DNA of 64,000 bases, taken from positions 4,979,073-5,043,072 of the forward strand of contig NC_040032.1 in NCBI RefSeq assembly GCF_000972845.2. Reading direction: 5' to 3'. The first letter of the stretch is position 1; each line of letters opens with the position of its first letter. The translations under genes and the position numbers were made by a program. The notes under the pieces are model-generated. The model was not told the origin of the DNA, made no database searches, and saw only the letters and a program-made list of their open reading frames with translations. This document shows, piece by piece, positions 1 through 64,000 of this stretch. The DNA is from Larimichthys crocea. Its lineage: Eukaryota > Chordata > Actinopteri > Sciaenidae.

Positions 1-3000
1 TATTGAAATGTGTCATTTGATGTTCAGACGAACCTGAAAAACTTAAAATTGACTTGCAGTTTTGTTGATTAAAACTTGAGACTTGACACAAAAGATCGAA
101 AATCTGGATTTAATCTGGATTGTTGTTTTAGGAAGGAAACTAGTCTGGAATATAATTAAAAGTTATTAGTACACTGTTTGAAGTTATTCTGCCTTTAAAA
201 GCTAATCCTTAATGTGATTTCTCTCCAAATCTACAACAGAATTCTAATGAAACACTGGTGCTTTGAGGAACAAAACATGCAAAAAGCTGCTTGCAGGTGT
301 AAGTCTGACGTAAATGTTTCTTTAATTAATATTATCTGGAAACTAGGTTGCGTTGATTACCCTGATCCCTGCCCTCTTTCAACTATCTGAGAATTTTATT
401 ATCCATCGCCCCCACCAGGATAGCTGAATTATCACTTAATTCACTGAGAGACCACTCATACCGACATGTCAAAATAACCATGCTAGCCACAGCCGGCTCT
501 ATCTGATTTCACGCGATACTTGCTGCTCCTGCTTAGTATGGCAAGTAGCAATTTCATTACAGATCTCTCTTTCCATCTCCCGCTCTTTCTTCTCACTGAT
601 GTCCTTAACCAATGACACCCTAATTCATTCACTGCCCTATTTCCATGGGCCTGGGGTTTCATTGCTGATGCATTTAGGGTGAAGAGCCTCTCCTCCAGGG
701 CCTGGCCGTCGCTCACACACCTGGGATTCTGCCCCACCATTACGCATGCTATTTGCACAAATTGCTCCATTTGTGTTTGAATATGAAATGCATTTCCCGA
801 ATATGACCGGAGACCGCATCTATCCCCTAAGAGAGCAGTTGAGATGTGAGGGATATTTTATTCTTCAGTGAGATTGTCTCTTCATCTTCCCTTTGCCAGG
901 AATTTTAACGTGTGAAATTGTATGGAAAATCGCTGATGCCAAATTGTTCAATGGATTTTAATTGTGCTAGGAAAGGTAGAAATCCTTAAATACCATGAAG
1001 TTACAGTTGAATAGTTAATGACAAGAGCTGTTTTTTGGGGTTTTTTTTTAAATAATGACTGAGATGAAAAACCTCTAAAACTTCTTCTCTTAAATCTTAA
1101 ATGTTCAGATAGTTACTTGGACAATCGAGCTTCTGTAGGTCGGATGATGACCTCTTTGATGATTGATGATATATTTACCTAAAAATATCACATCTGCAGA
1201 CATGACCACCTGTCACTTCCCACAAGAAGAATACATAAAGGTTATACTCTTCACAAACAGTGAAATGATATTTCTTGCACACGTGGAAATGGAAATATTA
1301 GCTGATTTCAAATTGTTTACATCACGGTTTAAAAATGCCCATTCTTAATTTGGTGACATTTGTGTTCTTCCTGCTGCAGTAGGGGAAAAAAACTGACATT
1401 CAGATGTTAAGGCAGCAGTTAATCTATGCAGCAGTTAACCTATACATGTAATGTATATTTTTCATGGTAGCCTTGCTGATTGCTTATGGAAAGTTTTTAA
1501 CCAAGGGCTGGATTAAGACAAAAATAATGATTTGTCTTGTTGTTAGTACTGTAAGATTTTATAACATTACAGCCTCTCTAGACTTACTTAAGTACACTAT
1601 CCACACATTTGAATGTGTGCTCATGGTGCTTAAGTGTTGTGGGTCGTTGATTTGGATGTTAGAATGCAGTCTTTCTTCAGCAGACATTTTTACGAGCACT
1701 TTTTAGGATTAAGGGGAGGAAAAGAAGTCAGAGCAGATATATGGTAGGAGATGCAAGAGGAGCACAAGGAAGACTACTGTTTGAAGGCAGCAGTGTACAA
1801 ATGTGTTTAAGTGTGTATATGACCAACCTGTAGGTAGCTCTGCACTGATACAGTATAGCATGCCTGCATTGTCCAAAAGACAATCTAATCAACCATCAAA
1901 ACAAACAGGTAACCTTTTTTCATGAGAACGGTTAAATCTGGGGCAACAATCTACAACCAAGTCTTTTTTTTTTTTTCTCTCAACGAAAGACCTGAACCTT
2001 CACAGGCTTTAAACTGATTTCACACTTTGTTAGTAACTTTATCAAGCTGACCACAATATCAAAAAAGCTGTGTGTGTTGCTACACAAAACATAAGCTAAA
2101 TTCAAGATTAATAAACCTTCAGAGTCAACATGGTAGTGATGCATTACAGCTAACTTTATTTGGCAACAAACAGCAAAACCTCCAGGCAATGATGTTGATG
2201 GCAGCCGCTACTGTAAGACTATGATATTATAACTGAAGAAACAAATAGTTACAAATGATACGGATAAATTTGTAACAATACAATTCCAAATCTCAATCGA
2301 TATGATGGCATTTGATTCTGCTGCGATTTAGCCTCATTATTCCAGCTAATATTTAACAAGGTCATAATCACGTATTATTACTTGGTCATATATAGAGCCA
2401 GGTGGGAGTTATAATTATGAGGGGAAACTTTATAATATGAGGCAATTCTACAATCTGACATCATAATTAATCTTCTGATGTTGACAATATACCATAAATA
2501 ACCTATGACCTTTGACCTGTCTTCCACTCCAACAGAACCAATGACCTTAACACAATTCATATGCATGATTCTAGTTACCTTTCTGGACACAGGGGTAATC
2601 CTCTGCATACTACGAGAAAAACGAAGAGCAAAAAGTAAAAAAATAAAAAACCTGCTTGTTATATTTGCTATTATAGCAGCTGCTCTACTGCTCTCTCCCT
2701 CGGTAGCTGCCTGCCCGAGCCATTTTACATTTAAATTTGTTGAATAATAAATTATTCAGTGATTTAATTCCAAAGAAAGTGGCAAATATTTCGAGGACAA
2801 GACATCTACCTGCCTAGCCACGGGTGCCATTTCCTCACTGACATGTTTTTAAATTACAACCACGATAGGATTCTCATTAATCTTCATGCATTTCAAAAGG
2901 CTTCAGGGATCATAACAAATTTAAAAATAGATTCCTGTATATATGCTATGACAATGATCACACAATCCTGCGAGTCTATGAGGTTATTTCTGGAGACTTT

Positions 3001-3960
3001 TCTCTGTGGGATATGGGTATACAGTAGTTTGTTGAGATCACACCGTCTTTCACAGCAGCAGCAGTGCTTTTTATGTGCCTTCTTGTCGCTGAAAAAAAAA
3101 AAAAAAAAAAGTAGTGGATATGGACAAAAAACTTCTGAGGAATCTCAAATTACATATTGGATTCTAAAAAGCACACCTTCAAAGGCAGAATCTTGGCAGA
3201 GCCTGCTCGCTCAAGCTGCCAAACCCCGGACAATGGTAATTGCTTGTCATATTTAGGAAAATTATGTAGGAAATACAAATGTCATATTTAAGCCCATTTT
3301 AAAATCTAATTAAAGCTTATTTGATTCATCTTTATCTCATTCTACCCTGGCAAGGTGCACTGGTGTGATGGCTGTCTGTGTTCTTCACTGAATCACTTTG
3401 AAGCCTTCTGTCCTGAGTATCTCAAATTCATTTTTTCACCATTTTAAAAACCTTTCTTCCAAATTGACATATTATACATTTCAAAAATGGTGATACCTCA
3501 TCTTACAAACTGCTGAGAAGCACAATATGAAACTACACCTCACTGATGGACTCGATATGTGCCAATATTTAAAAGGTGTGTGATTACAAGTTCAACTAAA
3601 TCTGTAAGTCCTAAACGTCCAGCCACATGTCATTGCCTTCTTCAGATGGAGTTGTAATGTTATTGAACACTTTAAGGTCTTTACTAGTACACCCTAACAC
3701 GCATGAGCACCAAGATAAGATGGAGGGAAAGAAGTGAATAAAGCTGAAAGAAATTGTCAATTTTTCTATGAGTGCATGAAAATTATACCAAGCTGATCAC
3801 AGCTACTGTTGTGTATGAAGGACAAAACTATTGAGTTGTCGCAGCCAGCTTTCAAGCCTGGAGGGTTTTTTTTGACAGTAAATATAGATTTTGGGTGGAA
3901 GATGACTTAATGATACATAGAAGCAAAGATTATTTATTTCATAGGCTGTTTTACCTTACC
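1..3960. other. non-coding DNA, no gene seen
   Basis: AT-rich sequence with no supported exon. The open frames here (for example at 2,505-2,747 and 2,843-3,256) lack splice context or recognisable domains, and the second crosses a run of 19 A at 3,092-3,110. The stretch at about 600-1,000 is more complex and GC-balanced than its surroundings and carries no repeat signature. It could be a conserved regulatory element, but that needs an alignment. Confidence 0.5.
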
Positions 3961-3974
3961 ATACCAGCACGACA

Positions 3975-4880
3975 TGCCTAGGGGGGGATGGCATCCCCCC
4001 TGGGGGAAAAATGGTCAAAATCATCCCTCTTCTAAAATGGTCATTTTATCAATGCATGTGAAAATTACTTGTATTTAACACTGGAAATAGAATTACCAGT
4101 CGACATTTAGGGGGACTTTATGATAATCAGTCCATTACCTATGTCAGCGGTTTTCAAAGTGTGAGGCGCGCCTCCCTTGGGGGGCGCCAGAAGACTTCAG
4201 GGGAGGCGCGGCGGGGGAAAAAATAAAAATATATCTTACAAAGATATGTGTCTCATCACTGTGCGATGAAAACTCGGCCAGCTAGCCCAGAAAGAGTAGC
4301 AAAAAAAATCCACAAAATGACACAGTATGTCTTATCTTTGCTGTTTCGTGTCAAAAGTTCTATTTCAGCGCGAAGAAACGCTGCTAGTGTCTCCTGCTAT
4401 GTCTCTGCTTTAGTTTGAATCAATCACAAAGCTCCTGGTTGTTACATAAAGACAAAGAGGCTTTGACAGTGAAGTGAGACCTCTTGCTGCAATATACTAC
4501 CTTTGGGTTTACTTCATTCTGGATCGTCATTGGTGGGTCAAAGGTGAATGTGGGCGGTACTAATAGATTCTCCTGACTCTGATTGGTGGACAGGTGACAG
4601 GTGTCAATCATCCACACACTGTGTTGTATTGGCCTTAGCAGCACCGCTAGCTGCTACCTGCTGCTTCGTATTCTTTAATACAGCTTGTTTCAAACATCGC
4701 GTCGTCTTAAAACTTGAAGTCTTCTTTCCTCCTCCTTAAATTGTGTTTTTGTTTTTTTTTATGATTTAGGATTTGCCATGTCTAGTAAGTCACCCTAAAA
4801 TTGACTAGAATGCAGGAAATTGCATCTAAGAAATACAAAATTTTAGAAAATATGTCACATAAATGAAAAATTTCACCATC
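3975..4880. mobile_element. nested DNA-transposon fragments
   Basis: A mosaic of transposon debris. Near 3,980 and again near 4,880 there are C/G-run motifs (aggggggatgg and its complement) of a kind common in fish DNA transposons. Between them, at 4,145, lies what looks like a hAT-type terminus (cagcggttttcaaagtg) leading into a GC-rich stretch with gcgcgcctccc. The tail at 4,800-4,890 (ctagaatgcaggaaattgc onward) recalls another fish transposon interior. I could not pair terminal repeats or find target duplications, so boundaries and family are tentative. The family comparison is from memory. Confidence 0.45.
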
Positions 4881-5229
4881 CCCCCTGGTTTCATTTTACA
4901 ACTCGACTACTGCAGACACTGAACAGTTTACCAGATGGTGAGAGCAAGTGAAGCCACAGAAAGAGACTGCACAGGCAACACCTGAACAGATAGAGGCTGC
5001 AAGTGTCAACAAGATCAGGAGCACAGGAACAAGCCAAAGAGTCTGCACACAGAAGCAAATGTGCATGGGACTGCCTTCAGTGACACTGATCAAAAGTTCA
5101 GCAAACATACGTGATTTATGTGAGGCTGTGTGCTGTATGCTGAAATTATCTAGTTGGGAGAGAACAGTGCTCTATAAATGAAAACCTAAGGCTAAAGAGA
5201 GGATTGGTTGTGATTGCAGTTTAACTTTG

Positions 5230-5771
5230 TGTAACTACCATAAAATAACCGGTTTAAAATATTTTGATGCTACACTGATGTATAAGGTCTCTGTCATTTC
5301 CACTCATTTCCACCCTGTCATATTCCCTACACCTTGCACAGTACAGTATCTACCGTGTACATTAGTTTTGATTTTGATCTTGAACTGTCATTTTGCACAT
5401 CATGCACACACCCTCATCATGGAAAACACACAAATGCATACGATGCAACTTTTAAGTTAAAGGCAATAGATCTGGCCGTTAAAGAAGGAAATAGAGCTAC
5501 TGCATGTAATCTTGGCATAATGTGTTGATGGTGTGCTTGTGCCGTACTGCCGATTTTCAGGCACAGTTTGAAAAAAAAAAAGCGCGTCTTAAATTAAAAA
5601 CAAAAAAAAATCTTCTGTGTACCGTCTTTCTGTGTAAATATCTCATGTTACAACATGAAAACCTGCAGCTTATATATTTAAATGTAGCCTATATATGTAA
5701 AAAATTATTTTATTTTAAAATTTAGCTGGTGCGGCTTATATTCAGGTGCACTCAATAGTCCGAAATTACAG
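5230..5771 (+). mobile_element. pogo/Tigger-like transposon remnant
   Basis: The right end (about 5,725-5,771) reads ctggtgcggcttatattc followed by gtccgaaattacag and TA. This matches the terminus of a widespread fish Tc1/mariner-pogo group in which the motif 'gcggcttatattc...gtccg' is typical. The interior holds a transposase DNA-binding fragment (5,439-5,520) and long A-runs. The left end is not clear: taactaccataaaataacc near 5,232 is a possible decayed terminus. The element is far too short for an autonomous copy, so it is an internally deleted relic. It abuts a separate hAT terminus on its right. Confidence 0.55.
5439..5520 (+). pseudogene. pogo-like transposase HTH fragment
   Basis: The frame reads YDATFKLKAIDLAVKEGN and continues RATACNLGI before a stop. 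This matches the N-terminal helix-turn-helix (Brinker/psq-type DNA-binding region) of fish pogo/Tigger transposases, where the pattern 'YDA-FKLKAIDLAVKEGNRAAAR-LGI' recurs. Only about 27 residues survive. The catalytic DDE region is missing and a stop follows at once, so the fragment is non-functional. The family match is from memory of the motif. Confidence 0.6.
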
Positions 5772-5773
5772 TA

Positions 5774-5857
5774 ATAATTTTATCCGATTACTCTATTAAT
5801 CGATGGAATATTCGATAGAATACTCGAATACCAAAATATTTGATAGCTGCAGCCCTA
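5774..5857. mobile_element. hAT transposon right terminus
   Basis: The stretch runs through attaatcgatggaatattcg and ends in agctgcagcccta. Read on the other strand it starts tagggctgcagctatcaaat, a classic hAT terminal inverted repeat of the TAGGGCTGC type. A matching left terminus and 8-bp duplication were not found upstream, so the pogo-like element next to it may have disrupted or replaced the interior. Confidence 0.55.
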
Positions 5858-8469
5858 ATAAACTGGTTACTTAAGTGCATATAGAAACACAGAGTGGCAA
5901 ACTGTTTATTTGTAGTTAATGCTGCCTTTCCCTGACCATCCTGGTTCAATCACTGTTTCATGTACTTTCTGCCTGGTAGCATCTGTTTACCAGACAACAG
6001 GTCATCTGAGGATCAGATACCTGCAAATTTTGTAGTCCACTACATGATGATAAAAATGACACGAGTCCTTGCTGTTGTGACTAATGTAACAGAAGACGTC
6101 TTCCTCATTTTCTCTGATGGATGCATGCAAATAATATTGTGTTAAAACCAAAGAAAAAAATAACAATCAAAGAAAAAAATAATTTGAGTAAATAGCCCCA
6201 CTATCTCTAGATGCAAGTGTAAAGTAGTTACTTCAGCTTAAGACTAGTCCATCAGTGTGGGTACCTCTTTAGCTTTAATAACTGTAACCTGTTTTTTGAG
6301 ACTAACACAGAGGTACAAGGTACCAAAGGTGGTGTCAGTCATGCCCGTCTGGCAGCAATGATAGCACTGTATGCCACCTTTAGAAAGCATCTGTCTTTTT
6401 TCCCTTAAATGACAAAACATCTGAATTCCATAGCAAAAACAGAATCCATTAATAATAGGAATAAATAAATCATGAACACTTGACAAAAAAATATATATAT
6501 TCTCTTATGAACAAATATTTTGTGATTGATATTAACACTATAAACTTGAGAATGCCTGGTTATATCTGAGGTGTATGTAAGTATTTAAGAGTAAATGTGT
6601 TTACTGAGTCAAAGAAATGTGACAGCAGCTTATTAATATTTCCACTTCCCTGGGGGTATGCAAACACACCTTGTCCTCTGCAAAGTGCTACTGCAGACCT
6701 TGCTGGTTGAGATCCCAATCACAATAACTTATCCTCAAACTCCAGCAGACACATATGTACTGGATATAAATGTGAATGTGTGGGTTGTGTATGAAGTCTA
6801 GTGTGTTTATGTCTGTGTTGGAGGTGGGGAAGAGGGCAGGAGCAGAGAGACGGAGCCACGGGAAAAGAAAGAGTAGAGCACAGAGGCATATAATCTGAAT
6901 TCAAAAGCAATCATTTTTGTTCTCAGCTCATAAAGCCGTCTGCTGTTGATGGGTTAGGCAGTAAAAATCAGGGGGATGAAGGTAAAGAATGGATCTGAAG
7001 GGTTTGCAGTGATGCTTGCACTCACACAGCAGCAGCTGGTTATCATCCAGAAGTTGACCTCCAGTGAGTTACACGTAAAGCATAAGCAAACTTACAGAAA
7101 AAAGGTTAATGTGGTCATTTGATTCTCCTTATTAAGTCGTCTGAGATTTTGGACACAAATGCAATTGGCCATATCAAAATATTAATTAATTAACAGATAA
7201 ACAGAAATTAAGCAGTTGGAGAAAACATCAATTATGGCTGTCACCTTGGGCTGTAGGAAAACTGTATTGTACACATTTTCTGACATCTACAGACAAAATG
7301 ATTAATGTGTCAGACCATCAACATAAGATTAAGACCTTGCTAGTGCCAGCTGCTGGCAGTGAAGGCAAATGTTAGAGCACCAGGGTACTGAAGGGACAGA
7401 CAGCAACTGAGAGATAAAGACACAGTTTCTTGTTTTGCTCTCCTACTTTTATTTAATCAGGATGCCACACATCAGCTGCTAGTTCTGAAAGACTGTATAT
7501 CACCACAGGTTTAAGATAGAAAAATGTAATAAAAGAAAAAGAAAGAAGATAAAAAAAAGTGGGTCAGAGTTTTTGGTTAAAAATCAACCTATAGAACATG
7601 TGTCATCTTTTTTGTTCTCTCTTTAGGAGGTATGCAAATAGCTGTGCTAAATAGGAAAAGCATGATAATGCCGTAGTATACTGTACCTCAAGCTCATTAA
7701 AGATCAAAAGAAGCTGTGATGTTGCTCTCATCCTTTAAAAATAAATAAAAATGTCTACCTTCACCTGCTGATTCTTCTGCTATGTCTTCTTCTACATAAT
7801 CTCTGTCTGTCTGTTTTCACTCTCTGTATCTGCACTCCAGCATTAGTGTGCGTTTGTGTGTGTCCAAGTATGCCCACTGGTGCAGCTTGCCCCAGTCAGA
7901 GTGAAGTGTTATTCAGTGTGCCACCGTCAGTCCCTCTTAGTCCCAGGAGAGTCCGTGTGCCCTCCTTAAGCCCTTCAGCGGTATCTGCAGGCATGCTCAA
8001 CGTGGAGCTTACACTCCTGCTACAATCCCCTTTGTCTTTGACTTTCAGACTTTTTGGCAAAAATTATTACACCACGAAACTTTGGCTGCCTGTGAATTTG
8101 GGGAAATGAGTCATAATTCCTGGGCCGATCAAATTTAGGTTCATGATGATCATGATAGGAAAATTGTGAGATTTATGATGCAAATCATAACCTTACTTCA
8201 AGATATGCTAATTTTGTAACCACATCTATAAAAGGTGGGTCTGATTTTAGAAAAGCCTGCTTCATTTTACTATTTTGATTAAGTCCTCAATGAACTTATC
8301 GCTTGGTAATCTTTATTGCTCTACACATTAATGAAATCACATTTCATTGATTTACGATGTGACCGAGATGGTGACTTACAACTTTCAGCTATGAAAATGT
8401 ATTCTTTTTGCACATTCCAATTATGCAGGCTGTCTCTGGAAGACTAATCTACATATGACAGTACCTTAC
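5858..8469. other. non-coding DNA, nothing identified
   Basis: No exon, RNA gene or transposon end could be supported. The region holds short T-rich and A-rich runs and a TG-biased patch near 6,770-6,830. The frame at 7,846-8,109 starts in a TG-rich patch and has no splice context. Confidence 0.5.
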
Positions 8470-8537
8470 ATATGAGAGCTCCCTAAACTGGTTGAGATTC
8501 AAGATATGAGCACTCCCTAAGCTGGCTGGCATTGAAG
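8470..8537. repeat. 34-bp tandem duplication, two copies
   Basis: Two adjacent 34-base units (8,470-8,503 and 8,504-8,537) share the layout atatgag..ctccctaa.ctgg...att.aag with scattered substitutions. The period is exactly 34 bp and the divergence suggests an old duplication. Confidence 0.75.
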
Positions 8538-8539
8538 AC

Positions 8540-10820
8540 CTCATGTTCATGAAGTGTAATTATACAATACACAACAAGCATAAGCAAAACACTTTTAATA
8601 CATAGAACAGCATGCTGACTAAGAATCTGAGAACAGGGGGAAACATGTAAATGAAGAGATTAAAGTTAACATTTAGACCTACAGTACAACCGAGTACAAC
8701 ACACTGCATACATACATTTCACTAGTTCCGTTAATTTATGTTGCTTCTGTCAATGACACATCCATGCCTGGGAAAATTTAAATGTGGATGAGTTTTGTTT
8801 CTGGCCTTGTGATTCAATGATTTCCTTCTTAACCTTGAAAACAGCTAGGAGGTGATCATATTATACAGCATCACCCCTCAAACTCTATCACTTCCCCAAC
8901 TATACACCTGCTTTGTAATCTTGTTTCCTCATCACCTTACCCATTCTGCAAACCTTGTAAAAATTATGTACCATAAGTACCACCTTGAGAGTGAGTGGTG
9001 TGCAGCCCATAAACACTGACTCAGGGTTTAATGGGCTGCTTACAAAACTTCCAAAATGAAAAGAGGGAGATTACTAGTCAAATTTTCTACAATTATGTTA
9101 GATTTAATAACCTTTAATGCTAATATTTTTTTAATATTCACATCATTTTCTTTCAAGCTCTCTAGTTACATTCAGTGGCATGACTCTTATAGTTGTGAGG
9201 AAAAAAGAATCAAAAGGACAACATAATAATGTCCTCATCATTTCGCGGTGTTCTTTTGGAGGAAGTGCAAGTGCATTCAACAGCATCACTAGCTGTCATC
9301 ACATCAGCAAGAATTTTCCCTATACTCAATGTTTACAGTTAATTCACAAGGTTGTCCTTCCATATTTTCTACAGCTTGGAATATGGCAGATAAATGTTTG
9401 CAGTGAGCCAGCAGGGGAAAAACAAACAACAACTTTCTGCTATTTATTGTAAAGCCCACCCCCCACCTTCCCTCCCAGCCATCTTCCCTTTTATCATGTG
9501 GCAAATATCGTGAAGTAGTTCAACTGTAGAAGCATCAGCAATTTCTAGGCAGGATGTTGTTAGTCAGTGTGCCCACACAGTTAAAGCAGCTCTTCGTGAT
9601 TGGTCAACTACATAGATACTGTATACAGTAGGTAGTTAGTGCAGGTAGGGAAATCTAATCGGCTCAGGTCATCTAATATTGTTTTGTATTGACAATGAAG
9701 CAGACAGGCAAAATTATGTGAAAGTCAATGCAGCAATAGGCCCCAGCAGCCTAAACCAAAGACAATTAAAACAAGTTCTTTGATTGAGTATTTAAACCAA
9801 GAGATGACTTTCAAGCTAACATTTTTCACCTCCCCTGCTCTTATGAGCTTCTTCCAATACCATCTCCCCTCTCTTTTTTCTTCCACCCCCAGTCATTTGC
9901 TGCTTATTGAGAGTCTTCTCTGTCAACCTTGTCCCCTCTAATTCTCACCCAATTACAATCTAAATGAACCACAGGACTGCCTAACTTGCTTTGCCTCTTC
10001 CTATTGTTTAATTTGTGACGGTAACAAACTCCGATTAGGCCTCTGCAAAGGTTCATAAATTAAGCACTCAAGGCCGAATTAATCACCATTTCCGAGGAAG
10101 ATAAATCGTCAATATTCAATTTTTCCATATGGATCCCACTGAAAAAAAAAGGATCACACTATAAAAAGAAAAACGATGATTGCATATTTTGACCGGGGAA
10201 GGCTGTGCATCATCAGCCAGGAAAAAAAAGTCACTTAACAGAACTTCTGTCTGAGTTAGCTTAAAACCTTCATATGCAATGTTGCGCTTGAGCAGTTTTC
10301 ACTAGTAGCATTTGCGCTCCAGAGGTAAAACTGGGCCAATTTGATTAATGTCATTGTCTCGACATGAGGAATGCAGATGCCACAATAACAGGTTTGCCAA
10401 AGAGTGAGAGTATACGTGAATGTAAGGAAAAAAACATGAAGGAGAGTGATCTGTGGTAGAGCGAAAGATAAAGACATAATGTAGGAAGAAGAGAGAGAGG
10501 GTAAACTGAAATAATGAAAAATTCAAAGTGAGAGAAGCAACCAGCTAATGTCAATGAAAACAGACAATCCCAAAGAGCTACACTGATTATCATCCAAGAA
10601 AAAAGGAGAGCAAAACAAGAAATTGCCTGATTTTGACAGAGGATCTGGTTCAGCATACAAACAGGCAGTGGATAATTAGTCTCAAGAGGTAAATCAGCAC
10701 ATACAAACTGGGGACAAAAGCTGACGATATTGAAGTGGCTGTTTTCAAATGACACAGCGGATATATTACTGTCCGCTGGTGGAGACTTTCACCACTCCAT
10801 GACTTTTACAGTTTGTGTGT
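8540..10820. other. non-coding DNA
   Basis: No gene is supported. The segment at about 9,995-10,140 (around cgattaggcctctgcaaag and aggccgaattaatcacc) is complex, free of repeats and contains homeodomain-type ATTA cores. It reads like a conserved non-coding element but cannot be proved without alignment. The overlapping minus-strand frames at 10,256-10,755 are low-complexity and lack coding character. Confidence 0.45.
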
Positions 10821-10865
10821 ACCTACCTACCCACCTACCTACCTACCTACCTACCTACCTACCTA
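10821..10865. repeat. (ACCT)n tetranucleotide microsatellite
   Basis: About eleven units of acct with one interruption (accc) in the third. It is a simple-sequence repeat and is probably length-polymorphic. Confidence 0.95.
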
Positions 10866-12554
10866 GAAAAAATCTAATCGCCATGAAAATATTTCAAAAA
10901 ACCTGTAAAATCCTAATAAATGTAACAACCTCCTCTACCCCAGTCTGAGGACATCATGACAGATAACTGCAAGTTGGTAAAACCTGATCAGGTTATCTGG
11001 CAAGAGGGACCTCAGACTGAAGCTATTAAATGCCAGATGTTAGTCTGATATAGTACAGCATGTTGCCGATTCCTCAGCTGGGAATTTATTTTGTCAATAG
11101 TAAATCCTGTCAGCATAGCCTTTCACTAAGCAATACACCTTATCTTGGTACTCATGCCGTTATGCAGACAAAAAGAAGAAAACATGGCATGCAGAGAATA
11201 AATAGCACAGATTGGCAAATACTGCTACTACTCGTAGATATTAAGAATGTTCCTGGTGTCTAATTTTATATCATTTAAACAGAAAGGAATGAAGAAGAAT
11301 GTAGACGAGTCGACTAGCCTCACAGCGCACACAGCCAGGCTTCACAAGTTCTCCTGTTTAGTTATATACTGTACATCGGTATATCTTGTTAAATACATTT
11401 GACACAGAAGCAAAAAGCATAGGTTACCTTTCTATAACACACTGCTGTTGTGAAGACTCTCAGCCAACTGTCAGCCTGTTATCAAATTGTCCATTGTAAT
11501 GATGCTGTGAGAACTCACATCAGTGAGCAGGGCATGAAGTGTCCAAACGGAGAAAAAAATTGGGGAAGTTGTTGGTTTGACTACACAGTGTGATGTTTGG
11601 AAAAATCTTGTTCGTGTCAGACCTCTTCCCGCTTGAAAGCAAGCAAAGGGCTCTAGTATAATAATTACCCTACCTGTGTTGGACCCTGCAACTAATTATT
11701 ATTGTTTAACGGTCATCAGTAGATGAATGGTTCTAAAGAGTGGTTTGCACATATCGACAAATCCTCATAACACAGGAGAAAACCTACACTGGCACAAAAA
11801 GACCTCAGTCGACCAGGGAGCACTTCAACTGTACATAAATCCAAGACAAAATTACTTTATCACTTAGACCTTAATCTCTGGAGACGAATATTAAAATTAC
11901 ATGCGCTCAGTCTATGTAAATCCATGACCTTCACTCCAATGTTTTCCCTCTTTTGGCGGTCCCATCAACCTCCCGTGACTGCATACTGAATTTTCTGCCA
12001 ACACATGTTCATACAGTATGCTACTGTGCAACAAAAGTGTCCGAACATTCACTGAGCTACTGCAAAATGCTTGCACGTGTGTTTTTTTGCTCCTGGTGTA
12101 GAGGTACCTTTCGGTTTCCCTCCATTTTTTTCTAAATGTACATGTGTTAGCATCAATATCTGTGAAGACAGGTAAAGTATAATGCAAACACCTGTCACAG
12201 AAACACCTCACATTGTGTTTCCCCGCCAGGATGTTTGTTACTGCAGCAGAATTCTAAGAAGCAGGTGAAGAAATTACACATTGCCAGAAAAGCAATTATC
12301 ACTTAGAAAGCTACATTTCTCTACATAATACAATGTTAAAAGAATAAACTAACAGACATCCAGAGGTAAAAAAAAAAAAAATCTGCACTAGATGCTAAAA
12401 AAACAACAACATAATAACAAAAGAAATCCTCTGGGTCATGTTTCGGTTGAATAGAAGCAAGCTCAGAGAGATCTGCACTGCAAGCAGAGGAATGGTGCTT
12501 CACTGTGGAGATGAAGACAACACATGATAATGGGCCTAATGCTTACAGAGGGAG
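10866..12554 (-). other. possible 3'UTR of the candidate gene, otherwise non-coding
   Basis: This lies directly downstream, on the minus strand, of the candidate stop codon at 12,555-12,557. The first canonical AATAAA on that strand that I noticed is at 11,085-11,090, which would give a 3'UTR of about 1.5 kb. Nothing else (repeat, RNA gene, coding frame) is supported. The 99-codon minus frame at 11,912-12,211 has no domain that I know. Confidence 0.3.
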
Positions 12555-12649
12555 TCACTTGTCAAACAGGAAGTAGTCAGCCATGGAAAGATTGATGTTA
12601 CAGTACACAGCTGTGTTACACACAAACTGCTCAATCTCCCTGTCATGCA
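12555..12649 (-). CDS. candidate last coding exon (exon 7) of an unknown secreted protein
   Basis: On the minus strand a T-rich tract ends in tattgtag, followed by 95 open bases to a TGA stop. The exon completes one codon (Leu98 in the joined frame) and encodes residues 99-128. These include HDREIEQFVCNTAVYC with the cysteine pair C108 and C114 (C-x5-C), a sequon at N117 (N-L-S) and the end SMADYFLFDK. The amphipathic start and two spaced cysteines look protein-like rather than random. Its phase fits the exon at 14,232-14,265. I do not recognise the family. The C-x5-C spacing superficially recalls calcitonin/amylin loops, but the flanking residues do not match. Evidence is splice signals, phase and open frame only. 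Confidence 0.45.
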
Positions 12650-14231
12650 CTACAATACAGCAAAATACACAAACGACGAGCCAAGAAAAACTTATGTGAC
12701 GCTTAGGCCATACACAACATGAAGAAAAGTTAATCCTATGCTACAGTTACGTAACACCTTTCACAACAACTCAAACAGCCTCTCAAACCTTAAATTTAAG
12801 ACAATTGAATTGCAATATGAAAAAGCCACCAGGAGTGAAAAACATAGGATATAAATCAAGCATTGCAAATTTTCTATGTAAACAATTAGTTTGACAACAA
12901 TTATTTCAGGACTGGTGTGAAAGATTGCATTCAATACTGAACTAAAATTCAGATTCATCATCTGTACTGGGCATTTACAAACACCTGGCACTTGCATACA
13001 AAGACTGAAAAATATTGTACCGAGAGGATTGTACGTTAGATGAAAAAAAAAAATCAATTTATATCTATTACAAGCAAGGCACTTGATCTCTCTTTGTTGA
13101 AAGGATACAAAAAGCCCTACTGTATGTATTATCGTACAAAGACGCACAATGAAAACAATTAGTCTACCCTTGACACACAGTATGCTGTTGCAAAACCATG
13201 ACACCAACAGAGTATACAAAACACAAAAATTGCTGATCTATGGTATATTTTGGAGGAGGGTGCAGGGGAAGAGCCGGTGCTTCTGGATGACTAAAGATCC
13301 AGAGTGACATCAGATTCTGCTCTGGTCTGGATGGAACATTGGGGTTAAAAAATTGGATTTATTTCATTTTCACTTTTCATGCCTTCTCCATCAGCGAGCC
13401 ATGTATGTGCAAACACATGGCCAAAAACTTGATGCATGCCGAAAAGTCACAAAAATGAGTGAATATTCTCTTGCCTTCTGTGTGTACACCCCATTATTGA
13501 TCTACAACAACTACTGAACATTGGGAAATTCTAATACCGAACTGTTTTAAACAAAAGTGTTGAAAAAGGTACCAAAGTTTCGGTATACCGTGCAGCACTA
13601 ACAAAAGAAAAAACAGCCCTTGAGGCCCAAGCCAAACAAACATTACTTTATCATTTCTGACAGTGGATTGAAGGTGGTTGACAACTGAATAATTTCTCAC
13701 CTGATAGATATATTTTTCAACTTATGGAGGGGTTGTCACTTGAAATGAATGATTTCAGATGCTTCCACTTTTTGTCTGTTGGGTTGGGGGAGAAGGGCAG
13801 GACATGGTGGAGCTGTTTTTCACACTAACTATTTTCTCTCAGATGGTGTCAACGCAGCTGAATAAATAAACTGATGTCTGCCAGTCCCACAACTGGCTGG
13901 TAGATTATACCTGGCAAGAACTGACAAATGAAATGATTTCAAAATCAAAATCTAAAATACTCTGACAACAGTAGAGCAATAATGTGACGCAGTCAAGATT
14001 CAGAATCATATCATCATCATCATGGGTCTTCTTCATAAAAGGGCTGCATGGTTTATTTTATGGTAGACATTTAGACTTGAATTACTTCCCAGCAGTATAT
14101 CCAGCAATCAGAAAACAGAAGTGTATTCCAGAATAACAGCAAACAGCAGAAAAAAAAAGATTTTGTCATGAAGCACAACATGGCATATTTTGAAAAATGC
14201 TGTTTGGTTTGAACACAGTAAGTGTACTCAC
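12650..14231 (-). other. candidate intron 6
   Basis: Sequence between the candidate exons 6 and 7. It contains a decayed hAT end at 13,494-13,600 and short A-runs. The 152-codon minus frame at 12,761-13,219 is rich in F, L, I and C codons from AT-rich DNA, has no splice fit and is treated as chance. Confidence 0.35.
13494..13600 (-). mobile_element. hAT terminus fragment
   Basis: Read on the minus strand it starts tagtgctgcacggtatacc followed by gaaactttggtacc. This is close to the common fish hAT terminus CAGGGCTGCACGGTATACCG. Only one end is present. The other side fades near 13,494, so this is a truncated copy. Confidence 0.5.
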
Positions 14232-14265
14232 ATTGATCGATGTTCCCGTCTGCTTTCCCCTTCTC
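14232..14265 (-). CDS. candidate coding exon 6 of the unknown secreted protein
   Basis: A 34-base minus-strand exon with very good signals: acceptor tgtgctctctgtttgcag and donor AAT|gtgagt. It encodes EKGKADGNIDQ (residues 87-97) and leaves one base, T, to be completed by TG of the last exon to give Leu98. It begins in phase 0, as required by the exon at 14,900-14,943. The charged, glycine- and aspartate-containing peptide slightly resembles an EF-hand loop but is too short to claim one. The exon is tiny, so splice strength and phase are the only evidence. Confidence 0.5.
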
Positions 14266-14899
14266 CTGCAAACAGAGAGCACACACAAAAGTGGTTATTA
14301 CAGGCTTGGAGGAGTGAGACAAAAACAGCCCTTTGTGCAGCTTTTCATGCACCATTCGTTACTTTGCTTCTTCCTCTTTTCTGGGTTCAGAGAAAGACAA
14401 TGACAGAAAACAAAAAGGTGAACAGACGGAAAGAGAATGACAAAGAAAGGAAGACAAAAGAGGGTGAGAGAGAATATATGGTGAATGACAGCAGAGAAAC
14501 GAGAGACTTGTAAAAGGTGAATCCCAGAATCAATTAATTCCCCTTAATTGGAAATACACTTGCCAACAGGCTGCAAAATGGCAAGTGTCACCATATTGTA
14601 CTGGAATGTTTATCAGGATGTCAAACCACTGATACCACAAAAATAAACTGTGATTCATTTGTCTGCCGTACGTATGAGTATGACATTGACATGTAGTTTC
14701 AAATTAATCAGCATAAATGTCATTTTCAATCATAGTTTAGGTTTAAAGTGTTAGCATGTACTGTATGGTCTGTTATTAATTAGTTGTAATTCCATTATCG
14801 TTTAGAGATGCAGCAATATGGAATTTCCGGGCTGAAAATGATACTGCAAAGCTGAGGGATGATAAAGACAGGCAATAGTTACAAGGGACATACACGTAC
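14266..14899 (-). other. candidate intron 5
   Basis: Sequence between the candidate exons 5 and 6. The plus-strand frames at 14,190-14,513 and 14,197-14,403 are purine-rich chance frames. No repeat or RNA is recognised. Confidence 0.35.
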
Positions 14900-14943
14900 A
14901 AGTGTTGAGGATATCAGAAGAGAAAAGTTGTCCTGCAGCATCA
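14900..14943 (-). CDS. candidate coding exon 5 of the unknown secreted protein
   Basis: A 44-base minus-strand exon. The acceptor is excellent (tctgcccccgtcactgctcag) and the donor CTT|gtacgt is moderate. The first two bases, TG, complete Leu72, then MLQDNFSLLISSTL follows (residues 73-86), ending in phase 0. N77-F-S79 is an N-glycosylation sequon, consistent with a secretory-pathway product. The other two frames hit a stop inside the exon or at the next junction, so only the frame used here is compatible with exons 4 and 6. The stretch is hydrophobic and probably helical. Confidence 0.45.
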
Positions 14944-15142
14944 CTGAGCAGTGACGGGGGCAGATAAGAAAATGTGAGACAATATTCTTGGCCCATCTGA
15001 ATACTAAGGTATTTCACAAAATCGTTATGTGGCAGTCAACAGGAGTGTGGATAAAAAAGTCAAAAAGTGAACAGAGCTTTAAAAAGAAATGCAGGTAATA
15101 AAAGCTGTATGTTTTGCAGGGCTCAAAATGAAAATTTTTACA

Positions 15143-16171
15143 TTTTAAAATAGGGATGTAAACAGTTAATCGTCAAAAAGAATTTAATCGATTAAAAGTA
15201 ATTAATCAGGTTAACTGAATCTAGGGCCATTTCAGTGAAATGTCATGGTGTCGCCAGTTGAGGGCCACACCGAAAGTACCTGAATGTAACGCGGCGACAG
15301 ACCCGGAGTGGAATATGGAGCATTTCAAACTAAGTAATGATGACACTCAGTGTAAACTCTGCGGTGCTACGTTTAAGTTCAGCAGCTCTACGAGTTCACT
15401 AAGATACCACCTTCAAAACCTGCAGGCGTGTTGACGCGCTAGCAATTAGCACTAGCCACTAAGAATTAAATACATGCTGATGCTAACATGCTAATGCTAA
15501 TTACTAGCCCATCATCGCTATCTGCTCCTGTGTGTAAATAAACATGCTCAGCACACTCGTCACTCTCAACATTTCTGCGGGAAATTGTTTAATAGAGGCC
15601 CTCTAATTTTACGGTCACCTTCCTCAGGGATGATTGAAGCTGTGTTCAGTACTACTGTACATGTTACTGTAAATTTCCAGAACTAGTAATCTTACTGTGA
15701 CCTTTCTCAGAACAAGGGAGATTATAATTAGTGCTGCTAATGTTTCAAGTTTTTCATCTAAGTACTTTACCAGATAATTATATGTAGGCTTAATATAATA
15801 TTAATATTGTGTAGGCTAAGCCCATATTGTATAGCTTTAAAAAATATTTTATGTTGCTTAATGTTTCACATGCAACAGGTGAGCCAGTGCACAATTATTT
15901 TTTTTATGTATTTCAATTTTCTGTGCAGAATTTATTTTGGTTAAATGCCATATCTGTACCATATCCCAACTGGTACAATAAAACATTAGTTGAGGAATAT
16001 AACATGCATTTTTTATTCAGTATATAAGCAATATTTTGCTTTATGTTAAAGACACCGTGAGAAATGGATGTTCTCAGGAAAAAAGACGCTTATCAGTTAA
16101 TCGTTAAATCGATAAGGTCAATCAACTAACGATTAATGAATTAATCGATAATTTGCATCCCTATTTTAAAA
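15143..16171. mobile_element. non-autonomous hAT element with perfect 8-bp target duplication
   Basis: The terminal repeats are tagggatgtaaacagttaat on the left (from 15,151) and its near complement, ending attt-gcatccc-ta, on the right (to 16,163). Identical 8-bp duplications ttttaaaa flank it at 15,143-15,150 and 16,164-16,171. Inside, AT-rich subterminal blocks carry repeated ttaatcg motifs, typical transposase-binding repeats. The 1,013-bp body keeps only the BED-finger end of a transposase (15,240-15,434), so this is an internal deletion of an autonomous hAT. The perfect duplication suggests a fairly recent insertion. It lies in candidate intron 4. Confidence 0.85.
15240..15434 (+). pseudogene. 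hAT transposase N-terminal BED zinc-finger remnant
   Basis: A 64-codon frame. The second half (residues about 27-64) is a BED-type zinc finger: MEHFKLSNDDTQCKLCG, then a serine-rich linker, then SLRYHLQNLQAC. The C-x2-C pair and the leucine/histidine helix (H...C) fit the fold used by hAT transposases for DNA binding. The catalytic RNase H-like domain and hAT dimerisation region are absent, because the frame stops at once. It is a relic unless spliced to something else, for which I see no evidence. Confidence 0.65.
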
Positions 16172-16289
16172 TTAACAGGTTGGCAACCAGGTAGCTGCTC
16201 AATTAAAGCAACCAAAAACATTCTTTGTAGCCTGGGTTTTAGGTTTTTTAGGGTTCAAAGGTACCCTCAAATTCTGCTGTGAAGGCTCC

Positions 16290-16708
16290 TAACATGGGAC
16301 TCACACAGGGGACATAAGCGCCGCGGAACAGCTGCGCTGCGGTTTAGCTTCGTCCTCTGTCCGGCGTCAACTCACACCGGGCGCGTGTTGGCAGCATAAC
16401 GGCAGGTGACTTTGCTTCTCCGACGTGGAAGAGATTAGAAAAAGCATCTGTTATGTCATAAATTATTGTGTGTTGTTCCACTTCAAAAATTAGTCGCTCA
16501 TCATCCATGTTGAGACCCTTTGATCGATTGATTGCTCACCTGGTGCTATGAAATTTACGAGGTTTAGCTGCGGCTCGCGTCAAAAATAGAAATGCTACAG
16601 AATGCTTGCGCTGTGGTGCGGAGAGACGCCGCGGCGTGCCCTGTGTGAGTGCTCTCATTGACTAGACTGGTTACGTGGCGCGTACGCCCCCATTGTGAGT
16701 GGGCCTTA
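16290..16708. mobile_element. Harbinger-like non-autonomous element
   Basis: Related inverted ends: on the left, catgggactcacacagggg followed by gccgcgg. On the right, read in reverse, ggcccactcacaatgggggc, with an inner actcacacagggcac and gccgcggcg block. The GC-rich TIRs of the 'gggcccactcacac' type and a 3-bp TWA-like flank (taa at 16,290-16,292 and tta at 16,706-16,708) fit PIF/Harbinger MITEs of fish. No transposase is present. CpG content is much higher than in neighbouring DNA. The family call is from memory and the end positions may be off by a few bases. Confidence 0.55.
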
Positions 16709-16905
16709 ATTGAACCCTGGTGCACAATAAACAACTGGACCTAGACTGCTTGAAAGAGTTGGTCTCAGTCAGGCCAATTGTTATGATAGCAGCTTTTACC
16801 ACAATTTCATTTAGTTAAATTACTAATGAACCTGAAAATGAAATTAACATACAAAATGAAAAAGAATTTAGCCAAATTTCATAAGATTTGGAATCCCTTT
16901 CTTAC

Positions 16906-16938
16906 ATTCTTGGAGAACTGTGATTTTGGTGAAGTGAT
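16906..16938 (-). CDS. candidate coding exon 4 of the unknown secreted protein
   Basis: A 33-base minus-strand exon with strong signals on both sides: acceptor cgctctccctgtttacag and donor AAT|gtaaga. The first two bases, AT, join the G left by exon 3 to give Asp61. Then HFTKITVLQE follows (residues 62-71), leaving one base, T, that makes Leu72 with exon 5. A longer minus frame runs through this segment from 17,120, but its upstream part is the polypyrimidine tract and intron. Confidence 0.5.
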
Positions 16939-17108
16939 CTGTAAACAGGGAGAGCGAATAGCAAATGAGCACCCCAAAATAAATCCGTATTAGTAATATT
17001 TAAATATTTCTGTTTTGATTTGAACTGGAACAAGACAACACTGAACCGGAACATGCACTTGCTACTGTGTACAAAAGCATCTGTTTTAGAGACAATTTGT
17101 GTGACTAA

Positions 17109-17240
17109 GGGTGCTTTCACACTTGTAGTTCAGTTCAGTTGGTGTGAAACCAGGGGGAAAATGCTGCGTTTTAGTTAGTCTGGATCATATTCACAAATTG
17201 CCTTTTTCCAAACAAACAAAAAGGAGACAGCAATGGACAC
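17109..17240 (+). mobile_element. MITE-like terminus
   Basis: The stretch gtgctttcacacttgtagtt followed by cagttcagttggtgtgaaacc recalls a common fish MITE end ('GTGCTTTCACACCTGTAGTTCGGTTC'). No matching right end (gtgaaagcac) was found, so this is a one-ended fragment in candidate intron 3. Confidence 0.4.
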
Positions 17241-17339
17241 CACAGTTGTAGAGATTGTCACCCAAAAGGCCAGGAATTGGTTGCCAATTTCCAAAAAAAG
17301 AAAAAGGAAAAAAAAGGTTGCCAATGACAACCTGGCAAG

Positions 17340-20300
17340 CATAACTGTCAAGCCTTGTCTTGTATTATGAATTAATAATGAATGTGAGGGTAAAAGCTTT
17401 GAATGGCTGGACGAAATGGTTGGACCAAAAGTATTTTGATGTGCATTGTGTGCTTGTTAGCTACTGATCACCTGTGCTAGTTACAGCACCAGGAACATCG
17501 CGTTGCATACATTTATCTAAACCGGAGGTGCAATTTAACGTGCTGGCAAAACAAAGGATCGACAGGCCGTTTAAAAATAGAACAGAAGCGGGTCTTCCAA
17601 TGCAACGCTGCTTCTGAAGAAGCCAATATGTGGCAGAAATTGAAGTGTTCTGACATTTTGCATTGTTGTCCCTCAGTGTAGATGTCAGCGGTAATGAGGC
17701 TCAGTGATAAAACATGTGTGTGTCTGCAAGGCCCTCTTGGCTTCCCGGGAGACCGAGAGTCTCACGAAAAACGCAGCAGTTTTAGTGCCTACTGTCATTG
17801 CCTCCTTCTTCGTCTCTACATCTTTATCCCTCTCTCTTTCTACCATCTGTCCATCTTAATTGCAGACGTGCTTCCTCATGATGGCAGGATAAAATTGAGT
17901 GTGCTCATCAGCACCGCCTTCCATCATCTCAAGCGCCGCTGTTTGATCAATTGATTAGGGAATCAAACCAAGCATAGAGGTGAAAGAAAGGCTATGTGCC
18001 TCTTTCTAAAAATACAGTCCTCTCTTTACCATGACTCTCCAGGGTTCTTTTTGTCACTTTCCTTTATACATTTATGCATTCATTGTAGGATATTTTATAT
18101 GGTGTGAAATAATACTTTAGTAATAACTGGAGTCGTAAAGCAAAGTAGAATAACAGTTAATTGGGGGTAGTTTTTTCTCTTGCAATGCAACACTTCCACT
18201 TTCAGTGGGTGGAGAAATGTAAATAACTACCACCAGAATATCATTTGAGCAAATAGGCTAAACTCACTGAGTTTCAATTAGAGAAATCTGATGCTTTTCT
18301 CCACCATATTTCCTCTTGTGATAGAAGCCGATTACAGAGTTGTATTTTTACATAAAACCTGACTGCCCAGTGCAATTAGGATTATGTGATAAGATTATGA
18401 GACCAGTAGGGATGCTGAGAGCTATGCACAACAGGGTAAGGCAGGAGATCCTCAAGCCTGAGGCTTTAAATTTCCACACATAACTGGATGTCTCAGGTAA
18501 TATTGTTATTTTCTAGGCAGTTTAGGCTACTCGGAAATGCCACCAATTGGCATTAAATATAAAAAGTATTTCAACATATCCGGATGGTTTAACTACTTCC
18601 GTCTTCAAGCAGCAAGTCATATGCATTGAGAGGTTAGGGGTAGCATGTGACAGATGATGCAAGACAGCATATTCCTGCACATAACCCATGGTCACCTAGC
18701 ACATGAATACAAGGTAGGGTGTGCTAAAATCATAATTTATTTACATAATTTACATAAGTTTATTTTACTGCCTTTTAACAAGTTTAAGTCAAGGGTAGGT
18801 TTGTATCTGCTAATCATGCAGCAGTAGTTACTGTGGTTATATAGATGTGTACCTCTGCTATAGCTTCACATACTGAAGATGCAATCATAGCACTGTGAGT
18901 TAAACTGAAGTAAAAACATCCTCCATGTGTCATGGCTGTTTCAAGTTTTATTGGTTCTTATGGTAGCAATATAGTTGAAGTGTTCAAACTCAACAAGATT
19001 GTTATACCCTCTCAAAAAACTAGTACTACAAACAAATCTCTGAAAGCTACATGCCTCCATCTCACCCAGACTAAACAAGGATCTGACATTGCTGCCACAC
19101 GGACTGACATTTTGTAGGAATGCAATTTTAACAGCAAGGTAATTCAAGCCAAGCTGTGTCTTTTATGAAGGCTGCTTGAATACACGTCTTTTCCTCACAC
19201 ACTTACATGTGACACTATGAAGGCACTTTTCATTCAAGTACTGATATGTTTATATGTGCCAACTTTATTTTCTCATTAACAAAAGTCTCTGGTAGAATTA
19301 ACTGTCTGCATACCAACAACACTGCAGCTTCAATATGTCGATTAAGCAGCGCTTTAGTCATTTTAAGATATGTGGAGCATATTGATACCCTGACCTTTTT
19401 AATATACTGCCTAATAGGACAGAGTAGTATCCCAGATCAGGAGCAGGGATAGAAAGATGAATCTATTCGTATAGGTTTTCGCAAGAATTTATCTTTCTAC
19501 ATTCAATAGTTAGTCCTTGTTTCATGTTTATTGCTTAGAAATAAGGGACCTGTCTTACCTCAGAGTAGGCCAACTAGCAAAAATAAGCCAAATAATGAAC
19601 TAAATGAAATAAGTGAATTAAAGAAAAATCCTAAAACAGTGAATCCTAAAACAGAACTAAAGTTGAACAAATTCCAGCCTTTTCCCCCTACATCATTAGC
19701 TTGAGTAGATTCATATTTCTGGAGTCATTTTCATTTACTCAGATTTGCCCCCCACATCTGAAGACAAAGTCATAAGCATCCATGTCTGATAAAGGCAGGA
19801 AATTCTTTTTATAAAACCTGATGCTGTATTTGAGTCCACAATAATGTAATCAATCATTCAATCAGAATTTGATTACACAATTGAAATACTAAATTATTAG
19901 AATAATTGACGTATTTCATAATTCTTGATGGAACTATTTACAAAATGAAAGTAACAATCTCAGGATGTTACTACATTAACATGTTTTATATATGTTTGTA
20001 TTTTTTTTATTGAAATTATTTTATCATTTATTAATTTATACCGGTAATAATTATCAGTAGCTGCAAGACAAGAAAATTTAATTTAACAAAAAAGTGCTTG
20101 AAAGGTCTACCACTTAATCACTTCTTGTGCCTATCAGGTTTTCTAAAATTAACACCATGTCACATAACTCTTATCAAACCTTTTTGGCAATTGTGTATTC
20201 ATTAGAGTGGTGTCTGAGATTGTTGGTTTCCTCATTTGCTCTCCAGAGCCAGAAGAGTCCTGAGACAAAAACTGTAGATAATAATGTTTTGTGAATTAGG

Positions 20301-23300
20301 CATGGCGTACAGCAGAAGAATTGGGATATGGTGTTTTAATGTTAATACATTCACTAAGATTGGCGATTAATACAGTTTTATTCTTAATTACAATTTTAGT
20401 TTCCAATGAAAACAAGATACATTAGAGAGCGAGAGACTATTCACATCTACATCAACGACAGTGGTCATGATTTCCAAAAACTATGCCTGTTTTTGATTGA
20501 CGATTTGACAAATCAGTTGTTGTTGACTTTTTGAGAACCTCAGAGAAGACGACAAGACCAGATTCTACCAAGAGTGACCACTTTCTGGCATAGAGAGACC
20601 TTTTAGTTGAAAAAAAAAAAACATGAATACTGACACTGTGGTGGTTGTGTCATTGTGTGCTTTCTTACTGTTTGGTTATGACATCACCTTCATCTGTGAC
20701 CAACTCATCTTTACGTTTCCCTCAAACCGGTGGTCCATTTTCACCCTTTTTCCCGAATAATACAGTATGTATACTCATGTCTTTTCTCTCTGAATTCTCC
20801 TCTTACGTTTCCGTAGGGAAAAAAAATAGATCAAATAAAGCCACTATTAAGATTGTCAACTATTTTTACATTAAAGTTCTATAGCTTTACTACCTGGAAA
20901 TAACATATTCTTAATGGTTGCTTTATGACATACAAGTTGGATTCTAGATGTCAAAATTTTTACACCTTGCACCTGTGCATTGCCCTGTTTTATGCACCTG
21001 ATTTATGGATACAGAACTTTTTTGAAAAGAAAAAAAAAGAAAAAAAAGAAAAAAAAAAGCCTCAAGATCATACGCAAAGCACCTCACAACATACTGCGTC
21101 ACCAGCTACCAATACAAATTACTAAATTTTGAAAATATTATTCAGTATCTACCTTCAATATGCACTTTTAAATTTTTAATTTTTAATTTTAAATCTTTTT
21201 TAAATTAGCAGATGGTTGGGCTGAGCACAAACAGTATCCCATTATAATTATAGTAGAGTATTATTATTTCATGTAATAGTAATCATTCCACATGTTCTGT
21301 CTGCCTGAAAGGATTTCTTGAGCTTTGACTTGCAAATTCTCAGGACACAGCCTGAAAAATGGTGAACTAACCCTCTGGGATGTAATGAAATAAAAACTAA
21401 AGCTTTAGGCATACAAGTCATAATCAAATGTAAATGTAGTTGAGGGCCCTACGACTGAAAATGAAAACACATGAGAATAACGTGCCCACATGTAGAGGTG
21501 GCTATTTTCAATCTTTCAATTTCATTGTTCCTGCAGTTATTCCTTATTCATCTGATGCATAACCCCATTACTCTATAGCACAATATCCTCTTTCTCTGTA
21601 GTTAGTGCAAAGTCATTTAAAGACTCCACTCTTTTCACTCCTCATGAAGGCTACTCCCAAACCACATGACGACCTAACTGAAATAGGCAGTAGATAAAGA
21701 CCCTACATGCTTATCAGTGTTGGCCGTGACTATGCTGCAATAATTTTCACTACCAACCCAAGAATTCAGGACTAACTGCAGACACAGTACATCATCCCAG
21801 CTACACCATCACTGAGTTAAATATTAACATGCATACATTAGGGAAATACTAAAAGGTGTGCATATAGTATGAAAGCACATCCTGATACAGGGATGTACTG
21901 ATTTCTTGTACACTTTAGATCAAAACACTTCACTCCATCTGTTATTGCATTGAGTTATTATGCTTCTCTTATCTTGATCTTTATCCATTATCGTATTACT
22001 GTTGAACATTACGGCCCTGTGTAGACAGGATTGACAGAGTCTGACCAATGTGTTTTCATGGCATCTTCCCATCGGCAGCATGTAAAAGGCCCTTTTCAGC
22101 AGGAACATTATGACTTATCATACCAGGAAAGGCACAGGTATAAATAATGTCATTTCATTTAGGAGTTCCCTGCTAATACACATGCTTGACTTACTGGACT
22201 ACTTAAATGGGATGAAGCCATCGTTAATGTTATTAGTTGTAACAGCTTTTCCTGCTATGACAAGAGCAAATGCAAACATTTATTTGGGTGTACTGGTGCA
22301 AGTGACTCTGGGTTCTGATACCTAGATCTCTCAATTAATTTTATAAAATCTGTTCTCCCTCCTCTCTTCTTCTCATTAGCAAGAAGCAGTGTACAAAAAC
22401 ATTCAGCTAGCAGCTTCTAATTTTAGCCTGCGCTGACAAATATCGCAGGCAGCAGGTCATATCAGCTGTCATTAATTAACATTAATTCCATGAGTAACTT
22501 GATGAAAGACCAGCATTTAACTGTGGTTGGGTTGGTGTGCTCTGCAGTCGGTGTCTGTACTCTGCCAAAGAATGTTTTGCGAGGCAAGTATCACCCTGTA
22601 ACACTGCTGTGAGTGTTTTTGTGGTTCACAGCAGAGGCCTTCATGGGTCCACCCAACTACCGTACATCCACACATAACTGCTGGAGGCTGTGCAGGATGT
22701 AAAAAGCCAAACTGATAAATTGGTCAAGATCTGTTTGCTAGTAAAACAATCTTCATGTTCACGTCATAATTTCAAGAGGGCATTCCACCACTTAGACTTT
22801 TCATACAGTACCATATCAATACTTGAAGGTTATCTCAGCTTTATAGGACCTCCAGTATTGGAAAAAAAGTTGTTTGTGAAAACTAAAGCACACTAAAGTC
22901 AGTAGGCCACTGTTGTTTTGTTGTGCCAGATACATATATTATCAACATTTTATATCCGTTGCTTGTTATTTATTGTTCTGTGTATAATGAGCATCTTTAG
23001 CACAATGAATTGAATTACGACGGATTGAGTCCTACCTTATTTCATGCATCATTGAAGCACAATGCATTCCTGTCCTTTGTTTGATCTTAAATATTCATAC
23101 AGGCATCTCAGTTGCTCTATAGGTATCCAACAGGGTCCCCAGGAAGTTGAAAAATAGTCAAAAGCTTTCATTAATTGCTTTATTGCTCATTCTTTTTTTC
23201 TGTAACGCCCGTAAGAGACTCCATTGTTCCTCTGTTTACATGTTTTGTATTGTTTGGGGAGGATTTTAGTCATAGAAAAAAAAAGAAAATCTGGCACCAC

Positions 23301-23948
23301 TTATTCATTCCCATAGGCTTTGAGAATGCATCCTGCATAATCATTTGAATTCACAGAGCCGTATGATTTCACCGCAGGATCGACATTAAATTCTTGTGCC
23401 AATTGACAGCTTTTATAAGTTCCAATTCTGGCCTGATAGACGGAGGGGGAATGCCTGTAACCCTTTTTTTGTTTCAAGGGATTTCAAAGAACCGAATCAC
23501 CAGGGCAAAATTACATTCCACAGCTGGCTGCCAACTTGGCAATGCCCAAAGTGAGTCAGGCTTAGAACAGACCAGGGGGTGTACATGCTTCATTTCACAA
23601 AGAATTAGGACGACTGCAGGGATGTGTGTTATGTGTCTGTCTGTGCGTCTTTCTGACAACCTGTTAGTGCTTTATGTGCTTTCTGTTCTGCTGATGCAAA
23701 GAACAATTGTTAAAGGGATGCATCAAAATCATTATTCTGGCAAAGGCCCGTTTGTTCACAGGAAGTTGTTTTCCCCTCTGTTTAGCCTGTTAATCTCTTG
23801 CCATCATAAATGTAACCAGGCAAGCTCATTCAAAAACATGTTTAAGCAATTATCTCAAAACTGTAAATGGATAAACAAATGAAAGCTCAGATTAAAAACA
23901 AGTCAGTGTTCAGTGTTAGTTGTTAGTTGTAACCATTATTAAAAGTAA
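17340..23948 (-). other. candidate intron 3, left part
   Basis: Long non-coding stretch. It includes an A-rich low-complexity tract at 21,023-21,059 and AT-rich blocks near 20,000-20,050 and 21,165-21,195. Three segments are complex, repeat-free and could be conserved non-coding elements: about 17,650-17,960, 22,380-22,520 (reverse-palindromic ttaattaa motifs) and 23,290-23,660. Two micro-exon look-alikes were considered and rejected. No RNA gene is recognised. Confidence 0.4.
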
Positions 23949-24198
23949 ACTCGAGACTAGAGTTGCCAAATCTATCTATCTATCAATATGATAGGCTGTT
24001 TCCGCACGCTGGGTCCGCCCGTCTGTTAGCTGATTGGCTGTTCGTGTGTTTCTGCCAGCAAGAACGAACTCCATGAAGACAGCTCTGCTCCAATAGAAAT
24101 TTCGCGTCAAAACAAACAACACGCCAAAGAACCGAGATACTTTGTCTGGTATAGTATCGTGGTTACTCATTTTGGTATCGTGACAACTCTACTCAAGA
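23949..24198. mobile_element. short hAT-type MITE with 8-bp target duplication
   Basis: A 234-bp body (23,957-24,190) starts ctagagttgccaa and ends tttggtatcgtgacaactct, so the outer ends are inverted (agagttg and caactct). The flanks are 8-bp near-identical duplications, actcgaga and actcaaga (7 of 8). A short (TCTA)n run lies just inside the left end. It resembles a fish MITE family with 'gttaccacgatacc' motifs. No coding content. Confidence 0.7.
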
Positions 24199-26059
24199 CC
24201 AAATTGCACAGAGGAGAGTTAGATGTACAATGTTACAGCACACACATCTCCGTGTGCGTTCATCCACCATTACATTTTAATTTAGTTAGTACCCGCCTTG
24301 TTCAGCAACATAACAAAGAAGGGGGGACCAACAAAGTTTTTGAGTACTAAACAGCTACCAATTACTTTTCACACAGAGTAGAAACAATACAATTTCTCCA
24401 AGAGTTGCATGTACAAAAATGGCTGTTCCACACCACACATAGTCAGGAAATAACCTGTGACTATAAACATTTTCCATTATCAGTTTTAAGTGACTTTTGG
24501 ACTGTTACCTCATGGGAAGTCTGAACGATGTTAGAGAGACCTCTAGTTGTAAACTAATGTAGCCTGACACATAGCAAAGTAGTACTATAGCAGGGAGATT
24601 CTCAGACATGAAGAACTTTATTTGCCTTCTACTGTAAGCACTGATGAGCATTTCATCTCCATCTATATCCACAGGTTCTTTAAATAGTCACAACTGATGA
24701 AGAGGAACTATAGCCACTTTAAACAGTGTGTGGGGGAAAAAGAGCAAGGGACAGAGTGACAGTGAGCAGAGCAGAGGAAAAGTTTAGCAGTAAGGTGTCT
24801 ACCTGGCAATAAGTTACAGCTTGTCTGTTAATAAAAGCTGCAGCTTTACAGGACCAAGAAAAATCTTTCTGGCCTTTAAGTGCAGTGTCTTTTAGGAGTC
24901 TGTCAATCTCATGTTGCTTTGGGTTGAGTCTGTTGACCAATCAGAGGCATCAACCAGTGAGAGGGAGAGTAGTGCAGGTCTTCATGGAATGACAGCGGGG
25001 GAAAAAATGTTGCACAACGCATTGTGCAATGGAACAGCGATGAAGATTCACTGTGAAAATGAAGTCATGTCGGTAATAAGCTTTACCACATGGTATTGTG
25101 GTCATGCAGTTAGCATAGCCCTAAGCTACAACTATGAACTGGCACTCCCTATAGACACCACTCTGCCAATATTACAACACAGGTTCCCACACACACGGCT
25201 AGCTGCTTTTCCAGCGGAGACTCTAAGATGTTCATGATTCATGTATTAACTCATTTAAGTAAATGAATAAACCTGAATGTTTTTAATATGTCTAAAATCT
25301 GTTGGCTGACATTTAAGTGAAAGATATTGGTCTGTCTTAATATTTGTTATTTTTATCTTTACTTTTATCTGGTATTGGTCTACTGAGATATTCAACTTTT
25401 ACTTTCATTACAGGGTTCATTGTCTTAACCATAACCTTACAAAGCAGATTCCCAAAAGTAAATAGAACACAAACTGAATAAGACAAGTTTCAATAAGTAT
25501 TTTCATATGGTGTATGACTAGAAATCTACAAATTTATTTTGATAACTAGCCCTCTCTATTACCTATTACCTGCAATGTTTGGCAGTTTATAAAGCTTTGT
25601 TCCCAAAGGTATAGGCTACAACAAACACTGTCAACGTCACTTTTGTCATTTTCACTTGTCACTAAATCCATTGCAAGGGGAAACGACTGACCTCCGCAGC
25701 TAGCATGACCAAACAATGGCCTTGTGATTTTCACAGAGTAATTGTTAACCTCTCATGTCCTCACTGTCTGCCCTTTTTCCGTCCTGTCAGTTTCATATTT
25801 TCTTCAAAAGTAAGCTCAGAGACAGAGAGGAAGTGACAGATAAAGTGAAGATTTCTGCATCACACTGCAAGGTGACTCGGCAACTGTGTGCTCCTATTCT
25901 CTTAACTGCCTCACGGGTAAAACAAAAAGGTACAGCTCAAATGTTATATGACAGAGCAACCAACGGCTTCAGGGTTACATTCAAATCTCTAAGTTTGTTT
26001 CAGAGTGGGTCACAACCAAGCAGCAACCTCTGTGGCTGTGAATAGAAGAAGTGCCACAA
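24199..26059 (-). other. candidate intron 3, middle part
   Basis: Nothing firmly identified. A minus frame at 24,719-24,940 ends at a usable donor (CAG|gtagac at about 24,799-24,804) but has no convincing acceptor or domain. The frames at 25,546-25,734 and 25,755-26,045 also lack splice context. Confidence 0.4.
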
Positions 26060-26300
26060 ATTGCAGTTCCCCAAACAGCCACTTGAGGCTGGTGAACCAA
26101 TCTCTATAGACCCCCATTTAAAATGGCCAACTTAACATATTAACACACTGTTAACATGAAAGGAACACGTTAACAGTGTGGTACAAATATAGTGTTGGTC
26201 TCTAGATCCAAATTTACTGTTCATGAATACTGCTTCAGTTTCACAACAATCCTTCAGAATCCTATGGACATCATGGCTACAACATCCATGTTTTATTCAG
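26060..26300 (+). repeat. dispersed teleost repeat fragment
   Basis: Phrases such as agccacttgaggctggtgaa, tagacccccatttaaaatgg and gttggtctctag match a repeat very common in fish introns, whose class I do not know. An internal hairpin, cactgttaac at 26,146-26,155 with gttaacagtg at 26,169-26,178, lies inside it. The copy is diverged and partial. Recognition is from memory. Confidence 0.5.
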
Positions 26301-26334
26301 TCTATGGCCAAAACTTGCAAAGACCTCTAATCTG

Positions 26335-26640
26335 CATACAACACTTTCATATGATTTAATGATTTTGGAGAACCTTGCCTCTCTTAAATCAAAACTTAAG
26401 ACACACTTTTTTAGATTAGCATTTTATTACTAGTTACACATGTTCGTTCATGTTGCTTCTTGTGTCAGTGAGTACCACTCTGTCTGCTGCGTCTTATGCA
26501 TTTCTGGAAGGTTTTTTTTATTTTTTATTTTAAACACTACAGCACTTTTATTCTTTAACTGTATTTTAATTGTATTTTACTTTAAATGTATTTATTTATC
26601 TATGTATGTATATAAACAAACTTGATTTGATTTTGCACAA
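26335..26640 (+). mobile_element. LINE (L2/Rex-like) 3' end remnant
   Basis: About 26,358-26,425 reads like the decayed C-terminal codons of a LINE reverse transcriptase ('FKSKLKTHLFR-AF' pattern: tcaaaacttaagacacac, then tttttagattagcatttt). A T-rich 3' tail follows, ending in aaacttgatttgatttt near 26,620-26,635, the short-repeat tail typical of L2-clade elements. Confidence 0.5.
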
Positions 26641-27418
26641 GTGCTACTGACTGAACCAAAATAAAAAATGGTTTATCTGAAACTGATTATTGTGTCACTG
26701 TTTGTTTCAGCTTTTAAATTTAGATTTTGCATTTAAAGAAATGTGTAGCTCTCTAACACAATCCTTTACGTATTTAATATCCAATCACAGCATTTTAAAC
26801 CCAGGTTTACACGGATTTTCACCTGGATTTTAACATCACAGCAGCCATTTTGATATGAAATAGGAGGGTAAACACAGGTGCTCCCAATTATACTAATTAC
26901 AAGGTTTCCCTCCGTTCAGGTCAAACAGAGCCAGGGTGCTGCTGTGGTGCATGTTGGTTCACTGGAAAGTCTCTGCTGCACTAAATGGAACTGAACCTTG
27001 ATTAGTATCATTGGAAACACCTGTGTTGACCCTGGTTCATGTAAAAATGGCTTCTGTGAAAAAAGATCTATTCTCTAACACTACAAAAAGATGAATTAAC
27101 TTGCAACTTTAAAAGGACAATATCTTCAACAAGCTAGGTTTTTATTTTCATTCTTGAATATTCGAAAAGGTAGAGGTTGAAATATAATATAATAATAAAC
27201 AATTTACATTTATGAGCATATTGTGCAGTCATGTTACAAATACATTTTAGCTTACATTTTCCAAAATTCCCCCCCAAAAAATTTGTTGACATCGTAGTTT
27301 TACCAAGTTTTGTAATTTCAGTAATATAAAAAATTCAGCAAGTTAAAATTACTGTTACGTTTACAAGGTGGGAAAGCCGACTTACTTCATGGCAGATGTA
27401 GAGTAATTAACAACTTAC
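26641..27418 (-). other. candidate intron 3, right part
   Basis: No exon or clear repeat boundary. The block at 26,790-27,060 has repeat-like phrases but I could not assign it to a family. It ends at the donor of candidate exon 3. Confidence 0.35.
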
Positions 27419-27449
27419 CCGCTATCCAGTCTAAGAAAAACGATTTTTC
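27419..27449 (-). CDS. candidate coding exon 3 of the unknown secreted protein
   Basis: A 31-base minus-strand exon with acceptor tttaatcgttcccag and an ideal donor, CGG|gtaagt. It starts in phase 0 and encodes EKSFFLDWIA (residues 51-60), leaving one G that makes Asp61 with exon 4. An alternative acceptor 19 bases further in (cgtttttcttag) would put a stop in frame, so the outer acceptor is preferred. A second donor lies 36 bases downstream, but the frame stops just before it. This is the weakest internal exon on acceptor quality. The aromatic and acidic peptide looks protein-like. Confidence 0.4.
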
Positions 27450-27879
27450 CTGGGAACGATTAAATCCAACTCAAATATCTTCTAACCAGAATAAAAATGT
27501 CTGAAATAAGAACTTAAGCTAGTTAAATACTTAATAAGTTCTGGACACATACGTTGCCCAACAAACGACGTATTTCAAAGCATTAACAGACTACACGGCC
27601 AGTGGCGTTTAGGAGCACTGACTCACAGGTCCAGGGTCAAAACAAACCAAATGTATCCTTCCACCTTCTTTCGATTCGATCAGCCAATCACAATACTACC
27701 TCTCCACCTGATCACTGCGTTTGATTGACAGCTAAAACCATCCAGTAATAACTGCAGCTTTGAAAACACCTCCTGATTGTAGCCAATTGTAGATTATCTT
27801 GTTCTAGCTGGTCTGTATTTATTGACAGATATTTAAAATACATTTAGAGCATTATAGACATTTTAATTAGTCAGCAAAA

Positions 27880-28050
27880 ACATTAACACTTTGTGAGTGG
27901 TCTGGCGCCTTCCTTTGGACATATGTATTTACTTGTATTTGTTTGTTATGTATCTGTTATGTATTGTTTTATGGCTTTGTTGTGTAAAGCACTTTGGATA
28001 TTGTAAAGGGTTATACAAATAAACTTGATTTCATTTGATTTGATATGTGG
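27880..28050 (+). mobile_element. L2-type LINE or SINE 3' tail
   Basis: The stretch gttgtgtaaagcactttgga, then aagggttatacaaataaactt and a run of tgatttcatttgatttgata is the hallmark 3' tail of fish L2-clade LINEs and the SINEs that share their ends ('gtaaagcactttg...ctatacaaataaa'). Only the tail is left. Confidence 0.65.
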
Positions 28051-28461
28051 TACAGCATTCACTTAAATCAAACATGCATACAAAGGGTGAGGGGACAGGT
28101 CCTGTGAATTTTAGCCTGATCATCCATATTATGACTCATGTACTGTATTTGAAAAATTACAAATTAACAGCGATCCTATGGACTTGCAGCAGTTCTTTAT
28201 GGTTTGGAATTTTAAAATGAGCATACCAATAGGTTCAAATGCACGACTTCTCCTATGCCACAAAAACAGCACAGATACTGTAGGAGAGGTCAAGACAGAA
28301 GTGCACTATTTCACAGGTGTTAAACTGTGCTAAACCTGGCAACAAATGTGTTTTGTCACAGTTTTTATTCACTTAATGCAATCCTGATATGATTTGTGGT
28401 TTATATGATTGATTTATCTAACCATAAGCACTTTTTTAGCCTGCATGTGTTGGAAGCTGAA

Positions 28462-28463
<2 letters not shown>

Positions 28464-28523
<60 letters not shown>
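28464..28523. repeat. (GT)30 microsatellite, CA repeat on the gene's sense strand
   Basis: A perfect dinucleotide run of about 60 bases. It begins about 20 bases downstream of the exon 2 donor on the minus strand, inside candidate intron 2. Open frames that cross it (poly-VC or poly-TH) are artefacts. Confidence 0.95.
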
Positions 28524-28526
<3 letters not shown>

Positions 28527-28543
28527 TTGCACAGGATATTTAC

Positions 28544-28693
28544 CATGGAGTGTTGTTCCTGCGAGGAGGTATATGACATGCTGGCTGTATCCATGCTGCC
28601 TCGACTGCCGCTCTTGTGTCCTTCAGCCAGCCAGCACCCTGAGGTTCCCAGCAGAGCGGCCAAAGCCACAGCCCAAACACCCAGGCTGCCCAT
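28544..28693 (-). CDS. signal-peptide coding exon (exon 2) of an unknown secreted protein
   Basis: On the minus strand a T-rich tract and ttctccactcag acceptor (exon start at 28,703) precede ten 5'UTR bases, then ATG and 50 open codons to a donor, ATG|gtaaat. The protein start is a textbook signal peptide: MGSLGVWAVALAALLGTSGC with a hydrophobic core at residues 6-16 and probable cleavage near 19-25. A hydrophilic, Ser/Gln-rich segment follows (HKSGSRGSMDTASMSYTSSQ, then EQHSM). The exon ends in phase 0, which fits candidate exon 3. Only this first ATG gives a signal peptide. Read past the donor, the frame runs into the CA microsatellite, supporting the splice site. I do not recognise the family. 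Secretion or membrane insertion is inferred from the signal peptide. Confidence 0.65.
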
Positions 28694-29702
28694 GACTGTC
28701 TACCTGAGTGGAGAAGTAAAAAATAAATAAATAAAATAAAACATTTTATGCAGCTCCATAGTCTTCATGTTGATCTGGGTTAAAGGGTAATGGAACAGTT
28801 TACTGGTCTATATTGTATCTAGCACTATAAAACTGAGATTTAATCTCCTTCATATGTTGTTGTCAATATGATTAAATGAACTATGTCAAAGTTGTGTTGT
28901 TGTGTTTTAGTATGTAATTTTAACTCTAAATCTTCACACCTTATTTGTGATTTTAATCTCCTGTGATTACATTTGAATAGCAATGCATTTTAATGACTTG
29001 AAAAAAAAAATCTTGTGATGTATTCAGTCTCCACAGAGAACATAAACAGATAAGCTCAATTCACATTGAACTCATAAACTCATTAGGACTATATGTTATT
29101 GTAACCACTGTAATGCACAGGATTTGTTGCAAAAAAGCTCAGTGGGACCATGAGACAGAGGAGAGCAAATCATTCAAATGCTATACACTCACATAAACTC
29201 ATCATGCTCACACAAGCATGTGAATACGCATAATATGGTTGTGTAAACATCAAAGCCCACACTGATGGGACTAATTATCTGTATTACGGAAGGACACAGA
29301 AAATCTTTTGATGTCAACAAAGAGACGACTCTCTGAAGTCGCAAATGATGGAGTATGACACGGGGGCTTAAAATACGAAGTCAGTGCATCAGTTTCACTG
29401 CTGTGACACGACCACATATACACAAACCTTCAGGAAAAAATTACACAAAATATCCCAAATGTGTGTGTAATACTGGACAATAAAAAGCTTGTGAAGTAGT
29501 AACCCCTAGAAAAAATGCCATCAAATAATGGCTAGTTCCTTTGGTAAATTATATAAATAAAAATGATTAGGAGGATTTTTTTTTATTTAAACATTAAAAT
29601 GTGTTTTAATTAGTGCTGATTTGAAATACCCAAGCTAGAGTGGAGGAATCAGACAGTTATTAAATTCAGCTGGATTAAGAACATTAAAATATGTTTTATT
29701 CA

Positions 29703-29766
29703 ATATATTCAAAAGTTCACTCCATATATTCAAGGTTTACTGCATATATTCAAAGGTTCACTCAAT
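29703..29766. repeat. short tandem array, three units of about 21 bp
   Basis: Units starting atatattcaaaagttcactc, atatattcaaggtttactgc and atatattcaaaggttcactc (29,703-29,723, 29,724-29,743, 29,744-29,766) are imperfect copies of each other. Confidence 0.7.
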
Positions 29767-29809
29767 CCACATCTTTGCCTATTTTTAGATTAACTGGGAG
29801 GCAACAGAG

Positions 29810-29910
29810 GCAGGACTGCCTAGATGGCGACCAGAGCCGTTAGATTAGAACTGAAGAAGCCTCTTGGATGAAACTTAAAATGTCTTCAAGAAACTAAGCT
29901 AGTTACAGTA
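29810..29910 (+). repeat. dispersed teleost repeat fragment
   Basis: The phrase gaactgaagaagcctcttgg followed by atgaaacttaaaatgtcttc is a diverged copy of a sequence that recurs in fish genomes ('GAACTGAAGAAGCCTCTTGGATGAGAGGTGAAACGTCTTC'). Its transposon class is not known to me. Confidence 0.5.
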
Positions 29911-30089
29911 ACCTTCAATGGCCCTCCAGAAAGGAGGAACATTTATTCTTTTCCTTCACTGACTTCTTCTCTGGTCATATCAGATGATGTGGGTGTTTAT
30001 AGTTGTACAGACAAGGCAGTTTGTTATTTGTGTTCTTGTACTTTCAGGTAATGTGTTTATTGTTTTTACTGTGGTTTTATACTTTATTA

Positions 30090-30175
30090 TGTGACTTAAT
30101 TGTGTATTTTACTGCATAACCAGTCTGAAAACAAATTTCCCTTAGAGGGCCATAAAGTTTGCAATTGAAGTGAAA
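30090..30175 (+). repeat. LINE/SINE-type tail
   Basis: The stretch tactgcataaccagtctgaa, then acaaatttcccttagagggc and cataaagttt matches the 'aatttccccttgtgggacaataaagt' tail of fish non-LTR elements. It is short and diverged. Confidence 0.45.
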
Positions 30176-30564
30176 CAAGAGGACAAAAACACATGATGCA
30201 TATCAAACAGTGTAGGTGTTTATGGTGTTAAAAGGCTGCAGCAGCTCTTTACTATATTGAATTTTACAAGGGTCCTGTGATTCACACCTGTACTGCCCTG
30301 ATCTTGCTGGATGAAATTTTATTCTCTGCCTTACATATCGATTTTTGAAACTTTTTTTTTTAATCAAAATCTAGTTTACATTAGTTTTCACCATATTTCA
30401 GCTGCAATAAATGTATCAATGAAAAACATTTGACTCTTGACTAATTAAATAATTTCTATACTGCAGAAACAGTCAAAAACAAGCATTTTCATACTAACCA
30501 CCAGTAATATCCAGATCCTTGTCTTAACTAAACGTAGGAATACGATGCAACAACACACAAATTA

Positions 30565-30720
30565 AAGGGACAGTGTGTGGGATTTTAGTAGCATCTAACA
30601 GTGTAATACTGTAGCTGATTGCTACCACTTTGCTTTACACTCTTCTTTTTAATGTGAAGGAGAAACTACGGCTCTATGCTCTAAAAGACCCCTAAATCTC
30701 ATACACTGGTCTCATACACT
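30565..30720 (+). repeat. dispersed teleost repeat fragment
   Basis: It begins taaagggacagtgtgtggga followed by ttttagtagcatctaacagtg, a diverged form of a very common fish repeat ('aaagggacagtgtgtaggatttagtgacatctagtgg'). The class is uncertain, possibly a non-autonomous DNA transposon. Confidence 0.5.
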
Positions 30721-33700
30721 ACAGTACAGCAGCATTCATTGATTTTCTTGGCCATGTGTAGACAGCAGTACAAACTTACATAACATACTATCATATCATA
30801 AAAAGGCAGACATGTTAGCAAACATTCCTATGCAGTTTTACACAACAGGAAAAATAGAGCAACATTTGGAGTCTCCATTAACTAATGAGAAAACAAGTGC
30901 CTTTATACTAGGTGCTTAGGAAGGATTTTAAATGCATGGGGCTGTACACCCCCCTCTGCCCAAGATCCAACTTATCATGTTTTAACAATTTAAGTTTTAT
31001 TGTGAAGAGGAACCGAGAGGAACTGTAGAGTCAAGTGATACAGTACTTCTTGGTTCTATGAGTGACCCCTTTCACGATGCATTGTTGTCATTTGATTCTT
31101 AATATGAAAATATTCATTAGCACAGCTTTAAGTATCAAAAGTAACAGTATGAATTGCCCTTATCGGTTTTAGAGTGTGATACTATATCTTTTTTACTGTA
31201 TAACAATGCATCATTTTATGTGTGACAATAATGTCAACTCAAACGGTCCAATTAATTTCAGGTATTCACATCGTCTCACAATCTCTTTTAGCAACTGGAG
31301 CTTGCAAAGGTGTCCAATCATGACATGTTGTTGAAAGCTTGGATAAAAAAAAACTTTGAGATGATTTCTTTTTTACACATACTGTTTCCTTTTGGACAAA
31401 AATGAACTTCTCTGCCTAGATGCTCATTGTAGATTTTTTTAAAACCATCTGCAAAGTAACTAGTTAGAGGTGTCCAATATATGTAGTGATATATAAAGTA
31501 GAGTATTTTCATCTGACATAAAGTACAATAAAACCAAAATACTCAAGTATCCCAGAGACTTACCTAATTATATTATTTGAGTAAAGGCACCGAATCACAT
31601 TAGGCCTGTCAGTGTAAACATCACTTGACAAGGAACCACCAGCATCATTCAGCTAGCTAGCCTGAGGCTAATGGGCCCTCACAGATGAGAGCTTACCCTT
31701 GTGAAATTAAACACCAAATGAGATCTGCCAGTCACTGTCCTGATGTGTTGCCTGGCCCCCTGGCATTGGCCCACACACAGCTTTACACATTTATACAGTA
31801 CACATGAACACACCACAGCCCTGGTGGTGTGGAATGAATGGTCCATTTTGAAATTCATCAGGAGAGAGAAAGTCTATGAGGGAGCTATTGTTTGACCAGC
31901 ATATTAAAAAGCTTAAAGAGACAGAATCTTTCAAAAACAGTGCACCCTTCGCTCAGATCAGACTTGTTCAATGAGGGACTTATTATAAACACACTCAATG
32001 CCCTGGAAGTGAAATGCCATCTGCCCACATCCCAGCTACCTTCACTCAATATCTCTCTTTTTTTTTTCTTTCTCCAGAAGTTCCAATTGTCATGACACAG
32101 AAGTATTGTTAGGGAACTGAAGCACCCTGTAGGCCTGTCTCCTTTTTCATTTGTTACATTCTGGAAGGAAATTTCATACTTATTTTATTCATATAGATTG
32201 CAGAGAAATTGGTTTTAAGGTGCTTTAAATTATAAAATGAACCAGTTTCAGTTGACTCACAAGCCTTGTAATAATAGATATACAGTCTAATGAAAAAAAG
32301 GTGAGAATATAAGACACAAATTAATGATATAAAGATATATACTCATCCTGTACAGTTCAGTAATGTATTTTTGCACAGCACAAGGGATCTTGTTAAGCCA
32401 CCTTACACTGGCATGTTCGGGAGGAATCATTTAACTTTCAGCATCAACTATGGATAACTACTTCAATGTCCATATGACAGGGCATGTGAGTACTGTATAA
32501 AAATAAGAATAATAAATATAAAAAAATAAAACAAATAAAAAAAACTACTACTACTGAACTAATGAGCCAAATTGTGAATTATATTGGTTGTTTGTGATGC
32601 TGAAGCTTTCTTTCTATTGCTACTATAAAACTGAAGGAAATATTCAGCTAAATGCCTAAAATGTGCAGTGCTCAGCTACAGTAAAGCACCATCTGCTAGC
32701 CGTCACATTTCAAAATAAGGCAATTCGGAGGCATGCAACATCACATATGCCTTTGAGACTCATCAGTTTCATTCAGCCTAAAGCTGTTTTTTTCTATGTC
32801 TAGGTAAAATTTTAATTTTCACCCATTTCTTAATTTTTAATGGCTGCAAAGATTTCATAGTGAATGCACAAATGGACACAAAAGAAAACACACGTGAGAG
32901 AAGATCTGGTCTTTTGAAGCCCATATAGGATTGTTGAAGCTATCACATGAACAGCATAAGAACATTTGAAGAGTTAACGTTTAAAATAAGGTTTATCATG
33001 ATTATCATGCGTATCCTTTCAGTATTCCTAAATGCATAGTGATATATTGTTGGCTTTTTAAATCCTGTTTTAATTGGCTAAATCACGCTTTACATTAGAT
33101 CTGGTGTCTCTTAAAAATAGAGATACAGCACTCATGCAAATGTTCCTAACAGCTCAAAGTCACCTTGTATTATAAGGTTGACCAAATAATATATATAAAA
33201 AAATAAACGCCTGAGTTTATTTTGAACAGCTTCATGTGCCCACATTTGTCACAGTCATATGACCTACAAAACTTCTGCACTAAGCAGTTTTCTCAATATG
33301 AAAAATGTCTTAAAAATTGCTTTTAATGAGGTTCTGATTATCAACACATAAGTTGGTGAACTTGAATTCACGGTTCCTTTCAAGAAACTATGATTACACA
33401 CATGCAAAACAGACATCAAGATACCAATTTGGACTGCATTATAACCAATTATAACCTTGAGTCAGGGAAGATTAGTATTTCTTTCGGTACAAAATGAAAA
33501 TTGCATGATTATGCTAATATTTCAGAGAAACATACTCAAAATCCCTTTTTTCTTTTTCAGTGTGCAAACCACAAAAACAACATGCACACACTAACTGTCA
33601 GACTTTGGCTAATAATGATATGTGTCTGCAATATCATGTATGGATCCTAGAGAGAGTATGTTCTACAGCATTGATGTTGACTAATGTTTCTTGGTCCTTT

Positions 33701-33864
33701 TGTGGCAAGCATTTTGTCATTTACAATTTTCATTGTTTTTCTAGCATGTAGATCACATCATGTATTGATTACACTGATCCTAATCTATGGGCAAGGCTCT
33801 TCCCAGCACAATCATTACAGTACAAGAATGTAGATGGGATTTGGCCTTACAGCAAAGTCACTGC

Positions 33865-34060
33865 CCAGGGGCGTAAGTATACAGTGCAGGCAATGCGATT
33901 GCATTTGGGCCAGTGATCTAGAAGGCCCCATAGAAAGAACAGGCCCATCAAATGGCCCTTGTAAGTGATTCAGATTACATAAAAATATTTGTGTTCAAAG
34001 ACCGTACGGGCACTGGGGTCCCAATTTGGTCACTATCTTTAGATAGCCACCAAATAATTC
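33865..34060 (+). mobile_element. DNA-transposon-like terminus fragment
   Basis: The start caggggcgtaagtatacagt followed by gcaggcaatgcgattgcat resembles a fish transposon end of the 'CAGGGGCGTAACTATAG...GCAATTGCA' kind. No second end or target duplication was found. Confidence 0.35.
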
Positions 34061-36149
34061 CAGCTTAAATTCAACTGAAGTGCTTACTGGTGTTCATAGA
34101 AATTATGACAGTAGCAAATCAGGGAATTGGGTGCAATAGAGCGACAATGTCCCAGTAGGGACAAGGTCAGGGTAAATCGATAAGTCAACAAAACCACAGA
34201 CCACTGTACATTTCCTGTTTCCAAATGACAATCAAGCTATTTTCTTTCTAACCTTAACCAAATTTCCATTATCGTTTGCAGTTACAGTGAACAATAGCAG
34301 TTGTGCTAACCCTGTTTATAAAGACAATGCATTTGAAACATGTTGGTTGCAACCCATGGGACTCTTGAGTTGTGACAGTGTTGTAAAACAAAACAAAACG
34401 TTTCACACCAACGAACTGATATGATCTACCTTACTAAATTAGTCTGACTAAAAGGAGGGCTCTTGTCAAAAGTCTACAACTAAAAACTGGCATGCAAATG
34501 AACTGCATGCAGCCTTACAGCCTTTCTGTCTCCCTCTGTAATGACAGCAGTGGAAGGCCTCTAGCTGAGCTATGAGACAAATTCAAGCGATCAGGCAGAG
34601 CTCTCCTTCCTGCTCTCTGTCCCAGCTCTGCGCTCCAGGTAGGTTTGCTGTCACAGTTACAAATGACACATGCAGTTCCAGTACGACAATCAGTCCCCAC
34701 TCAGCAGGCTTCCTCCCTGCAAGTTGCTGAGTATTTAAAAAGATTACAAAGGAGGGTGGGAGGGACAGAAAAAATAACATCTGTGAATTTTGAACACCAC
34801 ATGCTGTAACTGTAAGGTTTGTAGTTGTAGAGTATTTTGCATATGAAGCAGTGTATTGAGCTATTTTCGCCACCATGCTTCATAAGGATTTAAAATCTTG
34901 AAATCTGTGTGTTCTTAAATTTTAGAGAACATTCCTCAGTTAATGAGACGAGTGCTGAAATTTAAAGGAGTTATGCAGCTTGGTTAACCGGCTACCCTTC
35001 AAAAGTAGAACATCAAGATCTTCTGCTGTCAGTCAATTTTTTAAAAGTAGGTGTCACTTTTTTCCCAAATGGTGCATGCTCCATTTTGGAACAACCCTCT
35101 CTACATGCTGTTACTCTGAATGCTGCCTCTAACTCTACTCCAATTCGAAAATCTCTGCTATCATCCTGCATCTGCTGGCCTACCTGCCTGCACTCAGGTT
35201 TCAAACAGTCCCTTCCTGAGGCAGATGTCTATGTAGCATGAAATAGAGCCACTGAGGGGATCACCTTTGCCCAATATGTTTTCACGTCATTTGGATGCAG
35301 TAGCGACTCATTGTTCTATATTTCATTCTTGTTCCTGTGTGGTTGGGGAAGATAGTGAAGAGACCAGGGTTGTCAATCTGTCTGTCAACCATACATCAGG
35401 ATCACACATCCCAACCCTAGTTATCTTCCAGACACTCCAGGTGAACAGGATACGCATCCTTTCAGTTTTTTTTCCTTTGCTTTTATTTATTTATTCTTTT
35501 ATGACAAGGAATGTGATAAATCTCAGGACGCTCTGGAGTGGTGTTTCCCGAGGAGGATTTATACAGCACAGTAGCCTGGAAAGATAAGGTTATGAACTGT
35601 CATTCACTGTAATGTTAAAGGCTCATGAGCACTGCCCCCTTTGGAAAGGAGAGAGGGGGTTGACAGCACACCAGTCAAAAGATGACAGGCTTTATTAGCC
35701 TAGGGTCCAGACAACTAAAAAGTTAAATACGTTTTAATTTAAGAAAGAACAGGTCAAATTAATGATGGGTGTTGGCAGTTTGAACAAGAAAGGAAATATC
35801 CAGACATTTTTAGCCTTTATCAGTCTGACCAGTTTATTTCATTCTCCAGTCCACTTCCTAAAACTGGCATACAGATTCAGTGGCTCCATCACAAGCCCAC
35901 ATTGTTGACCTTGCAGCTACCACCAATGACAAAACACATGAAACAACTATTAAACATGGTATTCCTTTTATTTATCTAATCTAATTGTATCAAAGGGCGA
36001 TGACAGTGTTTTTTTTGCACATTTCAGCACCTTAAAGCCACACTGATCAATTCTTTCTTATTAACAATGGATCAAATGTATAATAATAAAAATTGTACTG
36101 AGGTACCCACAGTCATTTTTTAGCAATAACCTCATAGCTTGACTTTACT

Positions 36150-36300
36150 GGTAACAAACTTTGACAAAGTAGCTACTAGCTGGTGGACATATTTTATAAA
36201 GGTTGGTGGAAACAAAAACAGAGCTAATAGGAGATTGACTATCTTGTCTCAAACAGGCAAATGTTTGCTGATAGTACAAGGTGTTTTTTTGGTTGGTTTT
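36150..36300 (+). repeat. dispersed teleost repeat fragment
   Basis: The phrases ctactagctggtggacatat, ttggtggaaacaaaaacaga and gctaataggagattgacta match a common fish repeat ('gctagctggtgaacatagtgg...agttggtggagaccaaaacagagctaaaaggagagtgaat') with an internal deletion. Confidence 0.5.
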
Positions 36301-36644
36301 TTTCCAACAGATATTCAACCTGTTTGGTGGCCAAGATTGAATTAATGCAGCATTGCCTATAAATCATGTATAGTTCTTTATATTTTCCATTGTTCCAAGC
36401 AGCCATTCATTACCGATATGAAAATCATTGAGCAAGATTTTAAAAAATTTGTTCAATGTGAATGACTCCCCAAGATAAAGGATGTAGCTGGCAATATTAC
36501 CATTACAATTTAAAAACATTTTTGTTATTCTCAATGAATTTCATTCATATTCATTTTTATTTATTTATTTTAAAATCTCAACCATTTCCTCCAAACATGA
36601 GTAAACAGTGGATTTGTTAGGGACTATTTACAGCCACTAATTTT

Positions 36645-36700
36645 CAAGTCTCAGTTCAAGTTTAATTGTCACATATAATCATACAGCAGGATGATGTGTG
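36645..36700 (+). repeat. possible non-LTR element tail
   Basis: The stretch cagttcaagtttaattgtcac and atataatcatacagcagg is similar to the 'tcaagtttatttgtcacatatac' tails seen in fish repeats. Very short. Confidence 0.3.
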
Positions 36701-39700
36701 TGGGTTTGACTCTAAATGAACAACAGTGCACATGTTCATAATAATGAAGGATCCTGTCACTCAGAATGACAGCATGGCTATTTCTTAAACAATGGAGGTC
36801 TATGGCAGAGAGAAATAAGCTATATCAGGCTTTGGATTCACAGACAATACTCATTATAGGATTTATTCACTGCTAGTTTTTGTCTTTTCATGAACAGTAC
36901 TGAACAGAGCATAAGCCAGATGGACACACACAAAAAATAGGAAAGACAAAGCAGCACAAAAAATGTGAGCAACAAGAAGGACACCATTAAAGCAATTAAA
37001 ACATGTGACAGAAAAACATATGGCAGCAGTGTTAGAAAAGTTAATGTATTCGTCTTGCAGAGAAACAAGTGCACATGTGCCTTTTCAGATTGTGGTAAAA
37101 TGTACCCTTAGAGTGAAAAATAATATGTCAGCTTCCCAGAAAAGACACAGAGACCTCGGAGAGAACATAATGTAGGAAGTGGTGCTTTAGCAAAACCAGA
37201 GATTCTTATCAGCTTGGCTTCTTCTGCATTACCTCAGAATTAATTATTGCCTGACACTCTCTTTTTGCCATTTTCCGTCTCTATATAAGAGACAGAGCTT
37301 CAGGCTGTTAGGTAATAAGACCCATCTCGATGCTGGAGAGAGAAAGGATAAGAGGATTGTTCTTTCTGTGTCATATTCTCTTCCTTTCTCGCTTTACCTT
37401 TTCTTACTAAACACAGATATTGACTTGTGGCTGTTTTCTCTGACAAGTTTCCGTGACCAGATCAGCAGCTCTTGGGTGTTAAAGCCCACATCCTGCTTGT
37501 CAGGTATGGCTGAAAGATACACAAACAACTTGACCTGGTAAATCCAGAAATCCCCCGCAGGCTTTATGACATGGATTCAAGAGCAAAATAGATATCAGGA
37601 GAATCTGCAGTGACACAACAGGGTGGTCTGTCTGGCTAAGAGGACTGTGTTTGCTAATTATAGAGCAGAGGCAAAGTGTTGCAAACGACATGAAAGAGGT
37701 CTGCTTGGTAACGAACAGAAAAACACCTTCTGAAGCATAAATGGCTTTTCAGAGGCACTTTGAGGAGAAAATGTGGTTTTGTATACATAATCATCAGTGA
37801 CTGAAGAACCACTAGAACCTGTAAATAGTAGTGTGCTGGTTGAAGCCTCATTCATAGTTGTCAGAAATCAATGCATGTGTATTATCACATCCTGAAATCA
37901 TATCAATCCATTGTTTCCTTCGTCATTTGTCCTAAATGCGTACTGGATGCTGGCTACAAGAAAACTATAAATGTAAATGCAAATTGACGTCCAAAAGCTA
38001 ACAAATGATCTTTTACAGATTCAAAGTTAATACATGTTTTACTTCAAGTATTCAAGCTTTCAGTAGCTAAATATTATTAAGATATTCGGATCACACAGTT
38101 GTTTTTGTCGTTGTGTTTGATTTACAGTAATGACAGGCCCTCACGCTCAGCCCCAGTGGTTGCCATTTTTGTCCTACTACAGCTTCAAAGCTTCACATCA
38201 ATTCAGATGTGTTTTCTTTGTTAAAGACTTGACAAGTTAAAGACACTGGCAGCCAAAATAATCTCAATTCAAAGGTCTACTTACAAGCATTTTAAACTTC
38301 CAACCGCTTTTTATACACAAGCTGATCAGAATGTTTAATTAAAAATAGAATTTAGTTTATCCTAAAGTCACTGCCTCTCAGTGCTATTCCATCCTCTCCT
38401 TGTGCTTTAGCAACAATCCATTTTCAGTACAGTTGATTCAGTGATGACTGGTGCTTAACCACAGACTTTCTCCACTTGAGCTGGATTACAATTACAATGA
38501 ATACAGCGAAGTAGCATTTAAAGACAACTTTGAATCACACCGCCCTTTTAAATGTGATGTGACAAAACACCTCTATGCAAAAGAAACCACCAGTTGGCAG
38601 TTTTAAGCAGCTGAGTGAAGAATGACTGCATAAAAGGGACAGACAGATGGCTGACTAAATTCACTGCAGAAAACAGATATGCCAGGCGACCTTTCTGTAA
38701 CCTCTCAACACATTTCTCTCTCTCTGCTGACTCTTTCGTCAGTTTCCTCCATTCAAGCAGAGGAGGCAGCAAGCACTATTTGCTCAGAGCTGCAGTGCTG
38801 ATGCTCTGAGCTCAGCCACTGTGTTCATATGGGATGCAGCGGTAAAGGTCATTTCTAGAAGTTCAACATTAGTGATCGGAATTTCAAGTGAACCGTGTTG
38901 CCCACATTTTGTGGCCGTGCACTCTACAGGGAGTACAGAGGACCTATCAGGTGAGCCAACGGGAACAGTGATGTGTCTCTGAATTAAAAAGAAGTATAGC
39001 AAATCTAATGGTGCAAGTTAGTAGCTGTGCTTAGTTTCTGTGCTGTTCACATTAGGTGCTTCCCATTGTCAAAGCCTTGTGTTAATCATGTTAGATTTCT
39101 CTGGGTATAAGTTTGTGTGAGTGTCAGTGTGCTCTCTCTAAACCCATGAGAAAGAGTTTCATCAGTTCAATCTAAAACTAATCTTGTCAGCCCCATTGGA
39201 ATGTGAGTGTATGGCAATGAAGTCAATCCATAAGAGTGTGACCCACCATCTGTAATGCATTTTTACCTTTGTCTTGGAGTATGGCTCATTATGTGTTTGG
39301 GAAATTTGCAAAGCCAAACAAATCAAAGTCACCAGGCGTAAAAACAAAAAAAAAAAGAATGGAAGTGGGTTTGGTTTACTCAAGGGGATAGCTTTGTTGT
39401 GTGGAAATAAATCCTGCTCCTGATTAGACAAGCTCTGTATGGGCTTTCAGGCACTGTGAGTTCAAGGATTTAAATGGTTCACGAGTGGGGTATCATAATT
39501 GATATGAAAAATTTAATTTATTCTACTTTATCTAGCATTATACAGAATTGTCATCCAGGGCTCTCTATGTGTCCATTGGTTAGAGCCTGCAGCGCCTACC
39601 TTCAATTCATTAAAAAGGTGCGGGTCATATACTCTGTTTATAGTAAAAAGAGAACATAAACAAACAACTATTTGCACGTGTATACTCCACCTGAAACTCC

Positions 39701-40014
39701 AAATATCTGCCAGAGTAATGATCATTTATGTGATCCCTGCTCTATACTTGTTCGCATTAAAGATTCTTAGTAACAAGCACTTTTTAGTTTGACATCTGGC
39801 GCTTTTGTGCAAAACACAAGCAGATTCCTCTAAAACTGGCACAAAACACTATTTTGCCAGCCACTACTTGCTACAAAGTGCTTGCACAGAAACAGTAGTA
39901 TAGGAACCATCAAAATCCTATTCTGCCCTGCAGCCTATTTCCTCTCTAATAGACCTAAATCATCACACTGTAAAACACATCTTTAATCTTTTATCCACCT
40001 GCTGGACCTTATTC

Positions 40015-40038
40015 TTTTTTTTTTTTTTTTTTTTTTTT
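40015..40038. repeat. poly-T run of 24 (poly-A on the minus strand)
   Basis: A perfect homopolymer. It could be a retroposed poly-A tail on the minus strand, but no element body is recognisable next to it. Confidence 0.9.
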
Positions 40039-40289
40039 GGAAACTTTAGAAAATCTTTCAAAATCCGAAACAACTTTAAAATAGTATTTTTCATTTGAAC
40101 CAGCACTAGAGGAGAAGTGCAGCAAGAGAGGAATAACATGCAGGATATCTCTGATGGTTGCTCTTGTTTTGTATTATAGAAGGAAAACCGACAGTGAATC
40201 TTTTTCTGCATCTATCTCCAGTGCTCAGGCTTCGCTCTTTTTTAGTGTTTAGCATCTGAGAGCAGCAGGGAAGTCAAGTGGGTAGAGAG

Positions 40290-40410
40290 ACTGTGCTTTT
40301 TACCAGAACAACCCGTTTTCAGCCTCTTGTATCAGCAAGCACTCACTCCACTGAAATGTCCTGGAGCAAGAAGCTGAACTCCTGTCTGCTGTTCTATCGC
40401 TGACTCTGAC
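40290..40410 (+). repeat. possible dispersed teleost repeat
   Basis: The stretch cactcactccactgaaatgt then cctggagcaagaagctgaac and gctgactctgacctctggc resembles a fish repeat ('tccactgaagtgtccttgagcaagacactgaa...ctgaccctgcgctctgacc'). Diverged and without clear ends. Confidence 0.4.
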
Positions 40411-42114
40411 CTCTGGCTTTTCAGAAACCGAGCAAAGATGTCTTTACTGTGGTCAATAAAGTATCACATTTATCATATTATTAAATTACTTTCAAACCAA
40501 GGCTGGGTGTATGCTTACTTTATATGTGTATGTGTTATTTTAAGCACATTTTGTTTAGTTAAACTACATCTCATCCATGACCAAGCAACAATACTGCAAG
40601 ACACTCGAACAAAAAACTACTAGAAACGAATACTAATCATCTTTTGTCAACTTAACTACTCCAAAACAGCAGTATTGACACTGTATAACATTTTACCGCA
40701 TAGATAAAGCTGACTACAGCTTACATTCTGTGTGTTGCCACTCAAAAAGTCAATTACATGCTTATGTTGATATGTGTAAATCCAGTCTGGAGACATGGTT
40801 AAACAGACTCCTACACATGCAAGACCTGCAGAAGCACGTGAGAACGGTTCCTCAGCCTGGTTACACAACATAAGATTAGACCTTTATTACCATCCTTGAA
40901 ATTTGCTTTATCTAACTAATATGCATGACACACCGCACACATGCATTAACCCACATGCGCTGCTTCAAGCTGGTTCTGGCTTTTGCAGGGTTTAAGCGCT
41001 TAGTAGGGAGAGAGCACTCCTGACGCTTTATTCAGCTCTCATGACTGGGATGTTACAGTGAATTTTTTTTTTTGTTTTTTTTATGTGTGTGTGTACGCCA
41101 GTGTGCTATATGCTAGTGTGTCTTCAGTGTCAATCTGTAAGTGTGTGAGTCATCCCACTATTAGGCTGTCTCTGAAGCACAACAAGCAGCTATAATCTGC
41201 TGGACACCGCGCTGTAATGGCTCTCTGTGAGACAGCTAATAAGTTACACAGCAGATTGCAAACTGCAATAAGCTCGACTGAGCCACTATTCTGGGCTACA
41301 TCATTATTTCTCAACCCTTTGACTGTGACCCGAGGGTGGGCTGCAGAACTGCTCTGACAGGGTTCAGGACATGATGTGGCTCCTGCAGGAGGCGTTTAGA
41401 AAAGCCTGGAAAAGTGATTTCATGTGTGATTTCAGAGCCTCCATGAGTCTATATTCTATTTTGGTACTATGTTAATATAATGTTTAACCGTAGTTAAATT
41501 GTAGTAGAGTAAACTCAGTGTTGATTAACTGTGGCTGTTCTCTTGCCCTTTTAAATGCTATTATTTTCTTTTGCAGCTTTACTGAGTCGGCTATGAAAAA
41601 CACAATACATCCAACTGTTGAATTCAAAGCAAAAGAACACAAAATTTCACTTTTACAGCCAGAAATCTTGTCACATTTGGTGTCTGAATGATAGGGCTGA
41701 TGTCTAAAGGTTGTATGTTACTGTAAATTACGAGTTCCGACTGGAGCCCGCCGAGCAAAAAGATCCAACTGAGAACTGCTGCCATTAATATTCTCATCCA
41801 GGGGCAAGGGCAAGATATTGATCCAGGTCTTTGCATGTGTGCCAGCTGTATGTATATGTGCGAGACTACGTGAGTTGAGAGTTGGACGGGCTGTTGGCCC
41901 GCATAAAAGCTGAAGGGCTAGCATTTACAAGCAGTTTTTCACAGATTGCACATTGATAGATTGCCATAATTCTTTTTGCTGGATGTTGGTTCCATATCAG
42001 GGTTCCAGGTAAGAGAGGGAATCCAACAAACCCAGAAAGAGGCTGGAAGGGGGGAAAGCAGCAGGGAGCGGAGTAAAGGGGGGAAGCAAAGAGAGGCTGG
42101 AGCGTTTTCAGCAC

Positions 42115-42175
42115 CATGGAGAGCTCCGGCGCAATATACGCTATATAACGGCAGCGTGCGCGCCGGCCAATCCTC
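42115..42175 (-). promoter_or_regulatory. possible alternative promoter with TATA and CCAAT boxes
   Basis: On the minus strand an inverted CCAAT box (attgg, 42,167-42,171) is followed about 20 bases on by a TATA-like gttatatagc (42,141-42,150), within a CpG-rich patch at about 42,060-42,260. A start near 42,115 would lie within candidate intron 1. No strong donor follows on this strand. The boxes are closer together than usual, so this is tentative. Confidence 0.25.
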
Positions 42176-42819
42176 ATTTCCCACTCCGCTGGCCGTCACG
42201 GAGGCTTTGCTGCCGCTGTGCCAGCTCTCTGGTGACACTGATAGGATTTTCCCATGAGAGAGCGCTGAAGCAGCTCATTTAACACAATCAGACAAGAAAA
42301 TCTCGCCTTGTTTAGAACCACCCTTCCCTCTCTCCTCCAAAATTTTTTTTAAGAGTTCTGTGCATGCTGGTGGGTAGATGAAGGGTGTATGTGCTTGATG
42401 AGACACCGGTACCAAATAAATTGGCTGACGGCAGGAGGACCTGGGGAGGAGAAGAAGGGGGTGGTGGCGGTGGGACCGGGAATCCACGCCAGAGAGAGCC
42501 CAGCGAGGGATGTGCGTGTCTCACTATGTTATCATTTCTGTCCCTCTGCTGCTTGAGCAAACCTGGCGCATCCGGACAGAGGAGTCCTACTGAAGCCATT
42601 TATCAAACACTGCCCTGTTGTTTTCGTGCAGGTAGAGCCGCTGCACGGTTATATGAGGCTACCAAAAGCTGGCATCTGCTCATATTGAATGATTAATAAC
42701 AACCCGTGTTGCGCCAGACAATAGGCGACATAGCAGGCAGTGTAGTTAAACACTGTCACAGATTGTCATTGACATCGCCCTGCGCTATAAGGCTGCACCT
42801 CACATATATCCTTTTCTGG

Positions 42820-42821
<2 letters not shown>

Positions 42822-42876
<55 letters not shown>

Positions 42877-42889
42877 TCCCCCTCTCTCT
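42822..42889. repeat. (CT)n microsatellite
   Basis: About 30 CT units with minor interruptions at the right end. On the minus strand it is a GA repeat. Confidence 0.95.
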
Positions 42890-43122
42890 ATTATTGATGC
42901 ATTTCTCCTCAGCTACTCACAAACTAAAATTAAAGCACTGCCACTGCCATCCTCTCCACAGTTTCCCCATTCACTCACACTCCCAAATGCAAACACGACA
43001 GGACGGATAAAGCGGCGTCATGCACCCAAAACAACCAAACTTGTGAAGAAAACAATACATACGTTTTTCAAGCAACCTTTGAGCTCTTTATTCCGCATTA
43101 GTAAATACAGCTTTAACCTTAC

Positions 43123-43217
43123 CTGTGAGAGAACAGAAAGAAAGGAAATTCGAGCCACAGATTTCCTCGCAGCGACGCGTCCAAACTGCGCTCTTTTAGT
43201 TCCACTCCTCTCTCTCG

Positions 43218-43250
<33 letters not shown>

Positions 43251-43320
43251 CCCCCTGGCTCGGCAGGGCTTAAAGGTTTCAGATTAATTACGGGCTGGTG
43301 TATCAGTAGCAGCTGCGTTA
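43123..43320 (-). other. candidate non-coding first exon
   Basis: A strong minus-strand donor, tctcacag|gtaagg, sits at the edge of a CpG-rich segment. The upstream side on that strand (43,123 to perhaps 43,320) is CpG-rich and GA-repeat-bearing with no useful ATG frame, as expected of a 5'UTR exon. It would pair with the acceptor at 28,703, which has only ten UTR bases before its ATG. The transcription start is unknown. Confidence 0.4.
43207..43252. repeat. (CT)n microsatellite within the CpG-rich segment
   Basis: CT units, interrupted by cg near the left end and running into a C-run. On the gene's sense strand this is a GA repeat and could lie in the 5'UTR or core promoter. Confidence 0.9.
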
Positions 43321-43520
43321 GTAAGCGACGTGGTAAGCGCGTCCCCCAACTCTCTCAGCAGAGGTTTGCCATCCTCCGGCTCCTCCGGCTGGTTTTCCTC
43401 TCAGCGCTCCGCTCCTTGCTCTGCCCTATTTCAACTCCTCTCACTCCGCTCTCCTCCTGACGTCAGCCGCTGCACGCCAAATGCGGTGAGGCTGCATCTG
43501 CAGATTCATCGCACTGGAAA
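43321..43520 (-). promoter_or_regulatory. CpG-rich promoter-like segment with a full CRE
   Basis: CpG dinucleotides are frequent here, in contrast to the CpG-poor flanks. A palindromic CREB/ATF site, tgacgtca, lies at 43,458-43,465. A GC-rich stretch follows toward the candidate first exon, and no TATA box is obvious, as in many CpG-island promoters. The strong donor at 43,123 points to minus-strand transcription. A plus-strand donor-like site (gacgtg|gtaagc, about 43,332) leaves divergent transcription possible. CREB responsiveness is inference from the motif. Confidence 0.45.
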
Positions 43521-43559
43521 GCGACACCTGTGTGTGCATGTCTGCATGTGTTTGTGGGT

Positions 43560-44790
43560 GTAAAAAGGGTGTGTGTTTAAACATTCGTGAGGAGCAGATG
43601 CCATAGCAGGGACATAGAATACCGGAGGATGAAATATGTGAAGATTGTTTGACTTTAACATGTTTGAATTTTTGGGATTCATCTGAAATTTGGATGAGAG
43701 GATAGATTTAGGTTTGGGAAGTTGAGACAGTTTTGAAGTTAAGGTTTGTGTGTGTACATAACACAAACAAAACCTGCCCCAAATAAGACTAAAAACACAA
43801 TTGTATTTATTTTACTTTTATTGTATATAAAAATCAGTTTATTACAAACATGAATTCAATTAGTTTGTCATTCATAGTGCATTGTGAGATCCACTGAACA
43901 AGATCGTGTGTTAGATATATACTGACACTGTCTGTTAGTGTCTGTGTTCTGTTGTCAAAAAAAAAGCCAAGACAAAAATAAAAATGGAGGTGTGTATCAA
44001 AAAGAGAAACCGGTGACAGATGATATGGATGTTGCTGTGTTTTTGCGTTTTCTGGGTTCATCCAGGGAGGACGTCAAACAGTCAAATGTTGTCAAAAGTT
44101 TCATATGCATATTTTATTTTGTTTTTTTCACAAATTGTCTTCCACTCAGACCCTGTAGAGCTGCCTCATGCACTCACTGGCGGCCTATATGACAAACATT
44201 TAAAGCATCACTGACTAATCAACCAGGCAATAATGATGCTCAGGGACAGGCAGTCACTTTCACAGATGAGCAAGTTTACAGCGAATTATCTGTTTATGTT
44301 GAGGTTGTGTATGAAACGTTTAAACACTTATGAACGTGCAGAAATGTGTCATACAGTACAGTGCAATTTTACTGCAGTTATAGGAAGTATACGCAGTGAC
44401 CTCTAACGTATTCCCCCTCTCCCTCTCTCTTTCTCTATCCTCCTCTTCATCCCTTTGTATTAAAGCGAAGGAGGGATAACTGCACACGGCACAATTAGGT
44501 CTACATACTGTATCCTAAAGACACACGAGAATGGTGGCATCCCCATCAAAATTGTATGTGGCACTAAAACATTTATGCACGATGTAACATTTATCAAGAC
44601 AATGGGGGTGAAAAAAAGATGGTTGGGAAAAACAAGAAAAGAAATGAAAAGAGAGAGGGGATAAAGGGGGAGAAGAGAAAAGCGAAGAAGGAAACGTTTG
44701 TCAGGAAGTTGCAATACTTGATTCCTTATAATGTTGTAGGCTTCAAGGGGGGGAAAAAAGGACCAGGACATTCAATTCATTTCAGACTAG
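43560..44790. other. non-coding DNA, nothing identified
   Basis: No exon or repeat boundary is supported. Frames on both strands between 43,506 and 44,214 overlap each other without domains. Confidence 0.45.
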
Positions 44791-44792
44791 AT

Positions 44793-44880
44793 CAGAGGTT
44801 TTCAAAGTGGCCTTCACAGTGGGGGCTCCAAACAATTTCAGGGGAGCTCAGTGAATGAAAGTGAGAAAATTCTACATTAG
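44793..44880 (+). mobile_element. hAT-like terminus fragment
   Basis: The start cagaggttttcaaagtggcc then cagtgggggctccaaacaat follows the plan of hAT (Charlie-like) ends, 'CAGNGGTTCTCAAAGTGGG...GGGGNTCC'. It resembles the end at 4,145. No partner terminus was found. Confidence 0.45.
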
Positions 44881-47800
44881 AATTTCAATAAATATTACAC
44901 AGTAAATATGGTCATATATTGTTCTTTTCAAATCTCCATTTAATTAATAAAATAATAAAAGAAATAATAAAAAGAAGATGAGTCAGGTGTTTGAAGTGCG
45001 CTGAAGACAGGACCATCATAAATCATTTTGTTTGGTGCAAAACAAAAACAAAAAAAAATCTGATAATAATCTAATAGTTAGGGTGAGTAATGTGATTCAT
45101 CTTTCTTAACTTTTAATTCATATGCATTTGATTAAAATGTATTAATGATTTATTTCAACTCCTAAAAAAGCAATTTTATGTCCTACTGGGATATTTCTAT
45201 GATGTTTGGATGTATTGACTAGGGTGTTCGCTGTGGTTGCTAGGGCATTTCTTTAGTATGGTGTTATTTTCCTGGTTGTAGCTCCACTATTTCTACTCAC
45301 ACGACTGTTTGGGAAATCCATTAAGTGCTCACTCAAAAGTTAACCAAATGCAGTGATCAAACTAATATTTCTGCGTGAACTGTATTCAAATACATGTTAG
45401 AATTAGGATTGATGGCGGTAGGACAGAGCATCCAGCAGGTCAGAGAGACAGTGAGAGAATACTGGGATTGAATATTTCCATTGAATGGACAGAGCACAGT
45501 AAAGCCATGTCTCTCTCCTTATACAGCAATTAAACGAAGCAATTCAAAGAAATGACAGACATTGTTTTGTTTTTTTCCTGGAATGTGATGACTGAGAACA
45601 AGGTTTGATATTTTTATGATTGTCTTTTCTTCTTAATGAAAAAAGGTAGAAATTTGTTTATTGTTAATTTATTATTTCCCAACATAGAGTAGCAGCCCTG
45701 TTAAATACAGGATCAGTTGATTTAAGTGCCTAGCTTAAAGTGTTACATTGAGGCGAGTCTTTAAAAATAAGTCTGTTTGAACATTATTCCTTCTAACCCT
45801 TTCACACCATTTTCAATGAGTCCAAAAAATGTGAAAATTCTTTGTTTCATTGCTAAACCATGTTCTAATGTGTTGTGCATGTGGTGTTGTCATTGCACCA
45901 CACAAGTGAAAAAAAGTGTAATGGAAGTGGGATGATGATATTAACTATGCAAGACAACAGACTTCTGATGCCAATCAAGTAGTCGAACAAGCTGACCATT
46001 TTCTTTTCAAACATTATAAGCTGTAGCTGTTAAAGGGCTGTGACAGATAAAAACACTTCAACATATTCTATTGATCTTACACAAGGCAGGAAAAACTTAT
46101 ATTTTTCTTAGAATTGTCACATATCCACCCTTAGCAACCCTTAAATTAAAAATGTTATTAATTATTATTATTGATTAAGGTTATGGTAAGGTTATGACTG
46201 TGGTTTAACTAGCACCACATTTATCTTTTTCGGAACATATTCTTTTCTACATTTTCAGAGCAGATTCAGTCATTTTCAATCACTGACTGTCTGAGCAAAA
46301 GTGTCTTTATGCTGGAGCACTCGGCCCTTTTCGTGCAGCATTCTCTGAGGGCTTTAAGCTATAATCCTCACAACTTTTCAAAGACGTTTTCATTGTTCGC
46401 AACATGTGAAACAGAAGAGCGGACAGAAACAACACAAACAACAACCTACTGTATAAAATGTAATCTACATTTTTCCTCACTGTTGTAGAAGAAGTTTGGC
46501 TACAAAGTTACTCACATTAGTGCATTTTTCCAGCAAAGTGCACAAAGCTTGGTGCAGATGAAAATACAACAAACGAAAACTATCCATGGCACAGACAAGC
46601 ATGGGTAAAAAAACCATGGCACTCCATCTTCAGGTGCGATAATATTATAAATTTATTCGTTAAGCATTATACGCAATCCAAAAAATCCAATATTTTCGCC
46701 TTTCTCACCTCTCCTGACATCTGCTTACCTGCTTACCAATTTCACAAGACATTTATAATATTTAAGGTGTATTGACACATTTTTCACCACCTTATTTACA
46801 CCTTCTTAGGTTTTTTTTTTTTTTTTTACAAGGACAACTTGAGAACACACATATACAAGCTGCACACACTTATTCCTTAACCTGCCTCTGGGCCATTCCA
46901 GTGGAAATGTTCACATCCACATTATTGACAAATGCATATCAGATCTATTCATAAAACTAACAGCTCTCTGGGCAATGCAGAGACGATCTCAGACTGCTGT
47001 AGGCGTACCCTGAGTGGCAAATCAATCACACCTAAATGGTGCAAATATGAATCGACCCCTGAGGGGCTCATATAGACGACAACCCGTGCATGGCATTGCA
47101 AGAGGAACATCATGTGCATTTTACCCACAGCTACACCCATGGCTGCACAAACTGAGTTTCAGACTAGCATGTGGGGATTGAGCAGCTACAGCAGCCATCA
47201 TTATCTCTGCCATCATTTGCTCGGGAGTGTTTGTACTAGCAGTCATACGTCAGAAACATAACATCTTCTCCCCTCAACCTTAAAGGCACTCAGGCATGTG
47301 TCAGCACTAAAAGGTCTCTCTTACGTGGCTGCTCCCTCAGAGACAGAAACACCAGGAGATAGAGTCATAACTCTTCTTTATGTCCTTTTTCTGCAGCTCA
47401 CCGCTGCAAGTATTGATGTGATTCACACACATACACATCTACATTGCTTACAGTAGGAGGGACTCTCATGCTACACCTCTTTGGAACAGAAATACAAATA
47501 TTTTGTTGTGGTTCATTGTTTCTAAAAGTTATGGAGGTACATTATTTGAATCCTAAATTCCACTCTATTATTTGCAAAACCTCAGATTACATTTAATTAT
47601 TCATTTTCTCCAAATTTTGTCATGTCAACTACACATTTGTTAAGATTGGGGAAAGATTGTGGTACATAAGCTATGATTAGTTAACCAGCTAAAACACACA
47701 CAATGGCACGGTTTGCCTGAAACCAGTGCCTTGAATCTGAGCACAGGCTGGAGAATGTATGTATTTCTCTGTTGACCGCTCAGTTCTCTTTTCTCTTGAT

Positions 47801-49790
47801 TGTTCTTTGTTTTCTTTGCCAACTTTGAGAACATTTTGCTGCATTATAGCAGTTTACCATCAAATAAACAAGGGGAAATTGTTTGCACAACATAACAAAA
47901 CGGTATACTACGAACTACATCAAAATGTTAACGATCAAAATGTTCATTTTCTAATCTGGTATCTGCATGTTATCTAAAAATTTCCCCATAGAGTCACGAC
48001 TGGGAATTCATACATGCACAACATTAACATTTCTACTATTCTTCTCCACATTAAAATTGCAGCTGCCACAACTTCAGCCTGTCAGCAAGGCATGACTGCC
48101 ATCGGACACTCATTATGGAGGTCAACACATTTAGGGTCAAAGGTCAGGGTTTTTCTGTACAGTTTGTTGGCAAACCAATGGAGTGTGTACTGCAGTAGTT
48201 AATGCAGCAGCTGCAGGAGAAAATGCCAGACAGCCTTACCATTGATATTGATATAATGGCCTTATTTCGAGTGCTAGACACTCTAGTGTCTGAAAAGTGA
48301 AAATGAAAGGAATCTCTTTTTAAAATTTTAACCTGAAATAATTTTTAGAAGTAGCCCCACACAGCCTTTGTGCACCCACCTACTGAATGCTGCAACCAAT
48401 GATACTGTCATACAAACACGAAACACATAAACACTTGGTTACTTTATCCTCTACTTGATTGAACAGCGGTGTCAGAGAAGCCTGTACTGTATCAGCAGCA
48501 GGACTGTTGTTCAGTGAAACGACCTGTCACCAGAGAGAGAGAGGCAGTGCAGACAAAGTGTTGCGCTAGCTTTTCTTTGTAGCCTCCAGACACGAGGCTT
48601 CTTATGGACAAACCAGAGCTTTTGATTTGTTATGCAGCCTCTCTCTCTCTCTCTCTGTTGTAATCCACACACAAGGACACACACACACACACAGAAATGC
48701 ATGTCTGCAACCACATACACACAGACATGCTCGGGCACTGGCACTGAACTACATTTCTCACTCTTGGCCCCACGCCTATGTCACCCAGCCCTAACCACAC
48801 ACACAAACACACACACACCCACACCTACACACAGACCTTGTATAATGGTCTTTGTTTCCTACTCCTGCCCAGCTCCAATTTGATGGCAGTGTGGCCGCCA
48901 GGTTCCCCAGATGACCATTGAGATAGAGCTAACAGATGAAAGCAGCAGTAAGACGCTGGCAGTAATGGTGCTACAGCTCCGGCTTACAGCCCATATTTCT
49001 CCCTGATGGCTATGCTGCCCTGCCTCCCTCTGACACCTGCAGGAGTGAGCTTGGAGGAGTTGTTAGTATTAGAAGGGCAGGGACACATACAGTACAGAGA
49101 AACAGGAGCTTGAATGCAACACGCAAACACATGGACGCATGTTTCTAGAGATATGAGACATTTAATAAGTTGATGCACTTTCACAGGTGATGCAGTTTCA
49201 TTACATTTTGAAGCAAGCAACTGTACTTATATGTATTACATATGTATGTATTATAAGATATTTTGGGGCGCACAAAAAATGTGTTCTTACAAAACCTGAA
49301 AAAGGAAATTATGCTAATGACAGACTAAGTGCAAATCTCAGAAGGTTGTTGGTATTTCTGGTAATTTTGCTAATGATACTGCACAAAAAATGAACAGTGA
49401 AAAGGGATTAGAAAAGGGTAAAAGAGTTTTGGCTGTTTCCTTTTTTAGGATACCAGGGGAGAGTCTGCAGTGTGTTAGCTATTTATTTTTTATCATCCTT
49501 GATTTGTAATTTTGTTCATTCATTCATCATTCTTCCTAACAAAAACAAATAATAACATCAATATATAAGATATGTAGAGCAGCATCTGTGCCTTTCAAGA
49601 TGCTCATGTTGATCCCATGACAAAAATGAGTAAAAAACAAATGTCTTTGGAGAACTTCTTTGGAAAATCCAAAACAAAATTATGGAGTGGACTGGACATA
49701 ACAAATACACTTTGAGTGTCATTGTCTCCCATTACAACTAGATGGGACCAGCTCATTCCAGAGAAACAAGCCTGGGCTCCCACTAATTCA
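44881..49790. other. non-coding DNA with simple repeats
   Basis: Contains a poly-T run (46,811-46,827), a CT run (48,638-48,656) and CA-rich patches (48,677-48,692 and about 48,797-48,820). A phrase at about 45,220-45,265 (ctgtggttgctagggcattt) recalls a fish 'gttgctaggg' repeat. No exon is supported. The frames near 48,511-48,883 are products of the simple repeats. Confidence 0.45.
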
Positions 49791-49794
49791 GTGT

Positions 49795-49908
49795 AATGGT
49801 CTGTTGTATTTTTATGCACTTTCTATTTGTATTTATGCTGGTATCATTTTATATGATCATATTACCTGTCCAACTGGTCCATGGAGCAAAAAAGGTTGGG
49901 GACCACTG
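49795..49908 (-). mobile_element. hAT terminus fragment
   Basis: Read on the minus strand it starts cagtggtccccaaccttttt then gctccatggaccagttgg, the well-known hAT end of the type CAGTGGTTCCCAACC...CTCCATGGACCGG. The other terminus is missing, and the sequence loses resemblance near 49,795. Confidence 0.6.
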
Positions 49909-51473
49909 ATGTGGAGGACAACAATTCTGTTTCTGTGTCAGCGCTACACCAGGAAGTCTTTTCTTGACAGCACCAGGTGTTTGAGCGAATGCTAATAATG
50001 ACGTTTATGTTTCACTGACAAAACCCTGAAGGAATAACGAAAAATGATTCCTGTCTATTGGAAAGGAAGAAAGAATGTGACAACCCTAACTTCCACACAA
50101 AGAAGTAGTGACACAGAAAATGTTCCAATTCAAACCAACAGTCAACTTTGGCTTTTGTAACCATGACAATATAACATAACCTGAGTGATGTGTGATGTAT
50201 TTTTGCAGTTCTGGGGCACCAACAAGGTTACTCAGGCAATTACAAAAAATGTATTTTGTCATTTTATTTGGAGGTCAACATGCTCCTGGTGAGCAGTGGA
50301 CTTTAATCATTCATCGAATCATTGACTTGCCTTTTGATTTTAACAACACACTGCAGTCAAGAGGAGACTGCCCCCTCTTAGTTTTAAAGAGCTCTTGGTT
50401 CAAGAACAGAACGTGGCTGAAATGTTCAGTAAATGGATGGATGTCCAGTTTTCTTATGGATTCCACACATTTGGCTATGAATTCTACCTCTAACGTGATT
50501 TTGTTCCATTGACATTTTAAAGGAGACACTACTGATGAATAGGATAAAAGCATATATATATATATATATATATATATAGGCTATGAATGATACATGAACA
50601 AACTCTTTTATACAAGCCTTCAGAATGTAGGAACAATATTTGATGTATGAAAGTGCTACTGAAGTTCAGATGTTTTGATCTAACAGAAAAAGTATAGTAA
50701 AATAAACACCTAAATATTTTCTCTCCAGTAGTCTGAAAGAAGACATTATGGAAGCAAAACAGCCAAAAATCTCAAAATTGTCTTTGCCTCTAGTATCAGT
50801 TTAAATCCATCTTATATTCAGAAGACTTTAAGTTATTAAAGGAACAATGATTTTTACCAACTCAATACTGTTACGAGGAGAGTCCCCCCCCGCCTCTAAA
50901 AAGGTGGAAAAAAAGACAGTTTCAACTTCTCCACCCACCCCAGTAAGATAATCCTTGAAAAGAGCCTAATATACTTCTGACTGGCTCTCAGAGTAATGTG
51001 AGTTTGAAAGCTTGAGTATGCACCCTAAACACATTTATGGATCACCTTGACAGCTTTGCAGTGACAAATCTCAAAACCAGTCCCCTATCTGACATGAGTT
51101 ATGATTTATCTGTCTCTCTCTGTCACTACACATCATCGTGTGTCACTTCTGTTTCCAGGCATTTCTGTTTCTGTGTCTTTTTTAGGTTTGCAAATGGCCA
51201 CCTCAGCCCTTTATAGAGTATAAAATGTTTATATTTCTCTTTAGCCAGTATATAAAATCACATGTAAGCTGAAAATAGATCACAGATCATCAACCTCACA
51301 CGACTCAAGACACATTTGAGACATATTTTAACATCAATATAATGCCGTCCAGTTTAACTATACTACAACCTCAATAATAAACATAATAAATACCATAAAT
51401 ACCATAAATAAATACCTCTTTGACAGCGTGAACAAAAACAGAAACATTATAAGCTTCATTAAAATGTAGAATT
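49909..51473. other. non-coding DNA
   Basis: Holds a (TA)13 run at 50,552-50,578 and nothing else that I can assign. The frames at 50,192-50,512 (plus) and 50,311-50,553 (minus) overlap each other and have no splice context or domain. Confidence 0.45.
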
Positions 51474-51512
51474 TAAGGTACCTAATAAAGTGGCTGGTCA
51501 GTTTATCTGAAC
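51474..51512 (+). repeat. short dispersed-repeat end
   Basis: The stretch taaggtacctaataaagtgg followed by ctggtcag matches a common fish repeat end, 'caggtgtacctaataaagtggccggtgag'. Only about 38 bases are recognisable. Confidence 0.45.
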
Positions 51513-53550
51513 ACAAGTTGTAAGAAAATAATGTGCCTCAAAAGCTTTTATCTAATTTAAACTTCTATTGACACTTAATGTTCTCCACAGGTTTTACTTA
51601 AGGACATCAAGCTAAATTCCTGTTCTGTCAGGATGTGTTGCCCATATACATCAGCATTAAATAAAAATGAGAGAGCAGTTCGATCTTACAAAGCAATATT
51701 AGCATTGAGCCTCAGGAGTGCATCCATCTCACCTATCATCATCAGACAGCTATCACACTCTTATCATCACATTCCACACACAGTATCCTGTTTGGGCATT
51801 TTGGTGTGAAATCATATATATAATCTTCCCTATTTTTCTGTTTTTATGTTGCTTTCTCTCCTCTCAAAGCCAGCAAACATGAAATCACACTAGTCCAGTT
51901 GTTGCCAAGTTGTGAAAATGTGTCCCTTTTGTGCATGAAGATTTTCTTTAAATTTGAAATTTGGTGCAATTTCAGAATTCTTACTTTTCTTAAACCATTA
52001 ATTGCCACAAATATAATGAATATCTGACACTGATTTTTTTCAGCCTTATCTGCTGCATCTGGATAGGTTGAGTAAAAACCCAAGGGGGGCATCACAATAG
52101 CCTCAAGGTCTAAGATGCATGCTATATAACCACATCGTCCCTGTAAAATAAATTAATGACACTGTACTTTGTTTCTTCATTGCATTGCCTTTTACCTTTT
52201 TTTCCTAAAACAAGAATAACCACGTGTCTGGCTTTAATACTTCATCACCATCACAGGAATCACACAGAACTCACAATTTGTTCTATTCATTCATTGCTGT
52301 TTTTGGATTAGTTACTGGAGTATAATTACAGAAACAGAACTCAACGCAGCATTTGTTAATGGAAAAATCAATGGCATCCCTGTAAGAAATCACCACCCAA
52401 CACTGACTAATAAAATTGATTTCCTCCTGAAATATATGTATTAAAAATGCACCACAGCTCTCATGGGACAGCTGCAATTACAAGGTCACCACTAAGATTA
52501 TGAGTCCCAGTGGCGTCTGACTGTATTCTCGTCATTTAGCAGCATAATTCCCAGACAGGGACGATCTGCCCGAGGGGATTTGGCATATGAAGAAAAGTTA
52601 GATCATAATCCCAGACAGTGAGGGCAGAAAGGATGAAACCACAAATAATAGACATATGATGGTGAAGAAGTTCAGGGGAAATCGATGCGCAGTGTCAGTG
52701 TGGGTGTGTGTTTATAAATATGTGCGTGTTTTGTTTTAAGCAGTATTTTTTGATACAGTTTTATGTGAAAATACTGCTGATACTGCTGAACTGCTATATA
52801 TATATATATACAAGATATATATATATATAGTTGCATCTGTGTCATATGTAATACTGTGCAATTGTGTACAAATTTGTTTGCGCTTCTGAGTGAATGTACA
52901 GTATGTATTATAATTTTATTTTTAATTACATTTAGTTTATCAATTGAGTCGTTGAGTCAGTGGGTTACAATTGGCAGGCTCAAAAAAAGAGCAAACCAAA
53001 CAAAGAAAAGCAAGACAAGCAAAATGCTGCTCATTTCTACCAAAAACTAATGTTTTAACCCTAAACACAATCAATGACGCAAGCATACACATCACTGGAT
53101 ACCAGTGAAATCACATGAAATGTAAATTTGCAGCCAGAAAGCTTCTGAACCAGATAAAAAGCTGACTGTTGCTGGTCGCCTCCTAGTCTGTCAGTCAGTG
53201 ACTTCTTTGAACTTGTGTGGGATCAAGATCAGTCCTAATGAGATCTGACACATAGCACACTGCTGACTAGTTCAAGTAAACATAATACTCACAACGCCTG
53301 ATGTAACCGACTGTGAGCTATGATCTCTTAATTATTTCACTTATCAAATCGGCTGCAGTTATAATGGCAGCATGTAATGAAGGAGGAGAAAGGGAGGCCA
53401 TGGGAGGGTTTCTAAGTCTTAAGATAACTAATTCATGCATCGCACAGAGATTTGTGCCTCGCAAAATTAAGGAGTCAGTAGGGAAAATAAAATTGAACTA
53501 ATGATCAATGCAGTAAAAGAGTTATGAAAGAGTAAATGAATAATCCCTGC
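51513..53550. other. non-coding DNA, possible conserved element
   Basis: The segment at about 52,300-52,640 is complex and repeat-free, with homeodomain-type cores and blocks such as gcaattacaaggtcacc and tttagcagcataattccc. It is a candidate conserved non-coding element. A self-complementary (TA)n block lies at 52,794-52,830. No exon is supported. Confidence 0.4.
52794..52830. repeat. palindromic (TA)n block
   Basis: Two TA runs flank a short centre (acaaga): ctatatatatatatata on the left and gatatatatatatatag on the right. It can extrude as a hairpin. Confidence 0.85.
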
Positions 53551-53559
53551 CACAGGCTA

Positions 53560-53720
53560 AAACAAACAGAATAAAAAGGCAGCTGTACAACAAGGATTCA
53601 AATGAAGGCGAAGAGTCAACTGGGCCCAGTAAACCCACAAGAGATGAAAAGTTTAGATGGATAACTGGAGGGAGCCAATGCAACGCCTTAAAAGAAACCA
53701 ATAAAATACTAAAAACTAAT
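53560..53720 (-). pseudogene. LINE ORF2 C-terminal fragment
   Basis: On the minus strand the frame includes KALHWLPPVIHLNFSSLV, a decayed version of the 'LHWLPV-YRI-FKILLL' motif at the C-terminal side of L2/Rex-type LINE reverse transcriptase. Neighbouring codons are degenerate and the rest of the polymerase is absent. The family call is from the motif alone. Confidence 0.45.
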
Positions 53721-53770
53721 CTCAAACTGACAGGCAACTGCTTTTGCAAGCTTTGGAATAGGCCTGTCAC

Positions 53771-56700
53771 CTATTTTTGTCTCATTCGCAGTGTTTATGG
53801 AACGTATTTGAATGATAGCAAAAGCTGATCCTCCATTTCTGAAATAATGAGGTTTAATATAATGTTAATATAATACCCTATTCACTGTAGTGCAGAAACT
53901 GCCAATGATCAGGGTCAGCTCAAAGCCAGAGCATTCTTGCCAACATCAGGCGGAAAGCCAGGTGCTCCAGCTGTAGCATATAGGCTTCAACATTGGCAAG
54001 CCTGTGAGAACTGAAACCAAAGCCAGTTCATGATAAATCCCTTAGACGTTGTAAATATTAACACATTAAAAGTCTTAATTTTCCCATTAAAGGCTACAAA
54101 TAAAGACTGAGCTGCTAATTCATCTACAGTGGCAAATTGCAGTAACAGCTGTGATTTAATACTTTATAACTTCTGACAAAATACAAGTTTTTTCTTTTCT
54201 TTTTTTTTAATACAACATTGTCTTTAAATAATTCAGCTTTTGGAAGAACTCAGCCAGAAGAAATATCACCAGCTTTAGAAGAATAAACTATATCTATCAC
54301 TGTTGCTGCACACACAGAGACAGTTAATATAATAATTATATCAACAAACAGCCAAATCCCTGAGAAAATAAGCCCCAAAATCTTTCAATCACTGTTTTTG
54401 CTCACCATTATTGTGTTTTTATCACAATTTAAGTAAACTCTATAGCCGATGCTCTTACACAGTATATGATATTTTCATCTTCACAAGAATCCTGGTGGCA
54501 ATTAAGGACAATCTATGACACAGCAAAGATGGTTTGGTGTTGGAAATAGTGTGATTTCTGTGTAATGTGTAAATAATAGTGAGCATCCAAATAGGCAGAC
54601 AAAACTTGGTGCTCAGGAGCCTACTGTTTATTCTTTATTGTGTATATGTACTGTATATATTGTATTCTGCATTCTTATCCTAAGAATAGCATTTGTTGTC
54701 TCATGGTAAACCATGATTTTCCCAATTGTAAGTGTCGCTCTGATTTGCACATCAAACTACAGATTAGGAAAAGAATAAAGAGGAAGTTTGTTCTGTTAGT
54801 CCTACAGACATTGAGACTATTTGTTTGTATTTTACTCTTTACTTATATTCCCTCATGATCCATTCAGAGAATGTAGCACTTGTACTATTTTCTATGCAAA
54901 TAAAACCCTTTTAACTGCTGTTACGATGGAATACTATTTACAGTATGAAGTCGTGTTTTTTTTCTCACATTGTGGAGAGATCCAAACGATTTAACCGAAA
55001 GGAGCGAGAGATCGGGAGCAGCGGCAGGGACAGATTATAAACGACTGGTGGCCCTGCCAAAGTCGGAGCCCGATCAATACTGTAGATGTGAATCTTAGTC
55101 ATTATGGTTGACCGAGAGCCAGCTGGGCACAGAGGGATTGCGCTCAGTCACTCCCTCAGTGTAATTAATATGCTAAAATGAAAAGCAACTGTTCCGCTTT
55201 CACTTGTCATTTCAATATCATTTGTAAGATCCAATGAATGAAGCCACATTACATTAGATTGCTTCTGTGTGGTGCCACATTCAAATACCTCCGTTATGCA
55301 TAAGAGGTGTGTTTTATGTAAGGTAAATCAATGAGATGGATTTAACATTTGTTGTTCATTAAATAGGGCCTATTACACCCAAAGAGACTTTTTTGGAGGT
55401 GACATGAGAGTTTGAAAGTGTAAAGTGAACACCAACAGATATATTTGATGTCCCCTGGTTTGCTTTGAATATTCAAAGTCATCCCAGAGTGGAGCACTTA
55501 CTGTCCATTCTATTCAATTTAAAAGGAATGGTGGCACTTTGAAAATGCAAGTACACAGGGCTAATGGGTACCCACAAGTTAACATCTGACAGTTGTGGAT
55601 TTAAACAGGCTGCTGCATTGTAAAGGTCAAAATTACAACTTGTCTAAAAGGTAAAAAATGAGAAAGTTAGGTAGACTGATCAAGTGAATAAACAAGCTAT
55701 GAAGCTAAGGAGCTAGCTTGTGGTTTAGAGCTGTGCAAAGCGAGTCTGTCTGAGGAAAATCACAGGTGTAAATAACAATCTTAATGATGGCTGAGTGAAT
55801 GATTGCAGGGTCCTGGTGTGATGCGTGCTAACACACTGTCACTGTCACACAGTCATGGCTAACTGGAACACTTGAATACAATGAAGCCATCATTAATGTT
55901 GTCAGTATCTCCTGTGCTTTTCTTACTATGACAAGTTGAGTCTCCAAGCCTCAAAGAAACATTCCTATTGAAAGAGACTGAATGATGATGAACTTCCAAC
56001 TTTTATAGCTGTTGTCTGTCATTTGAAAATGAAGACAAGGGGTATGTTTTAATCCAAGATGGCTTGCCAGATATGCAAATTTGGTTGTGGCATCAATTGC
56101 TACAATCTAAAGTACAAATCCACATTTGGACCACATCATTGCTGCTATGAATTTATGCAGATTGGGTGTTTATCAAATATCAGTGACTTCTTACAAAAAG
56201 GCAATGTTGGAGTAGAAAAGTGTTCTTGCTTCGTGTGAAGACACATCAAGTGATTTACTTACAAAAGAGACACTTTGTGTATCTATGACATGTTTTAGAA
56301 GCAGGTCCCGAGTCTATTGACTTTAATTGGAGTCAATGGTCACTTTAGTAAATATTTACTCAGAAGTTACATATCTTCTGAACATTCTGACCCTAAAATC
56401 GTTAAAAACCAATCTCTGTCTAAGCCACACACTCTCACAAGATCTGGCAGTACAGATATCTCTTCTCTCTGTTGGTGCTGAATCATTGGTCTGGTTTCTC
56501 CAAAGATGATCTATAACAAAAAAGATATACTTTAAATAACTTTCTGGATGATCTCTGGCACAACACAATCTATTTTCATCATCCATGATGTTCACAACTC
56601 TTCCAAACTAGGTTTGGAGATCGCAGGCGAGATGACCACAGTCAATTAGGAGACAAAGAATCTTTGGTAGGACTAACACTGAAAAGCAACTCTCTAATGA

Positions 56701-56929
56701 TCACATGATTGATCACATGTATGCAGCAGTAAGTCAATTATAGACAAGGGTCACCGTACATTAGCCATATTGTTCATTCTTTTTAAAAATCCATACACTG
56801 CCTAAATTATGTTGTACAGCAAAGTTGTTTTGTTTGAAATCCTTAATCTCTAGTAAAAATATATATGTGGAATAAAAAACAAACAAACAGTATGTATGTA
56901 TGTATAATGTATAAATATACAAATAGGAA
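53771..56929. other. non-coding DNA, possible conserved element
   Basis: The segment at about 54,980-55,320 (around ggttgaccgagagccagctg and gtgtaattaatatgc) is complex and repeat-free and could be a conserved non-coding element. The rest is AT-rich intergenic sequence. The frames at 54,640-54,858 and 56,327-56,595 lack support. Confidence 0.4.
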
Positions 56930-57205
56930 TACAGTCATCCCTCGCTATAACGCGGTTCACTTTTCGCAGATTTTTGTGTCATTTTGCATGCTTTTTTTTT
57001 ACAGTGTACAGTATGAACGTGCATTGTGTTCTGTGTCCTAAATTGGCTAAGGGAGTACTGTACAAAATGCGTGTAAAAAAGTGTGTGGTTAGGGGTTTTA
57101 CGGCCTTAAAACATGTATAATAATTGTAAAACTTACTCCGCGGATTTCGTTTATTGCGGGTTATTTTTAGAACGTATCCCCCGTGATAAACGAGGGACCA
57201 CTGTA
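56930..57205. mobile_element. Tigger/pogo-type MITE with TA target duplication
   Basis: The left end cagtcatccctcgctataac and the complement of the right end, cagtggtccctcgtttatca, are inverted repeats. TA dinucleotides flank the 272-bp body (56,932-57,203) at 56,930-56,931 and 57,204-57,205. Inner blocks (aacgcggttcac at left, cgcggatttcgtttattgcg at right) match the vertebrate Tigger/MER2-like 'CCCTCGNTTATCGCGG' family. No coding content remains. Confidence 0.8.
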
Positions 57206-60200
57206 TAGGATAAATAGGAAATTGATTAAAATGGAAACAGAAAGAAAATTAAACTGAGTCCGGAAAGAAACTCTGCTGCTGGCAGATGAGGCACATCAGA
57301 TAAATCATATGATAAGGAGAATGTAATACCACTGAATTAAACATATTGCTTCAGATAATGTATTGTTCATCACAGCCAAATAATTTGTACAATCACTTAC
57401 AAGAAACTGTTCTGCAGTCATCTAAGGTATACCCTTGACCACTTTAAGTAAATCATGTTTTGACAAATAGCTTTATTTCTCAATTTTGCCAGTGAGAGTA
57501 AAAGTAAAGGATTTTTACCTTTACTTCCACTTTAGTCCCAAATTTCACCTTCAGCTGTTCAGGGTCCAGATTTACCAGTTATCATACGTCAGACCTGTAA
57601 CGTAGGTTAAAGTTGTTTTGATTTAAACTGGGAACTCTATGTAATAAGAAGAATGATAAGTTATTCTTATTACACAGAGTTGTCCTGTGCTAACTGGTGC
57701 AAACAGGAAAGTGAGGGAGATGTCAATCAAGCTCAGTTTGAACTCACTCAAACCGTCTTGAAGAGTTAATCAGCAAGCCAAACTGTGTGGGTTGACTATG
57801 AATGTGTCAGAGGTTCAAAATCCTTTGCAAGCTAATTTTAAAGATCATACAAGTAAAGCAGACAATCAAAACACTTTAGTCCTTTCTTTTGAAAAACCTC
57901 ACTTAAAAATGACCTTTTAATGCCTTTAATTCAATGTTTTATACTCATTGTGGGGAGAGTTAGAACACACTGAATAGATTGACATTTCTTTGTTTCTCAA
58001 ACTCTAACTTTTACCTAATGCTAGATAAGCTGTCAGTAGTGAACAAACCACTGCTGTATCCCATCTCATCTACATATTTTGGTAAAATAACAAATATTAT
58101 AGATGAAATATGCAAATTTAAGACAACACACTGAGGCTTGACATATCTTCTACTCCTTATGGTTTCGTGATGTGTATTTCTTCCATTATCATATTCCGAA
58201 TAATGAATAATCTTGTTATGCATCATGGTGTTTGCGATAAGGACAGGACACATAAACAGCTCATTTTGAATATCACCTTAATAGATACGTTCTTTTATCT
58301 GGATTGTTTTGTGCAAGTAGTCCAATGTCATCATCTCTGTCAGTTTCTCAGATTTTGGTTACACCACATTGTGTGTTCTCTGTCGCTATTTCAGGAACAA
58401 AGACAGACCTCTATGAAAGAAGTAGAAGAGGGAGTGACATGGAAGGAGAAAGCAAGAGAGAAACGAAGAGTGCCATCCTTTTGTGTTCAGTCTCGCACAT
58501 GTACTTGTTTGTGTGTTTCTTTTTGCCTCGAATTTTTGAACAAGGTTATATGTTACTCACAGCATGGGTCTCGAAAAAGTGTTGAACACTTTTATCCATC
58601 ACATTTGGGTCTAATGCCACAATGTCTGTCCCATCTCATCTATCATGCTTTGTGAACCACTCTTAATAACCCCCAAAGAAGCACCATACAAGCATAAGCT
58701 GTTTATGATGATTATTTCTCAGGAAACACTTCATGTGCAACATTTTAGGAATCTCTACCAAAGATTGATGAGCAGTTAACGAGTCCCTCCTATTAACTTT
58801 ATGTTGACATGATGAGTCCCTGGAGCAATCAGTAAATCTAAAGTTATGATATCCATCAGCAGCAAGCACCCTGACAAAATTGTCCTTGAGCTTCTGAGCC
58901 TTGAACTAAAAGTAAAAAGAAATTTCTCCAAATGTAAATGGGAGAAGAGGAATCTATTTCATAGTGAGCCCAAAAAAAAAAGAAAAGTCACTTTTCCCTC
59001 CGCTTCATTTATATCCCTCCCTTCTTTAATGAAGCACATTTAATAGGTTAATTTAATAAGGGATCAGCACTTTCACTCATTGGAATGGTCAGTCTATTAC
59101 AAGGAAGGAGCAGGTGTGCAGTCAGTGTATTATCCACAGCGCTGTAAAATAAAAGACTTCATCAAATAGCAGTGATTGGTCATTGTCTGGAAATGACCCT
59201 TCCTCTCGCCATGGGTTGGCAGACTTCTGTTGCTCATACATACATACAGCTGATACCAGTGGAGACACATGTAAATAACTACTTGCATTAGCACATCATT
59301 CATGTTCACTTTTGCACAACTTCAAATGCTGAATTCAGTTTTTTCTCGTTTTATTTGCTTCTTTGAAATTAACAAGAAATATATAAACTAAAACCAGTGC
59401 AATGGAAACAGATTATTCACCAGACTCTCAGGGGCACTATATAAACATTCAATACATATTTAATAACGCTATAATGTAAATGTATACAGATATAAGAATA
59501 TTTGTAAGTGTTCATTGATGTGCAGCAGTGATAAACATATACAACAATTTTACTATTTTTTTTTAAACATTTTTAATTTAAACTAGTTTTTTCTCTAATT
59601 GCATCTTTCTTTGCTAACTCTGGAGCATAATAAGCATCTTAATTGCATTGTCGCCTTGTTTTTCAGTTCATTTTACCAGAAGTAATGCTTTCTTTGTTTT
59701 TGTTTTGTTTGAATCATCTTTTACCACACATACAGAAATGTAGTGTTCTGTTTTCTTTTCTTTCTTTTAAAAAACAACAACAACTGTTAGTCTCTAAGGT
59801 GCTGCTGTTACTATGTGCCAAAGGGTAATGCATAATAATAAAAACTATTTGCCAGCACACAAATGTATCCGATTGTGTTGATTTATCTCTCCTTTTGGGA
59901 GGTTTTCCATCTTTTTAAAGGGTCTAATTGTTGAGGATGTAAAACCCTCTGAGGCAAATTTGTGTTTGATTTTGACCTACAGTATATTAATAATGACTTC
60001 ACATGTGACAAGGAAGGAACATTATGTCCTAAATGAGTAGTGAAGGCACGCGAGGCATCTGAAAGGAGAATAATAGTTAATTTAATAATAAATATGAATA
60101 ATTATTATTTTAATAATAATTATAATAGATAGTGTATAGATAATAATAATAGAAAAATGACCAAAACTCTGTGGTCAATGTCCAGAGATGGAAGAAAAGA

Positions 60201-60817
60201 GAAGAAGGAGAAAAAAAACACGACAAAGACGGAGGTACAGTGAAGATAATGTCATTAAAAATTATTTGTCTATTGCAGAACAATAATAACTGTTAGCCTA
60301 ACACAGTTTGCTAATCAATAAATAGCTATTAGCTTGTTTTAATATCAGTTAAGTGTGATGGAGGGGCCTGATGGCTGGTATGGAAAATAATGATTAGGTA
60401 ACTAACATTTATTAAGGACATTTATAAAGATCAGATCAGCGGGTGTTCAGCGGGTGTTATCTACAATTAATTTGCTGAATATTAATGTATGCAAATGAAA
60501 GAAGTTGAGGTTGCAACTGCAAAATGATGTCTTTAAACTTTGCCTCACTCACTCCACATGTGCAAAATGTACTGCATTCAACATCTTTCTTTACAGGACT
60601 TTCATGTGAGGTAAAAGCTTTGCAGTCATTGCTCTGTGTTTTCTCAGCTCTTTCAAAGAAACAGTGAGAAGGAAAGATTATTTCACGTTAACTTAATATG
60701 ACTGAAGCTTAGCACTTATTCTGTACTGTATCGTGTTGGAGGAGGAGTACACATGCTCTCTTAGCTAAATAACTTTAGCAGGTTACATTTCCAATAAGCA
60801 GGAGGTAGATTTTTTGA
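57206..60817. other. non-coding DNA
   Basis: Apart from a hairpin at 57,633-57,681 and an AAT/TAA-rich low-complexity tract at 60,070-60,150, nothing is recognised. The 162-codon plus frame at 58,167-58,655 has mixed low-complexity composition, no splice sites of note and overlaps other frames. Confidence 0.45.
57633..57681. repeat. 18-bp inverted repeat (hairpin)
   Basis: The left arm aactctatgtaataagaa (57,633-57,650) and the right arm ttcttattacacagagtt (57,664-57,681) are complementary at 17 of 18 positions around a 13-base loop. It could be a MITE core or RNA hairpin. No known miRNA sequence is recognised. Confidence 0.75.
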
Positions 60818-61821
60818 GTTGCATCTAGGGCCACGATTAGTCGATTAGTCACGATTATGTCGACGAACAAAATCGTCGAGAACTAATTTAGTAGTCGACG
60901 ATCCGTTTTTTGTTTTTGTTTTTACTTTGCTTTTCTTCAACGCAACTTCAGTGAATCCCCGTGAATTCAGGGCGGTGTTGTAATTTTAACCAATCACAAA
61001 TTCCGCGCAGTCTGCCCGGGGGATTCAACTCGGGTCAGGGACGGCCGCACGGAGTGGGAGGCTCCCCTTGTGGGACCTCTCCCCGGCGCTGGCTGACCGG
61101 CTCTGGGTCGGCCTGGAAAGGCTCGAGGGCGAAGGTGGATCTATTTCGCGGGACGCGTGATCGCGGTTTCTACGGGAACCCGCACAGCACGTGCTCTCAC
61201 TGGTCAAACAGGCTTCCTGGCGCGTTGCGTGAATGTGGCGTATTTGGTCCGGTGTATGTTCTCCTAAACATGCTTCTACGTGTGCAAATATGCTACGTAG
61301 TTAATTAGTTTCGCTTTATTTTATTGTTATGTACAAAAAATGTGTCATACTAGACCCTGAATAGTATGTACAGTAAGGGTTAATGAGTAATGAAATGTTA
61401 GGATAATTTTTGTATGTACTTAAGTTCCCAACTTCATTGTAATATTAATTTAAAGCTTTAGTTAATAAAATGATCAAATGAATTCAGTTGCTTTCATAAT
61501 CTGTCTTTTTTGCACGGGAAAAAATGTGGCTAGTGGAAATTCTGATTGGCTGGTAACTTACCAGCCACATTGGCTTGTGATCAAAAAAGTTAATTTAGAG
61601 CCCCGTTAAAGGGTTAATGAGCTATCATGTTAATTGTTTTTATTTTCAGTTAGCTCATACTTCAAGCTGAAAGCTAATGATCTGATCAGCTGCATGCTGG
61701 TGCGATAAGCTGTATGTTTTACAGTCAATTTACGTACGATCCGATTAGTCGACTAATCGAAAAAATAATCGGTGATTAGTCGACTATCAAAATAATCGTT
61801 TCTGGCAGCCCTAGTTGCAAC
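60818..61821. mobile_element. non-autonomous hAT element carrying an rRNA-like fragment
   Basis: The body at 60,826-61,813 (988 bp) starts tagggccacgattagtcgat and ends, read in reverse, tagggctgccagaaacgatt. Subterminal repeats of the gattagtcgactaatcg type occur at both ends. The 8-bp flanks are gttgcatc (60,818-60,825) and gttgcaac (61,814-61,821), 7 of 8 identical. There is no transposase. The interior has a sharply different, CpG-rich composition and contains a 28S rRNA-like segment (61,015-61,139), listed separately. Confidence 0.8.
61015..61139 (+). pseudogene. 28S rRNA D2-region-like fragment inside the hAT element
   Basis: The order of motifs gggggattcaactcgg, gtcagggacggccg, tgggacctctccccggcgct, accggctctgggtcggcc and gaaaggctcgagggcgaagg follows the D2 expansion segment of vertebrate 28S rRNA. 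The apical part of the D2 helix is missing between the 'ggcgctgg' and 'accggctctgggtcgg' blocks. The comparison is from memory of 28S sequences, not an alignment. The fragment is too short to be functional rRNA. It was probably captured, or inserted as a 28S-derived retroposon, before or during the spread of the hAT copy. Confidence 0.6.
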
Positions 61822-61831
61822 TGCGCTCACA

Positions 61832-62310
61832 CAATGATACCCAAACCAAGGACTGACACACCTGCACGGTGCACAACCCATGTAATGAGGAGGAAGAAAA
61901 GGACCTGGAAGAGACAATGAAGATGGTCGTAGTACAGTAGCAAGTCTTCCTGCTACTTTCTGCTGGTCCACCCCTGTACGATAGACTGGTAAGGTAAGGT
62001 GGATGATCAGGAGGAGAAACAGTCTGCTGCCCAGCGTGAAACAAGAGTCAAGTGGAGAGAGGAAAAAGGCAGAAGAGAGACACAACGGGCAAACGAGTCA
62101 GAAAGCTAGCAGAGGGAGGAGAAGAATGAACGAGAGAAACAACAGACTTAAAAGAAAGAGGGGAAAGGGGAGAGGAAGAACAGAGCAAACCAGGAAAAAG
62201 AAGCTCCAAGTGTCAGCTGGCTTTCAAAGCTCAACACGTGGTGGAGCAGGAGTTTCTGTAAGTGAGGACGAGGTCAGAGGTACAGAGGTAGACTGCAACT
62301 TATCCAATGT
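61832..62310. repeat. left arm of a large foldback inverted repeat
   Basis: This arm, starting caatgatacccaaaccaagg, is the reverse complement of 62,761-63,383 with few substitutions. Both arms encode the same arginine/lysine-rich chance frame (MIRRRNSLLPSVKQESSGER onward) in opposite directions. The left arm lacks about 110-130 bases present in the right arm at its outer part (around 61,929) and a 15-base segment near 62,262. Confidence 0.85.
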
Positions 62311-62760
62311 CGTGCTGTGAATATTCTGAAGCACACAAAATATATTATAAGCAATGTAAGTCAACCTTTGTAGCACTATCCCACTACTCCTGTGAGTAAA
62401 CATGATGTAAACTGACTTAAATCATGTAAAAGAAAACAAAGAAAAACGTCACCGTGCAGTAATACAGCACATGTTGTGACAGAAGATACAAAGACAGAGA
62501 AACAAATAGATGTTAACTGAAAAAACAAAACAAAACAGTGATATGACTCTAAAATTAAAAGGTCAAGTATGGAAGGCTGATTCACCAATGACGGGTAAGA
62601 TCCCCCTGAAAACTTTGGGACAACCTAAGGCAGGGACAGTCACGATTACTTGACCTTGTCGACACTGTGAGCAAGCACAATGTGCAACAACTCCGTCACC
62701 GTGCAGTAACACGAGGCATATCTATTTTGTTTTTCATCAGTTCGGTCATTTTACACGAGG
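62311..62760. other. spacer of the foldback repeat
   Basis: A 450-bp loop between the arms. It contains a short direct repeat, cgtcaccgtgcagtaa, at 62,447-62,462 and 62,694-62,709. No gene is seen. Confidence 0.6.
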
Positions 62761-63383
62761 ACATTAGATAAGTTGCAGTCTACCTCTGTACCTCTGACCT
62801 CGTCCTCGCTGAATGGCTTCAATTACAGAAACTCCTGCTCCACCATGTGTTCAGCTTTGAAAGCCAGCTGACATTTGGAGCTTCTTTTTCCTGGTTTGCT
62901 CTGTCCTTCCTCTCCCCTTTCCCCTCTTTCTTTTAAGTCTTCTGTTTCTCTCGTTCATTCTTCTCCTCCCTCTGCTAGCTTTCTGACTCATTTGCCTGTT
63001 TTGTCTCTCTTCTGCCCTTTTCCTCTCTCCACTTGACTCTTGTTTCACGCTGGGCAGCAGACTGTTTCTCCTCCTGATCATCCACCTTCCCTTACCAGTC
63101 TATCGTACAGGGGTGGACCAGTAGAAAGTAGCAGGAAGAACTGCTACTTTCTGCTGGTCCACTCCTGTACAACAGACCGGTAATTCTTCATCTTCATCAT
63201 GTTCTCTTCATTCCTTATTCTTTGCTGTTCTTCCTTCATCCTGGCCCACTCCTGCCTTCTCTTTGTAGTTCTGGACAATGGACACGACCATCTTCATTGT
63301 CTCTTCCAGGTCCTTTTCTTCCTCCTCATTACCTGGGTTGTGCACAGTTCAGGTGTGTCAGTCCTTGGTTTGGGTATCATTGT
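62761..63383. repeat. right arm of the large foldback inverted repeat
   Basis: This complements 61,832-62,310, ending gggtatcattgt against the left arm's start. It carries an extra local hairpin (63,095-63,181) and unique sequence at about 63,181-63,275 that the left arm lacks. The strand shown is strongly pyrimidine-rich (tcctctcccctttcccctct). Confidence 0.85.
63095..63181. repeat. near-perfect 40-bp hairpin
   Basis: The arms gtacaggggtggaccagtag (63,105 on) and ctgctggtccactcctgtac (63,151-63,170) sit in a structure of roughly 40-bp arms around a 6-base centre (aagaa region, about 63,135-63,140). In the inner 30 bp, 28 positions pair. Confidence 0.85.
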
Positions 63384-63739
63384 TACATCCACGTCTGTGC
63401 TGCCCTGTTGTCTCCTCCCCTCCTTGTGTTTCTCCCTCCCTCATAGGGGCGGGTCTCTGACACAGGCAGCTGCTGCAGCACACACCTGAGGCTCATCTTC
63501 AATTAACCGCCTGCTGAAATACACCGGTTCTCCATTCACTCTTCGCCAGATCTTTAAAGTTTCCCCCGTGGTAATTTATCAGGCTCCCCTTCGATTTGAC
63601 TTGTACTTCCAGTGTTTTTGATACTCCTTGTGCTTTCCTGGTCTTCCTGTGTTTTTTCCCTCCCTGTGTTCCTGGCTTGTTTTTTGACCCTGACCTCCCT
63701 GTGCTACAGATCACCTAACCCTGCTCAGCAGCTGCCAAC

Positions 63740-63790
63740 CCGGACCCACTCCTCTTCCGGACCCGCTCCTCCTCCGGACCCGCTCCTCTC
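63740..63790. repeat. 17-bp tandem repeat, three units
   Basis: Three units of ccggacccgctcctcct type (63,740-63,756, 63,757-63,773, 63,774-63,790) followed by a truncated ccggagcc. It lies inside the LTR. Confidence 0.85.
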
Positions 63791-63841
63791 CCGGAGCCTT
63801 ACCCCACCGTCGTCCTCTCCCCCCTTTTTTGTGTGTCTCTG

Positions 63842-63847
63842 AATAAA
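63842..63847 (+). terminator. LTR polyadenylation signal
   Basis: The hexamer aataaa within the LTR, about 60 bases before its 3' edge, is where the R region of a Gypsy LTR is expected. Confidence 0.6.
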
Positions 63848-63925
63848 CACATCACCACTTGTGAACTCAGCGTCTGCCTCTTTGGTCCAATTTACCACCT
63901 GTCATCACAGAAAGATCTAGCCACA

Positions 63926-64000
63926 ATGGACCACGTGGACGCTGATGCTCTTCAGCACACCGTTACCAGCCAAGATTATACACGTGGACAAAATTGTTGG
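63926..64000 (+). CDS. start of a Gypsy-type gag, cut by the window end
   Basis: An open frame from the first ATG after the LTR. It begins MDHVDADALQHTVTSQ and stays open to the last base (25 codons). Fish Gypsy Gag proteins often start in the same pattern: M-D, acidic and Ala residues, then L or V, with 'Q....LG' about 20 residues on. The rest of gag-pol lies beyond the window, so integrity cannot be judged. It is the capsid precursor of an LTR retrotransposon, not a host gene. Confidence 0.55.
   Translation, partial: MDHVDADALQHTVTSQDYTRGQNCW

Follow-up and report, generated by a model that had tools for sequence, protein, structure and literature searches.

Do six short open stretches on the minus strand of the Larimichthys crocea genome encode a secreted protein of unknown family, or do they belong to a known gene? 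The question concerns a window of 64,000 nucleotides (the whole stretch of DNA analysed; NC_040032.1, positions 4,979,073 to 5,043,072; positions below are those of the window). An initial annotation joined the stretches 28693-28544, 27449-27419, 16938-16906, 14943-14900, 14265-14232 and 12649-12555, called claimed exons 1 to 6 here, into one product of 128 residues. If that reading were true, it would describe a new secreted vertebrate protein. As a description of the letters it was accurate: the coordinates and AG/GT borders are as given, the join is open over 128 residues, the phases at the junctions agree, and residues N77, N117, C108 and C114 are present in the joined product.

Comparison of this product with 5.77 billion proteins gave 12 proteins at E<=10, from 19 candidates. 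Eleven are short unnamed fragments in which the exon-1 peptide is followed by Val-Asn or Val-Ser (11/11). Every valine codon reads GTN, which means that these relatives keep the GT at the window's ATG/gtaaat position; the eleven fragments look like genomic DNA translated through the donor. In the twelfth match, P0007 (Champsocephalus esox, 147 aa), the exon-1 peptide is directly followed by EKGKADGNIDQ, the peptide of claimed exon 5, and then by SLSDPDGDPC and a Kazal domain (Pfam Kazal_2, E 4.9e-7). Nothing from claimed exons 2-4 lies between exon 1 and EKGKADGNIDQ, and the peptide of claimed exon 6 is absent after it. The 128-residue product had nothing significant in Pfam (best E 0.23) and no match up to E 10 among PDB sequences; Rfam at gathering cut-offs gave no match.

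A second search was scored on the N-terminus of P0007, with the query X-padded to admit full-length proteins as candidates, and found 203 proteins from 299 candidates. Among the 120 of these 203 matches that were listed, 113 (hand count) carry the name follistatin-related protein 4 or follistatin-like 4; seven do not, being nameless (P0053, P0109), hypothetical (P0060, P0108, P0117), incompletely named (P0129) or FSTL5-like (P0128). FSTL4 of Nibea albiflora (P0020, 841 residues, with Kazal, EF-hand and Ig as its listed Pfam domains) tops the similarity to the window among the matches listed. The claimed-exon-1 peptide is identical to it at 47/50 residues (E 4e-44, small database), and EKGKADGNIDQ is identical in P0020, adjacent to the exon-1 peptide and with the Kazal region next. 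The window thus holds the N-terminal signal-peptide exon of FSTL4 and the micro-exon peptide that comes right after it, with a phase-1 exit.

The junction between these two exons was read in 121 FSTL4-type proteins (P0007 and the matches listed, P0013-P0132). The exon-1 peptide is matched at E<1e-3 by 64 of them, or 66 under slightly different settings, and by both counts the alignment reaches exon-1 residue 48-50 in 33. All 33, which include isoforms and records of one species and so are not 33 independent species, carry the micro-exon peptide or a variant within two residues after exon 1 (32 by pattern, P0045 by eye). EKGKADGNIDQ is exact in 14 of the 121, each time directly after the exon-1 peptide. 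The exon-1 end is unaligned in the other 88, through earlier divergence or another N-terminus, and these are silent on the junction; in P0054, which is among these 88, the expected place of the micro-exon peptide is taken by unrelated residues.

From these similarities we are nearly certain that what lies on the minus strand here is the 5′ portion of a teleost fstl4 gene (follistatin-related protein 4, SPIG1), with an exon at 28703-28544 spliced to a micro-exon at 14265-14232. The locus is an ordinary, already known gene. Judged by homology, the six stretches do not belong to one single gene and two of them are fstl4 exons, and a new 128-residue secreted protein is very probably absent here. 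Reading it as a novel protein is an artefact of how the exons were chosen, and the locus belongs to fstl4: the protein taken as unknown is the known FSTL4. Splicing of the 28.7-kb exon to somewhere else, which the initial annotation had named as counter-evidence, is seen at the protein level, where relatives join this exon directly to 14265-14232. What survives is a spliced minus-strand gene whose protein is secreted; its signal-peptide exon is real, and so is its 34-base micro-exon, in the stated phase. The single six-exon product does not survive, and its sequons and C-x5-C pair belong to exons 4 and 6, which lack support.

The first coding exon (28544..28703, minus strand) very probably starts at 28703 and not at the ATG. 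An acceptor AG lies at 28705-28704 (the window letters are ctccactcag, then GTAGACAGTC, then ATG), and relatives read R-E/A-T-L before Met (P0002, P0005, P0011, P0022), which fits an acceptor 10 bases upstream. The exon then has 10 bases of 5′ UTR (28703-28694), the ATG at 28693 and 50 codons that include the signal peptide, and its donor is gtaaat at 28543; both border positions fit relatives. By splice-matrix scoring, the acceptor reaches 5.02 bits, and the donor is weak at 1.15 bits, below the donors of claimed exons 2 and 3. A (GT)29 dinucleotide repeat occupies 28464-28522, about 20 bases into the intron. The second coding exon (14232..14265, minus strand, 34 bases) encodes EKGKADGNIDQ plus one base, a peptide present in relatives, and its acceptor, at 8.5 bits, is the highest among those scored. 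The intron between the two (14266..28543, minus strand) is 14278 bases long, and its flanking peptides are adjacent in relatives.

Claimed exons 2 (27419..27449), 3 (16906..16938) and 4 (14900..14943), all on the minus strand, lie inside this single 14.3-kb intron between real fstl4 exons. Claimed exon 6 (12555..12649, minus strand) was placed where relatives carry SLSDPDG and the Kazal domain. The peptides of these four have no match at E<=1 in the 132 retrieved proteins, isoform models included. A database search scored on product residues 51-128 gave zero candidates; it needs shared five-residue words and would miss distant relatives. The donor of claimed exon 4 is weak (-0.34 bits) and the acceptor of claimed exon 6 scores 0.11 bits. 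Claimed exons 2, 3, 4 and 6, which the initial annotation had counted as coding, are almost certainly open stretches by chance.

We also counted how many such chains the intron offers, scanning 28543-14266 on the minus strand from 60 bases inside each end and accepting any splice site no worse than the weakest one in claimed exons 2-4. Within these limits the intron yields 18 candidate exons, each 25-60 bases long. Ten of the 18 are open in phase 0, and the number of open, phase-consistent chains of three exons is 76. Control stretches of equal length on the minus strand gave 87 chains (44277-30000) and 3 chains (58777-44500), the plus strand of the same intron gave 0, and 20 first-order Markov sequences gave 0-34, non-zero in 15/20. 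None of the 20 simulations reaches 76, and neither do two of the three real-sequence controls; the third exceeds it, with 87 chains from a stretch never proposed to contain such exons. The figure of 76 tells how many chains are available and says nothing on whether any of them is true. Claimed exon 6 is likewise one of 17 possible terminal exons in 14231-10000 with an acceptor at least as good. The six-exon chain is not beyond what chance gives, and with 76 chains available in the intron the original caution that hand-picked exons make the fit look better than it is was well placed.

These counts bear on the remaining readings. Claimed exons 2-4 might be lineage-specific alternative micro-exons of fstl4, giving a minor isoform with a longer linker between signal peptide and Kazal domain. 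They sum to 108 bases and jointly keep the frame, and the sites of exons 2 and 3 have scores comparable to those of real exon 1 (acceptors 4.66 and 5.98 versus 5.02; donors 7.14 and 1.85 versus 1.15). However, none occurs in the 132 retrieved proteins, named isoform models among them, comparable stretches are common, and singly only the 33-base exon keeps the frame; we consider this reading very improbable. That the micro-exons of 31 + 33 + 44 bases form a lineage-specific alternative insert between the FSTL4 signal peptide and Kazal domain in this fish is a little less probable again. Least credible of all, and extremely improbable, is that the six exons encode a genuine secreted protein of 128 residues from an unknown family: the join is open, and at each of its five junctions the phases agree and splice borders are present, but in relatives exon 5 comes straight after exon 1 and leads on to Kazal, the 132 retrieved proteins and the search on residues 51-128 gave no match to claimed exons 2-4 and 6, and comparable chains are plentiful.

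To return to fstl4, tblastn of the 132 proteins against the window (E<=0.001) matched the exon at 28.5-28.8 kb with 53 queries; the remaining matches were a flank at 28.9 kb and the micro-exon, one query each. Kazal, EF-hand and Ig exons were not found in the window by this search, which means that they are either outside it or absent, and a relaxed search of the window with the Kazal part gave nothing convincing (best E ~0.7). The Kazal and later exons therefore presumably sit past the left window edge, more than 14.2 kb beyond the micro-exon. To look for an alternative first exon, the N-termini of nine other gene models (P0043, P0050, P0054, P0056, P0057, P0059, P0062, P0063, P0110) were compared with the window, and none matched convincingly (best E 0.025 over 10 residues).

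The stretch 28968-28864, which lies 161-265 bases upstream of the first coding exon, resembles the translated upstream part of the genomic fragment P0005 (60% over 35 columns, E 3e-7). No clear donor was visible there by eye, and the stretch was left as conserved flanking sequence; by this resemblance it is a candidate conserved non-coding flank or unrecognised 5′ fstl4 feature. The donor at 43123, proposed at the outset as a strong one, scores 8.15 bits and lies in a CpG-richer segment (42300..43600, minus strand; GC 0.50, CpG o/e 0.63 versus 0.35 for the whole window), which is plausibly a promoter with a putative non-coding exon 1. At 61831-63383 there is a large nested inverted repeat with three arm pairs (61831-61930/63284-63383, 100 nt, 97%; 61936-62265/62819-63148, 330 nt, 95% complementary; 62261-62321/62750-62810, 61 nt, 90%), which looks like a foldback or DNA-transposon-like element. 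Nearby, 60751-61250 (GC 0.52, CpG o/e 1.18 versus 0.35) is a candidate local CpG-rich island or young repeat.

In the predicted fstl4 transcript, the signal-peptide exon 28703-28544 would join the micro-exon 14265-14232 across the 14.3-kb intron, and the micro-exon would enter the Kazal exon in phase 1, to the left of the window. Because exon 1 ends in phase 0, a transcript lacking the micro-exon would be out of frame, so the micro-exon should be constitutive for this start. The product would be secreted, with Kazal, EF-hand and Ig domains like its annotated relatives. Mammalian FSTL4 is described in a review (PMC10151479) as binding proBDNF and restraining BDNF maturation, and by analogy the fish product would most likely do the same.

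The outcome is the removal of a false novel gene and the naming of the real one, fstl4. Any long intron readily supplies chains of very short exons for selection by eye; still, two of those picked here are real exons, and one of these has just 34 bases and is separated from its neighbours by more than 14 kb.

Among known proteins, FSTL4 of Nibea albiflora (P0020, 841 aa) has the same exon-1 peptide (47/50) and EKGKADGNIDQ, adjacent as in the window, and differs by three exon-1 substitutions, in a comparison that covers the two window exons. The Kazal-like protein of Champsocephalus esox (P0007, 147 aa) shares the exon-1 peptide at 66% identity (tblastn), EKGKADGNIDQ and the Kazal domain; its record differs in being short and ending after that domain, and probably represents the same gene in a truncated model.
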